Shown: piece by piece, positions 1 through 64,000 of the stretch
Numbering within the stretch: the first letter of the stretch is position 1
Layout: each line of letters starts with the position of its first letter
From: Betaproteobacteria bacterium
GTDB lineage: Bacteria > Pseudomonadota > Gammaproteobacteria > Burkholderiales > SG8-41
Direction: 5' to 3'
Length of the DNA stretch: 64,000 nt
Assembly (NCBI GenBank): GCA_900299145.1
Contig: OMIN01000111.1
Span: 1-64,000, forward strand
Position numbers and translations under genes: made by a program
The notes under the pieces: model-generated
Told to the model about the DNA's origin: nothing
The model's input: the letters and a program-made list of their open reading frames with translations, nothing else
The model's database searches: none

Positions 1-141
1 GACGCAGCAGATACCGGAATTTAGCCTCACTGATTTTGGAACGGCGGAAATACCTGTTTTTACCAATCATTTCAGGAAGTTAGCACATGCCTTGCATGTG
101 TTTGCTTCCTAAGACCCTTTGTTTTTATTGAGAAATTTAAA

Positions 142-1104
142 ATGCCGTTTTTGAAATTGAACCAAGCATTCGTAGCCTTGGGTACACTGGCGCTGTCGGG
201 AATAACGTTAACCACCCACGCCGCCTACCCCGAAAAAAACATCCAGTACGTGATCGCTTTCGCCGCCGGCGGGGAATCCGACATCAAGGCGCGCTGGCAG
301 CAAACGATCTTTCGCAAAAAATACAAACACGAAATGATCGTGGTGAATAAACCCGGCGCGGGCGGGGGCCTCGCGTGGTCGCAACTGAACGGTATGTCCG
401 CGGATGGCTACTCCATCGTCGGCTGCAATTTGCCGCATATCGTGTTGCAGCCGCTCGAAGGCCAGGTGCAATACAAAACCGACGACATCACGCCGGCGTA
501 CTGGTTTCATTACACGGCGGACGCGCTGATTGTCTCTGCCGACAGCCCCTTCAAAACGTTTGCTGATCTGGTCAAGGCCGCAAAAGCCGAGCCGGGCAAG
601 CTCACTTTCGCCGGCTCCGCAACCTACTCGGCAAACCACGTCGCACACGAAAAATTCAACCAGTTTGCCGACGTGAAAACCACTTACGTGCCGTTCAAAG
701 GCACCGGCGACATGATTCAATCCATCATCGGCCGTCATGTGTCGGGCGCGATGTCGTATGTGCCGCTGGCGTTGCAGCAGCGGCAACGCATGCGCATGCT
801 GGCGGTGGCGCTGGAAAAACGCCATCCGGCGTTTCCTGATGTGCCGACGTTTAAGGAACTCGGCTATAAGTGGGTGGACGGGGCCTACCGCGGCGTGGCG
901 GTGCCCAAATCCACGCCGCGTGACGTGATCAAGCGCGTGTCCGACCTGATGGCGGAGCTGAACAAAGACCCCGACATCCTCAAGTGGATGGCCGACGGCG
1001 GCTTTGAAGCGGTGGATGTGCCGTTCGACAAAAGTCCGGCGTTCATGAAGGAACTCACGGGTGGTTATCTGCAGGCGGCCAAACGCATGGGATTGTTGAA
1101 GTAA
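142..1104 (+). CDS. Bug/TctC-family tripartite tricarboxylate transporter substrate-binding protein
   Basis: Signal peptide, then YPEKNIQYVIAFAAGGESDIKAR and GAGGGLAWSQL; TctC/Bug fold hallmarks. Confidence 0.88.
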   Translation: MPFLKLNQAFVALGTLALSGITLTTHAAYPEKNIQYVIAFAAGGESDIKARWQQTIFRKKYKHEMIVVNKPGAGGGLAWSQLNGMSADGYSIVGCNLPHIVLQPLEGQVQYKTDDITPAYWFHYTADALIVSADSPFKTFADLVKAAKAEPGKLTFAGSATYSANHVAHEKFNQFADVKTTYVPFKGTGDMIQSIIGRHVSGAMSYVPLALQQRQRMRMLAVALEKRHPAFPDVPTFKELGYKWVDGAYRGVAVPKSTPRDVIKRVSDLMAELNKDPDILKWMADGGFEAVDVPFDKSPAFMKELTGGYLQAAKRMGLLK

Positions 1105-1108
1105 GCCT

Positions 1109-4100
1109 ATGCGCGCGTCAACGAACAGGATGCGTGTGTTTGTTGCCGTGCTGCTGTGGCTGTCGTCCGCCGCATGGGCTACGGGCGGCTACTATCGTTA
1201 CCCCGCGTTGCACGGTGACACGCTGGTGTTTACCGCCGAAGGGGACTTGTGGAAAGTCAATGTGGCGGGGGGCGACGCACAGCGCCTCACTACGCATCAG
1301 GGCATTGAAACCCACGCGGCGATTTCACCCGACGGTCAGTGGATTGCGTTTTCCGCCGGTTACGAAGGCCCCACCGAGGCGTACGTGATGCCCATTGCCG
1401 GCGGCACGCCGCGGCGTTTGACATGGTACGGCAGCCGCGTGGAAGTCGCCGGCTGGTCGCCGCGTGGCGAGGTGCTGATTGCCACCCGTCATTTGCACCC
1501 ATTGGGCCGCGCGCAACTGGTGGCGGTGTCGCGCGAGGGTGACAAGCAGAGCGTGATTCCGCTGGAAAGCAGCGAGAGCGCCGCGTTCGTGGACGCGAAA
1601 ACACTGGTCTACACGCGCGGCAACCGCGGCATCGACAACGTACGCGCATATCGCGGTGGCGCGGCGAGCTCGCTGTGGCGCTTCAATATCGACGGCGGCG
1701 CCGAGGCCGTGCCGCTGACCCAGATGACATCCAACAGCGCGCGCCCGATGGCGTGGAAGGGGCGCGTGGTGTTTGTGTCTGATCGCGATGGGGTGATGAA
1801 TCTGTGGTCGATGGATCGCGATGGGCGCGGCTTGCGGCAGCACACGCGGCACAAGGCGCTCGAGGTGCGCGGCGCATCGATTTCCGGCGACCGCGTGGTC
1901 TATCAACTGGGGGCGGATATTCATTTGCACGATCTGGCGAGTGGGCAGGATCGTGTGGTGCCGATCCGTCTCGTCTCCGATTTCGATCATCAGCGTGAAC
2001 GCTGGATACGCAACCTGATGACGCGGCTGAACGAAATCAAGTTTTCCGCCAATGGCGAGCGTGCGCTCATCGTGGCGCGTGGCCGCGTCATCACCGCTGG
2101 CATTGGCAACTTGCGCCGCGTGAATATCGCTGTGCCAGCCGCGAGCCGCGCGCGCAGCGCGGCATTCATGCCCGATGGCAAATCGGTGCTGGTGGTGTGC
2201 GACACCTCCGGCGAAAACGAATTGTGGCTGTTCCCTGCCGACGGCAGCGGGCCGGGCCGCCAGTTGACCAAAGACGCCGACACCATGCGCTGGGCGGGCG
2301 TACCCTCGCCGGACGGCAAATGGATCGTGCACGACGACCGCAGACAGCGCCTGTGGCTGCTCAACGTGGAGACGGGCGAGAACCGGCTGCTGGAGCAGGG
2401 CAAGGCGTTCGGCAACTGGAACTTTGACGACATTCAGTGGGCGCGGGACAGTTCCGCGTTCGTGGCGGCGGTGGCCGATGGCGCCAACCAGGGCCGGCAC
2501 GGGCTGGTGCTGTATCGCGTGGCCGATGGCCGGCGGCTGGAATTGACTTCGCGGCGCTACCGCAATTTTTCGCCGTCGTTTTCGCCGGATGGCCGCTGGC
2601 TGTGGTTTTTATCGGATCGAAATTTCGTGGCGGCAAACGGCTCGCCGTGGGGCGAGCGCAACCTCGGGCCGCATTTCGACCGGCGCACACGCGCATACGC
2701 CATCGCCTTGCAGCCGGTTGGCGCATCTAATCGGTTTCCGTTTCAGCAGCCGGACGAACTGGCGCTTTTCAAACCAGCGCCGGCGCCTACGCCCGCGTCC
2801 ACGTCCGCGCCGCCCTCTGGCGATGATGCCGCGCCTGCTGGCGCCCGGCCGAAACTTCCGCCGATCGTGTGGGAGGGGCTGGAGCGGCGCCTGTTCGAGA
2901 CCCCATTGCCCGCCGGCAACTACAAGCGGTTGGAAAGCGACGGGCGGCGTTTGTGGATTCTGGAAGAAGAGGCCACCGCCGAACGCAGGACCACCTTAAA
3001 GACGTTGCTGATCGACAATGCCGGCGCGCCGGCTGAAACCTATTTGGCCGATATCCGGCAGTTCGCGCTGTCGGGCGACGGACGCAAGGTGCTGTTGCGC
3101 CGCTGGAACAACAACGAACTGTTTATCGTCAACGTCGGGCCGAAGCCGCCGCCCGCCGCTGAATTGCCGCGCGTGCAGGTCCGGCTCAGCGATTGGCAAA
3201 TCAGCGTGCAGCCGCGTGAAGACTGGCGGCAGATATTTGCCGATGCGTGGCGGCTGCACCGTGACTGGTTTTACGATGCAAACATGCACGGCGTGGATTG
3301 GCCTGCAATGCGCCGCAAATATGAGGCGCTGCTGCCGCGCGTGACGGATCGCGATGAATTGTCCGATCTCATTGCGCAAATGGTGGCCGAGCTGTCGCTG
3401 CTGCATTCGACGGTGCGCTTTGGCGACTTGCGGCGCGGGAATGATGACGTCGCCCCGGCAACATTGGGTGCGTTGCTGGTGAATGCCCGCGGTGACGATG
3501 GAAACAATGGCAACGCAGGCGGCGTCAGTATCACCCGCATCTACCAGAGCGATTTGGAACGGATCGACAGCCTGCCGCCGCTGGCGCGGCCGGGCGTGGG
3601 TGCGAAGGCAGGCGACGTGATCGTCGCGCTCGACGGTCAGCCGGTGAAAAATCTCGCGGATCTCACCGTGAATCTGCGCAATAAGGCAGGCCGTCAGGTG
3701 TTGCTGGAATTGCGCAGCGGCAATGAACCCTTGCGCAAGGTGGTCGTGACACCCGCGCCGGCGGCGCGCGAGGCCGACTACAAGCGTCAGGACTGGGTGT
3801 GGCAGCGGCGCGAGCGCGTGGAAGCTGCGTCGAAGGGGCGCTTTGGCTACCTGCACCTGCGCGCGATGACGGCGGAGGACATGGCGGATTTTGCGCGCGA
3901 GTTTTACACCGTGTACGACCGCGAGGGCCTCATCATTGACGTGCGGCAGAACAACGGCGGCAACATCGATTCCATCGTGATCGAAAAACTGCTGCGCCGT
4001 GCATGGGCTTACTGGCAGGATCGCAATGAGCGCCGCATCTGGAACATGCAGGGCGCGTTTCGCGGGCACATGGTTGTGTTGATGGACGCGGGAACCTACT

Positions 4101-4438
4101 CAGACGGCGAAGCGTTCGCCGAAGGCATGCGGCGTCTGGGGCTGGCGACGCTGATCGGCAAACGCACGGCGGGCGCGGGCATCTGGTTGACCGATTCCAA
4201 CCGGTTGGTTGATGGTGGACAAGCTCGCGCAGCCGAGTGGGCGCAGGTGGGGCTGGACGGTTCGCTGCTGATCGAAGGCAAAGGGGTTGAACCGGACATT
4301 GAAGTCGACAATCCGCCGCACGCGACCTTCAAAGGCGAGGACGCGCAACTGGCGGCGGCAATCCGCGTACTCGACGAAAGGCTCGCGGCGAAGCCGGTGG
4401 CCGAGCCGCCGATGCTACGTTACCCTTTGGTAAAATAA
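1109..4438 (+). CDS. Tricorn protease-like S41 peptidase (beta-propeller + PDZ + S41)
   Basis: WD40-like repeats (SPDGQWIAFSAGYEG), PDZ-like region, C-terminal S41 domain (DVRQNNGGNIDS, DAGTYSDGEAFAEG). Confidence 0.88.
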   Translation: MRASTNRMRVFVAVLLWLSSAAWATGGYYRYPALHGDTLVFTAEGDLWKVNVAGGDAQRLTTHQGIETHAAISPDGQWIAFSAGYEGPTEAYVMPIAGGTPRRLTWYGSRVEVAGWSPRGEVLIATRHLHPLGRAQLVAVSREGDKQSVIPLESSESAAFVDAKTLVYTRGNRGIDNVRAYRGGAASSLWRFNIDGGAEAVPLTQMTSNSARPMAWKGRVVFVSDRDGVMNLWSMDRDGRGLRQHTRHKALEVRGASISGDRVVYQLGADIHLHDLASGQDRVVPIRLVSDFDHQRERWIRNLMTRLNEIKFSANGERALIVARGRVITAGIGNLRRVNIAVPAASRARSAAFMPDGKSVLVVCDTSGENELWLFPADGSGPGRQLTKDADTMRWAGVPSPDGKWIVHDDRRQRLWLLNVETGENRLLEQGKAFGNWNFDDIQWARDSSAFVAAVADGANQGRHGLVLYRVADGRRLELTSRRYRNFSPSFSPDGRWLWFLSDRNFVAANGSPWGERNLGPHFDRRTRAYAIALQPVGASNRFPFQQPDELALFKPAPAPTPASTSAPPSGDDAAPAGARPKLPPIVWEGLERRLFETPLPAGNYKRLESDGRRLWILEEEATAERRTTLKTLLIDNAGAPAETYLADIRQFALSGDGRKVLLRRWNNNELFIVNVGPKPPPAAELPRVQVRLSDWQISVQPREDWRQIFADAWRLHRDWFYDANMHGVDWPAMRRKYEALLPRVTDRDELSDLIAQMVAELSLLHSTVRFGDLRRGNDDVAPATLGALLVNARGDDGNNGNAGGVSITRIYQSDLERIDSLPPLARPGVGAKAGDVIVALDGQPVKNLADLTVNLRNKAGRQVLLELRSGNEPLRKVVVTPAPAAREADYKRQDWVWQRRERVEAASKGRFGYLHLRAMTAEDMADFAREFYTVYDREGLIIDVRQNNGGNIDSIVIEKLLRRAWAYWQDRNERRIWNMQGAFRGHMVVLMDAGTYSDGEAFAEGMRRLGLATLIGKRTAGAGIWLTDSNRLVDGGQARAAEWAQVGLDGSLLIEGKGVEPDIEVDNPPHATFKGEDAQLAAAIRVLDERLAAKPVAEPPMLRYPLVK

Positions 4439-4504
4439 TTAAATAAATCATATAGTTACGTAATGGAACGCCGGGCATGGCACACCGGGCATTACACGCC
4501 GGTA

Positions 4505-5674
4505 CTACACGCAAACCCGCCCCATCAACCCGCGCAGGAAAGCCTCGCTCTGCGCGATCTGATCCAGCGACACATATTCATTGGGCTTGTGCGCCTGCTC
4601 AATCGACCCTGGCCCGCAAATCACCGTGGGAATGCCCGCCGCCTGAAACTGCGAGCCCTCGGTGCCATACGACACCTTGCCGATCTCGTGGTTGCCGGAA
4701 AGCCCCTGAGCCAGCGCCACGATCTCGGTTTCCGGGCTGTTGTCCATGGCGGGAATCTGCGACATCAGGCGGATATCAAAACCGGCGTCCTTGAACACGG
4801 CTTTCATTTCCGGCTCCAGCGTTTGTGTGACGTACCCCTTGAATTCCGCGAACAGCTTTTCAGGGTCATCGCCCGGCAGATGGCGGAACTCAAAATCGAA
4901 GCTGCATTCGTGCGGTACGATATTCAGCGCCGTGCCACCCTGCAGCACGCCGGTATGCACGGTGGTGTGCGCCACGTCGAAACCGCGGTCGTACGGGCCG
5001 CTGTCGCGGTGGCGGCGCGCCATGCGCTTTAAGAAGGCGACGGCTTCGGCGGCGGCTTCCACTGCATTCACGCCATCGGGCGCGTACGCCGAATGCGAGG
5101 CCAGCCCACGTACGGTAGCGCGGTAACTTTTCTTGCCCTTGTGCGCGATCACCGGCTTCATCAGCGTCGGTTCGCCGACGATGCACGACTGCGGCCGGAT
5201 GCCTGCCGCGGTGAGGTCGCTGATCATGCGGCTCACGCCGATGCAGCCGACTTCCTCGTCGTAGCTGAAGGCCAGATGCAGCGGTGACTTCAATCCGCGA
5301 TTCACGAATTCTGGCAGCAGCGTTAGCGCCACGGCGATAAAACTCTTCATGTCGGAGGTGCCGCGGCCGTACAGTTTGCCGTCCTGTTCACGCAGCGTGA
5401 ACGGATCGGTGTCCCACGCCTGGCCCTGCACCGGAACCACGTCGGTGTGGCCGGACAGCACAATGCCACCCTGGGTGCGCGGGCCGAGTGTGGCGAACAG
5501 ATTGGCTTTGCGCTTGCCGTCGTCGAACGTCAGCCGCACGTCGGCGTCGAACGGCTTTAAGTATTCGCGCACAAAGTCGATCAGATCGAGATTCGATTCG
5601 CGGCTGACGGTGGGAAAGCCGACCAGCTTGCGAATCATGTCCACGCTGTTTACGCGGTTCGAGGGGGCTGTCAT
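4505..5674 (-). CDS. argE: Acetylornithine deacetylase (M20 family)
   Basis: LSGHTDVVPVQGQAWDTDPF, GRGTSDMKSF, GEPTLMKPVIAHKGK; start taken at internal ATG 5674. Confidence 0.85.
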   Translation of the reverse strand: MTAPSNRVNSVDMIRKLVGFPTVSRESNLDLIDFVREYLKPFDADVRLTFDDGKRKANLFATLGPRTQGGIVLSGHTDVVPVQGQAWDTDPFTLREQDGKLYGRGTSDMKSFIAVALTLLPEFVNRGLKSPLHLAFSYDEEVGCIGVSRMISDLTAAGIRPQSCIVGEPTLMKPVIAHKGKKSYRATVRGLASHSAYAPDGVNAVEAAAEAVAFLKRMARRHRDSGPYDRGFDVAHTTVHTGVLQGGTALNIVPHECSFDFEFRHLPGDDPEKLFAEFKGYVTQTLEPEMKAVFKDAGFDIRLMSQIPAMDNSPETEIVALAQGLSGNHEIGKVSYGTEGSQFQAAGIPTVICGPGSIEQAHKPNEYVSLDQIAQSEAFLRGLMGRVCV

Positions 5675-5778
5675 GCAGCAACTCCAGACCATTAAAAAGG
5701 CAGGATAGAAGCGCCGTCGCGCCCTGTCAATCCGGGAATTTTCCGATACACTGCGCCCACTTGCCGAGGAGACTTTTC

Positions 5779-7368
5779 ATGAAAATCAAACTTGCCGCCG
5801 CGCTGAAACTGCTGGTGGTGATGCTATTGGGGACGACACTGCTGCCGCTGGCGCGCGCGGCTGAACTGAGCATTGCGCTGGGCGCGGATGTGACTTCCAT
5901 GGATCCGCATTTTCACAACCTCACGCCCAACAACAATGTTGCAGAGCATATTTTTGAAACGCTGGTGGGCAAGGATGCACGTTCGCGCCTGAAGCCCGGG
6001 CTGGCCGAATCGTGGCGCGCCATCGATGACCTGACATGGGAATTCAAGCTGCGCAAAGGCGTCAAGTTTCACGATGGCGGCGACTTCACCGCGCAGGACG
6101 TGGTGTTCACGCTGGACCGTGTGCCGGCCGTGCCTAACAGCCCATCGTCTTTTGCCACTTATAGTAAGCAGATTACCGAAAAAATCGTTGTTGATCCGTA
6201 CACCATCCGCTTCAAAACCGCGACGCCTTATCCGCTGATGCCCACCGACATGAGCACGATTTACATCGTGTCCGCGCGGGCGGCCAAGGGGGCGAGTGCG
6301 GCAGGTGCCGCGACCGAGGATTTCAACAACGGCAAGGCCACCATTGGCACCGGGCCGTTCAAATTCGTGCGCTACGCCAAGGGCGACCGCATCGAGCTCG
6401 CGCGCAACGACGCGTACTGGGGCGCCAAACCTGCGTGGGAAAAGGTAACGCTGCGCATAATCACAACGGACGCCTCGCGTGTCGCCGCGCTGCTGGCGGG
6501 AGACGTGCGCGCCATTGAAAACGTGCCCACGTCAGACCTTGCGCGTATTGCCAAATCGAACGACCTGTCGTTGTATCGCACGGTGTCGCACCGGCTAATG
6601 TATCTGCACATGGACAGCAACCGGGACCGCACGCCCTTTGTCACCGATAAAGCCGGCAAGCCGTACGACAAGAACCCACTCAAGGACGCGCGCGTGCGCC
6701 GCGCGATCAGCAAGGCAATCAACCGTCAGGCGCTGGTGGAGCGCGTGATGGAAGGTGCAGCGGTCACCACGGGCCAATTGATGCCGGAAGGGCTGTTTGG
6801 TTATACCAGCGCGTTGAAAGCCGAACCGTATGATGTGGACGGCGCGAAAAAGCTGCTGACCGAAGCGGGCTATCCCGATGGTTTCAACATAACACTGCAT
6901 GCCCCTAATGATCGCTATGTCAACGACGAACAAATCGCCCAGGCTGTTGCGCAGCTGTTGTCGCGTGCGGGCATTACCGTGAGAGTCGACGCCATGCCGT
7001 CGAGTGTGTTTTTCTCGCGTGCCAGCAAGCTGGAGTTCAGCTTCCTGCTCGCGGGCTGGGGGGCGGACACCGCCGAAGCGTCGTCGCCGCTAAAGGCGTT
7101 GCTCGCCACGTTTGACAGCGCCAAAGGCATGGGCGCAGCCAACCGCGGGCGCTACTCCAATGCCAAAATGGATGCCATGCTGGCACAAGCGCTGACGATT
7201 GTGGACGATGCGAAGCGCGAACGCATGCTGCAGCAGGCGACAGAAATCGTGGTGAACGACATGGGCATCATCCCGCTCTATCACCAGCACAACCTGTGGG
7301 CCACGCGCAAGGGCGTGACGTATGCCGCGCGGACGGATGAGCGCACGCTGGCGCAGGAATTTAAATAG
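5779..7368 (+). CDS. ABC transporter substrate-binding protein, family 5 (dipeptide/oligopeptide type)
   Basis: SIALGADVTSMDPHFHN, WEFKLRKGVKFHDGGDFTAQDVVFTLDR; signal peptide; ATG with upstream GAGGA. Confidence 0.9.
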   Translation: MKIKLAAALKLLVVMLLGTTLLPLARAAELSIALGADVTSMDPHFHNLTPNNNVAEHIFETLVGKDARSRLKPGLAESWRAIDDLTWEFKLRKGVKFHDGGDFTAQDVVFTLDRVPAVPNSPSSFATYSKQITEKIVVDPYTIRFKTATPYPLMPTDMSTIYIVSARAAKGASAAGAATEDFNNGKATIGTGPFKFVRYAKGDRIELARNDAYWGAKPAWEKVTLRIITTDASRVAALLAGDVRAIENVPTSDLARIAKSNDLSLYRTVSHRLMYLHMDSNRDRTPFVTDKAGKPYDKNPLKDARVRRAISKAINRQALVERVMEGAAVTTGQLMPEGLFGYTSALKAEPYDVDGAKKLLTEAGYPDGFNITLHAPNDRYVNDEQIAQAVAQLLSRAGITVRVDAMPSSVFFSRASKLEFSFLLAGWGADTAEASSPLKALLATFDSAKGMGAANRGRYSNAKMDAMLAQALTIVDDAKRERMLQQATEIVVNDMGIIPLYHQHNLWATRKGVTYAARTDERTLAQEFK

Positions 7369-7370
7369 TT

Positions 7371-7402
7371 CGTGAGGCGCGAAGCGTGAAGCGTGAGGAG
7401 TA
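7371..7402. repeat. Degenerate heptamer tandem repeat (cgtgagg/cgcgaag/cgtgaag/cgtgagg)
   Basis: cgtgaggcgcgaagcgtgaagcgtgagg between two SBP paralogs. Confidence 0.6.
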
Positions 7403-7409
7403 AATTGTC

Positions 7410-8966
7410 ATGATTCGATGGGCTTTTTCCTTAATGCTGGCACTGTGTGGCGTGTTCGCTGTCGTGCCGGCTGGGGCAGCCGATTTGCGCATCGGTTTGA
7501 GCGCCGACGTCACCACCATCGATCCGCACCACATGCCGTCGCAGCCCAATCTGGCCGTGGGCTACCACGTGTTTGACGCCTTGACCCATGTCGATGAAAA
7601 GGCGCGCATTATTCCGGGGCTGGCGGTGTCGTGGCGCACGCTGGACTCAACGACCTGGGAGTTCAAGCTGCGCCCGGGTGTGAAGTTTCACGATGGTTCC
7701 GAGTTGACAGCCGAGGACGTGGTTTTTTCGCTCGACCGCCCGCCCACCGTGAAAGGCGGTGGCTTCGGCTCGTATGTGGCGATGATTCAATCTAAAACCA
7801 TCGTCGATAAACTCACGGTGCGTATCGCTACGCGCGCGCCCTACGGCGCACTGGCCGAGGAATTGAACTCGGTGATGATCGTCTCGAAAAAGCACGCCAC
7901 CAACGCCGCCAGCGAGGATTTTGATTCCGGAAAGGCCACCATCGGCACCGGGCCTTACAGGTTCGTGCGTTTTGCGCGCGGCGACCGCGTTGAATACGTG
8001 CGCAACAACGATTACTGGGGCGGCCGTCCCGCGTGGGAGAAACTCACCATCCGCATCATGCCCACCGACCCGGTGCGCACCGCGGCGTTGCTGGCGGGCG
8101 AGCTGGATGTGATCGAACATGTGCCGCCAGCCGACCGCGAACGCCTCGCCAAAAACCCCAAGCTGCGCCTCGATCAGACGACTTCGTGGCGCACGCTGTT
8201 TTTGCATCTGGATCAATATCGCGCGGCGCCGCTGAATGTCGTTGACGGCACCGGCAAGCCGCTCGCCAAAAACCCCTTCATGGATGTGCGCGTGCGCCGC
8301 GCGATGTCGATGGCGATCAACCGCAATGCGCTCACTGAACGCGTGATGGAAAAGCTTGCCGTGCCAGCATCGAATATCGTTTCGCCCGGCGTGTTCGGCC
8401 ACAACGCCCAGTTGAAAACCGAGCCTTTCGACCCCGACGGCGCGAAAAAACTGCTCGCCGAAGCGGGCTACCCCAACGGCTTTGGCATCACGCTCTCAGG
8501 CCCCAACAACCGATACATTAACGACGAACAGATACTGCAAGCCGTGGCGCAAATGTTTACCCGCGTCGGCATTCAGACCAAAGTGGAAGCGTTGCCATTG
8601 GCGGTGTATTTCCCTAAAGCTCGTAAGGAAGAAACCAGCGTGTCACTGCTGGGCTGGGGCTCCTTCGCGGGTGATCTGGCGCTGCGCTCGCTGCTCGCCA
8701 CCCCCAGCGCGGAGCGCGGCTGGGGTTCATGGAACTGGGGCAAATTCTCCAACGCCAAAGTGGACGAACTGCTCACACAAGCCTTCGCCACCACCGACCC
8801 CAAGGCGCGCGAAGCCGTGGTGCGCGACGCCATGGCAGTGGCGATGGCGAACGTGCCGGTGATTCCGCTGCATCATCAGATCGTCAGTTGGGCAATGCGG
8901 GCGGACATTGCCTACACCCCACGTACGGACGAGTTTACGTTTGGGCATTTGTTTAAGCCGAAGTAG
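7410..8966 (+). CDS. ABC transporter substrate-binding protein, family 5, paralog of the preceding gene
   Basis: RIGLSADVTTIDPHHMPSQ, WEFKLRPGVKFHDGSELTAEDVVFSLDR. Confidence 0.9.
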   Translation: MIRWAFSLMLALCGVFAVVPAGAADLRIGLSADVTTIDPHHMPSQPNLAVGYHVFDALTHVDEKARIIPGLAVSWRTLDSTTWEFKLRPGVKFHDGSELTAEDVVFSLDRPPTVKGGGFGSYVAMIQSKTIVDKLTVRIATRAPYGALAEELNSVMIVSKKHATNAASEDFDSGKATIGTGPYRFVRFARGDRVEYVRNNDYWGGRPAWEKLTIRIMPTDPVRTAALLAGELDVIEHVPPADRERLAKNPKLRLDQTTSWRTLFLHLDQYRAAPLNVVDGTGKPLAKNPFMDVRVRRAMSMAINRNALTERVMEKLAVPASNIVSPGVFGHNAQLKTEPFDPDGAKKLLAEAGYPNGFGITLSGPNNRYINDEQILQAVAQMFTRVGIQTKVEALPLAVYFPKARKEETSVSLLGWGSFAGDLALRSLLATPSAERGWGSWNWGKFSNAKVDELLTQAFATTDPKAREAVVRDAMAVAMANVPVIPLHHQIVSWAMRADIAYTPRTDEFTFGHLFKPK

Positions 8967-8982
8967 TGTTGTATAAATAATT

Positions 8983-9000
8983 AATGAAAACAAATACTTA
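8983..9000 (+). repeat. Dispersed AT-rich 18-mer, copy 1 (aatgaaaacaaatactta)
   Basis: Near-identical to other intergenic copies; 17 bp after stop of the preceding CDS. Confidence 0.85.
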
Positions 9001-9194
9001 TGGATCGGCCGATTCAATTCGGCCTTGCCCCCATAGAACTCTAGACCGGTGGTGTAGCTTGGGATCCCTATCGATTGGGGTGGGGTAACAACAAATATTT
9101 ATGCCAAGCCATGTGATCGACCTTCGGGAAGCTCAGGACGTCTGAGCGATGGTCTAGATATCGAGTATGACTCGAGGAATCTTGAAGAAAAGTA

Positions 9195-9968
9195 CTACTG
9201 CGTCTGCACGTAACGGCTACTCATGACCCCATTTAGGAGTGCCTGCGCAAACTGGGTCACCGCGTCAAAGTAGCGAAGATATTGTTTGCTTCCGATCTTA
9301 ATTGGTTCGCCAATAGATAGACCCAGCCTAGGTGCTTCCTGCGAGGATTTTTCATCCGCAATTCCAGTGCGATGCATAAGGCAGTTTCTAACATAATTCA
9401 ATTCAGAAAGTATGACAGACGTTTCTGAAGGAATGGTTAGTTCTACTTCGAGAACGGACATGAGAACGCGATAGCCTTCCGAGACGGATTGGCCGCTGCG
9501 CGCATGTGTTTCAAGGCGTTTATAGATACGACGGGCTTCCAATTCGGGAGGTGGTTGCGAGCGTGATTTAGGTAACTTGATTCCGGCTCTCTTCACCTTC
9601 GTTACAGCATTAGTATCTTTGCTCAGAATAAGTACGGCAGTGTCCTCTACGGCAACTTCGACTGCAACCCAAAGTCCAATAATGCCGTGCCGGTTGATTG
9701 GATCGTAGTCGTTCGAGATTATTTCTTCTGCCCATTCCGCCAGGCCAGATTGTTCGAGAAGAAGTTTGTTGATCGCCACTTCTGATTGATTATTGCGCCT
9801 GAATTCTCGTCTAGTAAGTTCGAGCAATGGACCTTGTTTGGCCAATGCAACGATTGCGCGCATGAGAATAGACGCAATTCTTGTTTCCTCACCTACCAAG
9901 GTTACACATTGTCCCGCTGGGCCGATAACCCAATTCAAAGCGTCGGAGTTTGGAATGGAGGAAAGCAT
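9195..9968 (-). CDS. Hypothetical protein with HEPN-like Rx4H motif
   Basis: LNYVRNCLMHRTGIADE contains R-N-C-L-M-H; isolated gene unrelated to the surrounding metabolic genes. Confidence 0.55.
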   Translation of the reverse strand: MLSSIPNSDALNWVIGPAGQCVTLVGEETRIASILMRAIVALAKQGPLLELTRREFRRNNQSEVAINKLLLEQSGLAEWAEEIISNDYDPINRHGIIGLWVAVEVAVEDTAVLILSKDTNAVTKVKRAGIKLPKSRSQPPPELEARRIYKRLETHARSGQSVSEGYRVLMSVLEVELTIPSETSVILSELNYVRNCLMHRTGIADEKSSQEAPRLGLSIGEPIKIGSKQYLRYFDAVTQFAQALLNGVMSSRYVQTQ

Positions 9969-10174
9969 TGGCGATTAAAAGCTTTAATGTAGTGTCGCGA
10001 GTAGGCCGATCGGCTTAGAGGCGCACTGTAGCGGCTAGTCTATAGAAGGTGGTCCATCATAACTATGCCTAGATTATCTTCTGAACATCTGTAGATGTCT
10101 CGCCTGTCTTACTTCTCCAACACCGGCAACGAATGAAAGTAAAGGGTCAGGCTCGAATTCAAATCGCCGAATTG

Positions 10175-10192
10175 TAAGTATCTGTTTTTATT
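10175..10192 (-). repeat. Dispersed AT-rich 18-mer, copy 2 (rc aataaaaacagatactta)
   Basis: taagtatctgtttttatt on + strand. Confidence 0.85.
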
Positions 10193-10326
10193 AAATTATT
10201 TTTTGCGGCTCTCTGGCTGGAATTTTTCCCAGCCCAGTTCTCCACTCATCAATCTCGCCACGGAATTCGACGAAGCAAACGAGCTATTTTCGTACCGGAA
10301 AACCGGAGCCGCGCTTTAACCGCCAA

Positions 10327-11334
10327 TCACTGCGGCTGTATTCCCGCCAGTTTGACCAGCTTCCGGGTGTGTTCGATATCATCCGCCAGATGCTTCGCCA
10401 GTTCGGCGGGCGTGCTGGAGCGCGGTTCCGAGTTGACGGCGATGAGCGCGTCGCGCAACGCGGGCGCGGCGAGTTGTTTCACCAGTGCGCCATTGAGCGC
10501 CGCGATGATGTCTTGCGGCGTGCCGGCGGGCACAAAAATGCCGTACCAGCCGGACATTTCGTAGCCGGGCAACGCGGCTTCGTCCATGGTCGGCACGTGT
10601 GGCAGCTTCGGCGCGCGGTTGGTGCCGCTGACGGCCAGCGCACGCACTTTGCCGGAGGTGATGAAGGGCAGCGCGGTGATGATCGGGCCAAAATAAAAGT
10701 CGAGTTGGCCGGAAATCAGGTCAACATACAGCCCGGCCCCCGCGCCCTTGTAAGGGATGTGCGTGGCCTCGATTTTCGCCATCGATTTCAAAAGCTCCAC
10801 GTTCAGATGCGGGCCTGCGCCGACGCCGGTTGAGCCGAAGTTGAGCTGGTTGCCTCGCTGACGCGCGAGTGCGATAAATTCTTTGACGGTTTTCGCTGGT
10901 ATCGAAGGGTGCACCACCAGCACACTGTGGGTTTTACATAGCAGCGACACCGGCGCGAAATCACGCGTCGGGTCGCCAAGCGGTTTCGCAACCATCACCA
11001 TCGATGACGCCATGCTGGCGCCGCCGAGAATCAGCGTGTAGCCGTCCGCAGCGGATTTCGAGACAAAGGCGCGCGCCACCGCGCCGCCCGAACCGCCGCG
11101 ATTGTCGACGATGAATTGCTGGCCGAAAGTCTCCGTGAGCTTCTGCGCAACAAGCCGCCCATGGGCATCGTCCGAGCCGCCGGGGGCGTTGCCGACGACT
11201 AGGCGCACGGCTTTGGCGGGGTAGGCTTGTCCTGTAGAAGCGGGCTGGGCGTGGGCGGATGCCGCCACGATCAATGAGGCCACTGCCGTTGCGGACAGAA
11301 GGGAAGTCCGCACATTGGCACGATGGTTTTTCAT
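10327..11334 (-). CDS. Bug/TTT-family substrate-binding protein
   Basis: YPAKAVRLVVGNAPGGSDDAHGRLVAQKLTETFGQQFIVDNRGG; HIPYKGAGAGLYVDLISG. Confidence 0.9.
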   Translation of the reverse strand: MKNHRANVRTSLLSATAVASLIVAASAHAQPASTGQAYPAKAVRLVVGNAPGGSDDAHGRLVAQKLTETFGQQFIVDNRGGSGGAVARAFVSKSAADGYTLILGGASMASSMVMVAKPLGDPTRDFAPVSLLCKTHSVLVVHPSIPAKTVKEFIALARQRGNQLNFGSTGVGAGPHLNVELLKSMAKIEATHIPYKGAGAGLYVDLISGQLDFYFGPIITALPFITSGKVRALAVSGTNRAPKLPHVPTMDEAALPGYEMSGWYGIFVPAGTPQDIIAALNGALVKQLAAPALRDALIAVNSEPRSSTPAELAKHLADDIEHTRKLVKLAGIQPQ

Positions 11335-11700
11335 GCTTCCTCCCTGCGGGCAATGTCACAGTTCGCCGGATGCGCCAGTGGATTGTGCTGCCGGCTTCCG
11401 CGCAGCCTATGGGCTATGCAATTGGCCATGCAATTGAATTGCGTGGGCTGCGTATGGGACGATACGAGCAGCGTGCGGGGAAGTCAAAGCGGAAATTGAG
11501 GGTGCGTGACGCGAGATTCGGCAGGAATGTTTACGGAACATTGGGGCTGGGATACATTGGAATCGGCACAGGCGGATTGTTTGCAGCGTTTGTTCCCCGG
11601 AACATGGTTAGGCGCCTGCGCGGTTATCCAGCGCGAACTGGTCTGCGGGTAACGCCGGATTTTCGGTTTGGAGAAGTAGTAGGGCGTTGAAAAATAAGTC

Positions 11701-11718
11701 AATAAAAACAAATAGTTA
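11701..11718 (+). repeat. Dispersed AT-rich 18-mer, copy 3 (aataaaaacaaatagtta)
   Basis: Sequence match to consensus. Confidence 0.85.
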
Positions 11719-11933
11719 TCGAGGAAAGACTGAGGTTGCCGCTGCTCCTTTGTGCGTTGCGCGCGTTGGGCGGCAGTCGAGGATTAGGGTGGATTTAGAG
11801 TAAGGGTGCCGAACAAGATGCGTGTTTACCCTCCGACTTTGCTGCGCGCAGCTTGCCCTGAGCGCCGACCTTTGGTTGAAGTTGAGGCAGGACTGCGGGC
11901 CAGCAATGGCTTAACCAGATCAAGGAACAAGGA

Positions 11934-13130
11934 ATGAGTCACGAGTACCCGTTTGAAGGCCTGCGCGTCGTGGACGCGAGCCAGGGCATTGTCGGCCCCA
12001 GTGCAGGCATGATGCTGGCGCGTTACGGCGCCGACGTGATCAAGGTGGAGCCGCAGGCGGGCGACTGGTCGCGCGGCATTACGGCTGGCAAGGACGGCAT
12101 GACGGCGATGGCGTTGGCGACCAACGTTGGCAAGCGCAGTATCGCGCTGGATCTCAAGCAGCGCGAAGGGGCTGATCTGCTGCACAAGCTGGCGAAGCGC
12201 GCCGATGTGTTCATCGAAAATTTTCGAACCGGCGTGATGGCGCGGCTGGGTTTTGATTACCCGAGTGTTTGCGCGTACAACCCCGGCGTGGTGTATCTGT
12301 CGGTCACCGGGTTTGGGCAGGTGGGGCCGATGCAGTCACAGCCTGCCACCGACGCGATTTTGCAGGCGTTTGCCGGCATGATGAATATCAACAAGGGCCG
12401 GCAGGATGGCCTGCCGCACCGGCTGGAATGCTGGCCGATTGATGTGTTCAGCGGGCAAATGGCGTTTCAGGCAGTGGCGATGGCGCTCTATGCGCGGCGC
12501 GATTCCGGACGTGGACGTTACATTGACGCGAGTCTGTTGCAGGGCGCCACGGCGTTGCAAACCGTGCGGCTCATCGAGCATGTGATGACAGGCGGCGCAA
12601 CGGTGGCGGGCGGGTCTTTCCCGATCGCCACGTTTCGCACCACCGATGGGCTGGTCAACGTGAGTGTGCTGAAAGATCATTTGTGGCCGCCGTTTTGCCG
12701 CATGATCGGTCGGCCGGAATGGGCGGATGAGCCTTCAATGGCGACCGGCGCGGGGCGGCGCGCGCGCGGCGAGGAAATTCTACGCGTGGCCGCCGAGGCC
12801 TTTGCCACGCAGCCATCAGAATTCTGGTGCGCGCAAATGCGCGAAGCGGGCATATTGAACGAGCGCGTGAATACCTTTGGCGATTTGTTTTCGCACAAGC
12901 AAACCGAAGACACGGGCATCTTCACGTGGTCAGAGCAGGCCGTGGCCGGGCGTGTGCCGCATCCCAATATTCCCGGCCCGCAGCCGCTGGTGGCCGACGC
13001 GCCCAGCTCACGCGTGCCGCGCATCGGCGAGCACACGCGGGACGTGCTGGGGGAACTGGGCTACGCGGTTGAGGATATCGAGCGGATGTTCGCGCAGGCG
13101 GTGGTGTTTGGGCCGGTCGCCAATACCTGA
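11934..13130 (+). CDS. CaiB/BaiF family (family III) CoA-transferase
   Basis: PFEGLRVVDASQGIVGPSAGMMLARYGADVIKVEP; ENFRTGVMARLGFDY. Confidence 0.92.
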   Translation: MSHEYPFEGLRVVDASQGIVGPSAGMMLARYGADVIKVEPQAGDWSRGITAGKDGMTAMALATNVGKRSIALDLKQREGADLLHKLAKRADVFIENFRTGVMARLGFDYPSVCAYNPGVVYLSVTGFGQVGPMQSQPATDAILQAFAGMMNINKGRQDGLPHRLECWPIDVFSGQMAFQAVAMALYARRDSGRGRYIDASLLQGATALQTVRLIEHVMTGGATVAGGSFPIATFRTTDGLVNVSVLKDHLWPPFCRMIGRPEWADEPSMATGAGRRARGEEILRVAAEAFATQPSEFWCAQMREAGILNERVNTFGDLFSHKQTEDTGIFTWSEQAVAGRVPHPNIPGPQPLVADAPSSRVPRIGEHTRDVLGELGYAVEDIERMFAQAVVFGPVANT

Positions 13131-13132
13131 CT

Positions 13133-13243
13133 CGTCATTCCAGCGAAAGCTGGAATCCAGAAAGTAAACTGATCCGCAGGATCAAGATTTCAGACGCTTT
13201 GCATCAGGTTACGCTCTGGGTTCCAGCTTTCGCTGGAACGACG
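13133..13243. repeat. REPIN/BIME-like element: two inverted REP hairpins around about 55 bp
   Basis: cgtcattccagcgaaagctggaatccaga ... tctgggttccagctttcgctggaacgacg. Confidence 0.75.
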
Positions 13244-13281
13244 ACTACGGGGCGATCCGTTTCGCTCGAATCCCACCGACG

Positions 13282-14235
13282 TTACAACCGGATATTCGCC
13301 GCCTTGATCAGCCGCGTCCAGCGGCTGACGTCGTTTTCGCTATAGCGTTTGAGTTCGGCCGGTGTCATCACCGTGGGTTCCAGGCCTTGTTCGCCAAAGC
13401 GCTTGATGATGTCCGGGTCGCGCAGCACTTTTGCGGTCTCCGTGTTCAGCCGGGTGATGATGGCCGCTGGCGTGCCCGCTGGTGCAAATATCGCGTACCA
13501 CGTCACCAGTTCGTAGCCCGGCAAAGTGTCGGCGATGGGTGGAATGTCGGGTAGCGCAGGCGAGCGCCGCGTGCCGCCGGTGCCGAGCATTTTGAGGCGC
13601 CCCGCCTGCACATGGGCGAGCACGGTGGGAATGCTGCTCCACGCCAGTTGTACGCGCCCGGCGATCAAATCCGTCATCGATGGCGCGGTGCCTTTGTAGG
13701 GCACGTGCACCATGTCTACGCCCGCCAGCGACTTGAACAACTCGCCGCCCAGATGCGGCGAGGTGCCGGTACCCACCGAGGAGAAATTCAATTGCCCCGG
13801 CTTGGCCTTGGCGACAGCGATCAATTCCTTGACCGAATTCGCGCCCACGCCGGGGTGCACCACCAGCACCTGCGGGCTCATCACCAGCATCGCCACCGGC
13901 GCGAAATCTTTCTGTGGGTCGTATGGCACTTTGGGCAGAATCAGTGGCGCGAGAAACGTGCCGCCGCCGGTGCCAAACAGCAGGTTGTACCCGTCGGGTG
14001 ACGCGCGCGCAATCAGCTCGCTGCCGATCACCGTGCCCGCACCGGGGCGGTTGTCGACCACCATCTGCTGGCCGAGCAGTTCGGTGAGCTTGGCCGACAC
14101 GGCGCGGCCGGCAAAATCCGTGGGGCCGCCCGGCGGATAAGGCACGACGAGGCGGATGGGTTTGGTGGGATAGCCTTGCGCCATCGCGAATGGCGCCGCA
14201 CCCAGCAACAGACCCAGCACACTGATGAATCGCAT
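13282..14235 (-). CDS. Bug/TTT-family substrate-binding protein
   Basis: YPTKPIRLVVPYPPGGPTDFAGRAVSAKLTELLGQQMVVDNRPGAGTVIGSE. Confidence 0.92.
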   Translation of the reverse strand: MRFISVLGLLLGAAPFAMAQGYPTKPIRLVVPYPPGGPTDFAGRAVSAKLTELLGQQMVVDNRPGAGTVIGSELIARASPDGYNLLFGTGGGTFLAPLILPKVPYDPQKDFAPVAMLVMSPQVLVVHPGVGANSVKELIAVAKAKPGQLNFSSVGTGTSPHLGGELFKSLAGVDMVHVPYKGTAPSMTDLIAGRVQLAWSSIPTVLAHVQAGRLKMLGTGGTRRSPALPDIPPIADTLPGYELVTWYAIFAPAGTPAAIITRLNTETAKVLRDPDIIKRFGEQGLEPTVMTPAELKRYSENDVSRWTRLIKAANIRL

Positions 14236-14337
14236 TTAATGGCTCCAGACGAATTTGGGCCGCGCATTTTAACCTTCAATTCATGGGGCGCGAAGGCCGG
14301 CCATGACGCGTTACAATCCGGGCAAAGCCGCAAAGCC

Positions 14338-15315
14338 ATGCTCGCCTTCATCTTCCGCCGTCTGGCCCAAAGTCTGCTCGCGCTATTCGTGATGTCCGCG
14401 CTGGTGTTTCTGGGCGTTTACGCCATCGGCAACCCGGTGGATATTCTGATCAATCCGCAGGCGGATCAGGCGGAAATCGCGCGTGTCACCGCGTCGCTGG
14501 GCCTCGATAAACCGGTGTGGGTGCAGTACTGGCACTTTCTGACGGCGGCGTTCTCGGGAGATCTGGGCAAATCGTTTGCCTCCAACGTGCCCGCGTTGCA
14601 ATTGATCCTGCAGCGCATGCCCGCCACCGTGGAGCTGGCGCTGGTGGCGATGGTCATCGCCATTGTGATTGGTTTGCCGCTGGGTTTGTGGGCGGGACTA
14701 AAGCCCGATTCTTTCGCGGCTAAATCCATTATGGCGGGTTCCATCCTTGGCTTTTCGCTGCCGACATTCTGGGTGGGGCTGATGCTGATTATGATTTTCT
14801 CGGTATGGCTGGGCGTCTTGCCCTCCACGGGGCGCGGCGCCACGGTGGAGGTGTTGGGCCTGCATTTGAGTTTTCTCACGTGGGACGGCCTGAAGCATCT
14901 GTTGATGCCGGCAACGAATCTCGCGCTGTTCAAGCTCTCGCTGCTGGTTCGCCTTACGCGCGCCGGCACGCGTGAGGCGATGGTGCAGGATTACGTGCGT
15001 TTCGCGCGCGCCAAGGGTGTGCCGGAAAATCGGGTGGTGTCGGTACACGTGCTGAAAAACATTCTCATTCCAATTGTTACCGTGGTGGGGCTGGAATTCG
15101 GTTCGCTGATTGCATTCTCCATCATCACCGAAACCGTGTTTGCCTGGCCGGGCATGGGCAAGCTGCTGATTGATTCGATCAACGTGCTTGACCGGCCGGT
15201 GATCGTGGCCTATCTGATGATTATTGTTTTCCTGTTTATCTTTATCAACCTGCTGGTGGATATTCTGTACACCGCGCTCGATCCACGCGTGCGCGTGGCG
15301 GGGGTGCGGGCATGA
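14338..15315 (+). CDS. ABC transporter permease (DppB-type)
   Basis: MLAFIFRRLAQSLLALFVMSALVF; YVRFARAKGVPENRVVSVHVLKNILIPIVTVVGLEFG; start set at ATG 14338. Confidence 0.88.
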   Translation: MLAFIFRRLAQSLLALFVMSALVFLGVYAIGNPVDILINPQADQAEIARVTASLGLDKPVWVQYWHFLTAAFSGDLGKSFASNVPALQLILQRMPATVELALVAMVIAIVIGLPLGLWAGLKPDSFAAKSIMAGSILGFSLPTFWVGLMLIMIFSVWLGVLPSTGRGATVEVLGLHLSFLTWDGLKHLLMPATNLALFKLSLLVRLTRAGTREAMVQDYVRFARAKGVPENRVVSVHVLKNILIPIVTVVGLEFGSLIAFSIITETVFAWPGMGKLLIDSINVLDRPVIVAYLMIIVFLFIFINLLVDILYTALDPRVRVAGVRA

Positions 15316-16220
15316 GCGTGCCGGTGGAGGCGACTGTGAAACCCGGCGCCGCCCGTTCGCCATTGCGCGAATTTGTGGCGAGTTACGCGCGCAGCCGCAT
15401 TGCCGTGGCGGCGCTAATTGTGCTGCTCCTGATACTGGCCGTGGCGGTGGGCGCGCCGTTGATCTCGCCGCAAAACCCGTATGATTTGAAGCAACTCGAC
15501 ATCATGGACAGCAAACTCGCGCCCGGTTCTAAAAGTGGCGCGGGCTGGATATACCTGCTCGGCAGCGACGATCAGGGCCGCGACATGCTGTCGGCGATTT
15601 TTTACGGCTTGCGCATCAGCCTGGGCGTTGGTGTGTTGTCGACAGTGGCGGCGCTGGCCATCGGCATTGTGGTCGGTTTGATCTCGGCCTACAAAGGCGG
15701 GTGGACGGACGCGGTCATCATGCGCATTGTCGATCTGCAACTGTCGTTTCCGGCGATATTAATCGCGCTGATCCTGCTCGCGGTAACGGGGCAGGGCGTC
15801 GACAAAATTGTCATCGCACTGATCACCGTGCAGTGGGCCTACTACGCGCGCACGGTGCGCGGCGCCGCGCTCGTCGAAAAGCGCAAGGAATACGTCGATG
15901 CTGCGTTGTGCCTCGGCTACAGCGCCGTGCGCATCGTGCTGCGACACATCATGCCCAACGTGCTGCCGCCGCTGATCGTGGTGGCTACGGTGCAGGTCGC
16001 ACACGCGATCGCGCTCGAAGCCACGCTATCGTTTCTAGGCTTGGGCATGCCGATCACGTCACCGTCGCTGGGGCTGCTGATTTCCAACGGCTTCACGCAT
16101 TTACTGTCGGGCAAATACTGGATCAGCTTTTTCCCCGGCATCGCGTTGCTGGTGACGATAGTCGCGATCAACCTTGTGGGCGATCAGTTGCGCGACGTGC
16201 TGAATCCGCGGCTGAAGTAA
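15312..16220 (+). CDS. ABC transporter permease (DppC-type)
   Basis: LLGSDDQGRDMLSAIFYGLRISLGVGVL; EATLSFLGLGMP; 4-nt overlap with the upstream permease. Confidence 0.9.
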   Translation: MSVPVEATVKPGAARSPLREFVASYARSRIAVAALIVLLLILAVAVGAPLISPQNPYDLKQLDIMDSKLAPGSKSGAGWIYLLGSDDQGRDMLSAIFYGLRISLGVGVLSTVAALAIGIVVGLISAYKGGWTDAVIMRIVDLQLSFPAILIALILLAVTGQGVDKIVIALITVQWAYYARTVRGAALVEKRKEYVDAALCLGYSAVRIVLRHIMPNVLPPLIVVATVQVAHAIALEATLSFLGLGMPITSPSLGLLISNGFTHLLSGKYWISFFPGIALLVTIVAINLVGDQLRDVLNPRLK

Positions 16221-16226
16221 AAACTC

Positions 16227-16244
16227 AATAAAAACAAATACTTA
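16227..16244 (+). repeat. Dispersed AT-rich 18-mer, copy 4 (aataaaaacaaatactta)
   Basis: Exact consensus, 7 bp after stop of the permease gene. Confidence 0.9.
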
Positions 16245-16333
16245 CGATTTTCCTGCAAGGGATACTACGGGGGGGCGCCGGCTGCGAGAAACTCACGCAG
16301 CCGGACGCGCTACGCGCAAAACGCGAAATTGCG

Positions 16334-16783
16334 TTACTCCTCCGGCGGCAGATAACCGCTCGGCACGATGCAAGCGCCCATACCCGCTGCCGTCACTGCG
16401 CCTTTTTGATTGGTGCCGGTGACTTCCACGGTCACGCGCGTGCCGTCGGCTTCCTTGGCGGTGGCGGTGACTTTGCCGGTGAAGGTGACGGTGTCGCCGG
16501 GCCGTACTGGGCGCAGGAAGCGCAGATCGACCATGCCGCCATTGTTATAAACGTCACTGCCAAAGTAGCGGCGCAGCATTTCCGTGGCAAAGGTCAGCGA
16601 CATGCGGCCCGAGGCCACGGTGGTTGACGTGCCCAGTGTGCCCTTGGCCGTTTCCAAGTCGGTGAATTGGCTGGGGCCTTTGGCGCCGCCGCTTTTCTCG
16701 AAGGCGTTGATCATGTCCTGCGACATGGTTTTGGCCAGCGGCGGCAATGCGTCGCCGATGGTATAAGTACGTGTTACTGCCAT
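16334..16783 (-). CDS. MaoC-like dehydratase (hot-dog fold)
   Basis: MVDLRFLRPVRPGDTVTFTGKVTATAKE; ASGRMSLTFATEMLRRYFG. Confidence 0.75.
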   Translation of the reverse strand: MAVTRTYTIGDALPPLAKTMSQDMINAFEKSGGAKGPSQFTDLETAKGTLGTSTTVASGRMSLTFATEMLRRYFGSDVYNNGGMVDLRFLRPVRPGDTVTFTGKVTATAKEADGTRVTVEVTGTNQKGAVTAAGMGACIVPSGYLPPEE

Positions 16784-17193
16784 TTTTTGCCGACCTCCGA
16801 CGGTTGCTTCAATTCATGAGTGATGACGCGGTCGAGCAGCCGCCCGTCCTCGTCGACCGATACGGCTTGCGTCACGATGTAGTTCTTGCCGCGCCGCGCG
16901 TATTTGTCCGCAATCCATGCGTGCACGGTGATTTTCTTGCCGGCGACGGGCGGGTTGTAGCAATGAAATGCGCAGCGCGCATTGACCGAGCCATTGTCGT
17001 GATACACGAGGTGATAGGGCCGCACATCCACTTTTTGCGAAATGGTGGGATAGGCGGCTTCGGGGTCCTGCACGCCCTTGCGGAATTCGTCGATCATTTC
17101 CTGCGTCAACACGTACGACAGCGTGGGCAGGCGCTCGCCGATGACGAGCGCGTCCCAGTCGAGCAGCTTGGTGTTTCCATGCGATTCAGACAT
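16774..17193 (-). CDS. MaoC/hot-dog family protein
   Basis: GERLPTLSYVLTQEMIDEFRKGV; overlaps the downstream MaoC CDS. Confidence 0.6.
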   Translation of the reverse strand: MSESHGNTKLLDWDALVIGERLPTLSYVLTQEMIDEFRKGVQDPEAAYPTISQKVDVRPYHLVYHDNGSVNARCAFHCYNPPVAGKKITVHAWIADKYARRGKNYIVTQAVSVDEDGRLLDRVITHELKQPSEVGKKWQ

Positions 17194-17269
17194 GCGGGTT
17201 TCCTTTCTTCGTTCTAATGGTTCCAGTGGTACAGGGCTCTATGTTAAATCATAAGTCCCAGCTGTTGCC

Positions 17270-18340
17270 CTAGCTGTTCAGCTTCGGCGAAATTCCCAGC
17301 AGCCGCGCCGGGTTGTCGCACAAAATCATTTCGCGTTCGCGGTGCGTCAGACCGGGGATCGATTCGACGAAATCCACCGGCTGCTTCTCCGACATGGCCT
17401 GCGGGAAATCCGTGCCGGCGACGATGCGATCCACACCCACCAGATCGATCAGATTGCGCATGACTTTCGGGTGATGCGTGATGAGATCGTAATGGAAGCG
17501 GCGCAGATAATGTTCCGCCGGCTTTTTCATGTGTTTTAACGTGGGGCTTACCTTGAAGGCCAGTTCCATGCGCCCGATCAGCCAAGGGAAGGTGCCGCCG
17601 GCGTGCGGCAAGAACACTTCCAGTTTAGGGAAGGCATCGAGCACGCCGCCGCACATCAGGCTGGTGGCGGCATAACCGGCTTCCTGTGGATTGCCCAGCG
17701 TGTTGATCATGAAGTAATCCTTCATGCGCTCCGGGCCGGTGGGGTAAAGGTTGGTGAGCGTCAGGGCCAGCCCCAAGCCTTCCACGCGCTCGTAAATCGG
17801 CCAGAATTCTTTTTCGTGCAGGTTCTTGCCGAGAATATGCTCGGCAATAAACACCGTGCGCATGCACGGGAACTTTGCCGCGCGTTCGAGCTCCCGCGCG
17901 GCGAGTTTTACATCCTGCATGGGCAGGATAATGCTGCCATAGAATTTATCCGGGTACTTATTGTGCGCGTCGACGCAGGCGTCGTTATGCGCCACGCACA
18001 GTTCCAGCCCGAAATCCGGTGGCGCCCAGTACATCAGCGGGTTGGTCATCGACAGCGCGTAGGTGTCGCACTTGCGCTTTTTCATGTCCGCGATGATGTC
18101 GTCGAGGTTGGTCATGGTCTTGCGCATGACGGAGCGCTGCGTGCAGTCGGGTACCGAGATCACCACCGGGTTGCCCTTGTCGTCCTCGCCCATGACCGCG
18201 CCATTGGTGGGGCCTTTTTTAATCATCAAGTCCACGAACGCCTGCGGATACCAGTGCATATGCGCATCTATCACGCGCGGGTAGCGGGCCGTGCCGCTGG
18301 CGGTGCCCGTTTCCGGGTGGTGAAGTTGTTCGTCGGACAA
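17270..18340 (-). CDS. Amidohydrolase family 2 (ACMSD-like metal-dependent hydrolase)
   Basis: VIDAHMHWYPQAF; LPHAGGTFPWLIGRMELA; VDRIVAGTDFPQAM; TTG start with upstream AGGAG. Confidence 0.82.
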   Translation of the reverse strand: MSDEQLHHPETGTASGTARYPRVIDAHMHWYPQAFVDLMIKKGPTNGAVMGEDDKGNPVVISVPDCTQRSVMRKTMTNLDDIIADMKKRKCDTYALSMTNPLMYWAPPDFGLELCVAHNDACVDAHNKYPDKFYGSIILPMQDVKLAARELERAAKFPCMRTVFIAEHILGKNLHEKEFWPIYERVEGLGLALTLTNLYPTGPERMKDYFMINTLGNPQEAGYAATSLMCGGVLDAFPKLEVFLPHAGGTFPWLIGRMELAFKVSPTLKHMKKPAEHYLRRFHYDLITHHPKVMRNLIDLVGVDRIVAGTDFPQAMSEKQPVDFVESIPGLTHREREMILCDNPARLLGISPKLNS

Positions 18341-18394
18341 AATGCGCTCCTGCTTCTTGCGTTAATCGGTTAGGGAAAATGGCCGTTGCGACGA

Positions 18395-19591
18395 TTACCA
18401 CATTTGCTTAATCAGATCGGTCAGCTCGGATTTGTCTTTGATCTTGCGCGCGTTCTGGTGCAGGTAAAAATCACCCATCGCGTCGTCGGCGATGCGCTCG
18501 ATGCCCTCCAGCGGAATGTTCGCATCGCGCAGACGCACCGGCATGCCGAGCTTGCGGTAAAAATCATCGATGAAATCCGGCGCGCGCGCTGCCGCTTCTT
18601 TTTCAGGTAGCCCGTTGGCGACGCCCAGTTCCCTCGCCAGCCGCGCGAGACCACTCGAGGTTTGTTCGAGATTGAAACGCATCACCCACGACGTGGTGAG
18701 CGTGCTGGCGTCACCGTGGCTGATGTGCGTATAGAGCGTGTCGAGCACGTGGCCCAGCGACGAAATCAGCCCGAAGGCTCGCCCACGCATGGCGTCGAGT
18801 GCGCGGTTGCTGAGAAACGACGCCGCCACCAGATTCATGCGTGCCGTGGTGTTGTTGGGTTCTACGCGCAGGAGTGGCAGCGCTTCCACCGACAGCCGCA
18901 TGGCGTGCAGCAAATCGGAAAGCGACAGCGGGTTGATGCGCGGCGTGGCGACCCCCGCCATGATGCCGCTCAACGCGGAGGCCGAGGTGCTCATGAAGAG
19001 TTCCACTGGCGCCGTGAGCAGGGCGTCGTCGTCCCAGATCATCGCAAATGGCCGCGTTTTCGGGTCAAACAACTCCAGCCGGTGATCACGTTCGACATCC
19101 TTCACGGCGGTGCCCGCTCGCGTCATTGCCGTGCTGGGCGTGGTCAGCACCAGAATATTGGGAATCTTCGGCGCCATCAATTTTGGGCTGACCGGCGGCT
19201 GGCCGGGCGGATATTGCGTGCAGATGTCGTGGATGTCGCCTTTTTCGGCGAGCAGGATAATGATCGCGCGCGCCGTTACCATCGCGCTGCCGCCGCCGAT
19301 GGCGATGATCAGATCCGCACCGGCTTCGCGCGCGGCGGCCGCGCCCGCCTTGACCGAAGGCAGCGGCGAAGAAGTCTCCACGCCGTCAAACACGCCGGCG
19401 AATTTGTCACCGAGTTGTGCCTGCACTTTGGCGATCAGGTCGGTTTTGGTCGCCACCGATTTGCCGCAAACGATGAACGCGCGCTTGGCGCGGGTGCGAT
19501 CGACTTCGCCGCGCAGTTCGTTGATGGCACCCTTGCCGGCATGCAGGCTTAACGGGAACGAGCGGTGTCTAAAGGGCGCGGCGGCTTCCAT
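18395..19591 (-). CDS. Iron-containing alcohol dehydrogenase / maleylacetate reductase-like
   Basis: LIIAIGGGSAMVTARAIIILLAEKG; MFxLISSLGHVLDTLYTHISHGDA-type His region; start at ATG 19591. Confidence 0.82.
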   Translation of the reverse strand: MEAAAPFRHRSFPLSLHAGKGAINELRGEVDRTRAKRAFIVCGKSVATKTDLIAKVQAQLGDKFAGVFDGVETSSPLPSVKAGAAAAREAGADLIIAIGGGSAMVTARAIIILLAEKGDIHDICTQYPPGQPPVSPKLMAPKIPNILVLTTPSTAMTRAGTAVKDVERDHRLELFDPKTRPFAMIWDDDALLTAPVELFMSTSASALSGIMAGVATPRINPLSLSDLLHAMRLSVEALPLLRVEPNNTTARMNLVAASFLSNRALDAMRGRAFGLISSLGHVLDTLYTHISHGDASTLTTSWVMRFNLEQTSSGLARLARELGVANGLPEKEAAARAPDFIDDFYRKLGMPVRLRDANIPLEGIERIADDAMGDFYLHQNARKIKDKSELTDLIKQMW

Positions 19592-19799
19592 GCGGGTCTC
19601 CTCGCGGTGCGGGTAGGCGTTTTGAAATGTGAACTTTGAAGGGGCAAATGCCAGGAACGCGCATGATACGCGGCACGGCAACGGGATGAAAGCCGGTGTC
19701 TGCGCGGTGGACATTCCCGCACAAGGCGTGAACAATCGGTTCCACCAAGATCGCCATTGTCGAGTCCCATTTCGATTGCCTATTCACTTACAAATTCGC

Positions 19800-19847
19800 G
19801 TGCAAAATTGCGTGCCCATCTTCGTGCCCATCCGCGTACCCATCCCC
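19800..19847. repeat. 12-bp degenerate tandem repeat (gtgcccatcttc/gtgcccatccgc/gtacccatcccc)
   Basis: Four 12-bp units immediately upstream of the MFS start. Confidence 0.6.
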
Positions 19848-19869
19848 GGCGCATGACCCTTCAAGCTGT

Positions 19870-21297
19870 ATGACACCCAACTCCGCTCCCGTACCATGGC
19901 CCGGCTTGATCGCCATCGGTTTGGGTGCGGCCATCGCGCCGATGGATTTTGCGGTCAACGTGGCGTTCCCGGCGATCAGCGAGGCGTTCGCGCTGAACGT
20001 CGCGGCAATACGCTGGGTGGTGATTTGTTACGTGGTGACCTACGCCAGCCTGATGCTGGCCTGCGGCAAATTGGGCGATGTGATCGGGCATCGCCGAGTG
20101 TTTTGCGCGGGGCTGGTCACCGGCGCGCTGGCGTTCACGGCATGCGGGTTGGCGGTGAATTACGAGTGGCTGTTGGCAGCTCGCGCGCTGCAAGGTGTTG
20201 CCACTGCGCTGGTGTTGAGCTGCGCACCGGCGCTGGTGGTGGAGCTGTGCGGCGTGTCGCGGCGCACGTGGGCGTTGAGCCGCTACGCCATGTCCGGTGC
20301 GCTGGCGGGCATCGCGGGGCCCGTCATTGGCGGTTTGGTCATACAGGGAATGGGGTGGGCAGGGGTGTTCTGGTTTCGTTTGCCGGTGACGTTGCTGGCG
20401 CTGCTGTTGATGATGCGATTACCGGCGCCTCCGCATGCCTTTCCACCGCGCCAGCGGTTCAATTTTCTGTCCGCGCTGCTGATGGCGGCCGCCCTGGCGC
20501 TGTTGTTAATCACGCCTGCGCTGGCGAGCGCTGCCATGACTGCGGCGTTTCCCGCGCAGTTGCCCTGGGTGGCCGGCGCTACGGGCGCCGCTTTGCTGGC
20601 GTGGTTTGTGCAGCGCGAGCGCCGCGGCGCGGAACCGGTGCTGCCTGCGGCGGCGCTGCGCAATCGCGCGCTGCTGGCGGCGAATCTGGGCAGCGTGATG
20701 GTCAGCTTTACGGGGTTCGCCATTCCGCTGCTGACGCCGTATTATCTGGTGCGCATCGGCGGTCACAATGCAGCGTCGATGGGGTTGTTGTTGGCGACGG
20801 CCACGGCGGGGCTCTTTGCGGCTTCCACGGCGGCGCCGCGCGTGGTGCGTCTGTGGGGCCAACGCCATGCGATTCTTCTGGGCGCTGCGATGGTTGCGCT
20901 GGCGCAATTCGCGATTGCGCTATGGACACTGACACCTGCCGCGCCGCCGCTGATCGCGCTGATTGCCGCGCTGGTGTTGCATGGCGCGGGCATCGGCCTG
21001 TTTCAGGTGAGCTATACCGATTATGTCGTGGCGAGTTTGCCGTACGAGAATCGCGGTGTTGCCGGTGGACTTACGCTGTTGACGCGCACAACCGGCGTGA
21101 TTATTGCGGCTGTGGTTTTGAGCAGCGGATTTGAATGGTCCGAATCGCGCCATCTCGCGGCGGGGGTTGCTGCCACGGCGGCGTTTCACGCGGCGTTTGG
21201 CACGGTGTTTTGGTCGACGGCGGTGTTGCTAGCGGGGCTGGTGATGTTGGCGTGGGTTTGGCCTGCGCGCCGTGCTGTTAGTACACGCGGTTCGTAA
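19870..21297 (+). CDS. MFS transporter (DHA2-like)
   Basis: Multiple TM segments; CGKLGDVIGHRRVFCAGLVTGALAF motif A-like. Confidence 0.85.
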   Translation: MTPNSAPVPWPGLIAIGLGAAIAPMDFAVNVAFPAISEAFALNVAAIRWVVICYVVTYASLMLACGKLGDVIGHRRVFCAGLVTGALAFTACGLAVNYEWLLAARALQGVATALVLSCAPALVVELCGVSRRTWALSRYAMSGALAGIAGPVIGGLVIQGMGWAGVFWFRLPVTLLALLLMMRLPAPPHAFPPRQRFNFLSALLMAAALALLLITPALASAAMTAAFPAQLPWVAGATGAALLAWFVQRERRGAEPVLPAAALRNRALLAANLGSVMVSFTGFAIPLLTPYYLVRIGGHNAASMGLLLATATAGLFAASTAAPRVVRLWGQRHAILLGAAMVALAQFAIALWTLTPAAPPLIALIAALVLHGAGIGLFQVSYTDYVVASLPYENRGVAGGLTLLTRTTGVIIAAVVLSSGFEWSESRHLAAGVAATAAFHAAFGTVFWSTAVLLAGLVMLAWVWPARRAVSTRGS

Positions 21298-21329
21298 TTT
21301 ATTGCACACGCTGTGCGCAGGATTCTTCA

Positions 21330-21347
21330 TAACTATTTGTTTTTATT
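21330..21347 (-). repeat. Dispersed AT-rich 18-mer, copy 5 (rc aataaaaacaaatagtta)
   Basis: taactatttgtttttatt, 33 bp after stop of MFS. Confidence 0.88.
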
Positions 21348-21449
21348 AAGAAATTGTAAGTTTCAATGGGCGCTCAAGACTCGCTGTCTGGCGCAGTGCG
21401 GCGCGCCCACGCGGCGCAGTCCAGCGCAGCTAGCGGAACATGCCACGTA

Positions 21450-21477
21450 CTGGATTCCAGACTTCGCTGGAATGACG
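21450..21477. repeat. Single REP-like hairpin (ctggattccagacttcgctggaatgacg)
   Basis: Same family as the 13133-13243 element. Confidence 0.65.
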
Positions 21478-21622
21478 GGTGAGGTAAATTACGCCAAACA
21501 GACGATCCAAACAGAATCCCCAAGCCCGCACGAATGGAGAAAGCAGCAATGAATCACCGGCACAAATTTCATAAGGTTCGTTTTTATACGGTTCGTTCAC
21601 AACCCCGCCACGGAGCCGCATC

Positions 21623-22834
21623 ATGAGCCAACTCCCGCTGACCGGCATGCGCGTGGTGGAGTTCGGGCAGATTATTTCCGGGCCGACTGCCGGGCTGATT
21701 TTTGCTGACATGGGCGCCGACGTGGTGAAGGTCGAGCCGGTGGATGCCGGCGGGCCGGCGCGGCCCAACAACATCCGCAACGGCTCGTTTTTCTATTTCA
21801 ACCGCAACAAGCGCGGCCTCGCGGTCAACATTGCCACGCCGGAAGGCCTGGAAGTGGCGCGGCGGCTGGTGACGCGCGCCGATATCGTGATCGAAAACAT
21901 GGCGCCGGGCACCATGGATCGGCTGGGCCTCGGCTACGCCAAGGTGAGCGAGATGAACCCGCGCGTGGTGTATTGCAGCATCAAGGGTTATCTCACCGGG
22001 CCTTACTCCAAGCGCACGCTGATGGACGAGCCGGGGCAGATGGCCTCGGGGCTGGCCTACATGACCGGGCTGCCCGACCGGCCGCTGCGCGCGGGCGCGT
22101 CGGTGGTGGACATGGGTGCGGCAACCTATGCCGTCATCGGCGTGATGGCGGCGCTCCTTACGCGCGAGAAGACGGGCAAGGGGCAGCACATTACCGGCGG
22201 CCTCTTCGAGACTGCGCTGTTTTACGTCGGCCAGCATATGTCGAATTCGCAGCTTTCCGGAGAAGCGCCGGTGCCGATGTCCACCGCGCGCAGTGCCAAG
22301 GGCGGGCGTACCGCGATTTACGACTTGTTCAAATGCAAGGGCGGCAAGCAGGTGTTCATCGGCATCATGAGCGATCCGCAGTGGCCGCGTGCGTGCGCCG
22401 CGCTGGGGCTGGACGATCTGGCGGCGGACCCGGCGTTAAAACTCAACGGCGGGCGCGGCGCGCAGCGTGACATGCTGATGGCGCGCATTGGCAAGGCCGT
22501 AGCTGACCGCGAGGCGGAAGACGTGGTGGATGCGCTGGTGCAGGCGGGCGTGACAGTGGCGCCGCTCAACACGCCGGTGACAGTCTTGGAAGACCGCCAT
22601 GTTAAATCCGAAGGGCGCATGCTGCCGGCCGAAATCGGCGGCAAGGCCGGGCGGTTACCGCCGCTGCCATTCGAGAGCAGCAACTATAAATTTGAGCTGC
22701 GCCAGCATGCGCCGGCTGATACAGGCAGAGATACTGGCGAGATATTGCGTGAGTTGGGGTATTCGGCGGATGAGGTGGATGAGCTGGCACGCAAGGGGCT
22801 GGTGCGCGGGCCGGGGTTGGCTGGGGCGGTTTAA
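21623..22834 (+). CDS. CaiB/BaiF family CoA-transferase
   Basis: LPLTGMRVVEFGQIISGPTAGLIFADMGADVVKVEPVDAGG. Confidence 0.92.
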   Translation: MSQLPLTGMRVVEFGQIISGPTAGLIFADMGADVVKVEPVDAGGPARPNNIRNGSFFYFNRNKRGLAVNIATPEGLEVARRLVTRADIVIENMAPGTMDRLGLGYAKVSEMNPRVVYCSIKGYLTGPYSKRTLMDEPGQMASGLAYMTGLPDRPLRAGASVVDMGAATYAVIGVMAALLTREKTGKGQHITGGLFETALFYVGQHMSNSQLSGEAPVPMSTARSAKGGRTAIYDLFKCKGGKQVFIGIMSDPQWPRACAALGLDDLAADPALKLNGGRGAQRDMLMARIGKAVADREAEDVVDALVQAGVTVAPLNTPVTVLEDRHVKSEGRMLPAEIGGKAGRLPPLPFESSNYKFELRQHAPADTGRDTGEILRELGYSADEVDELARKGLVRGPGLAGAV

Positions 22835-23048
22835 AGCAAGGCGAAGGGTGGATAGTCTACAAATGAGATAAGCCTAAGTTGCAATTGGGAGTGAGTGTCT
22901 GTTCTGCGTCGATTGTTAATGCGGGTTAGGAATGCGATTAAATTCTGTTTCTTATTGAAATTAACAGTTTTTTGGGATTCCGGATTGAGCATTTTAACCG
23001 TCGTGTCCGCCTGTTAAAACTAGTTGGGTATCCTAAAAAGGTGAGCCA

Positions 23049-24023
23049 ATGTGGCTTGAGATGTCCCAGAATAGCGTGCACGGAGGTCTCGGCTGGGCTT
23101 TCACCGAGTGCCTCTGGTCACCGACTCACCAGAATCCCTCGGGTAGCTGGTCGTTTTGGGAAATTCTGAAGCGTGTACGCAAGGGAGACATAGTCTTTCA
23201 CCTGAGAGGTAAGAGCCCCCGCACGGACTTTGTTGGGTACTCGATAGCAGACTCAAATGGCTACCAGACGCAGGACAGGCCACCCATGCCGGGTCAGTGG
23301 GCATATGCCACCTCCTTCTATCGCGTACCGCTTACAGGCTTCGTACCGTTTCTCGACCCGATCCCACTTGGAGGCGTATTCAGCGAACGCGACGTGCAGC
23401 TGCGCGAGTACTTCTCGGAGAACAAAAGCCGACCACGCCGGCTACACGAGCATATCTTCTTCGTTGTTCAAGCTGGTCGGCTTCAGTGTCTGAATGGTGC
23501 CTACCTATCGGAGTTCGGCGAGGAGCTCGCGAACATCATCCTTGGTCCTCGTTTTGGCGGCAAGTCCGGGCAGGCGAACGGAGTGTCCGTATCCGCGCGC
23601 ACTGGCGAACAAATTGCTCAGGTGAAAGCACGAATAGGGCAATCGGTGTTTTCGGCGAACGTGCGCCAGAATTACGGGAATCGATGTTGCTTTCCGGGGT
23701 GTAGCGTTGCTGAGGATCGCTTCCTAGTCGGAGCTCACATCGCTCGTTGGTCTGATGCAAGAGAGCTCAGAGGCGACACGTCTAATGGGCTGTGCTTTTG
23801 TTTGCTTCATGATCGAGCATTTGAAATAGGACTTTTCACCCTCACGGCTGAGCTCCGTATCGCGGCCAATAGCGCAAAGCTCGCGAAAAGCCCATGGGCC
23901 AAGGAGAACATCGCCCCATATGAAGGCGAGAAAATAGCTCTAGGGGCGATCAAGCCCGCGGTGGAGTCGGTGCGTCAACATTGGGAACGGATTGGCTTCG
24001 TGCCGAATCGCAATGACGCCTAA
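23049..24023 (+). CDS. HNH endonuclease (HNH_2-like C-terminus; possible EVE/PUA-like N-terminal domain), candidate modification-dependent restriction enzyme
   Basis: C-term NRCCFPGCSVAEDRFLVGAHIARWSD...NGLCFCLLHDRAFEIG; N-term VRKGDIVFHLRGKSPRTDFVGYSIADSNGYQT. Confidence 0.7.
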   Translation: MWLEMSQNSVHGGLGWAFTECLWSPTHQNPSGSWSFWEILKRVRKGDIVFHLRGKSPRTDFVGYSIADSNGYQTQDRPPMPGQWAYATSFYRVPLTGFVPFLDPIPLGGVFSERDVQLREYFSENKSRPRRLHEHIFFVVQAGRLQCLNGAYLSEFGEELANIILGPRFGGKSGQANGVSVSARTGEQIAQVKARIGQSVFSANVRQNYGNRCCFPGCSVAEDRFLVGAHIARWSDARELRGDTSNGLCFCLLHDRAFEIGLFTLTAELRIAANSAKLAKSPWAKENIAPYEGEKIALGAIKPAVESVRQHWERIGFVPNRNDA

Positions 24024-24077
24024 CAACAGCATGTAGCGAACGGCACTGTGCGCCGTCGCTGATGCTGTGCGTTAAAA
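24018..24077 (+). repeat. attC-like integron recombination site
   Basis: GCCTAAC (RYYYAAC) ... imperfect hairpin ACAGCATgtAGCGAaCGGC/GCCGTCGCTgATGCTGT ... GTTAAAA; the CDS stop TAA lies in the first box. Confidence 0.5.
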
Positions 24078-24212
24078 GTCAGCTTACCGTATCCACTACT
24101 TCCACTTTGCACCGCAAGTGGCTCTTGGAGTCGGCCTTCACGCTTTTCGCGAATGCTCACAGGTTCGTGGCCATCCATTCCCCTGAATGCCGATGACTGC
24201 AACAGCCGCATG

Positions 24213-24240
24213 ACTGGTTCCCGCTTGCGCGGGAACGGCG
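24213..24240. repeat. REP-like hairpin (actggttcccgcttgcgcgggaacggcg)
   Basis: Inverted repeat gttcccgc/gcgggaac. Confidence 0.55.
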
Positions 24241-24289
24241 CATTGGCATACTGGCTTCTGCAGCGCTTTGGCCGCTGCAACCTCGCCCT

Positions 24290-25267
24290 TTATTGCTCCA
24301 ACTTGATCTTCGCCGTCTTGATAATGTTGGCGTACTTGGCGTGATCGGTTTTGATCAGCGCCCCGAACTGATCCGGCGTGGAGGTGAACGGATCCATGCC
24401 CTGACTTGACAGTTTTTCGCGGATGTCGGACTGCGTCAGTGCGCGGTTGACCTCGGCGTTGAGTTTGTCGATGATGGGCCGGGGCGCTGCCGCCTGCGCG
24501 AGAAAGCCGTACCACACGTTGAGTGTGAAGCCCTTCAAGCCAGCTTCGGCAGCGGTGGGTACGGCGGGCAGCGCCGTGAGGCGGGTGTCGCCGGTGCTGG
24601 CGAGAGCGATCAGGCGGCCGCTCTTGATGTGGCCGATGGCGACGATGGGTGGGCTGTAATACATCTGTATCTGGCCACCGACGGTGTCGGTGAGCGCGGG
24701 TATCGAGCCTTTGTACGGGATATGCTGCGTTTTCACGGCAGCCTGCATGTTGAAAAATTCGCCCGCCAGATGCGTGACGGTGCCGCTGCCGCCGGACCCG
24801 TAGTTCAATTGCCCGGGCCGGCTTTTGGCGAAGGCGATGAAGTCGCGCAGGTTGCGCGCGGGTATTGATGGGTGGATGACCAGCACCAGTTGCGTGCTGG
24901 AGACGGTGGCGATGGCGGCGAAATCGCGGATCACGTCGTACGGCGTGGGCGCGAGATTGGGCACGATGACGTGTGAACTCAAAATCGACAGCAGTGTGTA
25001 GCCGTCGGCAGGCGCTTTCACCATGGCCTCGGTGCCGATCACGGTGTTGCCGCCGGGCCGGTTGTCGACGATGATTTGCTGGCCCCAGGCTTCGGTGAGC
25101 CTGGGGCCCACCAGCCGCGCCATGATGTCGGTGGTGCCGCCTGCAGGGTAGGGGCTGATGATGCGGATGGGCTTGGCAGGGTAGGTTGGCTGTGCCTGGA
25201 CTGCCACAGTCGCGGCCAGTAACAGGCTGGCGGCTACGCAGGCGGCTGTAAAACGAAATTGCGTCAT
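24290..25267 (-). CDS. Bug/TTT-family substrate-binding protein
   Basis: YPAKPIRIISPYPAGGTTDIMARLVGPRLTEAWGQQIIVDNRPGGNTVIGTE. Confidence 0.92.
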   Translation of the reverse strand: MTQFRFTAACVAASLLLAATVAVQAQPTYPAKPIRIISPYPAGGTTDIMARLVGPRLTEAWGQQIIVDNRPGGNTVIGTEAMVKAPADGYTLLSILSSHVIVPNLAPTPYDVIRDFAAIATVSSTQLVLVIHPSIPARNLRDFIAFAKSRPGQLNYGSGGSGTVTHLAGEFFNMQAAVKTQHIPYKGSIPALTDTVGGQIQMYYSPPIVAIGHIKSGRLIALASTGDTRLTALPAVPTAAEAGLKGFTLNVWYGFLAQAAAPRPIIDKLNAEVNRALTQSDIREKLSSQGMDPFTSTPDQFGALIKTDHAKYANIIKTAKIKLEQ

Positions 25268-25369
25268 GGTGCTTTCCTCAAAGGGCAGCCCACAGTATTC
25301 CGGGTGTGCCCGGCACAGTCAATCCGTTGTCAGATGCGGGCTGCGTGGACTGAAAAAACAATATGGGCC

Positions 25370-25429
25370 GCTGTAAACCCCGCAGCCCGCAATAAATCTC
25401 CGCAGGCTGCTGTAAACCCCGCAGCCCGC
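25370..25429. repeat. 21-bp perfect direct repeat (gctgtaaaccccgcagcccgc), 39-bp period, two copies
   Basis: 25370-25390 and 25409-25429 identical; lies between divergent Bug genes. Confidence 0.85.
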
Positions 25430-25546
25430 GTGGCGTTCTCACGATTGTAAGGGTGCACAGGATGGACATGCTGCTTGGCAAGTGTGTCGCGACTCTGTAG
25501 TCTCTCAAAAGCACCTGATGCAGAAAAACAGTTGAGGAGAAATGCC

Positions 25547-26539
25547 ATGAGCGCCTACGCCCGTATTTACATCGCGATTGCACGGTTGCTGCCGCCGCTC
25601 ATGCTGACGTGCGCCGGCGCCGCGCTGGCGCAATCGGTGAATTTTCCCACCCGTCCGGTGCGCTACATCATTCCGTTTCCGCCCGGCGGCAGCACCGATC
25701 CGATGGGGCGCTTTATCGCCACCAAGTTATCCGAGCGTTTGGGGCAGACGGTGGTGGTGGACAACCGGCCCGGCGGCAACACCGTGATCGGCACCGAAGT
25801 GCTGGCGCGGTCACAACCGGATGGCTACACCATCGGCTGGGCGGGCGCGTCGATGTTCAGCACGCCGAGTCTGATTGCCAATTTGCCGTACGACGTGCTG
25901 AAAGATTTTGCCGCCATCGCCACCATTTCCACCGGGCGTAGCGTGCTGGTGGTACACCCGACCGTGCCGGCGAATACGCTGCAGGAGTTCACTGCGTTGA
26001 TTAAATCCAAGCCGGGGGAATTCAATTACGGCTCATCGGGCGTGGGTACCAATACGCATCTGTCGGGGGAACTCTTCAATCAGATGGCGGGCACCAAAAT
26101 GATTCATATCCCCTACAAGGGGTCGGGCCCTGTAACCACCGACTTGCTGGCCGGGCGTGTGCAGCTGTCGTTTCAGGTGCCGATTACGGTGATTTCGTTT
26201 GTCAGTGCCGGGCGGCTGCGCGCGCTGGCGATGAGCGGCGAGGGACGCCTGCCCGCTATGCCCACGGTGCCGACGTTTACCGAAGCCGGCATGAAGGGTT
26301 TCGGCCTGACCAGCGTCACGGGCCTGGTGACACCGGCAAAAGTGCCACGCGCAATCATCAATAAAATCAACACTGAAGTGAACGCGGTGCTGGCGTTGCC
26401 CGCGACAACCGAGTTCATGGCCAAGCAGGGCGCGGAGCCGTTTACGTCGACGCCGGAGCAGGCGGCGGCGGTGATACGCGAAGAACTAGCGCGCTATGCA
26501 AAGATTATCAAGACGGGCGGAATCGTCTACAAGCCGTAG
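25547..26539 (+). CDS. Bug/TTT-family substrate-binding protein
   Basis: FPTRPVRYIIPFPPGGSTDPMGRFIATKLSERLGQTVVVDNRPGGNTVIGTE. Confidence 0.92.
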   Translation: MSAYARIYIAIARLLPPLMLTCAGAALAQSVNFPTRPVRYIIPFPPGGSTDPMGRFIATKLSERLGQTVVVDNRPGGNTVIGTEVLARSQPDGYTIGWAGASMFSTPSLIANLPYDVLKDFAAIATISTGRSVLVVHPTVPANTLQEFTALIKSKPGEFNYGSSGVGTNTHLSGELFNQMAGTKMIHIPYKGSGPVTTDLLAGRVQLSFQVPITVISFVSAGRLRALAMSGEGRLPAMPTVPTFTEAGMKGFGLTSVTGLVTPAKVPRAIINKINTEVNAVLALPATTEFMAKQGAEPFTSTPEQAAAVIREELARYAKIIKTGGIVYKP

Positions 26540-26548
26540 ATATTATTA

Positions 26549-26566
26549 TAAGTATTTGATTTTATT
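26549..26566 (-). repeat. Dispersed AT-rich 18-mer, copy 6 (rc aataaaatcaaatactta)
   Basis: taagtatttgattttatt, 10 bp after stop. Confidence 0.88.
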
Positions 26567-26619
26567 GTAATTTTTACGGTTTTGGCGTCTGCGCAGGGCA
26601 GCGCCAGTCCAGCCCCAGC

Positions 26620-27069
26620 CTAGCGCAGCGGATCCTTCGGTTTGTGCGGGTTTTTCGGCCCCAGCCCGAGGCGCGGCATGTCGATCGCAGGGCAGCGATC
26701 CATTACCACTTTAAGGCCCGCATCTTCGGCGCGCTTGGCGCCGGCTTCGTTAATCACACCGAGCTGCAGCCATACGGATTTCGCGCCAATGGCGATGGCC
26801 TCGTCGCACACTTCGCCGGCGGCTTCGGCGGTGCGGAAGACATCGACCATATCGACCGGCACGGGGATGTCCTTCAGCGAGGCATAGACTTTTTGCCCGA
26901 GGATTTCGCTTTCGTTCGGGTTCACCGGAATCACCGTGTAGCCCTGATCCAGCATGTAATGCATGACGGAATGGCTGGGCCGCCGCGGGTTGGTGCTGGC
27001 GCCGACCAGCGCAATGGTTTTGGTGCTGGTCAGCAGATCGCGCAAACCTTCTTCGGAATTGATGGGCAT
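26620..27069 (-). CDS. CoA-binding protein (YccU-like)
   Basis: [55 protein letters not shown]. Confidence 0.87.
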
Positions 27070-27350
27070 GATGAGTTCCTTTCGTTGCTGTTTTGCCGTG
27101 GCCAAGCGTCAAATTCCACACTGTGCGTGTGGTTGCTGTGCATTCATTTCTACTCTAACGCAGGCCGCCCGGCGCGTGCAACTGGCGTGCGGGGCTGTGC
27201 TATGCTGCTTCCATGTTTTCCGGGCGCGGAAAACGCGGGCGGCCGCCGGGGAGCCGGGGCGTGCCTGAAGTAAAAGTTGCGATTCAATTTGTGATTCTCA
27301 TTGCGATTTATTTCCTTTCACTGACTGGCAATTACTTCAAGGAGCACATC

Positions 27351-28511
27351 ATGGGTTTTCCAAAAATCATCCACACTGAAGAAGGCATGCGCGACGGCTT
27401 GCAAATCGAAGATCGGGACATTCCCGTCGAAGCGAAGATTCGTTTGCTGAATGCACTGTCTGAAACCGGGCTGAAAGACATCAACGTTGGGTCGTTCGTG
27501 AGCCCGAAATACACGCCGCAAATGGCGAAGGTCGACGAGCTGCTGCAGGGCTTCACACCCAAGCCCGGCGTCAAATACACCTACACCGCGTTGAACGATC
27601 GCGGCCACGAGCGCGCGAAGGAATACATGCCGCCGCTCAGCGCCCGCGTGAGCGAGGCCTTTACCCGCGTCGACATGTGCGACGTGTTCGCGCAGCGCAA
27701 TACCAACCGCACACAGGCTCAGCAAATGGCAACCTGGCCCAAGGTGGTGGAAAACGCCCGGGCCAAGGGAGTGAAGGAAGCGGGCCTCGGCATTAGCAAT
27801 ATGTGGGGCTCGAACTGGATCGGCGAAACCACGCTTGAGCAGCAAATGCTGATGCTCTCGAAAATGCACAATATGTGGAGCGAGGCAGGCATCAAGGTCA
27901 CCAAGGTGAGCCTTGCCGACGCGACGAGCTGGTGCATGCCGCATTCGGTGGAACGTACCGTGGCGGCGATCAAGGAACGCTGGCCCGACATCAAGGATTT
28001 CAACCTGCATTTGCACAATGGCCGCGGCGTGGGGCTGGCGTGCATTTACGCGGCGATGCGCCACTTTGATGGCAACGACACCATGCGCCTGCAAACCACC
28101 ATCGGCGGCATGGCTGGTTGCCCGTACTGCGGCAATGGCCGCGCGGCGATGATGATCGCCACCGAGGACGTGATGCACATGTTCGAGGAAATGGGTATCG
28201 ATACTGGCGTCAACCTCTACAAGCTGATCGAAGCGGTGTGGCTTGCCGAGGAAGTGGTGGGGCACTCGCTCTATGGCTTTGTCTCCAAGGCCGGCCCGCG
28301 CCCGCGCTTTGACAAGCTCTATCCGATGGACATGCCGCACATCGAAACACTGGAACAGGCCAAGCACTTCATCAAAGGCCCGAAAGCCTACGATGGCGCG
28401 CACTCGCCGTGGAACGAGCCCATCACGAGCTGGATGCGCCCCGAAGCGCCGGGCTACAAGGAAAAGCAGGCCAAGCTTGCCGCCGCGCCGCAGCTTAAAG
28501 CAGTGGGCTGA
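27351..28511 (+). CDS. HMG-CoA lyase-like (HMGL/DRE-TIM metallolyase) family protein
   Basis: EEGMRDGLQIEDRDIPVEAKIRLLNALSETGL; HLHNGRGVG; AGCPYCGNG. Confidence 0.82.
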   Translation: MGFPKIIHTEEGMRDGLQIEDRDIPVEAKIRLLNALSETGLKDINVGSFVSPKYTPQMAKVDELLQGFTPKPGVKYTYTALNDRGHERAKEYMPPLSARVSEAFTRVDMCDVFAQRNTNRTQAQQMATWPKVVENARAKGVKEAGLGISNMWGSNWIGETTLEQQMLMLSKMHNMWSEAGIKVTKVSLADATSWCMPHSVERTVAAIKERWPDIKDFNLHLHNGRGVGLACIYAAMRHFDGNDTMRLQTTIGGMAGCPYCGNGRAAMMIATEDVMHMFEEMGIDTGVNLYKLIEAVWLAEEVVGHSLYGFVSKAGPRPRFDKLYPMDMPHIETLEQAKHFIKGPKAYDGAHSPWNEPITSWMRPEAPGYKEKQAKLAAAPQLKAVG

Positions 28512-28556
28512 TGGCGTAGCGCCCGTCGCGCTAAACCGCCGGGCGGGTTGATTGGG

Positions 28557-28588
28557 AAAAACGGTGCATCTTCGGATGCGCCGTTTTT
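28557..28588. terminator. Bidirectional intrinsic terminator hairpin
   Basis: aaaaacggtgcatc-ttcg-gatgcgccgttttt, GC stem with flanking A/T tracts. Confidence 0.85.
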
Positions 28589-28652
28589 CTTTGATACTTT
28601 GCGCGAGCGAGGTTCAGCGCGGTCATGACTTAAAGGTATTATAAAAATACCC

Positions 28653-28669
28653 AATAAATCAAATACTTA
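28653..28669 (+). repeat. Dispersed AT-rich motif, copy 7 (aataaatcaaatactta)
   Basis: Consensus match with 1-nt deletion. Confidence 0.82.
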
Positions 28670-28749
28670 CATTAATTATTTTGGTCTCAGAAAGGTTCAC
28701 GAGCATCGCGCGCGGCGAGGTCCGCGATACCCGCTAATTCGCGCAGCGA

Positions 28750-29751
28750 TCAGCGTTCGCCCTTGATATCGGCCAGCTTGATCACCCGCGCATAGTTCGC
28801 GAACTCCACGCGCATGCGGGTTTCAAATGCCGCGGGCGTCATGAAAAATGGCCCCATTCCTTGGGCTGACATTTTCTCGACGACATCGGGCATCTTGAGA
28901 ACTTTTTGCAGCTCGGACGACCAGCGCTCCATGATGGGCTTCGGTGTGCCCTTGGGCGCAAGCATGCCGCGCAGGGATTTCACATCGAAGTCGGTGATGC
29001 CCTGCTCGGCAAACGTGGCCACGTTCGGCAATGCAGGCAGACGTTGATCAGCAGTGATGCCGATCGCCTTTAACCGGCCATTGCGCACGTGGCCGACCAT
29101 GCTGCTGGGCGTGCTGAAAAACATCTGCACATGCCCGCCCATCAAATCGTTAAGTGCCGGGCCCGCGCCCTTGTAGGGCACATGCTGCAGCTTGATGCCG
29201 GCGCGCTGTGCGAACATGACGGTCGTCACCAACCCGGCCGTGGTTGAGGTTGCATAGTTAAGCTGCCCGGGCTTGGCCTTGGCCAGCGCAATAAACTCCT
29301 GCAGCGTGTTTGCGGTCAGGCCCGGATGAATCACCATCAGGTTATCACTGGCGTCAATGGTGCCCAGCGGCGCGAAGTCATCAATCGGATGAAACGCCGT
29401 CTTGCTGATGAGTGACGTGATCAAATGCGAGTTCGTCGACGTGATCAGCATCGAATGCCCGTCGGGCGGCGCGCGCTGGATGATCTCAGTGCCGATCACG
29501 CCATTGCCGCCGCCGCGATTGTCGATGACAACTTGCACGCCAAACGCTTCAGTAAATTTCTGCGCGACCAGGCGCCCCATGATGTCATTGCTGCCGCCCG
29601 GCGGATACGGCACGACAATGCGGATCGGGCGGCTGGGGAATGGCTGTGCATCCGCATGGGCAGCAAAAAGCAGGGCGGCACACGCGGTAAAACACGCGCA
29701 CGGTGCGTACCGCGCAAACGGGAGGGGTGCCACGGGCGCACGCGCCTCCAT
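28750..29751 (-). CDS. Bug/TTT-family substrate-binding protein
   Basis: FPSRPIRIVVPYPPGGSNDIMGRLVAQKFTEAFGVQVVIDNRGGGNGVIGTE; start at ATG 29751. Confidence 0.9.
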   Translation of the reverse strand: MEARAPVAPLPFARYAPCACFTACAALLFAAHADAQPFPSRPIRIVVPYPPGGSNDIMGRLVAQKFTEAFGVQVVIDNRGGGNGVIGTEIIQRAPPDGHSMLITSTNSHLITSLISKTAFHPIDDFAPLGTIDASDNLMVIHPGLTANTLQEFIALAKAKPGQLNYATSTTAGLVTTVMFAQRAGIKLQHVPYKGAGPALNDLMGGHVQMFFSTPSSMVGHVRNGRLKAIGITADQRLPALPNVATFAEQGITDFDVKSLRGMLAPKGTPKPIMERWSSELQKVLKMPDVVEKMSAQGMGPFFMTPAAFETRMRVEFANYARVIKLADIKGER

Positions 29752-29804
29752 GGCGTCCCGATGTGGCGCACTGGACGGACGTGGATTGAACACGCGGCCT
29801 GCCT

Positions 29805-31166
29805 CTAGGTAGTCAGAGTATCGATCAACTCGCTCGCCTTCGCCAGCTTCTCCAGATTTTCCAGCGCGGCGATGGATTTCTCCAGCCGGTCGCCTTTCAG
29901 CACACGCGCGGCACAGCCGCGATACTTGCCGAGCAGTTCGTCGCGTGTCATCGGGTTGCCCGGGCTGCCGCGCACTTTGTCGACCTGTTTGGTGACTTTG
30001 CTGCCATCCTTCAGGGTCAGCGTGACCGGCGAGCGGCGGCGCGAGGCGGCATCGTCGCCCCATTCGTGGTGTTTGTTGATCTGCACTTTGTCGAGCGAGG
30101 CGCGCATTTTCGGCGCGTTGCAGTAGGCGTCCGAAAAGGAATCAAGGTCAACGCGGCCGTCGAGCAGCATTGCCGCCAGCACGTAATCCAGCGAAAACTT
30201 GCCGCGAAAGCCCTGCGTGGGCTAGTGAAAGCGCACGGTGTTGAGCAGATCCGGATGCACGTCGACTTCGAGTTTTACGACGTCGTCGAATTTGAGATTG
30301 TTCTCGCGCAGCAGGCCTTGCGCGGCGTCGAGGGCACGCAGGTTGCCGCCACAGCACGGATACGCCTTGACGGTCAGGCCCGGGTCGACAATCGACCAGT
30401 GCGTGCCGAGCTTTTCGTTGACCCGGCTCAAGTCGTAATTGCCCTTGTCGTGAAAGGCCGAGAAAAAACCGTAGTCGCCGTCGAGGCCATCCGGGTCGGC
30501 GAAATAATCCTTTTGCGCCAGCAGCGTTGAACTCACGCCCGCGCGCGCGGCGTTGCCGGCGTGGATACCCTTGCCCCAGGTGCCGAAGTGCTGGGTGAGG
30601 CCGCCGGCATTGGCGGCGGCCAAACCGATGGCGACCGCCATCTGCGACGGATTCAGTTTGACGATGCTGCCGGCCGCCGCTGCGGCGGCCGAGCAGCCAT
30701 AGAGCGAAGTCGGATGAAAGCCGCGTGCACGCAACACGTGCTCGTGCTGGCGGCCCGAGCGCGACATGCGCTCGAAGACTTCGAGGCCCACGCAAACTGC
30801 GTTAACCAGATCGGCCCCGGTTGCATGGTATTGTTCAGCGAAGGCGAGTGCGGCGGGCAGGATGCACGCGGTCGGATGCGAAAAGCCGGTGTCGTCGTAA
30901 TCCAGCAGGTGCGACAGCGCGCCGTTGGCCCACGCCGCTGACACTGCGCTGGTGCGCTGATTGCTGCCCAGCACGCGCGCGAGCGGCGCGCCGCCCTGTT
31001 CGCGCGTGATGTCGAGAATAATGCGGCCCGCTGGCTCGGCGGTGGCGGCAAGGCCCACGCCCGCGCAGTCGAGGATGTGCCGTTTGGTGGCGGCAACGGC
31101 CTCGGCGGTAAGATCGCTGAAGCGCGTCTTGCTGGCGAATTCGGACAGGATGGTGGTGGCGCTCAT
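29805..31166 (-). pseudogene. MmgE/PrpD family protein interrupted by an in-frame TAG codon at 30222-30224
   Basis: N-part 30222-31166 ends ...NTVRFH*; the same frame continues PTQGFRGKFSLDYVLAAMLLDGRVDLDSF; homologous to intact 36363-37769. Confidence 0.82.
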
Positions 31167-31181
31167 GGTGGTTTCTCCGTG

Positions 31182-32171
31182 TTAATTCAATTTGATGTTG
31201 GCGGCCTTGATGACTTTTTGATACAGCGCCATTTCGCTTTTGATCATGGCGCCAAATTGTTCCGGCGTGGCAATGAGGGTGGTGGTGCCGATGGCGTCGA
31301 GCTTGTCGCGCACCGCGGGCAGCGCCAGCATGGCGCCGATTTCCGACGACATTTTATCGATGATCGGCCTCGGCGTGCCAGCGGGCAAGGTGATGCCGTT
31401 CCATGTTTTGACATCGAAGCCCGGTAGTCCGGCTTCGGCGAATGTCGGGGTTTGCGGCAGTGCCGGTACGCGCGCGCCGCCGGTGACGGCAATGGCTTTG
31501 AGCTTGCCTGCCTGCACGTGCGGCACCACATTAAGCGGCACCGAATAAAACATCTGCACGTGGCCGCCGATGAGGTCAATTGTTGCCGGCCCGCCGCCCT
31601 TGTAAGGCACGTGTTGTGTTTTGACGCCGGCGATGAGGTTGAAGACCTCACCGGCCAGATGCGACGTGCCGCCGGCGCCCGCCGAGGCAAAGTTGAGTGC
31701 TCCCGGTTTGGCCTTCGCCAGCGCAATCAGTTCCTGCAACGTGGCCGCTGGTACGGACGGGTGCAGCACCAGCAACTGCGGACTGACGGCGACCGTAGCC
31801 ACCGGCGCGAAATCGCGGATCGGATCGTACGGCGTTTTCATCAGCAACGGCAGGATGGAATGCGTCACCGGCGTGAGCAGCATGGTGTAACCATCCGGCG
31901 GCGATTTGGCGAGGATGTCGGTGCCGATCACGGTATTGCCGCCCGGGCGGTTGTCGATGATCACGTTTTGCCCCCAGCGTTCCGCGAGATGCTGGCCCAC
32001 CAGCCGCGCCATTGCCGTGGTGCTGCCACCGGGCGCGTAAGGCGTGATGAATCGTATCGGACGGTTGGGGTAGGGCGACTGCGCATGCGCGCACAGCGCG
32101 AGAGCCGTCAACGGGAAAGCCGCGAAGCGGAACCACTGCCGGAAGGAGAGTTCTTGCCAGTGGAGTTTCAC
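31182..32171 (-). CDS. Bug/TTT-family substrate-binding protein
   Basis: YPNRPIRFITPYAPGGSTTAMARLVGQHLAERWGQNVIIDNRPGGNTVIGTD. Confidence 0.9.
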   Translation of the reverse strand: MKLHWQELSFRQWFRFAAFPLTALALCAHAQSPYPNRPIRFITPYAPGGSTTAMARLVGQHLAERWGQNVIIDNRPGGNTVIGTDILAKSPPDGYTMLLTPVTHSILPLLMKTPYDPIRDFAPVATVAVSPQLLVLHPSVPAATLQELIALAKAKPGALNFASAGAGGTSHLAGEVFNLIAGVKTQHVPYKGGGPATIDLIGGHVQMFYSVPLNVVPHVQAGKLKAIAVTGGARVPALPQTPTFAEAGLPGFDVKTWNGITLPAGTPRPIIDKMSSEIGAMLALPAVRDKLDAIGTTTLIATPEQFGAMIKSEMALYQKVIKAANIKLN

Positions 32172-32173
32172 TG

Positions 32174-32191
32174 TAACTATTTGTTTTTATT
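32174..32191 (-). repeat. Dispersed AT-rich 18-mer, copy 8 (rc aataaaaacaaatagtta)
   Basis: taactatttgtttttatt between stop of 32199-33530(-) and start of 31182-32171(-). Confidence 0.88.
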
Positions 32192-32198
32192 GATAGTT

Positions 32199-33530
32199 TT
32201 ACCGCTCATGCGGGAAAATCGGCCCCGGGGTGCGGCTGAAATAGCGCACACGCCAGCCGAGTATCGAGACTTCGGCAAGGAAGGCGCAGCCGATGGCGGC
32301 AACCCCCACGGCGGCGCCGTTGAGCGTGGGTGCGATCAACGTGGAGCTGCCGACCGCAATCACCATCAGCAGCCGGATTGCAGCACTGCCGGCAATGATT
32401 TGTGTTTTGCGCATGGCGGAGAGCAGCCCGCGAAACAGGGATGAATAACCCCACACAATCACCACCAGCAAAATCATCTGTACTCCAGGCGTGGCGTAGG
32501 TGCTGAGTTTTACGGGCAAGCCCATCACGCCATTGAGGATCACATCACGCAGCGGCGTGTAAAACAGGATAGCCACCAGCATGGCGTAAACCACTGCAAG
32601 CCGGTGCGCAAAGGTCAGCATCACGCGCATGTCGGCGCGGGAGTGCACCAGCGCCTGTGAAGTCTGCGCGAGATTGCGCAAGGGCGAAGCCACCAGCGAT
32701 TTCAACGCGTTGACCACGCCGAATGCCGCCAGCGCCAGATCCGGATTGGCAAGCCGGCCGAGGAAAAAGTTGATGACGAAAGTGACGCCGTTTTCAGTGA
32801 TTTGCGTGACCATCAGCGGCCACGAAAACGTCCACATCTGCCGGTACGTGGCCTGTTCCCCGCCGCGATCCGGCAACGCATCATAGAACTGGCGGCTGAC
32901 CCACGCCATGTAGACCGCTTCGACCGTCATGCAGCCTATCAGAGACGCCGCGCCCGCCACCGCGCCCTCCAGCCAGAACGGCAGCACCAGCAGCATCAGC
33001 GCCTGCGAGGCGAGCCGCAGCATGGTCGAATGCGAAATCAGCATGGTGCGCCGGTGCATCATGCACAGCGCGGTGGTGATATTGCGCACCTGATTGGGCA
33101 GAATCCACAGACCCATCACGGCGGAGGAGACTTTGGCCAGACGCGTGACTTCGGGGCTTGCGCCCATCATGGTGCCAAACAGCCAGTCGCCGGCAGGGGT
33201 GAGCGCCACGCTTTCGATCAGGATGAACGGCGCCATGCAAATGAAAAAATAAAATCGCGCGATGCGCCAGAACGACACCTTGTCGGTGATGTAGGACATG
33301 CCCGCCTGCGTGGCGACACTCATGATGCCGCTGAAGGTGGTATTAAATGAAAACGCGATACTGAAGGCCGCCAGCGTGGTGGTGGGGTCGCCCAGCCGCG
33401 CGAGAAAGCCATGCACCAGCGAGTGCGACAGTTGGTGCAGTTCGGTGGTCAGTATCAGCGGAATGAAAAACAATACCGCCATGCGTACGGTCAGTGGTGT
33501 TTGGGAGCGCGTAACGGGGATGGCTTGCAC
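32199..33530 (-). CDS. MATE/ANKH-like multi-pass membrane transporter
   Basis: About 12 hydrophobic segments; TYRQMWTFSWPLMVTQITENGVTFVINFFLGR resembles the ANKH/MATE repeat. Confidence 0.6.
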   Translation of the reverse strand: MQAIPVTRSQTPLTVRMAVLFFIPLILTTELHQLSHSLVHGFLARLGDPTTTLAAFSIAFSFNTTFSGIMSVATQAGMSYITDKVSFWRIARFYFFICMAPFILIESVALTPAGDWLFGTMMGASPEVTRLAKVSSAVMGLWILPNQVRNITTALCMMHRRTMLISHSTMLRLASQALMLLVLPFWLEGAVAGAASLIGCMTVEAVYMAWVSRQFYDALPDRGGEQATYRQMWTFSWPLMVTQITENGVTFVINFFLGRLANPDLALAAFGVVNALKSLVASPLRNLAQTSQALVHSRADMRVMLTFAHRLAVVYAMLVAILFYTPLRDVILNGVMGLPVKLSTYATPGVQMILLVVIVWGYSSLFRGLLSAMRKTQIIAGSAAIRLLMVIAVGSSTLIAPTLNGAAVGVAAIGCAFLAEVSILGWRVRYFSRTPGPIFPHER

Positions 33531-33696
33531 AGCGGCTAATTGTGAGAGTTTCTATCGTGGACTTGAATCACGGGTATGGCGCGCGTGACGGGTTGAGCAT
33601 AGCGCACCGCCGCTCAACCACAAAGTGAGCCGGGGATTTGTTATGCTGTATCCGTCCGGCAGATACGGAAGAACAACCGTTCGATGGAGGAGAGCC

Positions 33697-35319
33697 ATGG
33701 TCCCAGCGCGCGCACTTTTCGCATTTTTGGCACGGTTCACATTGTTTAGCTTATTCAGGTCGCTGGCGTTGGCAAGTGCGTTGTTAATTACTGCCGACGC
33801 GCTGGCGCAAAAAGCCGGTGGCGTTCTGCGGCGCGCGAATGATGAAAACCCGCCCAGCGCCTCGCTGCATGAAGAAGGCTCGAACATTGTCACCACGCCG
33901 TTCGTACCGGTGTTCAATAATCTGGTGACCTTCGATGCCACCAAGACCATCAGCAAGCCCGATCAACTGGTGCCGGATCTCGCGACGAGCTGGTCGTGGA
34001 GCGCCGACAACAAGACGCTGACCTTCAAGCTGCGCAAGGGCGTGAAGTGGCACGATGGCAAGCCGTTCACCGCCGCCGACGTGAAATGCACGTGGGACGC
34101 GGTCACCGGCAAGCGCGAAGGGGTATTGCGCCGCAGCCCGCGCCGCGCGTGGTATGCGAATCTGCAGGAGATTGTGGTTGAGGGCGAAGACACCGTGAGT
34201 TTCAAACTGGGCAGGCCGCAGCCGTCGTTTCTTGGTTTTTTCGCGGCGGGCTGGTCGGTGGTCTATCCGTGCCACGTCGACGGGCGGCAGATGCGGCAAA
34301 TGCCCATCGGCACCGGCCCCTTCATGGTGAAATCATTCGAGCCGGGCAAGATGATCCGGCTGGTGAAAAACCCGAATTATTTCAAGCCGGGGCGGCCTTA
34401 TCTGGATGGTATCGACATGCCGGTCATCCCGTCACCCAGTACGCGCAGTCTGGCATTTGCCGCAGGTGAGACGGACATTTACACACCGAGCGCCACGCTG
34501 CTGGCAGAGGTCAAGGCGAAGGTGCCGGAGGCCGTCTGCGATGTCGGTTTAAGTTACGCGTATACGCAGTTGATCATCAATCGCGCGATGCCGCCGTTTA
34601 ACGATGTTCGTGTGCGGCGCGCGATGGCGCTGGCGATCGACCGCGAGGCTGTTATCAAGGTCAAGGGCGCCGGCCTTGACCGGTTGGGTGGCGAGCTGAT
34701 GCCGCCGCCGGAGGGGGCGTGGGGCCTCGACAAAGCAGATCTCGCGGCCATCCCCGGCTATACCGGTGATCTGGAGAAGCGCCGCGAGGAAGCGCGCAAG
34801 CTCATGCGCGAGGCGGGTTACGGGCCCGACAAGCCGCTAACGCTGGTGCTCAGCACGAGGGATGTGGCGCGTTATCGGGATACCTCGGTGCTGATCCTCG
34901 ATCATCTGGCCAAGATTTACATCAAGGGCGAAATGAAAACCATCGACACGGCGATCTGGACCAGTGTTGTCGCCAAGCGCGGCTACCAGATTGGCATACG
35001 CTCGCGCGGACAGGCGATTGACGACCCGGATGTGTCGTTCTACGAAAGTTTTTCTTGCAACTCGCTGGCCAATGTCGATGGCTATTGCAACAAGGACATG
35101 GAGGCGATGTTCGAGCAGCAGTCGTCGATGCTCGATCAAAATGCGCGCCGCAAGCTGGTGAAGGACATCGACAGAAAATTGCAGATGGACGCCACGCGTC
35201 CGACTATTACCTTTGCCGCGCTGCCGTACTGCCGCCGTCCCTACGTGAAAGGCTATGTGCCGAGCCTGAACAATCAGTACAGCAATCTGCGCATGGAAGA
35301 CGTGTGGCTGGACAAGTGA
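33697..35319 (+). CDS. ABC transporter substrate-binding protein, family 5
   Basis: SWSWSADNKTLTFKLRKGVKWHDGKPFTAADVKCTWD; ATG after GGAGGAGAGCC. Confidence 0.9.
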   Translation: MVPARALFAFLARFTLFSLFRSLALASALLITADALAQKAGGVLRRANDENPPSASLHEEGSNIVTTPFVPVFNNLVTFDATKTISKPDQLVPDLATSWSWSADNKTLTFKLRKGVKWHDGKPFTAADVKCTWDAVTGKREGVLRRSPRRAWYANLQEIVVEGEDTVSFKLGRPQPSFLGFFAAGWSVVYPCHVDGRQMRQMPIGTGPFMVKSFEPGKMIRLVKNPNYFKPGRPYLDGIDMPVIPSPSTRSLAFAAGETDIYTPSATLLAEVKAKVPEAVCDVGLSYAYTQLIINRAMPPFNDVRVRRAMALAIDREAVIKVKGAGLDRLGGELMPPPEGAWGLDKADLAAIPGYTGDLEKRREEARKLMREAGYGPDKPLTLVLSTRDVARYRDTSVLILDHLAKIYIKGEMKTIDTAIWTSVVAKRGYQIGIRSRGQAIDDPDVSFYESFSCNSLANVDGYCNKDMEAMFEQQSSMLDQNARRKLVKDIDRKLQMDATRPTITFAALPYCRRPYVKGYVPSLNNQYSNLRMEDVWLDK

Positions 35320-36293
35320 GGTTCCCCGGCAAGCTGATCGCGGCGGCGCTGTTGCCAGTGCTCGCCGTGACGGCCGCCTTGGCGCAGGACAGGCCCGCTG
35401 GCTATCCGCTGCGCCCGATACGCATCATAGTCTCGTCGGTGCCTGGCGGCGGCCTGGACATGATCAGCCGCACCGTTGCGCAGATGCTGACCGACCGCTG
35501 GGGGCAAACGGTGGTGGTGGACAATCGCACCGGCGGCGGCACCATCGTCGCCACGGAAATCAGCGCGCGCGCCGCGCCCGATGGGTATACGCTGTTCGCG
35601 GGCACCGATACGCTGAATATCGTCGGCGCCACCCGGCGCGTGCCGTTTGATGTGCGCAAGGCATTCGACCCGGTGGTTCCAATGACGCAGCAGCCTTACA
35701 TCCTGATGACGCAGCCGGGATTGCCGGTGAAAAACATCAGGGAACTTGCGGCGTATTCGCTGTCGCAGCCGCTCAGTTACGGCAGCTCCGGCGTGGGCAC
35801 GGCGGGGCATTTGGGCATGGAGCAATTGGCCGTGCTGGCGAAGGCAAAGTTTGTTCACGTGCCGTACAAGGGTGGCGCGGCATCCATGCTGGGCGTGCTG
35901 GGCGGCGAAATCCATATGTACCCGGGCGTGCTGCTGTCCGCGGCTTCGGCCATCAAGACGGGCAAGATGCGCACGCTGGCCGCGATGGGGTTAAAGCGCA
36001 TTCCCGTGTTGCCTGATCTGCCCACGGTGGCGGAGCAGGGTTTTCCCGGATTCAAAATCGTCAACAGTTATAGCCTATATGCGCCGGCGGGCACGCCAAA
36101 ACCGATATTGCTGGCGTTAAGCCGCGCGGTGGGCGAATTCATGGCCTCGCCCAAAATGTCTCAGAAGCTGATCAGCGAAGGCAGCCATCCACCCGATGGC
36201 GCGATGACGCCAGACGAATTCCGCGCTTATACGTTGCGCGAGTATGCCGAGGTTGAGCGGCAGGTCAAAAACCTCGACGTGAAAATTTACTAG
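35316..36293 (+). CDS. Bug/TTT-family substrate-binding protein
   Basis: YPLRPIRIIVSSVPGGGLDMISRTVAQMLTDRWGQTVVVDNRTGGGTIVATE; GTG start overlaps TGA of the SBP gene (GTGA). Confidence 0.88.
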   Translation: MRFPGKLIAAALLPVLAVTAALAQDRPAGYPLRPIRIIVSSVPGGGLDMISRTVAQMLTDRWGQTVVVDNRTGGGTIVATEISARAAPDGYTLFAGTDTLNIVGATRRVPFDVRKAFDPVVPMTQQPYILMTQPGLPVKNIRELAAYSLSQPLSYGSSGVGTAGHLGMEQLAVLAKAKFVHVPYKGGAASMLGVLGGEIHMYPGVLLSAASAIKTGKMRTLAAMGLKRIPVLPDLPTVAEQGFPGFKIVNSYSLYAPAGTPKPILLALSRAVGEFMASPKMSQKLISEGSHPPDGAMTPDEFRAYTLREYAEVERQVKNLDVKIY

Positions 36294-36301
36294 CAATCCT
36301 C

Positions 36302-36330
36302 AAAAAAACGGCCCTCGCTTGGAGGGCCGT
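36302..36330 (-). terminator. Intrinsic terminator, minus-strand orientation
   Basis: rc: acggccctccaagcgagggccgttttttt. Confidence 0.85.
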
Positions 36331-36362
36331 GTCCGTGCAGCCTATGGTGCTGAAGTGCTGAA

Positions 36363-37769
36363 TCAGGCGTAGGCTTTTTCGCGCGGGCTGCTTGGCGTCT
36401 TGCCGCTCGAGCCTTTTTTGCCGTCAAAGGTCACGGCGTCCATCAATTCGGCGACATCCTTGAGTTTTTCAAGGCGTTGCACCAGCGAAATGGTTTGCGT
36501 AACGCGCTCACGGCCGAGCGTGGCATCCGCATTCAAGCGGAACTTGTCGACCACTTCATCGCCGGTCAGGTGATAGGCAACGCCAAGCACCACATCGTGC
36601 ACCACGCCGCTCTTCATTTTGATGACCAGCCGCGCTTCGTGGTTGCCATCGGCAATGTGCGGGCGGCGCAGGACGACGTCGTTGTTGCGCGAGATGGTGA
36701 CCCGCTTCATGTATGCCTGCAGGTCGCCCTTGGCGGCGCGCTTGTCGGTGAAGGTGTTGTAATCGACCTTGCCGTCGATCAACGCGGCGGAGATGTTATA
36801 GGCGAGCGTGAATTTGCCTTCCAGCCCTTGCGTCACGGTCGAGCGCAGCAATGCGCCGGTGCAGGGGATGTTCGGGCCGATGTGATCGACGGTCTCGACG
36901 TCTTCCGCCTTGATTTTTTTCTCTTTGATCAGCGCCAGCAAACCGGTGAGCGTCTGATGGTTGCCGCCGCAGCACGGCCACGGCTTGATGCGTGTGCCTT
37001 CTTCCTCGAGGTAGTACACCTTGCCGAGGAACTTGGTGACCATCGGAATATTGCACTTGGCGCCGCCGAAGTTGTCGGCATAGCCTTGACGGCCCTCAAT
37101 GATGTCCGGATCAGCGGTAAAGCCCTTGGCGGCGAGCTTGGCGGCGATGATGCCGTTGCGCGCGACTTGCCCGGGATGGAACGGCTTGGTCATGGTGCCA
37201 AAGTTGCGGCGCAGCCCGGCGGCCTCGGAACCGGCGATGCCCAGCGCCATGCGCGTGGCGGTGACATCCAGCTTCAGCAGCTTCGCGGCAGCCGCGGCCG
37301 CACCCATGGTGCCGTAAATGGCGGTCGGATGCCAGTCGCGGTCGGTGTGAATGTTGGCGGATAAACGCGTGCCGATTTCGTAGCCCACCACCCACGCGGT
37401 GAGTATTTCCTTGCCGGACAGATGCAGCTCATCGCCGAGCGCCAGCACCGTCGGTGTCAACACGGTGGCGGGGTGGCCGCCGACGCCACCCAGATCATCA
37501 AAGTCTTCGGCGTGGCCGGCGGCGCCGTTAGCGAAGGCTGCCGCCGTTGCTGCGGTTTTGATGTTGGTGGCGATCACGCGCGCTTGCGGATTGCCGCCCT
37601 GCTCGCGCGTAAATTCCAGAATGATTTTGCCCAGCTGTGTGTTGGTGCCGTACGTTGCAGTGCCGATGTAATCGAGGATGGATTTCTTGGCCTGTTCAAA
37701 GCATTTCGCGGGAATGTCGTCGTACTTGGTGGCGACTATCCAGCGCGCGAGGGTTTCTGTAGCTCCCAT
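36363..37769 (-). CDS. MmgE/PrpD family protein
   Basis: ARVIATNIKTAATAAAFANGAAGHAEDFDD; HPTAIYGTMGAAAAAAKLL; start at ATG 37769 with upstream GGGAG. Confidence 0.9.
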   Translation of the reverse strand: MGATETLARWIVATKYDDIPAKCFEQAKKSILDYIGTATYGTNTQLGKIILEFTREQGGNPQARVIATNIKTAATAAAFANGAAGHAEDFDDLGGVGGHPATVLTPTVLALGDELHLSGKEILTAWVVGYEIGTRLSANIHTDRDWHPTAIYGTMGAAAAAAKLLKLDVTATRMALGIAGSEAAGLRRNFGTMTKPFHPGQVARNGIIAAKLAAKGFTADPDIIEGRQGYADNFGGAKCNIPMVTKFLGKVYYLEEEGTRIKPWPCCGGNHQTLTGLLALIKEKKIKAEDVETVDHIGPNIPCTGALLRSTVTQGLEGKFTLAYNISAALIDGKVDYNTFTDKRAAKGDLQAYMKRVTISRNNDVVLRRPHIADGNHEARLVIKMKSGVVHDVVLGVAYHLTGDEVVDKFRLNADATLGRERVTQTISLVQRLEKLKDVAELMDAVTFDGKKGSSGKTPSSPREKAYA

Positions 37770-37782
37770 GATGACTCCCAAA

Positions 37783-37865
37783 AAAAGTTGATGAAGGATT
37801 GATGCAGGGTTGACGTGCGATTAATGAGCGAAAAAGCGTGACGAAAGAATGATGAAAGCGTGATG
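37783..37865 (-). promoter_or_regulatory. Phased 11-bp iterons (4 + 3 units, 6-bp gap) upstream of mmgE/prpD
   Basis: rc: CATCACGCTTT CATCATTCTTT CGTCACGCTTT ttcgct CATTAATCGCA CGTCAACCCTG CATCAATCCTT CATCAACTTTT. Confidence 0.65.
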
Positions 37866-38008
37866 CATGATCGGTCGATCAGCGCGGCGGCCAGCGTTTC
37901 GGCCACCTGAGTTGATGGGCTGAGCAAAGGCATCATGCCACACGATTTTTGCACGCGTCAATGTGGGAAGCAGACCGGCGGCGCTTGTGAGAAATTCTGA
38001 AAATATTC

Positions 38009-38026
38009 TTTAAAAACAGATACTTA
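38009..38026 (+). repeat. Dispersed AT-rich 18-mer, copy 9 (tttaaaaacagatactta)
   Basis: Consensus match. Confidence 0.78.
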
Positions 38027-38089
38027 AAATTATACGATGTGGACGAATTGCAGCCAAGTGCCGAGCTGAGCAGGGCGCCTGCGAAACCC

Positions 38090-38869
38090 TCACGACTTGC
38101 GTTCCTTGCGCACAAAGCCGCCGAGTTTTTCCTTCCACTCGTCCGAGTGCATACAGCCCACCCACGCTTCGACGTCGAACTTGAGCCCGGCGGAAAGCCC
38201 CACTTCCATCGATTGATTCAGCGCACGTTTGGCCTGAATGATGCCGATCGACGGATACGAGGCGATCTTGCGCGCCATGGTCATGGCTTCATCCATCACT
38301 TTTCCGGCTGGCACGATCTTGTTGACCAGGCCGAGCGCCTTGGCTTCCTGCGCATCCCAGCGCCGGCCCGTGAAGATGAGTTCCTTTGCAAGTTGATAGC
38401 CGACGAGCTTAGGTAGCCGTTGGCACGCGCCGCCGCCGGGGAAAAATCCGTGCGTGCATTCGGGCAGGCTGAAAATGGCATTGTCTGCGGCGATGGAAAT
38501 GTCGCACTGAAGCACCATTTCAAAACCGCCTGCCATGCAATACCCCTTGATTGCGGCTATCACGGGTTTACTCACGCTGGCGAGCGCATTGGTGGACTTT
38601 GACGTGAGGTAGTGACGATCGTGCACCATTTCTTCGGTGCTGCGAGTGGAGCGCTCTTTCAGATCCGCGCCAGTGCAAAAGGCCTTATCGCCCGCGCCAG
38701 TGATGACAATGACCTTCACGTCTTTGCGCTCGTCGAGTTCAGGCCACAACGCCAGAAGTTCCAGACGCAGCGCGCGGTTGATGGAATTCAACGCCGCCGG
38801 ACGATTGAGGGTAACGAGTGCAATACCGTCTTTGTCGATGTCGAGCAGGTGCAGCGCGGCAGTGGCCAT
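38090..38869 (-). CDS. Enoyl-CoA hydratase/isomerase family protein
   Basis: ITGAGDKAFCTGADLKE; AIKGYCMAGGFEMVLQCDISIAADNAIFSLPE. Confidence 0.92.
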   Translation of the reverse strand: MATAALHLLDIDKDGIALVTLNRPAALNSINRALRLELLALWPELDERKDVKVIVITGAGDKAFCTGADLKERSTRSTEEMVHDRHYLTSKSTNALASVSKPVIAAIKGYCMAGGFEMVLQCDISIAADNAIFSLPECTHGFFPGGGACQRLPKLVGYQLAKELIFTGRRWDAQEAKALGLVNKIVPAGKVMDEAMTMARKIASYPSIGIIQAKRALNQSMEVGLSAGLKFDVEAWVGCMHSDEWKEKLGGFVRKERKS

Positions 38870-39016
38870 GATGTGATCCTCCGGAGATGAGTGGGAAAGT
38901 CAGAAGTGCGGCAACGGGATCGCGCCCGTTTCAAGGGACTATACTACACGGCGCGACAAGGCACGCCCCGGGGCGTAGCCTACCGCAACGGGGCAATCGC
39001 AACGGATGGAGTGATC

Positions 39017-40015
39017 ATGCGCAAGAAGTTGAAAGTGATTTCGAAGGCGTGGGCCCGTTCCTTGATGGCGGGTGCGTGGATGCTGGCTGCAGGCACGGTG
39101 GCGGCGCAGCAACTGAACTACCCGGCGCGGCCGATCCGCTTTATCGTGTCGTATCCACCCGGCGGCAGTACCGATCCGATGGCGCGGCTGGTGGCGAACA
39201 AGCTCACGGAGCGCTGGCCGCACACGGTGGTGGTCGATAATCGTCCGGGCGGCAATACCATTATCGGCACGGAACTGGTGGCCAAGGCGCCACCGGATGG
39301 GCACACCATTTTGCTCGCGTCCTCAGCGTTTCTGAGCACGCCAAGTTTGTTTCCCAAGCTGCCGTATAACACGCTGCGCGATTTTACCGGCGTGGCCACC
39401 ATCGCCACCTCGCGCTTTGTGCTGGTGGTGACGCCCGCCATGCCGGTAAACAACCTGCAGGATTTTATCGCCTATGCCAAATCCAGGCCGGGGCAGCTGA
39501 GTTTTGCCTCGTCTGGCATCGGCGCCAACACTCACTTGTCCGCCGAACAGTTCAACCTGATGGTGGGCACGAAAATGAACCACATTCCGTATAAGGGCTC
39601 GGGCGTACTGGTGACAGACTTGATCAGTGGGCGGGTGGATCTGTCGTTTCAGGTGCCGATCACGGTGATCAGCTACATCACCAGCGGCCGGATGAAGCCG
39701 CTGGCGATTTCAGGCAATGGCCGTGCACCGGCGCTGCGCGACATTCCGACATTTACCGAAGCGGGGCTGCCAAATTTTCGCGCCGACGGCTGGTTCGGCA
39801 TCGTCGCGCCTTCGGGCACGCCCAGATTCGCGATCGAGAAACTGTCGAAGGAAGTCGCGGCTATATTGCAACTGCCGGAGTCGCGCGACTATCTGATCAA
39901 GCAGGCGTCGGAACCGCTGGTATCAACACCGGAACAGGTTAATGCGCTGATCAGGGAGGACATTGCGCGCTATGCCCAAATTATCAAGGCGGCGAATGTC
40001 CGCGCCGAACAGTGA
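39017..40015 (+). CDS. Bug/TTT-family substrate-binding protein
   Basis: YPARPIRFIVSYPPGGSTDPMARLVANKLTERWPHTVVVDNRPGGNTIIGTE; start at ATG 39017. Confidence 0.92.
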   Translation: MRKKLKVISKAWARSLMAGAWMLAAGTVAAQQLNYPARPIRFIVSYPPGGSTDPMARLVANKLTERWPHTVVVDNRPGGNTIIGTELVAKAPPDGHTILLASSAFLSTPSLFPKLPYNTLRDFTGVATIATSRFVLVVTPAMPVNNLQDFIAYAKSRPGQLSFASSGIGANTHLSAEQFNLMVGTKMNHIPYKGSGVLVTDLISGRVDLSFQVPITVISYITSGRMKPLAISGNGRAPALRDIPTFTEAGLPNFRADGWFGIVAPSGTPRFAIEKLSKEVAAILQLPESRDYLIKQASEPLVSTPEQVNALIREDIARYAQIIKAANVRAEQ

Positions 40016-40018
40016 TTC

Positions 40019-40036
40019 TAACTATTTGATTTTTTT
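40019..40036 (-). repeat. Dispersed AT-rich 18-mer, copy 10 (rc aaaaaaatcaaatagtta)
   Basis: taactatttgattttttt, 4 bp after stop. Confidence 0.78.
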
Positions 40037-40054
40037 GAGTATTCTTGGAAGGCC

Positions 40055-41596
40055 TTATTGGGTGTCCCACGGCTTTTCGGCCACCGCATTGCGCGCGCTG
40101 ATACGGCCGAAGGCAAATGCTTCGCCAATGTTCCCGGTGCCCTGATACAGATAGCTGTAGATTGAACCCATTTCACCGGCGCTATACAAACGTGGAATCG
40201 GCGTGTCGTCGGGCTGCACGATTTGCGCGCGTTCATTGCGGCGCGGACCGCCCTGCGTGTTGAGCATCGAGGGAACCAGTTCAATTGCGTAGTAAGGCCC
40301 CTTGGCGATCGGGAACAGCATTTTGTTGCGGCCGAAATCGGCATCGGCTCCGCTGGCGCAATGCGCATTCCAGCGTTGTACGGTTTTTTCCAGCGTGGCG
40401 GCATCAACGCCGATAGTTTTGGCCAACGCGGCGACACTCTCGCTCTGTTTGATCCAGCCGCGTTTCAGCTCCGCGGTGTTGTCGTCGCTCCAGTCGTAGC
40501 GCTCGATGATGCGGCCCCAGCCGCTCACCGGCTTTTTGTCGTATAGCGGGCCGGCAGTGAACAACGCGTGGTCGAACACCATGTACATGGGGCAGGGTGT
40601 GGGCGCGGGGCCCCAGATGCCGTTGCGCGGAATTTTGCCGTGGCGGGGTTTGAACTTTTCGTCGACAAAGCGCGTGCCGTCGGGGCCGACCACGATCATG
40701 CCGCCTTTCTGGATGTGACTGAAATGCAGCGCAGCCATCGAAAAGGTGGTCTTGTATTCGGGCACTTTCAGCGCCATCGACGGGCCGGCGTAGTTGTTCA
40801 TGTGCCACAGATCGGCGCCCACCGCGAGCGCCATGTTGATGCCATCGCCGGTGTTGTGCGGCGTGCCGTTGGTGTAGCAATACGGCAGCCCCGGCAGATA
40901 GTCACGGATCATTTGCTGATTGTTTTCAAAGCCGCCACAGGTGAGCAGCACGGCCTTCTTCGCCTTGATGTAAAGCGGCTTGCCTTTGTGTTCGGCGCGC
41001 ACGCCGAGAATTTCCTTGGAAATGCCGTTCTGGATCAGCGACACGCCGGGCGTTTCATAGAGAATCTCCACCGGGCGTTTCTTGACGGACGCTTCGTAGA
41101 ACTTCCATGTATTCGAGTAACCGAGCACCGGCCCATCGTGAAACTTGTGCGCACAATCGGCGCCTGGCAGTTCCGGGAACTCGATGCCTTCGGGCTGATG
41201 CTGGTGCTCCTGAGGATCACCACCGATGCTTTTTGCCCAATCGTTGTTACCTTTGACCTCGTTTGCCCACGCACGAACGATGGTTTGCGGCACGGGGAAT
41301 TTGCCGCAAAGCGCGTTGAGGTACGTCGAGGCCTTGTCGACATCGTATATCTGTAAATAGCCCTGGCCCGCGATGCGTGTGTTGCCGCCTTCTTCGCCCT
41401 CAGGCGCTTTTTCCAGCATCAGCACCTTGGCGCCCATGTCGCTGGCAGTGATTGCCGCCGCGGCGCCCGCGCCGCCGAATCCGACAATGACAATCTCCGC
41501 TTCTTTATCCCATTTTTTCGGTAGCCACGGTTCTTGCATGGTCAAATACCTTTCTTTCTCAACACGTTGAACACGGTCGACATTTAGGATCGCCAA
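40055..41596 (-). CDS. FAD-dependent oxidoreductase (fumarate reductase/3-ketosteroid dehydrogenase-like flavoprotein)
   Basis: AEIVIVGFGGAGAAAAITASDMGAKVLMLEKAPEGEEGGNTRIAGQG; LYSAGEMGSIYSYLYQGTGNIGEAFAFGRISARNA. Confidence 0.88.
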   Translation of the reverse strand: MAILNVDRVQRVEKERYLTMQEPWLPKKWDKEAEIVIVGFGGAGAAAAITASDMGAKVLMLEKAPEGEEGGNTRIAGQGYLQIYDVDKASTYLNALCGKFPVPQTIVRAWANEVKGNNDWAKSIGGDPQEHQHQPEGIEFPELPGADCAHKFHDGPVLGYSNTWKFYEASVKKRPVEILYETPGVSLIQNGISKEILGVRAEHKGKPLYIKAKKAVLLTCGGFENNQQMIRDYLPGLPYCYTNGTPHNTGDGINMALAVGADLWHMNNYAGPSMALKVPEYKTTFSMAALHFSHIQKGGMIVVGPDGTRFVDEKFKPRHGKIPRNGIWGPAPTPCPMYMVFDHALFTAGPLYDKKPVSGWGRIIERYDWSDDNTAELKRGWIKQSESVAALAKTIGVDAATLEKTVQRWNAHCASGADADFGRNKMLFPIAKGPYYAIELVPSMLNTQGGPRRNERAQIVQPDDTPIPRLYSAGEMGSIYSYLYQGTGNIGEAFAFGRISARNAVAEKPWDTQ

Positions 41597-41675
41597 TAAC
41601 GAAAATGCCGTGGGCGGCTTGCACCGGCCACGGCAATCGTTCGTGACGCGCGACCATCACAAATACAAAAAAGTA

Positions 41676-41693
41676 AATAAAAACAAATACTTA
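41676..41693 (+). repeat. Dispersed AT-rich 18-mer, copy 11 (aataaaaacaaatactta)
   Basis: Exact consensus. Confidence 0.9.
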
Positions 41694-41737
41694 ATCAATG
41701 CATTCGAACTGAAAAGCTAATGCGGCTGGCGAGCGCG

Positions 41738-42010
41738 TCAAGCCACTTTCCAGATTTCGCCCGCCTTTGCGATGTGCTTGATCGGCGTCACGCTTTCAAC
41801 GCTCCATCCCTTGTTTTTGAGCCATGTCTCGAACTCGGTGACGGTGGGGCCGTGGTACTCCGCGATCATGCGGCCATCACCCAATGCTATAACGGTGGTG
41901 ACGGTGCATTTCGGATCAATGCGCCACTGGGCGGTGTCTTTGTTTTCCTGGGTGAACTTTGCCAGATCGTCCCAGCCCGGTGCTTTTCCTATAGCAATCC
42001 AACGTGCCAT
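41738..42010 (-). CDS. Conserved-looking small hypothetical protein (about 90 aa)
   Basis: MARWIAIGKAPGWDDLAKFTQENKDTAQWRIDPKCTVTTVIALGDGRMIAEYHGPT, embedded in a catabolic operon. Confidence 0.65.
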   Translation of the reverse strand: MARWIAIGKAPGWDDLAKFTQENKDTAQWRIDPKCTVTTVIALGDGRMIAEYHGPTVTEFETWLKNKGWSVESVTPIKHIAKAGEIWKVA

Positions 42011-42027
42011 GCTGTTTCCTCTCTGGC

Positions 42028-42537
42028 TTAGCTGACGAGTTTTTTCGGGGGAACGAACGGATAGGGAATCGGCTTGCCGCCGCGGATGGGCAACACGATG
42101 GTTGCTCTGCCGGGGCAGGACTCTGCGTCGTATTGCAGCCGCATGCCGACGTCGAGATCCAGGAAGCCCAACCCTTCTTCCTCGTACTTCTTGGTCACCG
42201 TCGCCCACACGGTTATGGTGTCACCGGGGACGATCATCGCCCTGTGCTGGAACGTCACCTTCCACGGCCAGCCATCTGGCAGGCACAGGTCTTTCAGGTA
42301 ACGGGGCAGTATGCTCTGCTTCCACGAGCCCTGGCCCAGAATGTTGGGCAGGCCTTCGTGGTAAATGGCGAAGCTTTGATCGTAATGAATGCGGTGCCAG
42401 TTCTCGATCGCCGCACTCCAGCGGAACAAATGCGTCGGCGTCATCGGGCCGATGACGAGCGGCGGAAACTGGTGGCCGACCGCAACGTCGTCCCAGTAGG
42501 TTTGCTTCTTGTCTCGTAACTCTTGTGCAGTGGTCAT
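42028..42537 (-). CDS. MaoC family dehydratase
   Basis: YWDDVAVGHQFPPLVIGPMTPTHLFRWSAAIENWHRIHYD. Confidence 0.82.
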   Translation of the reverse strand: MTTAQELRDKKQTYWDDVAVGHQFPPLVIGPMTPTHLFRWSAAIENWHRIHYDQSFAIYHEGLPNILGQGSWKQSILPRYLKDLCLPDGWPWKVTFQHRAMIVPGDTITVWATVTKKYEEEGLGFLDLDVGMRLQYDAESCPGRATIVLPIRGGKPIPYPFVPPKKLVS

Positions 42538-42546
42538 CTCGTATCC

Positions 42547-43122
42547 TCAGCGCCGAATCTGGGATGCCCGCAATATGCAGAGCAACTCGCCGTTCTGGTT
42601 GGTGTAAAGAGTCTCGGTGGTAACAACCAGCATGCGCGAGCCGTCTTTCTGCACGCGCTCCTTGATGTCGGCGTATTTCGCCTGCGAGAAAATACGGTCA
42701 CCGATCTTGGGATACTGACGCAGCTCGATTTCGTTGCCCGCGTTCAGAATGCGCTTTAACGGTGTCGGCACCAAAGGCAGACTGCCCTTGCCTTCCCCCG
42801 TACGCACGCCGCCGATACCGTCGGAGTTGGGGTTTTCCTTGAATGCGCGCGTCACCGGATCGTCGGCGCCAGGGCGCTGGCGCCGGCCGATATAGGTGCA
42901 ATAAATCGGCGGCGTGATAATGGCTCCGAATTTTGTGCTCTTGGCAAACGCCTCGTCCCAATAGCGGGGATCCGGGTCCATGATGGCCTGCGTGAAAATG
43001 CGCAGCCCCTCACGTTCGATACCCCACTCGAAACTGGCTTCGACTTTCTCGGCGGAAACGCCGATCATCGCCTTGACCTCCGGGGTCAAGGCGCTTTCGG
43101 TTGATGCGGGTGCGTTGCTCAT
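42547..43122 (-). CDS. MaoC family, N-terminal FAS1-type dehydratase domain
   Basis: EWGIEREGLRIFTQAIMDPDPRYWDEAFAKSTKFGAIITPPIYCTYI. Confidence 0.8.
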   Translation of the reverse strand: MSNAPASTESALTPEVKAMIGVSAEKVEASFEWGIEREGLRIFTQAIMDPDPRYWDEAFAKSTKFGAIITPPIYCTYIGRRQRPGADDPVTRAFKENPNSDGIGGVRTGEGKGSLPLVPTPLKRILNAGNEIELRQYPKIGDRIFSQAKYADIKERVQKDGSRMLVVTTETLYTNQNGELLCILRASQIRR

Positions 43123-44351
43123 GCTGCCACTTTCTTGGCGTCGCTCGTGACACCAGCGGCGCGCAGGTCTTCAACTTTCGGGAAAAAGGCTTCGTTCCAG
43201 GGCCAGTTGCCGTTCAGCTCAAACACCGGCAGGCCTTTTTGCATGCGCTCCAGGTACGGGCTGGTAATCGGCTCGGCCCATCGCGAAATGCCGCCTTCGT
43301 AGAGTTTCGGGCCGAGCTTGAAGTGCCGGGCCTGTTCCAGCGTTTCGACGAACGGTGCGTTGGCGTCGAAGAGGCGCGCCTTTTCCATCGGGCGCGGACC
43401 CGCACGCGACACATGACCCCAAGTCTGACGGCCAAGAATGCGCTCTAGCAGCCATACGCACTCGATCAGCTTATCCATGTTGACACCGGTTTCGATGCCC
43501 ATGCCTTCCAGCATGTGCATGAAGTCTTCCGTGGGCATCATGCCGGTGGCCTGGCCGCAACCGCAGTACGGGCAGCCGCCGATGCCGCCGAGCGTGCCTT
43601 CGAGGTGCAGCGTGTCGCGCTCGTCCAGCGTTTTGATTGCGGCGTAGGTGGCGGTGATGGCCATGCCGCGCGCGTTGTGCAGGTGTGCACGGAAGTCGAC
43701 GACATCCGGCCACATTTTTTTCACGCGACTGAAAATCTCTTCGACTTTCGTCGGATGCACCCAGCCCATGGGGTCGCCCACGCTCACTTGCGTGACCTTG
43801 ATGCCAGCGGCGTCCCACAGCTCATGCTGCTTGGTGAGGAACTTCATCGTCAGATCGACCGAGAAGTCGCCGAGGAAGTTGGAGCCGAACGTGGCGTTGG
43901 TGCCGATGCCGGCTTCCGTCGCGCCGCGCGCCTTGGCGTCGGCAATGGTTTTGGTCCAGCCCGCCATTTCCTTCATTTGCGATTTGTTGTAGTTGCGGCG
44001 GGTGAACACGTCGCACTGATGGCAACTGGTGCGCGGCAGGCCCTTGCCCCGTTGCAGCGTGAGCGGCGGTGAAAATTCGCGTGCGCGTTCCATGCCGCGC
44101 TCATTGGGAATCATGGCGAGGTAGTTCACGCCGGGTTGCGGCTTGAAGTTAATCAGCACTTCCTCGATCTTCTTCATTTGCGGCGTGTACTTCGGGCTGA
44201 CGAACGAGCCGACCACAATATTTTTCAGCCCGGTTTCAGAAAGGGCATTAAGCAATTCGACTTTGTCCTCGACGGGTATCGAAGCGCTTTCGATTTGCAT
44301 GCCTTCCCGCATCACTTCTTCGGTAAAGACGATCTTTGGATATCCAGCCAT
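43119..44351 (-). CDS. HMG-CoA lyase-like (HMGL/DRE-TIM) family protein, paralog of 27351-28511
   Basis: EEVMREGMQIESASIPVEDKVELLNALSETGLKNIVVGSFVSPKYTPQM; GGIGGCPYCGCGQATGMMPTEDFMHMLEGMGIETGVN. Confidence 0.85.
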   Translation of the reverse strand: MAGYPKIVFTEEVMREGMQIESASIPVEDKVELLNALSETGLKNIVVGSFVSPKYTPQMKKIEEVLINFKPQPGVNYLAMIPNERGMERAREFSPPLTLQRGKGLPRTSCHQCDVFTRRNYNKSQMKEMAGWTKTIADAKARGATEAGIGTNATFGSNFLGDFSVDLTMKFLTKQHELWDAAGIKVTQVSVGDPMGWVHPTKVEEIFSRVKKMWPDVVDFRAHLHNARGMAITATYAAIKTLDERDTLHLEGTLGGIGGCPYCGCGQATGMMPTEDFMHMLEGMGIETGVNMDKLIECVWLLERILGRQTWGHVSRAGPRPMEKARLFDANAPFVETLEQARHFKLGPKLYEGGISRWAEPITSPYLERMQKGLPVFELNGNWPWNEAFFPKVEDLRAAGVTSDAKKVAA

Positions 44352-44824
44352 GAATGCCTCCTTGGGACGCGGCGTGCGCCGGGTGAATGTGCGACAGAAA
44401 GTACGAAAAAAACGGAACTAAACAATAAGGCGTTGCGAGAGGTTTCGCAGTGATCGAATCGGGGCAAATCGGGAATTTACGTAGTACGGTGTGTACGTTG
44501 TAAATGCTACGAAATTGCCAACCGACGGTTAAATACAATACTTCGCGTAACTGCGAACTTGCAAAGTTAGTCTACTACCAGACGCTTTTCGTTTGCAAGC
44601 GACGCGCCGTCGCCGCATTCCACATAGGGCAACACGGTCCAGCGCGACGGGCAACCTTTTTGTCCCGACCTATGTTATCTTTTGCCCCGACTAAAAATTG
44701 ACTGCGCAGGTCTGTATTACGGACTAAATCGCGCTGCACCATACGATGGGTCGCACCAGACGTTTTAATCAACTGGCCGGGCTCACGTGTGTCATGTAAT
44801 CGAAAAAAGACCACTGTACGAAAC

Positions 44825-46021
44825 ATGCTGCCCGCCACGCTTGACGATCTGAAAGTGCTCGACCTAAGTCAGGGCCTTGCCGGCCCGGTTTGCGCGAAGA
44901 TACTCGCGGATTTCGGCGCCGACGTGGTCAAGGTCGAGCCGCTGAAGGGCGATGCCGCGCGCAACATGGCGCCGTTTTTCGGCAATGCGCCACACCCGGA
45001 AAAAAGCCTCGTGTATTCACTGGCGAACCTCAACAAGCGCGGCGTCAAAGTCAATTTCGAGGACGCCGAGGGGCGCGCTCTGATACGCCAAATGGCGCAA
45101 AAGGCTGACATCATTATCGAGAGCTACAAGCCGGGCTATCTGGCCTCGCTCGGGCTGGATTATGAATCGTTGGCGCGCGACAACCCGCGGCTCATCATGG
45201 TATCGATCACGCCGTTTGGCCAGACCGGGCCATACAAGGATTTCAAAAACGAAGAAATTATCACCTACGCGCTAAGCGGCATCATGAGCATCAGCGGCCT
45301 CGCGGAACGCGAACCGCTCAAGCATGGTGGCATGCAGTCACAGTACGAAGGCGGGCTTGCGGGCGCGGTCGGTACGCTCGCTGCGATACACGCGCGCGAC
45401 ATGCTCGGCGAGGGACAGCAGGTCGATATTTCCCTGCAGGATGTGATTACCTCGACGCTGGTGATTCATCAGCCCATGTACGGCTGGGTTGGCGCGGTGC
45501 AGGGGCGGCGGCGGCCCAGTGGCAGCAATTACGGCCAGGTGCAGGAATGCAAGGACGGTTATTTCATCTGGCAGACGGGTGGTGGCGCCGAGTGGAGCGA
45601 TATCATCGAATTTTTCGGCTCCGAGCAGTTGAAGGAAGAGCGCTTTGCCACCGTCGCCGGGCGCGCGCTGCATGGCATTGATCTTGATCGCATCGTGCTT
45701 GACGCGACCAAGGATCGCACCATGCAGGAGCTGTTCAATACAGCTTCAGAAAAGTACCACATGCTGTTCGGTATTGTGCAGGAGCCGCAGGATTTGGCGC
45801 GTTGTCCACATCTTGAAGCACGCGAATATTTCCAGGAAGTCGACCACCCGGTTATGGGGCGGATCAAGGTGCCGTACCGCTTGTGGAGCATGCCCGACGC
45901 ACCAGCGGTTTATCGACGTTCCGCGCCGCTTCTGGGCCAGCACAACGCCGAAGTGTTCGGTGAAATGCTGGGGCTTGATTCGGACCGCATGTCGGCACTC
46001 GCGGCGAAGGGTGTCATTTAG
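44825..46021 (+). CDS. CaiB/BaiF family CoA-transferase
   Basis: LDDLKVLDLSQGLAGPVCAKILADFGADVVKVEPLKGDAARN. Confidence 0.92.
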   Translation: MLPATLDDLKVLDLSQGLAGPVCAKILADFGADVVKVEPLKGDAARNMAPFFGNAPHPEKSLVYSLANLNKRGVKVNFEDAEGRALIRQMAQKADIIIESYKPGYLASLGLDYESLARDNPRLIMVSITPFGQTGPYKDFKNEEIITYALSGIMSISGLAEREPLKHGGMQSQYEGGLAGAVGTLAAIHARDMLGEGQQVDISLQDVITSTLVIHQPMYGWVGAVQGRRRPSGSNYGQVQECKDGYFIWQTGGGAEWSDIIEFFGSEQLKEERFATVAGRALHGIDLDRIVLDATKDRTMQELFNTASEKYHMLFGIVQEPQDLARCPHLEAREYFQEVDHPVMGRIKVPYRLWSMPDAPAVYRRSAPLLGQHNAEVFGEMLGLDSDRMSALAAKGVI

Positions 46022-46116
46022 AGTTAAAATCGTCCGCAACTATTTGTTCGTCTGTTCATGAAGCATCTTCACTGTTCCTGTCACTCCTCATTGCGCGCCA
46101 TCGCCGCGTCAGTCCC

Positions 46117-47484
46117 ATGATACGTTTGAGTAAAAAGCCGCTTGAAGGTATTCGCGTCATTGACAGCAGCTACGTGTTTGCAGGACCGTATGCGACGGGT
46201 TTGCTGGGTGACCTTGGCGCGGAAGTCATCAAGGTAGAGGGGCCGACACGGCCCGATTTCACGCGTGGCGGAGCGTTCTCCGGTTTATTGCCGGAAAACG
46301 AACCGAAGGACGATCCGTGGAATCGCATGAGCGCGTACAACCTGGTCAATCGTGGCAAGAAGTCGCTGGTCCTCGATTTGACGCGTAAGGAAGGCCGTGA
46401 CGTATTCGTCGATTTGCTCAAAAAGAGCGACGTGCTGGTCGAAAACTTCACGCCGCGCGTGATGCGTGGCTGGGGTCTTGATTATCCGAATCTGAAAAAG
46501 CTCAACCCCGGCATCATCATGGTGTCGAACACCGGCTATGGGCGCGGCGGCCCATATTCGGCGTATCCCGCGCAGGCGACAACGCAGGAAGCGACGCACG
46601 GCCTCGCGGCTGTTACCGGCTATGCGGGCGGCGAGCCTTCCAAGGCCGGGCAATCCTACGTGGATTTTCTCGCGGCATGGACGATTTGCATGGCAGCCAT
46701 GATAGGCCTGCGTTACCGCCGGCGCTTCGGCAGCGGCTTATGGGCCGACATCGGTATGTATCAACTCGGCTGTTACAACGTCAGCGAGTTTGTGATGGAC
46801 AACATCGCCAACGGCGCGAAGGGCGAACGCATCGGCAACCGTCACCGGCAGTATGCACCGCAGGGGACATATCGTTGCGCGGGTAAAGACGCATGGTGCG
46901 CATTGAGTGTGCGTGATGATGACGAATGGCGTGCGCTTGCCGGTGTGATTGGCAAGCCGGAGCTTGCCAGCGACTCTCGTTACGCCACCGAGGCCGCGCG
47001 GCGCACGAACCACGATGCCATCGATGCCCTGATTACGCAGTGGACGTCGAATCTTTCCAAGATCGAAGCCATGGAGCGCCTGCAGCAAGCGGGCGTGCCA
47101 GCGGGAGCCGTGCTCGACGGTCGCGATCTTCACTTCAATCCGCAGTTGAAAGAACGCGGCTTGATCGAAAAAGTGGCTTTTCCGCCGGAGCGGGACATGG
47201 GGCCGGCGCGTCCGCTAATCGGCCGGCCATGGAATTTCAGCAAAATTCCGCTGTCGATCAAGGGGCCTGCGCCGGCTTACGGGCAGCACAATGCCGAAGT
47301 TCTACGCGATGTATTGGGGTATGATGAAGCGCGCATTGCGGCGCTGCGTGCGGAAAAATTGGTGGTCGACGGCAAACCCGTCAAGCCGCGCGAATTTCCG
47401 ATGATGAGCATGGACAAGCGCGTTGAAATCGGCAGGCTGGCTTATTGGGAGCCAGACTATAGGGAGAAGCTGGGCATTTTGTAG
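46117..47484 (+). CDS. CaiB/BaiF family CoA-transferase
   Basis: PLEGIRVIDSSYVFAGPYATGLLGDLGAEVIKVEGPTRPD. Confidence 0.92.
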   Translation: MIRLSKKPLEGIRVIDSSYVFAGPYATGLLGDLGAEVIKVEGPTRPDFTRGGAFSGLLPENEPKDDPWNRMSAYNLVNRGKKSLVLDLTRKEGRDVFVDLLKKSDVLVENFTPRVMRGWGLDYPNLKKLNPGIIMVSNTGYGRGGPYSAYPAQATTQEATHGLAAVTGYAGGEPSKAGQSYVDFLAAWTICMAAMIGLRYRRRFGSGLWADIGMYQLGCYNVSEFVMDNIANGAKGERIGNRHRQYAPQGTYRCAGKDAWCALSVRDDDEWRALAGVIGKPELASDSRYATEAARRTNHDAIDALITQWTSNLSKIEAMERLQQAGVPAGAVLDGRDLHFNPQLKERGLIEKVAFPPERDMGPARPLIGRPWNFSKIPLSIKGPAPAYGQHNAEVLRDVLGYDEARIAALRAEKLVVDGKPVKPREFPMMSMDKRVEIGRLAYWEPDYREKLGIL

Positions 47485-47519
47485 CAACGCCCCGCCATGC
47501 GCCCGGATATCTAAAACTC

Positions 47520-47537
47520 AATAAAAACAAATACTTA
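47520..47537 (+). repeat. Dispersed AT-rich 18-mer, copy 12 (aataaaaacaaatactta)
   Basis: Exact consensus, 36 bp after stop. Confidence 0.9.
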
Positions 47538-47597
47538 TACAGGAATTATTTTTGAACCCGTAGCGGTATCGCGGCAGCACTTACGAAAGGAACAGCC

Positions 47598-48845
47598 ATG
47601 GATTTCGCATACACCGCCGAGCAGGAAAAGTTAAGGGAAGAGGTTCGCGGTTTTATCAAAGCCAACGTCACGCCTGAACTGTTGCACGAGGCTGACGCCG
47701 AGGCGTCGACCACGCCCGATCGTCCTCGCGGCATGAGCCCGAAGGCCGCCGCGCTTTACAAGAAAATTTATGATCGCGGCTGGCTCGGCATAACCTATCC
47801 GAAAGAGTATGGCGGCCAAGGTGGTGACCGCCTGACGCAATACATCGTGGAAGAGGAATTTACGCGTGCCGGCATCAATATTTCGCTCGGCGGCAGCGGC
47901 GCGCCGGCGATCATGGCGGCTGGCACGGAAGAACAGAAGAAGTATTACATCCCCGGCCTGATTAAACGCGAAATTACTTTCGCGTTGGGTTTCACCGAGC
48001 CGCACGCGGGTGCAGATCTGGCCAACCTGCGCTGCAGCGCGGTCGAGGATGGCGACTATTACGTGATTAATGGCCAAAAGATGTATACCAGCGCGGCGCA
48101 CTTTGCCACGCACATTTATCTGATGGCGCGCACCGACCGTAATGCGCCCAAGCACGAAGGCATTTCGATTTTTCTGTTCCCGATGGACACGCCGGGCATC
48201 ACGGTGCGGCCGCTGTGGACGATTCAGAATAATCCGACGGCGCCCGTCGGCACGACCTACGGCAACTCGCGCACCAACGAGACGTTCTTCGACAATGTGC
48301 GCATTCACAAGTCCTGCCTTTTGGGCGAGAAAAACAAGGGTTGGCGCGTGGGGTCGATGGGTTTGAACCTCGATCGCGTCGGCGCGTCGCGTTATCTCAT
48401 TTCCGTGCGCCGCGACGAAGACATCGTGAATTTCGTCAAGAGCAACAACTTCGATGGCTTCGAGCCGGGCAAGAGCCCTGCAATCCGCGACAAGATCGCG
48501 GAAATGTGGATCGAGGCGCAAGTGTGCCGCCTGATGACCATGCGCAGCATGTCGATCGTCGAGCGCGGCGGCAAGTTTACCTACGAAGGTTCGGCGGAGA
48601 AGGTTTGGGCGCCGGAGCATGGCGTGCGCGTGACCGAGGCCATTACGCAAATGTTGGGACCGTATGCGACCCTGTTGCGTACATCCAAGCATGCGCTGAT
48701 GGACGGCGTGTTCGGCCACAACGTGATGGGCTCGTTCCAGTCGGGTATCAATCACGGCAGTGTTCAGGTAATGCGGGATCAAGTGGCGCGGCGCGGCCTT
48801 GAGCTGCCGTCGTCACGCCGGTCGAAAACAGGGGAGGCCAAGTAA
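47598..48845 (+). CDS. Acyl-CoA dehydrogenase
   Basis: GLIKREITFALGFTEPHAGADLANLRCSAVEDGDYYVINGQKMYTSAA. Confidence 0.92.
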   Translation: MDFAYTAEQEKLREEVRGFIKANVTPELLHEADAEASTTPDRPRGMSPKAAALYKKIYDRGWLGITYPKEYGGQGGDRLTQYIVEEEFTRAGINISLGGSGAPAIMAAGTEEQKKYYIPGLIKREITFALGFTEPHAGADLANLRCSAVEDGDYYVINGQKMYTSAAHFATHIYLMARTDRNAPKHEGISIFLFPMDTPGITVRPLWTIQNNPTAPVGTTYGNSRTNETFFDNVRIHKSCLLGEKNKGWRVGSMGLNLDRVGASRYLISVRRDEDIVNFVKSNNFDGFEPGKSPAIRDKIAEMWIEAQVCRLMTMRSMSIVERGGKFTYEGSAEKVWAPEHGVRVTEAITQMLGPYATLLRTSKHALMDGVFGHNVMGSFQSGINHGSVQVMRDQVARRGLELPSSRRSKTGEAK

Positions 48846-50027
48846 ATGGACGTTTTGTTGAATGATGACGAGAATCTGGTCGTTGATAGCGCGCGCGAGT
48901 TTCTGACCAACGAATGCCCGCCGAAGCTGGTGCGGGCGATGGAAGCTGACGAGGTTGGGTGTTCCAAGGAGTTGTGGGCCAAGGTCGCCGAGCTTGGCTG
49001 GCAAGGCATGTGTCTGCCGGAAAAAGTCGGCGGCTCCAATATGTCGCTGGTGTTCCTCGGCCTGGTGATGCGTGAAGTCGGGCGTGCGATTGCGCCGATA
49101 CCCCTGCACAGCACGGCGGTGGCCACGCTGGCCGTTGCCCGCGACGGCTCCGCCGCGCAGCAGGAAAAATATCTGCCGGATGTGGTGGCGGGCAAGTCGG
49201 TTTGGACTTGGGCCTTCACCGAAAAAGACCCGCGCTTCATCCCCGACGCGGTGCAAATGAGCGCCAAAGCCGACGGCGACAACTTTATCCTCGACGGCAC
49301 CAAGCTCTTTGTCGACAACTTCCTCGCCGCGGATTACTGTCTGGTGGTGGCGCGTAGCACGGCAGGCTCCAAGGGCGACAAGGGATTGTCGTTGTTCATT
49401 GTCGATGCGAAATCAGCAGGCATCAGCCACAACGTGCTGATCACGCTGGCGAAGGACAAGCAATGCGAAGTGGTGTTCAAGGGCGTAAAAGTGCCCAAGG
49501 CTAATGTGATCGGTACGGTGGGCGAGGCTTGGCCCATTGTCGAGCGTATGCTCGATCGTGGCACGGCGTTGCTGTGCGCGCAAATGGTGGGTGCCGCACG
49601 CAAGGACATCGAAATGGCCATCGAATACGCCAAGTTCCGCACAGCGTTTGGCCAGCCCATTGGCGCGTTCCAGTCGGTGCAGCACAATTGCGCCGACATG
49701 CAGATGTGGGTGGACGGCGGCGAGATGCTGACGTTTGAAGCGCTGTGGCGGCTTGATCAGGGGTTGCCCGCGAAAATGGAAGTGTCGCAGGCAAAATCAT
49801 TCTGCAATGAGAAATGCGAAGCTGCGGTACGCCAGTCACAAAGCATCCACGGCGGTATCGGCTTCATGATGGAATTTGATCTGCAACTGTGGTTCCGCCG
49901 CGTGTCGGCATGGAGCATGCGCTTGGGTACGGCGTTTGAGCATCGCGCGCGCATTGCGCATTTGCTGATCGACTTCCCGGGTGAGGTTACACTAGGCCGT
50001 CCGTTGCCGGCGGCTGCGACGGCGTGA
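48846..50027 (+). CDS. Acyl-CoA dehydrogenase
   Basis: ELGWQGMCLPEKVGGSNMSLVFLGLVMREVGRAIAPIP; EYAKFRTAFGQPIGAFQSVQHNCADM. Confidence 0.9.
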   Translation: MDVLLNDDENLVVDSAREFLTNECPPKLVRAMEADEVGCSKELWAKVAELGWQGMCLPEKVGGSNMSLVFLGLVMREVGRAIAPIPLHSTAVATLAVARDGSAAQQEKYLPDVVAGKSVWTWAFTEKDPRFIPDAVQMSAKADGDNFILDGTKLFVDNFLAADYCLVVARSTAGSKGDKGLSLFIVDAKSAGISHNVLITLAKDKQCEVVFKGVKVPKANVIGTVGEAWPIVERMLDRGTALLCAQMVGAARKDIEMAIEYAKFRTAFGQPIGAFQSVQHNCADMQMWVDGGEMLTFEALWRLDQGLPAKMEVSQAKSFCNEKCEAAVRQSQSIHGGIGFMMEFDLQLWFRRVSAWSMRLGTAFEHRARIAHLLIDFPGEVTLGRPLPAAATA

Positions 50028-50075
50028 TTGTTCGCGATTACGCTGTTACTGAATAAAACTTAAAGGAGCTTGAAC

Positions 50076-50282
50076 ATGGCGAAATGTCCCGTCTGCAAGG
50101 GCGACGTGAATGAAGATGCGGCAAAGGCGCAAACCGGCATGACGTCCGGCGGCGCAAAAGAAGTGGATCCGACTATGGGCACGCGGCAGTTTCACGACGG
50201 CACGTGGTACTACTTTGACACGCTGGAGTGCCGTAATAAATTTACGCGAAATCCCGACGGTTATTTGCAGGGATCGGCGTAA
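50076..50282 (+). CDS. Small YHS-like metal-binding domain protein
   Basis: MAKCPVCKGDVNEDAA...GTWYYFDTLECRNKFTRNPDGYL. Confidence 0.6.
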   Translation: MAKCPVCKGDVNEDAAKAQTGMTSGGAKEVDPTMGTRQFHDGTWYYFDTLECRNKFTRNPDGYLQGSA

Positions 50283-50310
50283 ATTTTGCATAATTAATTG
50301 ATAAAAATAT

Positions 50311-50329
50311 CAATTATATCAAATACTTA
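50311..50329 (+). repeat. Dispersed AT-rich motif, copy 13 (caattatatcaaatactta)
   Basis: Core atcaaatactta conserved, 29 bp after stop. Confidence 0.78.
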
Positions 50330-50335
50330 TAATAA

Positions 50336-51205
50336 TTACGGCGTGGCTGCTGCGGTGGCCGCCACGCCAGCGCCAAACCACTGCGCAAGCGCTTGGTTCA
50401 CCGCGTCCGCAGCTTCAAACGGCACCCAGTGCCCGCTTTCTGGAATCAGGCGGCATTCGCGTTGTAATGCAGCGTTTGTAAACCGTGGTTGCAGCTGCGT
50501 GGGCGTGCAAATCACGTCGTGCTCGCCATACAGAAACAGTATGGGTGCGGTATAGGGTTCCAGAATCACGCGTAGCGGAATCGCGCCGCCGATGCCGCTG
50601 GAACGAAAGCGCGTCGCCTTGACCGGGGCAGCGTAGGCTCGAAACGCCAAAGCGTCGGCGTTCTTCTCAAAGCGCATCATTTGCCAGAGCAGATTGTGGC
50701 GAAGCGCGGCTTCCTGTGCCTCACCGGCTTCGTCGCGCCAGCGCTTCATCTCCCCTTTTCTTCGGTGTGGTGTTTCAGTGCCAGGGCTGCCGAGCAACGC
50801 TAGCCGGCGTATCCCGCCACGCTGGGCCGCCACGTGTGCGGACACCACGCCGCCGAGCGAAAATCCTGCCAGATCAACAGCGTTATTGCCGAAAAGTTGA
50901 TTAAGCCCCGTGATCAACGCATCGGCAAGATACTGCATGGCGGCTTCTACCGGCGCGCTGTCCGAATTGCCGAAACCCGGCAGGTCCGGCACAAACAACT
51001 GATGATCGCGCGATAGCGTTTCAATGTTGCGTATCCAGTGCAGCCAACTGCCGTGTCCACCGTGCACCAGCACCAGCGGTGGCCGTGAATTGGGTGTTCC
51101 GAAAACGCGCCAGCGCATGGCCAGGCCGCCGTCGAACGTCGTGGTTAGGTGTGTTGCGCTTTTGTCGATGTTGAGAATGAATAGATTGGCCTGTGAGTTA
51201 TCCAT
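50336..51205 (-). CDS. Alpha/beta hydrolase
   Basis: LVLVHGGHGSWLHWIRNIETLSRDHQLFVPDLPGFGNSD; LAGFSLGGVVSAHVA; PESGHWVPFE. Confidence 0.88.
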   Translation of the reverse strand: MDNSQANLFILNIDKSATHLTTTFDGGLAMRWRVFGTPNSRPPLVLVHGGHGSWLHWIRNIETLSRDHQLFVPDLPGFGNSDSAPVEAAMQYLADALITGLNQLFGNNAVDLAGFSLGGVVSAHVAAQRGGIRRLALLGSPGTETPHRRKGEMKRWRDEAGEAQEAALRHNLLWQMMRFEKNADALAFRAYAAPVKATRFRSSGIGGAIPLRVILEPYTAPILFLYGEHDVICTPTQLQPRFTNAALQRECRLIPESGHWVPFEAADAVNQALAQWFGAGVAATAAATP

Positions 51206-51598
51206 GTCATCTAAAAAACTTCGGTGTTTTGTGAGGCCGCGATGTGTTGATCGCCAGCAGGAATCGGCGATGTTGCATTGCACATGCGAAGCTTGGCAAG
51301 CCTTCGTGCTGTAGGTTGCAAAACCCTGAGATGTGTTACACGGTGCGAACTACTCTTGTTGACAAGGGATCGGGCTTTGCCCAATATCTGTTCGACGCCG
51401 CTAAGCCCGGTTTATCCAGCTTTTGCGGTTCCAGCGATACAGGTTTGCGTGCTCACGTGCTCGAGTATTTGTTTATCGCGGCGGAACCGTTCACAACACA
51501 AAGAGACTGCGGCGGATGGAGCAGCGCGCCCGCTACGCGTGCTGCAGCCCGAAGTGACATGGTTCTGGCGCACCAGCGCCACGAGCGAGGAGACTGGA

Positions 51599-52546
51599 AT
51601 GGGGGCATACCTGGTCAGACGCACGGTGCTGTTCTTCGTGACGGTGCTGGGGGTATCCATACTCATCTTCGGGCTGATGCGCATTGTGCCCGGCAATATC
51701 GCCGATATTCTGTTCGAATCATCGGGTTTTATCGATCAGGTGCAAAAGGCGAAGATCGAGGCCGAGCTTGGCCTCGACAAACCGCTGTTGCAGCAATATT
51801 TGAGCTGGATCGGCGGTTTGGCGAAGGGCGATTTCGGTTTCTCATACATGAGCGAGAGACCCGCAACTGCGGAAATTCTTGCGCGCCTGCCGGTGACCCT
51901 GAAGCTTGGCGGATTAACGCTGTTTTTTACGGTGCTCTTTGGCATTCCGCTTGGCGTGTGGAGCGCGGTCAAGCAAAACGGCTTCGTTGATAACACGCTG
52001 CGAGTGGTGACGTTAAGCGCACTCTCGCTGCCGTCATTCTGGTGTGGCCTGCTGGTGCTGATGTTCGCGGTGCACGTGTTCGGCACGATACCGATTTACT
52101 CGAATGAGCCGCGTGGCGTCTGGCAAGAACTGGCGTTGCTGTCCATTCCCGCGCTGGTGGTGGGCTTTCGCAGCTCCGCGCTGATTGTACGCCTCACGCG
52201 GTCGTCGATGCTGGAAGTGATGCGCCAGGACTACATTCGCACCGCGCGCGCCAAGGGTGCCTCCGAATCATCCATCAACTACCATCACGCGCTGAAAAAC
52301 GCGATTCTGCCGATCATCACACTGCTCGGTATCGAAGCCTCGCACCTGCTTGGTGGGCTGGTGGTGATCGAAACCGTGTTTAATATCCCCGGTCTGGGCC
52401 GCTATCTCGTGGAGGCGATTCGCTGGCGTGATTACCCCATCGTACAAAACCTCGTGCTGTTCAGCGCCTTTGCCGTGGTGATCACCAATTTCATTGTTGA
52501 CATGTTGTATGCCGTGATCGATCCGCGCATCAAGTATTCGGATTGA
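51599..52546 (+). CDS. ABC transporter permease (DppB-type)
   Basis: MGAYLVRRTVLFFVTVLGVSILIFGLMRIVPGN; start at ATG 51599 rather than the ORF-track start. Confidence 0.88.
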   Translation: MGAYLVRRTVLFFVTVLGVSILIFGLMRIVPGNIADILFESSGFIDQVQKAKIEAELGLDKPLLQQYLSWIGGLAKGDFGFSYMSERPATAEILARLPVTLKLGGLTLFFTVLFGIPLGVWSAVKQNGFVDNTLRVVTLSALSLPSFWCGLLVLMFAVHVFGTIPIYSNEPRGVWQELALLSIPALVVGFRSSALIVRLTRSSMLEVMRQDYIRTARAKGASESSINYHHALKNAILPIITLLGIEASHLLGGLVVIETVFNIPGLGRYLVEAIRWRDYPIVQNLVLFSAFAVVITNFIVDMLYAVIDPRIKYSD

Positions 52547-52580
52547 TCGCAGCGGCAAACGAGCGTAAACGGAGAGCCCC

Positions 52581-53543
52581 ATGAGCCCACCGCCCAGTGA
52601 ATCTGCCGCCAGCACCATCGGTGGCCATAGTGAATCCGGCCCGGCAGCCAACGTGAGCTTCGATGCGGAGTTGGCCAGGGCCGGCGCCAATGTCAATTCC
52701 CGCTGGGGCATGGCACTGTTTCTGGCCAAACGCTATCCGCTCGGGGGCGTGGGACTGGCTATCGTGACGCTGTTTATTCTGGTGGCCGTGTTTGCGCCGT
52801 TGATTACCGGTCATGACCCGCTGGCGACCAATCCGTCGATTTCACTCGCCAAACCTGCCGCCGCGCATCTGATGGGCACCGATTTCATGGGGCGCGATCT
52901 GTTCAGCCGCGTGATCTACGGGGCGCGCACATCCCTTGCGGTGGCGTTCGGAGCAACGCTGCTCGGCGTGGTGTTTGGCGTGCTGATCGGGCTCGCCTCG
53001 GGTTATCTTGGGGGCTGGGTGGATTTGACCACGCAGCGCGTCATCGACATGCTGCAGGCGCTACCCACGCTGATTCTGGCGATGGCCATGGCGGCGGCGC
53101 TGGGGCCATCGCTCACCAACACCATCATTGCTATTGCGATTCCCAAACTGCCGAGCATTGCGCGCGTGATTCGGGCCAGCACGCTATCGTTGCGCGAAAT
53201 GCCGTTCGTCGAGGCCGCACGCGCCATGGGCATGAGCGAGATGCGCATCGCGTTGCGTCATATCCTGCCCAATACGCTGGCGCCGCTGATCGTGCTGGCG
53301 ACCGCTGGCCTCGGCAGTGCGATTCTGGTCGAGGCGTCGTTGTCGTTCCTTGGCCTCGGCGTGCCGGAGCCGCACCCGTCGTGGGGACGCATGCTGTCGG
53401 AGTCTGCCGCGGAATACGTGCGCACTGCGCCGTGGCTGGTGATTTTTCCCGGGCTTGCCATTACCTTCGCCGTGTTTGGCACCAACCTGTTGGGCGATGC
53501 CTTGCGCGACATTCTCGATCCGCGCCAGCGCACGTCAAACTGA
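52581..53543 (+). CDS. ABC transporter permease (DppC-type)
   Basis: [51 protein letters not shown]. Confidence 0.9.
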
Positions 53544-53560
53544 GCGAACCGGAATTATCC

Positions 53561-54622
53561 ATGGAAAAGGTTGCTGAAAAAGTGTCTGCGGATACGCCAG
53601 CCACGGCGAAGACCGTGCTCGAAGTGGAAGGACTCAAGACTTACTTCTTCGTGCGTCAGGGCGTGGTCAAGGCGGTGGACGATATTTCGTTTTCGCTTAA
53701 GGCCGGTGAAAAGCTCGCCATCGTTGGCGAATCTGGCTGCGGCAAAAGCATGACAGCGCTGTCGATCCTGCGGCTGGTGCCCGATCCGCCAGGGCGTATC
53801 GTCGCAGGCAGCATCAAACTTGACGGCAAGGACCTGCTCAAGCTATCGGATGCCGAGATGCGCAAGATACGCGGCAACCAGATATCGATGATTTTTCAGG
53901 AACCGATGACCTCGCTGAATCCCGTGTGGTCCATCGGTAACCAGATCAGTGAAGCGGTCATGCTGCATCAGAATGTGTCGCGTCACGAGGCCTTCGACAA
54001 GGCAGTGGAAATGTTGAAGCTGGTGAAAATCCCGGAGCCTTCGCGGCGCGCGCGCGAGTATCCGCATCAATTGTCCGGTGGCATGCGCCAGCGCGCAATG
54101 ACGGCGATGGCGCTGGCGTGTAATCCGCACGTGTTGTTGGCCGACGAACCGACAACAGCGCTGGATGTCACCATACAGGCGCAGATTCTTGATTTGATTC
54201 TCGAATTGCAGGAGCGGCTGGGAACGGCGGTGGTGCTGATTACGCATGATCTGGGTGTGGTGGCGGAAACTGCAAAGCGGGTGATCGTGATGTACGGCGG
54301 TAAAATCGTGGAAGAAGCCGCCGTGGAAGACCTGTTCGAGAACCCGCTGCACCCGTATACGCAGGGCCTGCTGGCGGCCGTGCCGCATCTCGCCGCGTTA
54401 TCAACGCAGGCGGGCGAAGCGGCCTCACGCAACCGCTTGAAGGAGATTCCCGGCATTGTGCCGGCACTGGTAAATCTGCCCAAGGGATGCGTATTCGCGC
54501 CGCGCTGCCCGCACGCCAGCGACGTGTGCCGCAACGAATATCCGCCGTATGAAATGAAACAACCAGGGCATGGCGTGGCGTGCTGGCATGCCGGCAAGCT
54601 GGCGGGAGGCGCACATGCCTGA
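53561..54622 (+). CDS. Dipeptide ABC transporter ATP-binding protein (DppD/OppD-type)
   Basis: [29 protein letters not shown] Walker [36 protein letters not shown]. Confidence 0.93.
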
Positions 54623-55628
54623 CGGCGCGAACGACATGAACGCGAACGTGCCCGTGCTGGACGTGCGCAATCTCAAAAAGCATTTTCCGGTGCGCAAGGG
54701 CCTGTTACGCAAGGTAGCCGGGCACGTTTATGCAGTCGATGGCGTGAGCTTTTCCATCGCGCGTGGTCAGACGCTTGGGCTGGTGGGTGAAAGCGGCTGC
54801 GGCAAATCCACCGTGGCGCGCGCGGTGATCCGGCTGATCGAACCCACATCTGGCGAGGTGCGCATTCTTGGGCGAGATATTCTGAGCCTGAGCAAGGACG
54901 AGCTGCGCGAGAGCCGCCGTCAGGCGCAGATCATTTTCCAGGATCCATTTTCATCACTCAACCCGCGTATGTCCGCCGGCGAAATCGTCGGCGAACCGCT
55001 GCTGGTGCACGGCATCGGCAACAAAAAGGAGCGCGAGGAACGTGTCGCCGCGCTGTTTGACCGCGTGGGCCTGCGCGCCTCACAAATGGGCAGTCTGCCG
55101 CATCAATTTTCCGGCGGGCAGCGCCAGCGCATCGGGATTGCGAGGGCGCTCGCGCTCGATCCGCAGCTCATCATTGGCGACGAGCCGGTGTCGGCCCTGG
55201 ATGTGTCGATACAGGCGCAAGTCATCAACCTCCTGATGGATCTGCAGGCAGAAAAGAACCTGTCGTATCTCTTTATCGCGCACGATCTTGCCGTGGTCGA
55301 GCACATCAGCCACCGCGTTGCAGTGATGTATTTGGGCCGCGTGGTCGAACACGCCGAAACCCGCGCACTATTTTCCAGCCCGCAGCACCCGTATACCGAA
55401 GCACTGCTGTCGGCGGTGCCCGTGCCCAATCCGCGTTTAAAACGCCAGAAACGGTTGGTGCAGGGTGACGTGCCCAGCCCGATCAACCCGCCGCCGGGCT
55501 GCCACTTTCATACCCGCTGCCCGTATGCGACCGAGCAGTGCAAGGTGGAGGTGCCGCCGTTGGTTGAAGTCGCGCCGGATCATTGGGCGGCTTGTCATTT
55601 GCGCAAGCCCCTTGTGGCTGTGGTGTAA
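54615..55628 (+). CDS. Dipeptide ABC transporter ATP-binding protein (DppF/OppF-type)
   Basis: [65 protein letters not shown]. Confidence 0.93.
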
Positions 55629-55634
55629 ATATCC

Positions 55635-55652
55635 AATAAAAACAAATACTTA
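55635..55652 (+). repeat. Dispersed AT-rich 18-mer, copy 14 (aataaaaacaaatactta)
   Basis: Exact consensus, 7 bp after stop. Confidence 0.9.
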
Positions 55653-55820
55653 AAGGCAGTCAGCTTTTCCTGACTCCGATCCTCTCGTGGAGGTTGAAGG
55701 GTGGAATGCCTTTTCCCCTCCGGAGAAGGGGTGGGATGAGGGAAGTTTTTTTAGATTTCCCGCAAGTTAATGACAGGCCCTAAGAGCAACACATTCACCG
55801 TTTAATTGAGAACAAGAGTT

Positions 55821-55976
55821 GTGACTACACATACAGACAATACGGCCCGGAAGTCTCTGGTGCTTGTTCTTGGTGCTGGTGCCAGTAAGGAGGTCAATTT
55901 ACCGATGGGGAGTGAATTAAAGGAGGAATTTAGCGGCAAATCTAATTCGAGATTTGCCTATGTGCCCAGTTGTTAG
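55821..55976 (+). pseudogene. Truncated N-terminal fragment of a SIR2-like NAD-binding (defence-type) protein
   Basis: GTG-initiated 51-codon frame VTTHTDNTARKSLVLVLGAGASKEVNLPMGSELKEEF...*; GAGAS...LPMGxELK matches the SIR2-like N-terminus. Confidence 0.6.
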
Positions 55977-56006
55977 AATACAGAATAGACGATACGGACA
56001 CCGCTG

Positions 56007-56537
56007 ATGATTTATTTTGTCGAACTCGCCTTTTCCCAACCCGAACGCGAAGCGGAATGGAATCATTGGTATTCGACGCATCTCGATGTGCTGCTGTCGG
56101 TGCCGGGCTTTTCGACGGCGCAGCGGTTTGTGAGCACCATGCCATGCCGCGCGCCTTATCTGGCGGCGTATAGTGTGACGGATGCGGCTGTGTTTGACAG
56201 CGTACCGTACCGGCAGCGCGGTGGCCGTGGGTCGCCAGGGGCGTGGGCGCCGTTGATGATTAACTGGGATCGCAATCTGTTTGGCGGACTTGCGCAAATG
56301 CCCGCTGTCGGTCCCGAGCAGTATCTGGCGGTGATGGATGATGTACCGGGACTGGCGCCATTCCTAAATTTGAAGCCACATGATTTGCACTGCGTCGGGC
56401 TGGATCGCACGGTACATCGCCGAAGGTTAGCAGTGCTGGCAGCAGGCGAGTACATTGCACTTTCGGGAAAATCCGAAGCGAACATGCGTTTTTACAAGGC
56501 ATTAACGCCTCAATTGCGCGCCACGCCGTGCGCCTGA
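56007..56537 (+). CDS. EthD-like / dimeric alpha-beta barrel hypothetical protein
   Basis: MIYFVELAFSQPEREAEWNHWYSTHLDVLLSVPGFSTAQRFVST. Confidence 0.65.
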   Translation: MIYFVELAFSQPEREAEWNHWYSTHLDVLLSVPGFSTAQRFVSTMPCRAPYLAAYSVTDAAVFDSVPYRQRGGRGSPGAWAPLMINWDRNLFGGLAQMPAVGPEQYLAVMDDVPGLAPFLNLKPHDLHCVGLDRTVHRRRLAVLAAGEYIALSGKSEANMRFYKALTPQLRATPCA

Positions 56538-56559
56538 GCATGCGGATTCTGGCCAGTTC

Positions 56560-58230
56560 ATGTTCCCACTCCTGACGCGCCACAATCCGCGGCGGGCCAA
56601 TGCGTTTTACGCCGCTGGCCACTGGCGTGATGACACGCTGTACGCGCTGCTACGGCAACATGCAAATACGCGCCCTCAACGGTATGCGCTTCGCGACAGC
56701 GCGCGCCGGCTGACCTGGCGTGAACTCGCGGATTGGGTGGACGTGGTGGCGCAGGATTTGCACGAGGCGGGGTTGAAGCCCGGCGACCGTGTATCCGTGT
56801 GGCTGCCCAATCGCGCGGAAACCATTGCGGTGACGCTGGCGTGTTCGCGCATGGGTTATGTGTGCAATCCGTCACTGCACCAGACTTACACCGCGGACGA
56901 TGTGTGCGGGTTGCTCGGGCGCATACAAAGCCGCGTGTTGTTCATGCAACCGGGCTTTGGTGGGGATGCGGCGCGCAGCGGCAATGACCTCGTGGGGAAG
57001 GCGTATCAGGTGTCCTCCATTCGCCGCGTTTATGAAGTGCAACCGGTGGCCCGCGCCGGTGTGCCACGCTGTGCGGGTGGCGCCCCTGGGTTGCCGCCGC
57101 CGGTGGAGGATCCGGACAAAATCGTACTGCTGGCGTTTACATCTGGCACCACCGGCGAGCCGAAAGGCGTGATGCATTCGGATAACACGCTGCTTGCCAA
57201 CGCGCGGGCGATGGCCCGCGACTGGCGGCATCATGAGGATATCGTGCTCTTTACCATGAGCCCACTGACGCACGCCATCGGCACGATTGCCATGGCGCAA
57301 TCGCTGGTGTCGGGCTTTGAACTGGTGGTGAACGATGTGCCAGCAGGCTTGAAGCCGCTCGACTGGATTATTGAAACCGGCGCAAACTATGTGATGGGCG
57401 TGCCCACGCATGCGATTGATCTGCTGGCGGAAGCGCGGCGGCGCGGTGGCGGCGCGCCCGCCACGGGCGGAGTGAGGCTGGGCGCGGTGAAGATTTTTTA
57501 CATGGGCGGCTCGGCGATTCCGCGCGAGACGGTGCGCGAATTGCGCGCGATGAATATCGTACCGCAAAATGTTTATGGCATGACGGAAAACGGCGCACAC
57601 CAGTACACGCTGCCTGATGATGACGAACTAACCATCGAGGAAACCTGTGGTGCGGCTTGCCCCGGCTACGAAGTGAAAATCTGGAATCCGGACAACATGG
57701 ATGAAGCACTACCCACGGGTGAGGTCGGCGAAATCGGCGGGCGGGGCGCGTGCCTTATGCTGGGTTACTTTAACAATCAAACGGCGACTGAGCAGTCGTT
57801 CAACAACGATGGCTGGTTCATGAGTGGCGATCTGGGGCGTCTGGATGCCGCTGGGCGGCTCATCATCGTAGGTCGTAAAAAGGACATTATTATTCGCGGC
57901 GGCCGCAACATTCATCCGGCGAAGATCGAGGACCTCGCGCGCGCCCACCCGGCGGTGCAAAAGGCCGCCGCATTTGCCGTGGCCGATGCGCGGCTGGGCG
58001 AAAAAGTGTGCCTTGCCGTGGTGCCGCACGAGGGCTGCGCAGTGCAGCCGGACGAACTGCTCGCGCACCTGGCCGCGCGCGGGCTGTCAAAATACGATAT
58101 GCCCGAATACTTCATTGCGCTTAATGCGTTGCCGTTGACGGCCAGCGGGAAAATACTGAAGCGCGAATTGGTGGAGCAGGTGCGGCGTGGCGACATCGTG
58201 CCCCGGCCGGTGCGATGGCAGGCAAGTTGA
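56560..58230 (+). CDS. Acyl-CoA synthetase / AMP-dependent ligase
   Basis: LLAFTSGTTGEPKGVMHSDNTLLANAR; GWFMSGDLGRLDAAGRLIIVGRKKDIIIRGGRNIHP; SGKILKREL. Confidence 0.93.
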   Translation: MFPLLTRHNPRRANAFYAAGHWRDDTLYALLRQHANTRPQRYALRDSARRLTWRELADWVDVVAQDLHEAGLKPGDRVSVWLPNRAETIAVTLACSRMGYVCNPSLHQTYTADDVCGLLGRIQSRVLFMQPGFGGDAARSGNDLVGKAYQVSSIRRVYEVQPVARAGVPRCAGGAPGLPPPVEDPDKIVLLAFTSGTTGEPKGVMHSDNTLLANARAMARDWRHHEDIVLFTMSPLTHAIGTIAMAQSLVSGFELVVNDVPAGLKPLDWIIETGANYVMGVPTHAIDLLAEARRRGGGAPATGGVRLGAVKIFYMGGSAIPRETVRELRAMNIVPQNVYGMTENGAHQYTLPDDDELTIEETCGAACPGYEVKIWNPDNMDEALPTGEVGEIGGRGACLMLGYFNNQTATEQSFNNDGWFMSGDLGRLDAAGRLIIVGRKKDIIIRGGRNIHPAKIEDLARAHPAVQKAAAFAVADARLGEKVCLAVVPHEGCAVQPDELLAHLAARGLSKYDMPEYFIALNALPLTASGKILKRELVEQVRRGDIVPRPVRWQAS

Positions 58231-58244
58231 TACGGAGATTTTTG

Positions 58245-58260
58245 TAAGTATCTGTTTTAT
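58245..58260 (-). repeat. Dispersed AT-rich motif, copy 15 (rc ataaaacagatactta), directly abutting the next ATG
   Basis: taagtatctgttttat immediately before ATG 58261. Confidence 0.78.
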
Positions 58261-58743
58261 ATGAATAAAATAGAGGTGCTGTTTGTCTGCATGGGAAACA
58301 TCTGCCGTTCGCCGACGGCAGAAGCTGTGTTTCGCTATTACGTCGCTGCGGCAGGTCTGTCGCAACGCATTGTCGTGGATTCCGCGGGCACGCACGCCTA
58401 TCACATCGGCAACCCGCCAGATGCGCGGTCGCAGCGGCACGCGGAGCGGCGGGGGTTTGATTTGAGTGCTTTGCGCGCGCGGCAGGTGGTGTCCGATGAC
58501 TATGTGCGTTTCGACTACGTGCTGGCAATGGATGCGGATAACTTTGCATTGCTGGCGCGTGATTGCCCGCCTGCGCATGCGGCGAAGCTCGCGCTATTCA
58601 TGCGTTACGGCGAACGTGGTGAAGCCATCAGCGTGCCCGACCCGTATTACGGGGGCACGCAGGGCTTCGAACGAGTGCTGGATATGGTGGAGGATGCGGC
58701 GCAGGGCTTGCTGCGCCACATCCGCGAGCGGCACGCGCTTTAG
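58261..58743 (+). CDS. Low-molecular-weight protein tyrosine phosphatase
   Basis: VLFVCMGNICRSPTAEAVF P-loop; SVPDPYYGGTQGFERVLDMVEDA. Confidence 0.93.
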   Translation: MNKIEVLFVCMGNICRSPTAEAVFRYYVAAAGLSQRIVVDSAGTHAYHIGNPPDARSQRHAERRGFDLSALRARQVVSDDYVRFDYVLAMDADNFALLARDCPPAHAAKLALFMRYGERGEAISVPDPYYGGTQGFERVLDMVEDAAQGLLRHIRERHAL

Positions 58744-58764
58744 CCGCGCGCCGCTGGCGCAGCG

Positions 58765-61626
58765 TTACTGCGGTTGCGAGGGACGCTGCGTTTCCACCTG
58801 CATCAGCGGTTCGTTGGTTACCGGCGGCAACACGGGGCGAACCCGGCGTGGGCGTGGCGGTTGCGGTGTTTCGGCCACGGCCTGTTGCGCGGCTTGCGCT
58901 TTTTCAGGTGCGGTTTCGATCTGTGTCAAACCGCTCGACCAATCGAGCTTGAGCGGCGTTGCGGGCACCACATGCGGCGCGGCGGCTGGAGGCGCTGCCG
59001 TGGCCATCGTGGTCACCGCTGCAGGCGCAGTGACTACTGGAGCCACGGGCGCAGCAGGCGCCACCGGAATCACCGGGGCCGGTGCAGGCGCGGGCGCAAC
59101 TTCTGCCACGGGCGTTGCGACCGGTGCGGACACGGTTTCGACTGCGGCCGCCGCTGGCGCGGCTTCTGCCATCATGGCCGCAGCGGCAGGGGGCGGCGGT
59201 ACATCGGGTGTTGCCGGCACGGCATCGGCTGACGCTGCCGCAGCATCCAGCGCATCGCCAAAACCGGTACGCGGACGCGGCACGAACGGCGTGCGTGGAT
59301 AACGGTAACGGCGGCCTTCGACTTGCGGCTCCATGCGCGGTTCGCGTGGTGCGGCGCTGGCGTTGTTACCGCCGTCGTTGCCATTGCCATTGTTACTATA
59401 GGTGCCGGCCGAGCTGCCTTCATGGCCGGCGGCACGGTCGCCACCACGGCCTCGCCCACGGCGGCGCCCGCGGCCACGGCCTTCGCCATTATTGCCGCCT
59501 TGATCTTGCGCCGGCGCAGCGCCCAATGCGGCTGCTGGCATGACTTCGGCGGTAGCTGCCGACGCTTGAGCAGCGGCTTCCTCGCCTTCACGGCGAGGTT
59601 GCGCGGGCATGCGTTGCTGTTGCTGGCGGTCACCCCGCTCATTGCGCTCACCGCGCTCGCCACGCTCACCCCGATGTCGATTGCGTCCGCCTTCGCGTCC
59701 ATCGCGGCTATCACGGTCACGGCGCGGGCCGCCCGAACGCGAACGGTCGCGGCGGCCTTCATCGCGTTTCTCGCCGGAATCCGAACTGGCGGCAGCGGTA
59801 GCTGCTACAGCGGTTGCCGCAGCGGCTTCCACGGGTTTGCGGCGGAACCAGCCGAATATCTTGCCGATGATTGAGGGTTGTTCGCCTTCCGACGTACCTG
59901 GTGCAGGCGCAGTGGCCGGTGCGGCTTCGACAGGTGCTGGCGCAGACGATACTTGCACAGGCGGACGCTCCGGCGGCTGTATGCCCTTGACAGCGGCTTC
60001 CGGGCGCGGCGCTGCGGCTTCGGCGGCTTGCGCGGATTTTTCAGGCGCTTCCGGCACGGTGACCATCTGATAGCTGGGTGGCAGCGGATCGCTTTGGTTC
60101 AGGTCGTCGTGACGCAGCCGCGTGACCGTGTAGTTGGGCGTTTCCAGATGCGTGTTCGGAATGACCGAAATATTCACGCGCTGGCGCGTCTCAAGCTGTT
60201 GAATATCCAGCCGTTTTTCGTTGAGCAGGAAGGTGGCGACATCCACTGGCACCTGTGCGTGCACCGCGCCGGTGTTTTCCTTCATCGACTCTTCCTGCAG
60301 GATGCGCAGGATGTGCAGCGCGGTGGATTCGGTGCCGCGAATGTGGCCGGTGCCGTGGCAGCGCGGGCACGCTTCGTGGCTGGATTCACCCAGCGACGGG
60401 CGCAGGCGCTGGCGTGAAAGCTCCATCAGGCCGAAGCGCGAAATTTTGCCCAGTTGCACGCGTGCGCGGTCGTAACGCAGCGCGTCGCGCAGGCGGTTTT
60501 CGACTTCGCGCTGGTTGCGCTGGCTTTCCATGTCGATGAAATCGATGACCACCAGCCCGCCAAGGTCGCGCAGGCGCAACTGGCGTGCGACTTCTTCCGC
60601 AGCTTCGAGATTGGTGCGAAAGGCGGTTTCTTCGATATCGTGACCGCGCGTGGCGCGCGCCGAGTTCACGTCCACCGACACCAGCGCTTCGGTGTGGTCG
60701 ATGACAATGGCGCCGCCGGAGGGCAGATTAACCGAGCGCGAATGCGCAGTTTCGATCTGGTGCTCGATCTGGAAACGCGAAAAGAGCGGCACATCGTCGC
60801 GATAATGCTTGACCAGATTGACCTTGGTCGGCATGACTACCGACATGAAGTGCTGTGCCTGTTCGTGGATATCGGCGGTATCAATGAGGATTTCGCCGAT
60901 TTCGTCGTGAAAGTAATCGCGGATGGCACGCACCACGAGATTGCTTTCCAGATAAATCAGGAACGGCGCCGGATTCAGACGCTTGCCTTTGCCGGTGACA
61001 TTGCCTTCGGCATCCTTGGTTTCTTCGTGTTGCGGCTTTGCCGCGCCGTCGATGGCTTCCCACAATTTCAGCAGGTAGTTCAAATCCCACTTCAGTTCCT
61101 CGGCTTCGCGGCCGATGGCGGCGGTGCGCGCGATGACACTCATGCCGTGGGGGATTTCGAGTTGGTCGATCACGTCACGCAACTCGGCGCGGTCTTCGCC
61201 CTCGATGCGGCGCGATACCCCGCCGCCGCGCGGGTTATTGGGCATCAGCACCAGATAACGGCCGGCCAGGCTGATAAAGGTGGTTAGCGCCGCACCCTTG
61301 TTGCCGCGTTCGTCCTTATCGACCTGAACAATGATTTCCTGGCCTTCGCGCAGTGCTTCCTTGATGGTGGCGCGGCCGACATCGACACCGGGCTTGAGAT
61401 ACGCGCGGGCGACTTCCTTGAACGGCAAAAAGCCGTGGCGTTCGGAACCGTAATCGACAAAGGCGGCTTCGAGACTGGGCTCGACGCGGGTAATGATGCC
61501 CTTGTAGATGTTGCTCTTTTTTTGCTCTTTGGATGAGGATTCGATGTCGAGGTCTACCAGCTTTTGACCATCGACGATCGCGACGCGCAGTTCCTCGGCC
61601 TGCGTCGCGTTAAACAACATGCGTTT
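58765..61626 (-). CDS. rne: Ribonuclease E
   Basis: [63 protein letters not shown]; long low-complexity Arg/Ala-rich C-terminus. Confidence 0.95.
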
Positions 61627-62248
61627 CATTTTCTTCTTCTCCCGCGCTCGTGACACCACGGGATGGGCAAACCACGACCGCTCATCCGCACCGGAAAAAT
61701 GATTCAGGCGCGGCGGGCGTTACTCAACTTCAGTCTGTAGCGGTATAAACATACAGTGCGAGGCTGATGCGTTGTTTATGGTTTTACCTGTTGCGAACCC
61801 GCCCGCCACGTTGTTGCCGGGCGAGGGCGTGTTCGTCATATTCAAAAGGTGAATCGAGCGCGAATATCAACTATCGACTACTATCGCTACTTGGCGGTGA
61901 GCGACATTAACCGCTGTTTCCGGGACTGCGGTGGCGTGCGATGTAACTTGTGAATTACCTTATTTACCTTTTACAGGCGCACGGTACGGCAAGGCCGGCT
62001 TGGTTGTTTCCGGTGAATCGTGATTCTTTGCAGTTCTGCTACGGGCGGCATACTGGTAGTTCGTTGGTTTGTCCGTCGATTACAGATTAATGACTGACTT
62101 CGCACTGTGGAAGCCTAAAACCTGTAGTCCTGCGTCTTGAGTACTGACTGCGCTGAAACAACCGCGCGGTTTCCATCAAGTCAGCATCCAACACGGGGTA
62201 AAAAACCAACGCCGAACCCGGATGCTGCACCTCAAATAGTATAATCAA

Positions 62249-63220
62249 ATGAAGCAGTTAAGTAAAGAAACCGTAAACTGGCTGGATGTGGGGGTGGAAG
62301 AGGCCGGCCAGCGCATCGACAACTACTTGATACGATGGCTAAAAGGGGTTCCCACGAGCCACGTCTACCGGATTCTGCGTAGTGGTGAAGTGCGGGTGAA
62401 TAAGGGTCGTATTGGGCCCGCTTATCGTGTTCAGGGCGGTGACCGGGTGCGGGTGCCGCCGATCCGGCTTGCTCAAAAGCCGTCTTCGAATTCCCCAAAA
62501 TTTGGCGTGCGCGTGCAATTTGATATTTTGTATGAGGACGCGGCGCTGCTGGTTATTAACAAGCCGTCCGGGCTGGCGGTGCATGGTGGCAGCGGCATTA
62601 GCCTCGGCGCGATTGAACAATTGCGCACGGCACGGCCGGACGCAAAATTTCTCGAACTGGTGCACCGGCTCGACCGCGATACCTCCGGCGTGTTGATGTT
62701 CGCCAAAAAGCGCTCGGCGCTGGTGGCGCTGCACGAGCAACTTCGCGAAGGGCATGTGCAAAAGATTTACCTTGCGTTGGTGCGCGGCCACTGGCGCGAC
62801 GCCAAACGCGTGGTGAAAGTGCCACTGCAAAAGCATCTGCTGGCCAACGGCGAACGCCGCGTGTCGGTGAACGACGAGGGGCAGGCCGCGCATACGATTT
62901 TCCGTTTGCGCGAAAGCTGGCCGCGCGCCGAGCCGCCGTTTAGTTTGCTGGAAGCGGAGCTTAAAACCGGGCGCACGCATCAGATCCGAGTGCATCTCGC
63001 GCATCTGGAATTTCCGATTGCCGGTGATGACAAATACGGTGATTTCGAGTTAAATAAAACCCTTAAAAAACAAATGCTTAGGAGAATGTTTTTGCATGCC
63101 TTCCGCACGCGCGTCAGCCATCCCGAAACCGGGGAGGTGCTGCAATTTGAAGCGCAACTGCCGGACGAGTTGCAGAAATTCCTTGATTACCTGAAACAAC
63201 ATCATGCCCAAACAGTTTGA
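62249..63220 (+). CDS. rluC: 23S rRNA pseudouridine synthase RluC
   Basis: S4 domain; LVHRLDRDTSGVLMFAK; KTGRTHQIRVHLAHLEFPIAGDDKYGD; divergent from rne. Confidence 0.92.
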   Translation: MKQLSKETVNWLDVGVEEAGQRIDNYLIRWLKGVPTSHVYRILRSGEVRVNKGRIGPAYRVQGGDRVRVPPIRLAQKPSSNSPKFGVRVQFDILYEDAALLVINKPSGLAVHGGSGISLGAIEQLRTARPDAKFLELVHRLDRDTSGVLMFAKKRSALVALHEQLREGHVQKIYLALVRGHWRDAKRVVKVPLQKHLLANGERRVSVNDEGQAAHTIFRLRESWPRAEPPFSLLEAELKTGRTHQIRVHLAHLEFPIAGDDKYGDFELNKTLKKQMLRRMFLHAFRTRVSHPETGEVLQFEAQLPDELQKFLDYLKQHHAQTV

Positions 63221-63860
63221 TTTGTTGATATTCGATTGGGACGGCACGCTGATGGATTCTGCGGCATCGATTTCGTCGTCGCTACGCGCCGCGTGTGCTG
63301 ATCTGGAATTGCCGGTCCCCAGCGAGGAAAGCGCGCGCTACGTCATTGGCCTGGGGCTTGCGGATTCCCTCAAATATTTGTTGCCGGACTATCCCACGTC
63401 GGGCTATCCGGTGTTGCTGGAACGTTACCGTCATCACTTCGTGCGGCAGGATCGTGAAACCACACTGTTTCCCGGCGCGGAAGCAACCCTGCGTGCACTT
63501 CGTGACACGGGCTTCACGCTGGCAGTGGCCACCGGCAAAAGCCGCCGCGGGCTGGATCGCGCGTTGGAGGCGACAGGGCTCGGAGGGGTGTTTCATGCCA
63601 CGCGTTGCGGCGACGAAGGATTCACCAAGCCGCATCCGGATATGTTGTTGTGGCTGCTGGATGAACTGAATGTTGACCGCGGACGCACGCTGATGATCGG
63701 CGATACCTCGCACGACATGGAAATGGCGGCGGCGGCAGACGTTGCGAGGCTGGGCGTCGCCTATGGCGCGCACCCGCGCGAGAATCTGCTAAAGCATGCG
63801 CCGCTGGCGTGTCTTGATTCCTTTGCGGAATTGTCGCAATGGCTCAATACGAACGCGTGA
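63204..63860 (+). CDS. HAD-family hydrolase (phosphoglycolate phosphatase-like)
   Basis: FDLLIFDWDGTLMDSAASISSSL; HPDMLLWLLDELNVDRGRTLMIGDTSHDMEMA. Confidence 0.92.
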   Translation: MPKQFDLLIFDWDGTLMDSAASISSSLRAACADLELPVPSEESARYVIGLGLADSLKYLLPDYPTSGYPVLLERYRHHFVRQDRETTLFPGAEATLRALRDTGFTLAVATGKSRRGLDRALEATGLGGVFHATRCGDEGFTKPHPDMLLWLLDELNVDRGRTLMIGDTSHDMEMAAAADVARLGVAYGAHPRENLLKHAPLACLDSFAELSQWLNTNA

Positions 63861-64000
63861 TCTGCGCCAGCAGCGTGCTGGACAACGGCGGCACGGGCGT
63901 GCGCTTTATGGTGCAAACGCCCACTGGTGATGTGCCCGCGTTTGCCGTACGCTTTGACGGCAAGGTTTACGCGTATATCAACCGATGCGCGCACGTGCCG
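63839..64000 (+). CDS. Rieske [2Fe-2S] domain protein, truncated by window end
   Basis: MAQYERVICASSVLDNGGTGVRFMVQTPTGDVPAFAVRFDGKVYAYINRCAHVP; CxH motif; not in the ORF track. Confidence 0.78.
   Translation, partial: MAQYERVICASSVLDNGGTGVRFMVQTPTGDVPAFAVRFDGKVYAYINRCAHVP

What the first reader, a model, noticed from the sequence alone, without database searches (positions are those of the whole stretch)
8983..58260. Dispersed AT-rich intergenic repeat AATAAAA(A/T)CA(A/G)ATA(C/G)TTA, about 15 copies in 64 kb
Seen directly: near-identical 17-19-nt motifs at 8983(+), 10175(-), 11701(+), 16227(+), 21330(-), 26549(-), 28653(+), 32174(-), 38009(+), 40019(-), 41676(+), 47520(+), 50311(+), 55635(+), 58245(-). 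All are intergenic. By my count 14 of 15 lie within about 150 bp downstream of a stop codon, several within 4-17 bp, in both orientations relative to the gene. The motif is strikingly AT-rich in a GC-rich genome, is not palindromic, has no T-tailed stem and matches no terminator. Inference: a genome-wide selected or mobile short element, at a local density of about one per 4 kb.
Basis: partly seen in the sequence, partly recalled or inferred. Interest (0 to 1): 0.85.

Follow-up and report, generated by a model that had tools for sequence, protein, structure and literature searches.

The report
Genome-wide IHF-type DNA-bending sites after genes
The repeated AT-rich motif is most likely a roughly 36-base landing site for IHF, a protein that bends DNA sharply; it occurs about 1,500 times in this uncultured bacterium, mostly just after the ends of genes, is kept there by selection, and is found at this density in only a few related bacteria.

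Summary
The repeat is real. The window holds 16 copies (chance 0.03), and the whole genome 1,097 (<=2 mismatches) against 1 for the reversed pattern. A blind matrix shows it is longer than described: an A-tract, 8 bases, then WAWCAR-NNNN-TTR, about 36 bp. That is the IHF consensus WATCARNNNNTTR with the A-tract at the lambda attP H' spacing. In phage lambda the matrix's three best places are cosB I1, a known IHF site, and two in the IHF-stimulated pL upstream region (0 of 400 shuffled matrices do this). The genome encodes IhfA and IhfB; no HU gene was found. It is not a mobile element: flanks are unrelated, with no subfamilies or flanking palindromes. Sites persist at the same gene ends across species while flanks are scrambled (37/52 versus 6/170). 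They abut stop codons, avoid divergent gaps and each other, and occur in either orientation. Dense use occurs in several genera of one Burkholderiales family and, apparently independently, in one genome of another. Best reading: IHF as sequence-positioned chromosome architecture or topological boundary between transcription units, comparable to enterobacterial RIB/BIME-1 elements but without palindromes. Binding is inferred, not measured; the function is the weaker step.

The parts
4430..4466 (+).
   Evidence: 39.1 bits
8972..9008 (+). IHF-type site (core 8983-9000)
   Evidence: 45.2 bits
10167..10203 (-). IHF-type site (core 10175-10192)
   Evidence: 52.5 bits
11690..11726 (+). IHF-type site (core 11701-11718), divergent gap
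   Evidence: 47.4 bits
16216..16252 (+). IHF-type site (core 16227-16244), 6 bp after a stop
   Evidence: 52.3 bits
21322..21358 (-). IHF-type site (core 21330-21347)
   Evidence: 47.9 bits
26541..26577 (-). IHF-type site (core 26549-26566), convergent gap
   Evidence: 52.4 bits
28641..28677 (+). IHF-type site (core 28652-28669), convergent gap
   Evidence: 41.0 bits
32166..32202 (-). IHF-type site (core 32174-32191); kept at the same gene end in L032
   Evidence: 46.9 bits
37998..38034 (+). IHF-type site (core 38009-38026); kept in L032 and L034 at other distances from the stop
   Evidence: 46.3 bits
40011..40047 (-). IHF-type site (core 40019-40036), convergent gap; kept in L031, L033
   Evidence: 39.1 bits
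41665..41701 (+). IHF-type site (core 41676-41693); kept in L031, L032, L034
   Evidence: 46.7 bits
47509..47545 (+). IHF-type site (core 47520-47537); kept in L031, L032 with scrambled flanks
   Evidence: 44.1 bits
50301..50337 (+). IHF-type site (core 50312-50329), convergent gap; kept in L031, L033
   Evidence: 50.4 bits
55624..55660 (+). IHF-type site (core 55635-55652), 6 bp after a stop
   Evidence: 43.0 bits
58237..58273 (-). IHF-type site (core 58245-58262)
   Evidence: 37.0 bits
63052..63088 (+). weaker matrix hit (core 63063-63080), inside a called CDS near a gene junction
   Evidence: 26.2 bits
104..140 (-). weaker matrix hit (core 112-129), upstream of the first called gene
   Evidence: 20.5 bits

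Best explanation
Each copy is a high-affinity binding site for the cell's own integration host factor (IhfA-IhfB). IHF is expected to wrap about 36 bp and bend it by about 160 degrees (inferred; not measured here). About 1,500 such bends, spaced irregularly but repelling each other below 2 kb, sit mainly in gaps after stop codons. The most likely role is chromosome architecture: positioned bends that fold the nucleoid and separate neighbouring transcription units topologically, placed where they do not disturb promoters, in bacteria where IHF is the only HU-family (DNABII) protein found. Shown here: motif, density, conservation at orthologous gene ends, position bias, spacing, match to known IHF-bound DNA. 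Inferred: binding, bending, boundary function. Likelihood: IHF site about 0.93; architectural/boundary role given that, about 0.6.
For: IHF identity: core equals the published consensus WATCARNNNNTTR with an upstream A-tract, and the footprint equals the published 35 bp (PMC8421141; matrix). A-tract start to WATCAA is 14 nt here and in lambda attP H' (AAAAAAGCATTGCTTATCAATTTGTTG, read). Top three lambda places of the blind matrix are 35745-35781 (24.8 bits), 66-102 (15.9) and 35643-35679 (12.9); 0 of 400 shuffled matrices put all three there. The second is cosB I1, an IHF site (PMC4856287); the other two lie upstream of pL, which IHF stimulates (Giladi 1998, title seen). The separate lineage G379 uses AATCAAATASTTA, the exact consensus. 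Own ihfA and ihfB are orthodox, and these are the only PF00216 genes found. Selection: 37/52 versus 6/170 orthologous gene ends, odds ratio 67; core 87% identical against 33% in the left flank. DNA-level function: beyond 10 bp from the stop the orientations are 48 same to 46 opposite. Architecture: divergent gaps depleted, 29 against 55 expected; neighbouring gaps both occupied 21% against 32% expected, P about 3e-4.
Against: No binding, bending or expression data exist for this organism. The information content (36 bits against about 13 needed to find about 1,500 sites) is far more than recognition needs, so another constraint may act too. lambda attP H' itself is not a top matrix hit. HU is not always absent where the motif is dense (G379 has HU), and two HU-less genomes of genus g4 lack the motif. 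Repulsion between sites could simply follow from marking transcription-unit ends. About 27% of divergent gaps also carry a site.
Confidence: 0.56

Rival explanations
1. IHF sites that end or block transcription: IHF bound just after a stop codon acts as a roadblock or helps Rho, replacing intrinsic terminators.
For: T-tailed hairpins are rarer at gene ends with a site: 12/126 against 48/231, P=0.007. Sites lie a median of about 21 bp from the stop in tandem gaps. REPs, parts of the comparable enterobacterial elements, facilitate Rho-dependent termination (PMC2817692).
Against: 27% of divergent gaps, which have no gene end, also carry a site. The hairpin test is crude, and the site itself takes up the space a hairpin would need.
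Confidence: 0.25
2. A binding site for a different sequence-specific protein (for example H-NS-like or another nucleoid protein) that only resembles an IHF site.
For: Information content far above what recognition needs; related genomes of genus g4 with orthodox IHF lack the motif.
Against: Consensus, A-tract spacing, footprint length and the lambda test all fit IHF; the independent lineage uses the exact IHF consensus.
Confidence: 0.06
3. A small mobile or MITE-like repeat spreading through the genome.
For: High copy number, patchy across genera.
Against: Unrelated flanks, nearly independent columns, no subfamilies, no flanking inverted repeats; the same sites persist in other species while their flanks change.
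Confidence: 0.02
4. An RNA-level 3'-end or mRNA-decay signal.
For: Position after stop codons; AU-rich.
Against: Both orientations used equally away from the stop (48:46), also present in divergent gaps; no Rfam family in the window.
Confidence: 0.03

Closest known systems
RIB/RIP elements (BIME-1) of Escherichia coli and relatives
   Same: IHF sites between genes, at 3' ends of transcription units (Boccard & Prentki 1993, title seen; PMC2817692).
   Different: Those lie between two inverted REP palindromes; here there are no palindromes and no shared flanks, and there are about 1,500 copies.
Classical IHF sites (lambda attP H', cosB I1, pL)
   Same: Same consensus, A-tract and spacing.
   Different: Those serve one local machine each; E. 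coli is described as having about 300 consensus sites (PMC8421141), while a review counts about 3,000 motif occurrences (PMC6907758).
Correia/NEMIS elements of Neisseria
   Same: Intergenic, many copies, carry an IHF site bound in vitro (PMC2229807).
   Different: They are 105-155 bp repeat elements described as MITEs; here nothing beyond the binding site is shared.

Membership tests
IHF binding site | Core WATCARNNNNTTR | tested here: met
   Bases 5-17 of the core fit; position 7 is A in 66% and T in 34%, T in most top hits of G379
IHF binding site | Upstream A-tract at the attP H' spacing, about 35-bp footprint (typical of the strongest sites) | tested here: met
   lambda H' read; PMC8421141
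IHF binding site | Matrix recovers known IHF-bound DNA elsewhere | tested here: met
   pL site coordinates rest partly on memory; attP H' not recovered among the best
IHF binding site | IHF present in the genome | tested here: met
IHF binding site | Bound and bent by IHF | not testable with these tools
   Needs gel shift and ChIP
RIB/RIP (BIME-1) | IHF site flanked by inverted REP palindromes | tested here: not met
   Longest stem across the site 5.88 against 5.79 in shuffles; flanks unrelated
RIB/RIP (BIME-1) | At 3' ends of transcription units | tested here: met
   Tandem enriched, divergent depleted, short distance to the stop; operons themselves were not mapped
MITE / small mobile repeat | Defined ends, inverted repeats, copy-to-copy homology | tested here: not met
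Intrinsic terminator | G+C-rich stem followed by T-run | tested here: not met
   Motif is A/T-rich and not self-complementary by inspection; hairpins are depleted near sites

The most novel reading that the evidence does not exclude
In a clade that lost HU, IHF has become the main sequence-positioned chromosome-folding protein, with about 1,500 near-perfect sites acting as fixed bends or topological boundaries after genes: a genome-encoded folding pattern for a bacterial nucleoid that arose more than once.
Probability: 0.3. Interest if true: 0.82.

Novelty: new variant of a known kind. Interest (0 to 1): 0.66.

Why it matters
Whether nucleoid proteins fold bacterial chromosomes at fixed places is an open question. 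Here the candidate folding sites can be read off the sequence, are dense, conserved and far above chance, and relatives (G009, genera g3, g4, g9) lack them, so the question becomes directly testable by comparison. It would also give a palindrome-free counterpart of RIB elements, suggesting that the IHF site itself, not the REP, can be the selected part.

Tried and rejected
Mobile element: no flank homology, no subfamilies, no inverted repeats. RNA family: none in the window. HU loss as the cause: within family f1 all motif-rich genomes lack HU and all seven genomes with a confirmed HU gene (G015, G017, G022, G023, G028, G033, G034) have 5 sites or fewer, but g4 lacks both and G379 has both, so only a correlation, confounded by ancestry. 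The third DNABII gene of motif-poor G009 is an IhfB paralogue, not HU. The lambda attP region alone did not separate the matrix from controls. A literature search for the published attP sequence found nothing; two key papers are not held.

Full report
Observation. The 15 copies are present as described, and a <=3-mismatch scan finds 16 against 0.03 expected. In the 5.51-Mb assembly there are 1,097 matches with up to 2 mismatches, 536 forward and 561 reverse, against 1 for the pattern read backwards. The organism is an uncultured Burkholderiales-type bacterium: the nearest named records are MAGs such as 'Burkholderiales bacterium F1-60-MAGs044', and the window carries many TctC-type receptors and CoA transferases.

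Anatomy. Aligning the sites shows the motif is longer than reported: an A-tract at -9..-4, an 8-nt spacer, the core, and an AT-rich tail to about +24. From 230 sites of >=20 bits in 863 kb, the information is 36 bits (44 relative to 60% G+C), and the density at >=16 bits is about 272 per Mb, so about 1,500 per genome, one per 3.7 kb. Finding 1,500 places in 11 Mb of strands needs only about 13 bits, so the sites are far more alike than recognition alone requires; this excess is unexplained and is the main puzzle.

Identity. Bases 5-17 of the core (counted from 0) read W-A-W-C-A-R-NNNN-T-T-R. The published IHF consensus is WATCARNNNNTTR, the bound DNA is 35 bp, and most of the strongest sites have an A-tract upstream (PMC8421141). 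In lambda attP H', read from the record, the A-tract begins 14 nt before TATCAA, as here. As an independent test the matrix, learnt only from this genome, was run over phage lambda: of 96,932 positions the best three non-overlapping places are 35745-35781, 66-102 and 35643-35679. The second is cosB I1, an IHF site between R3 and R2 (PMC4856287). The other two lie upstream of pL, a promoter stimulated by IHF (Giladi 1998, title; the exact positions of those IHF sites are from memory). None of 400 column-shuffled matrices placed all three there. attP H2 ranks 9th and H' lower, so the matrix is a special case of IHF sites, not the general one.

The protein. The genome has ihfA between pheT and a merR-type gene and ihfB between rpsA and a lapA-type gene (gene neighbours named from the translated sequence), both over NCBIfam equivalog cut-offs and close to the crystallised E. 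coli subunits. No other PF00216 gene was found.

Selection. Across congeners, a gene end with a site in this genome has one in 37 of 52 orthologous ends; a gene end without one has it in 6 of 170 (odds ratio 67, P 8e-24; pairs are not independent). In the 34 same-orientation pairs the core is 87% identical, the left flank 33% and the right flank 50%, and the distance to the stop differs. Thus sites are maintained in place while their surroundings turn over. Together with unrelated flanks, nearly independent columns and no flanking palindromes this speaks against a recently copied element.

Position. In the 863-kb sample 118 sites lie in tandem gaps (88 expected by length), 41 in convergent (45) and 29 in divergent (55) gaps; 37 fall within my CDS calls, part of them from start errors. 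The commonest arrangement is a site 6-7 bp after the stop in the same orientation, where a TAA stop becomes part of the A-tract: 38 of 51 same-orientation sites within 10 bp of the stop use TAA. Beyond 10 bp the orientations are equal (48 and 46). Sites avoid each other: adjacent occupied gaps 21% against 32% expected, spacings under 2 kb 22% against 34%. T-tailed hairpins are less common at ends with a site (12/126 against 48/231).

Distribution. In its genus 12 of 13 relatives have 154-803 matches, G009 only 16. In the same family g6 has 493, g7 120-298, g8 22-63, while g2, g3, g4, g5 and g9 have 0-19 (further g7 genomes). Of 399 genomes of the order, only G379 in another family stands out strongly (193 against 4 in the control), with the T form AATCAAATASTTA, the exact consensus, common among its best sites. 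With a general IHF pattern over 187 genomes of the class, no other genome approaches 1,017 against 24; the nearest is G566 with 616 against 180. Dense use thus appears to have arisen at least twice.

Mechanism. Equal orientation, DNA-protein anatomy and selection point to a bound protein acting on DNA. The position after genes and the mutual spacing suit architecture or topological separation of transcription units; BIMEs, of which one class carries IHF sites, are proposed supercoil barriers in E. coli (PMC6907758; PMC2817692), and IHF has been proposed to bound transcription domains in Dickeya (PMC7826290). The hairpin depletion keeps a transcription-blocking role open (0.25).

HU. Within the family the motif-rich genomes lack HU, and seven genomes with a verified HU gene lack the motif. 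HU-less g4 without the motif and HU-bearing G379 with it show that HU loss is neither necessary nor sufficient.

Verdict. A real, selected, genome-wide set of IHF-type sites: a new variant of a known kind. What is new is the scale, the near-perfect and palindrome-free form, the placement against stop codons, and the repeated origin.

Noticed in passing
G566 (family f77), whole genome: Another gammaproteobacterial genome with many general IHF-type patterns (616 against 180 reversed); not examined for position.
   Followed up: no
G379 (family f25, genus g157); L222-L231, L371-L375: Apparently independent dense IHF-type sites (193 against 4) with exact WATCAA core, in a genome that also has HU and extra IhfB-like genes.
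   Followed up: partly
G009 (genus g1), L133-L135: Congener that has almost lost the motif (16 sites), with 48% G+C in the stretches read and an extra IhfB-like paralogue.
   Followed up: partly
G010 (genus g1): 518 motif matches but no PF00216 gene found at 91% completeness; probably missing or withheld contigs.
   Followed up: no
L032, L035-L038: Public MAG records titled 'Bordetella parapertussis' group with these uncultured Burkholderiales by this locus; the species label looks wrong.
   Followed up: no
window, e.g. 13282-14235, 25475-26539, 38891-40015: At least seven TctC-type solute receptors in 64 kb, with SBP_bac_5 and CoA-transferase III genes.
   Followed up: no
PMC6907758, Table 2: The review lists WATCAANNNNTTR in the H-NS row and an H-NS-like motif in the IHF row; the two appear swapped.
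   Followed up: no
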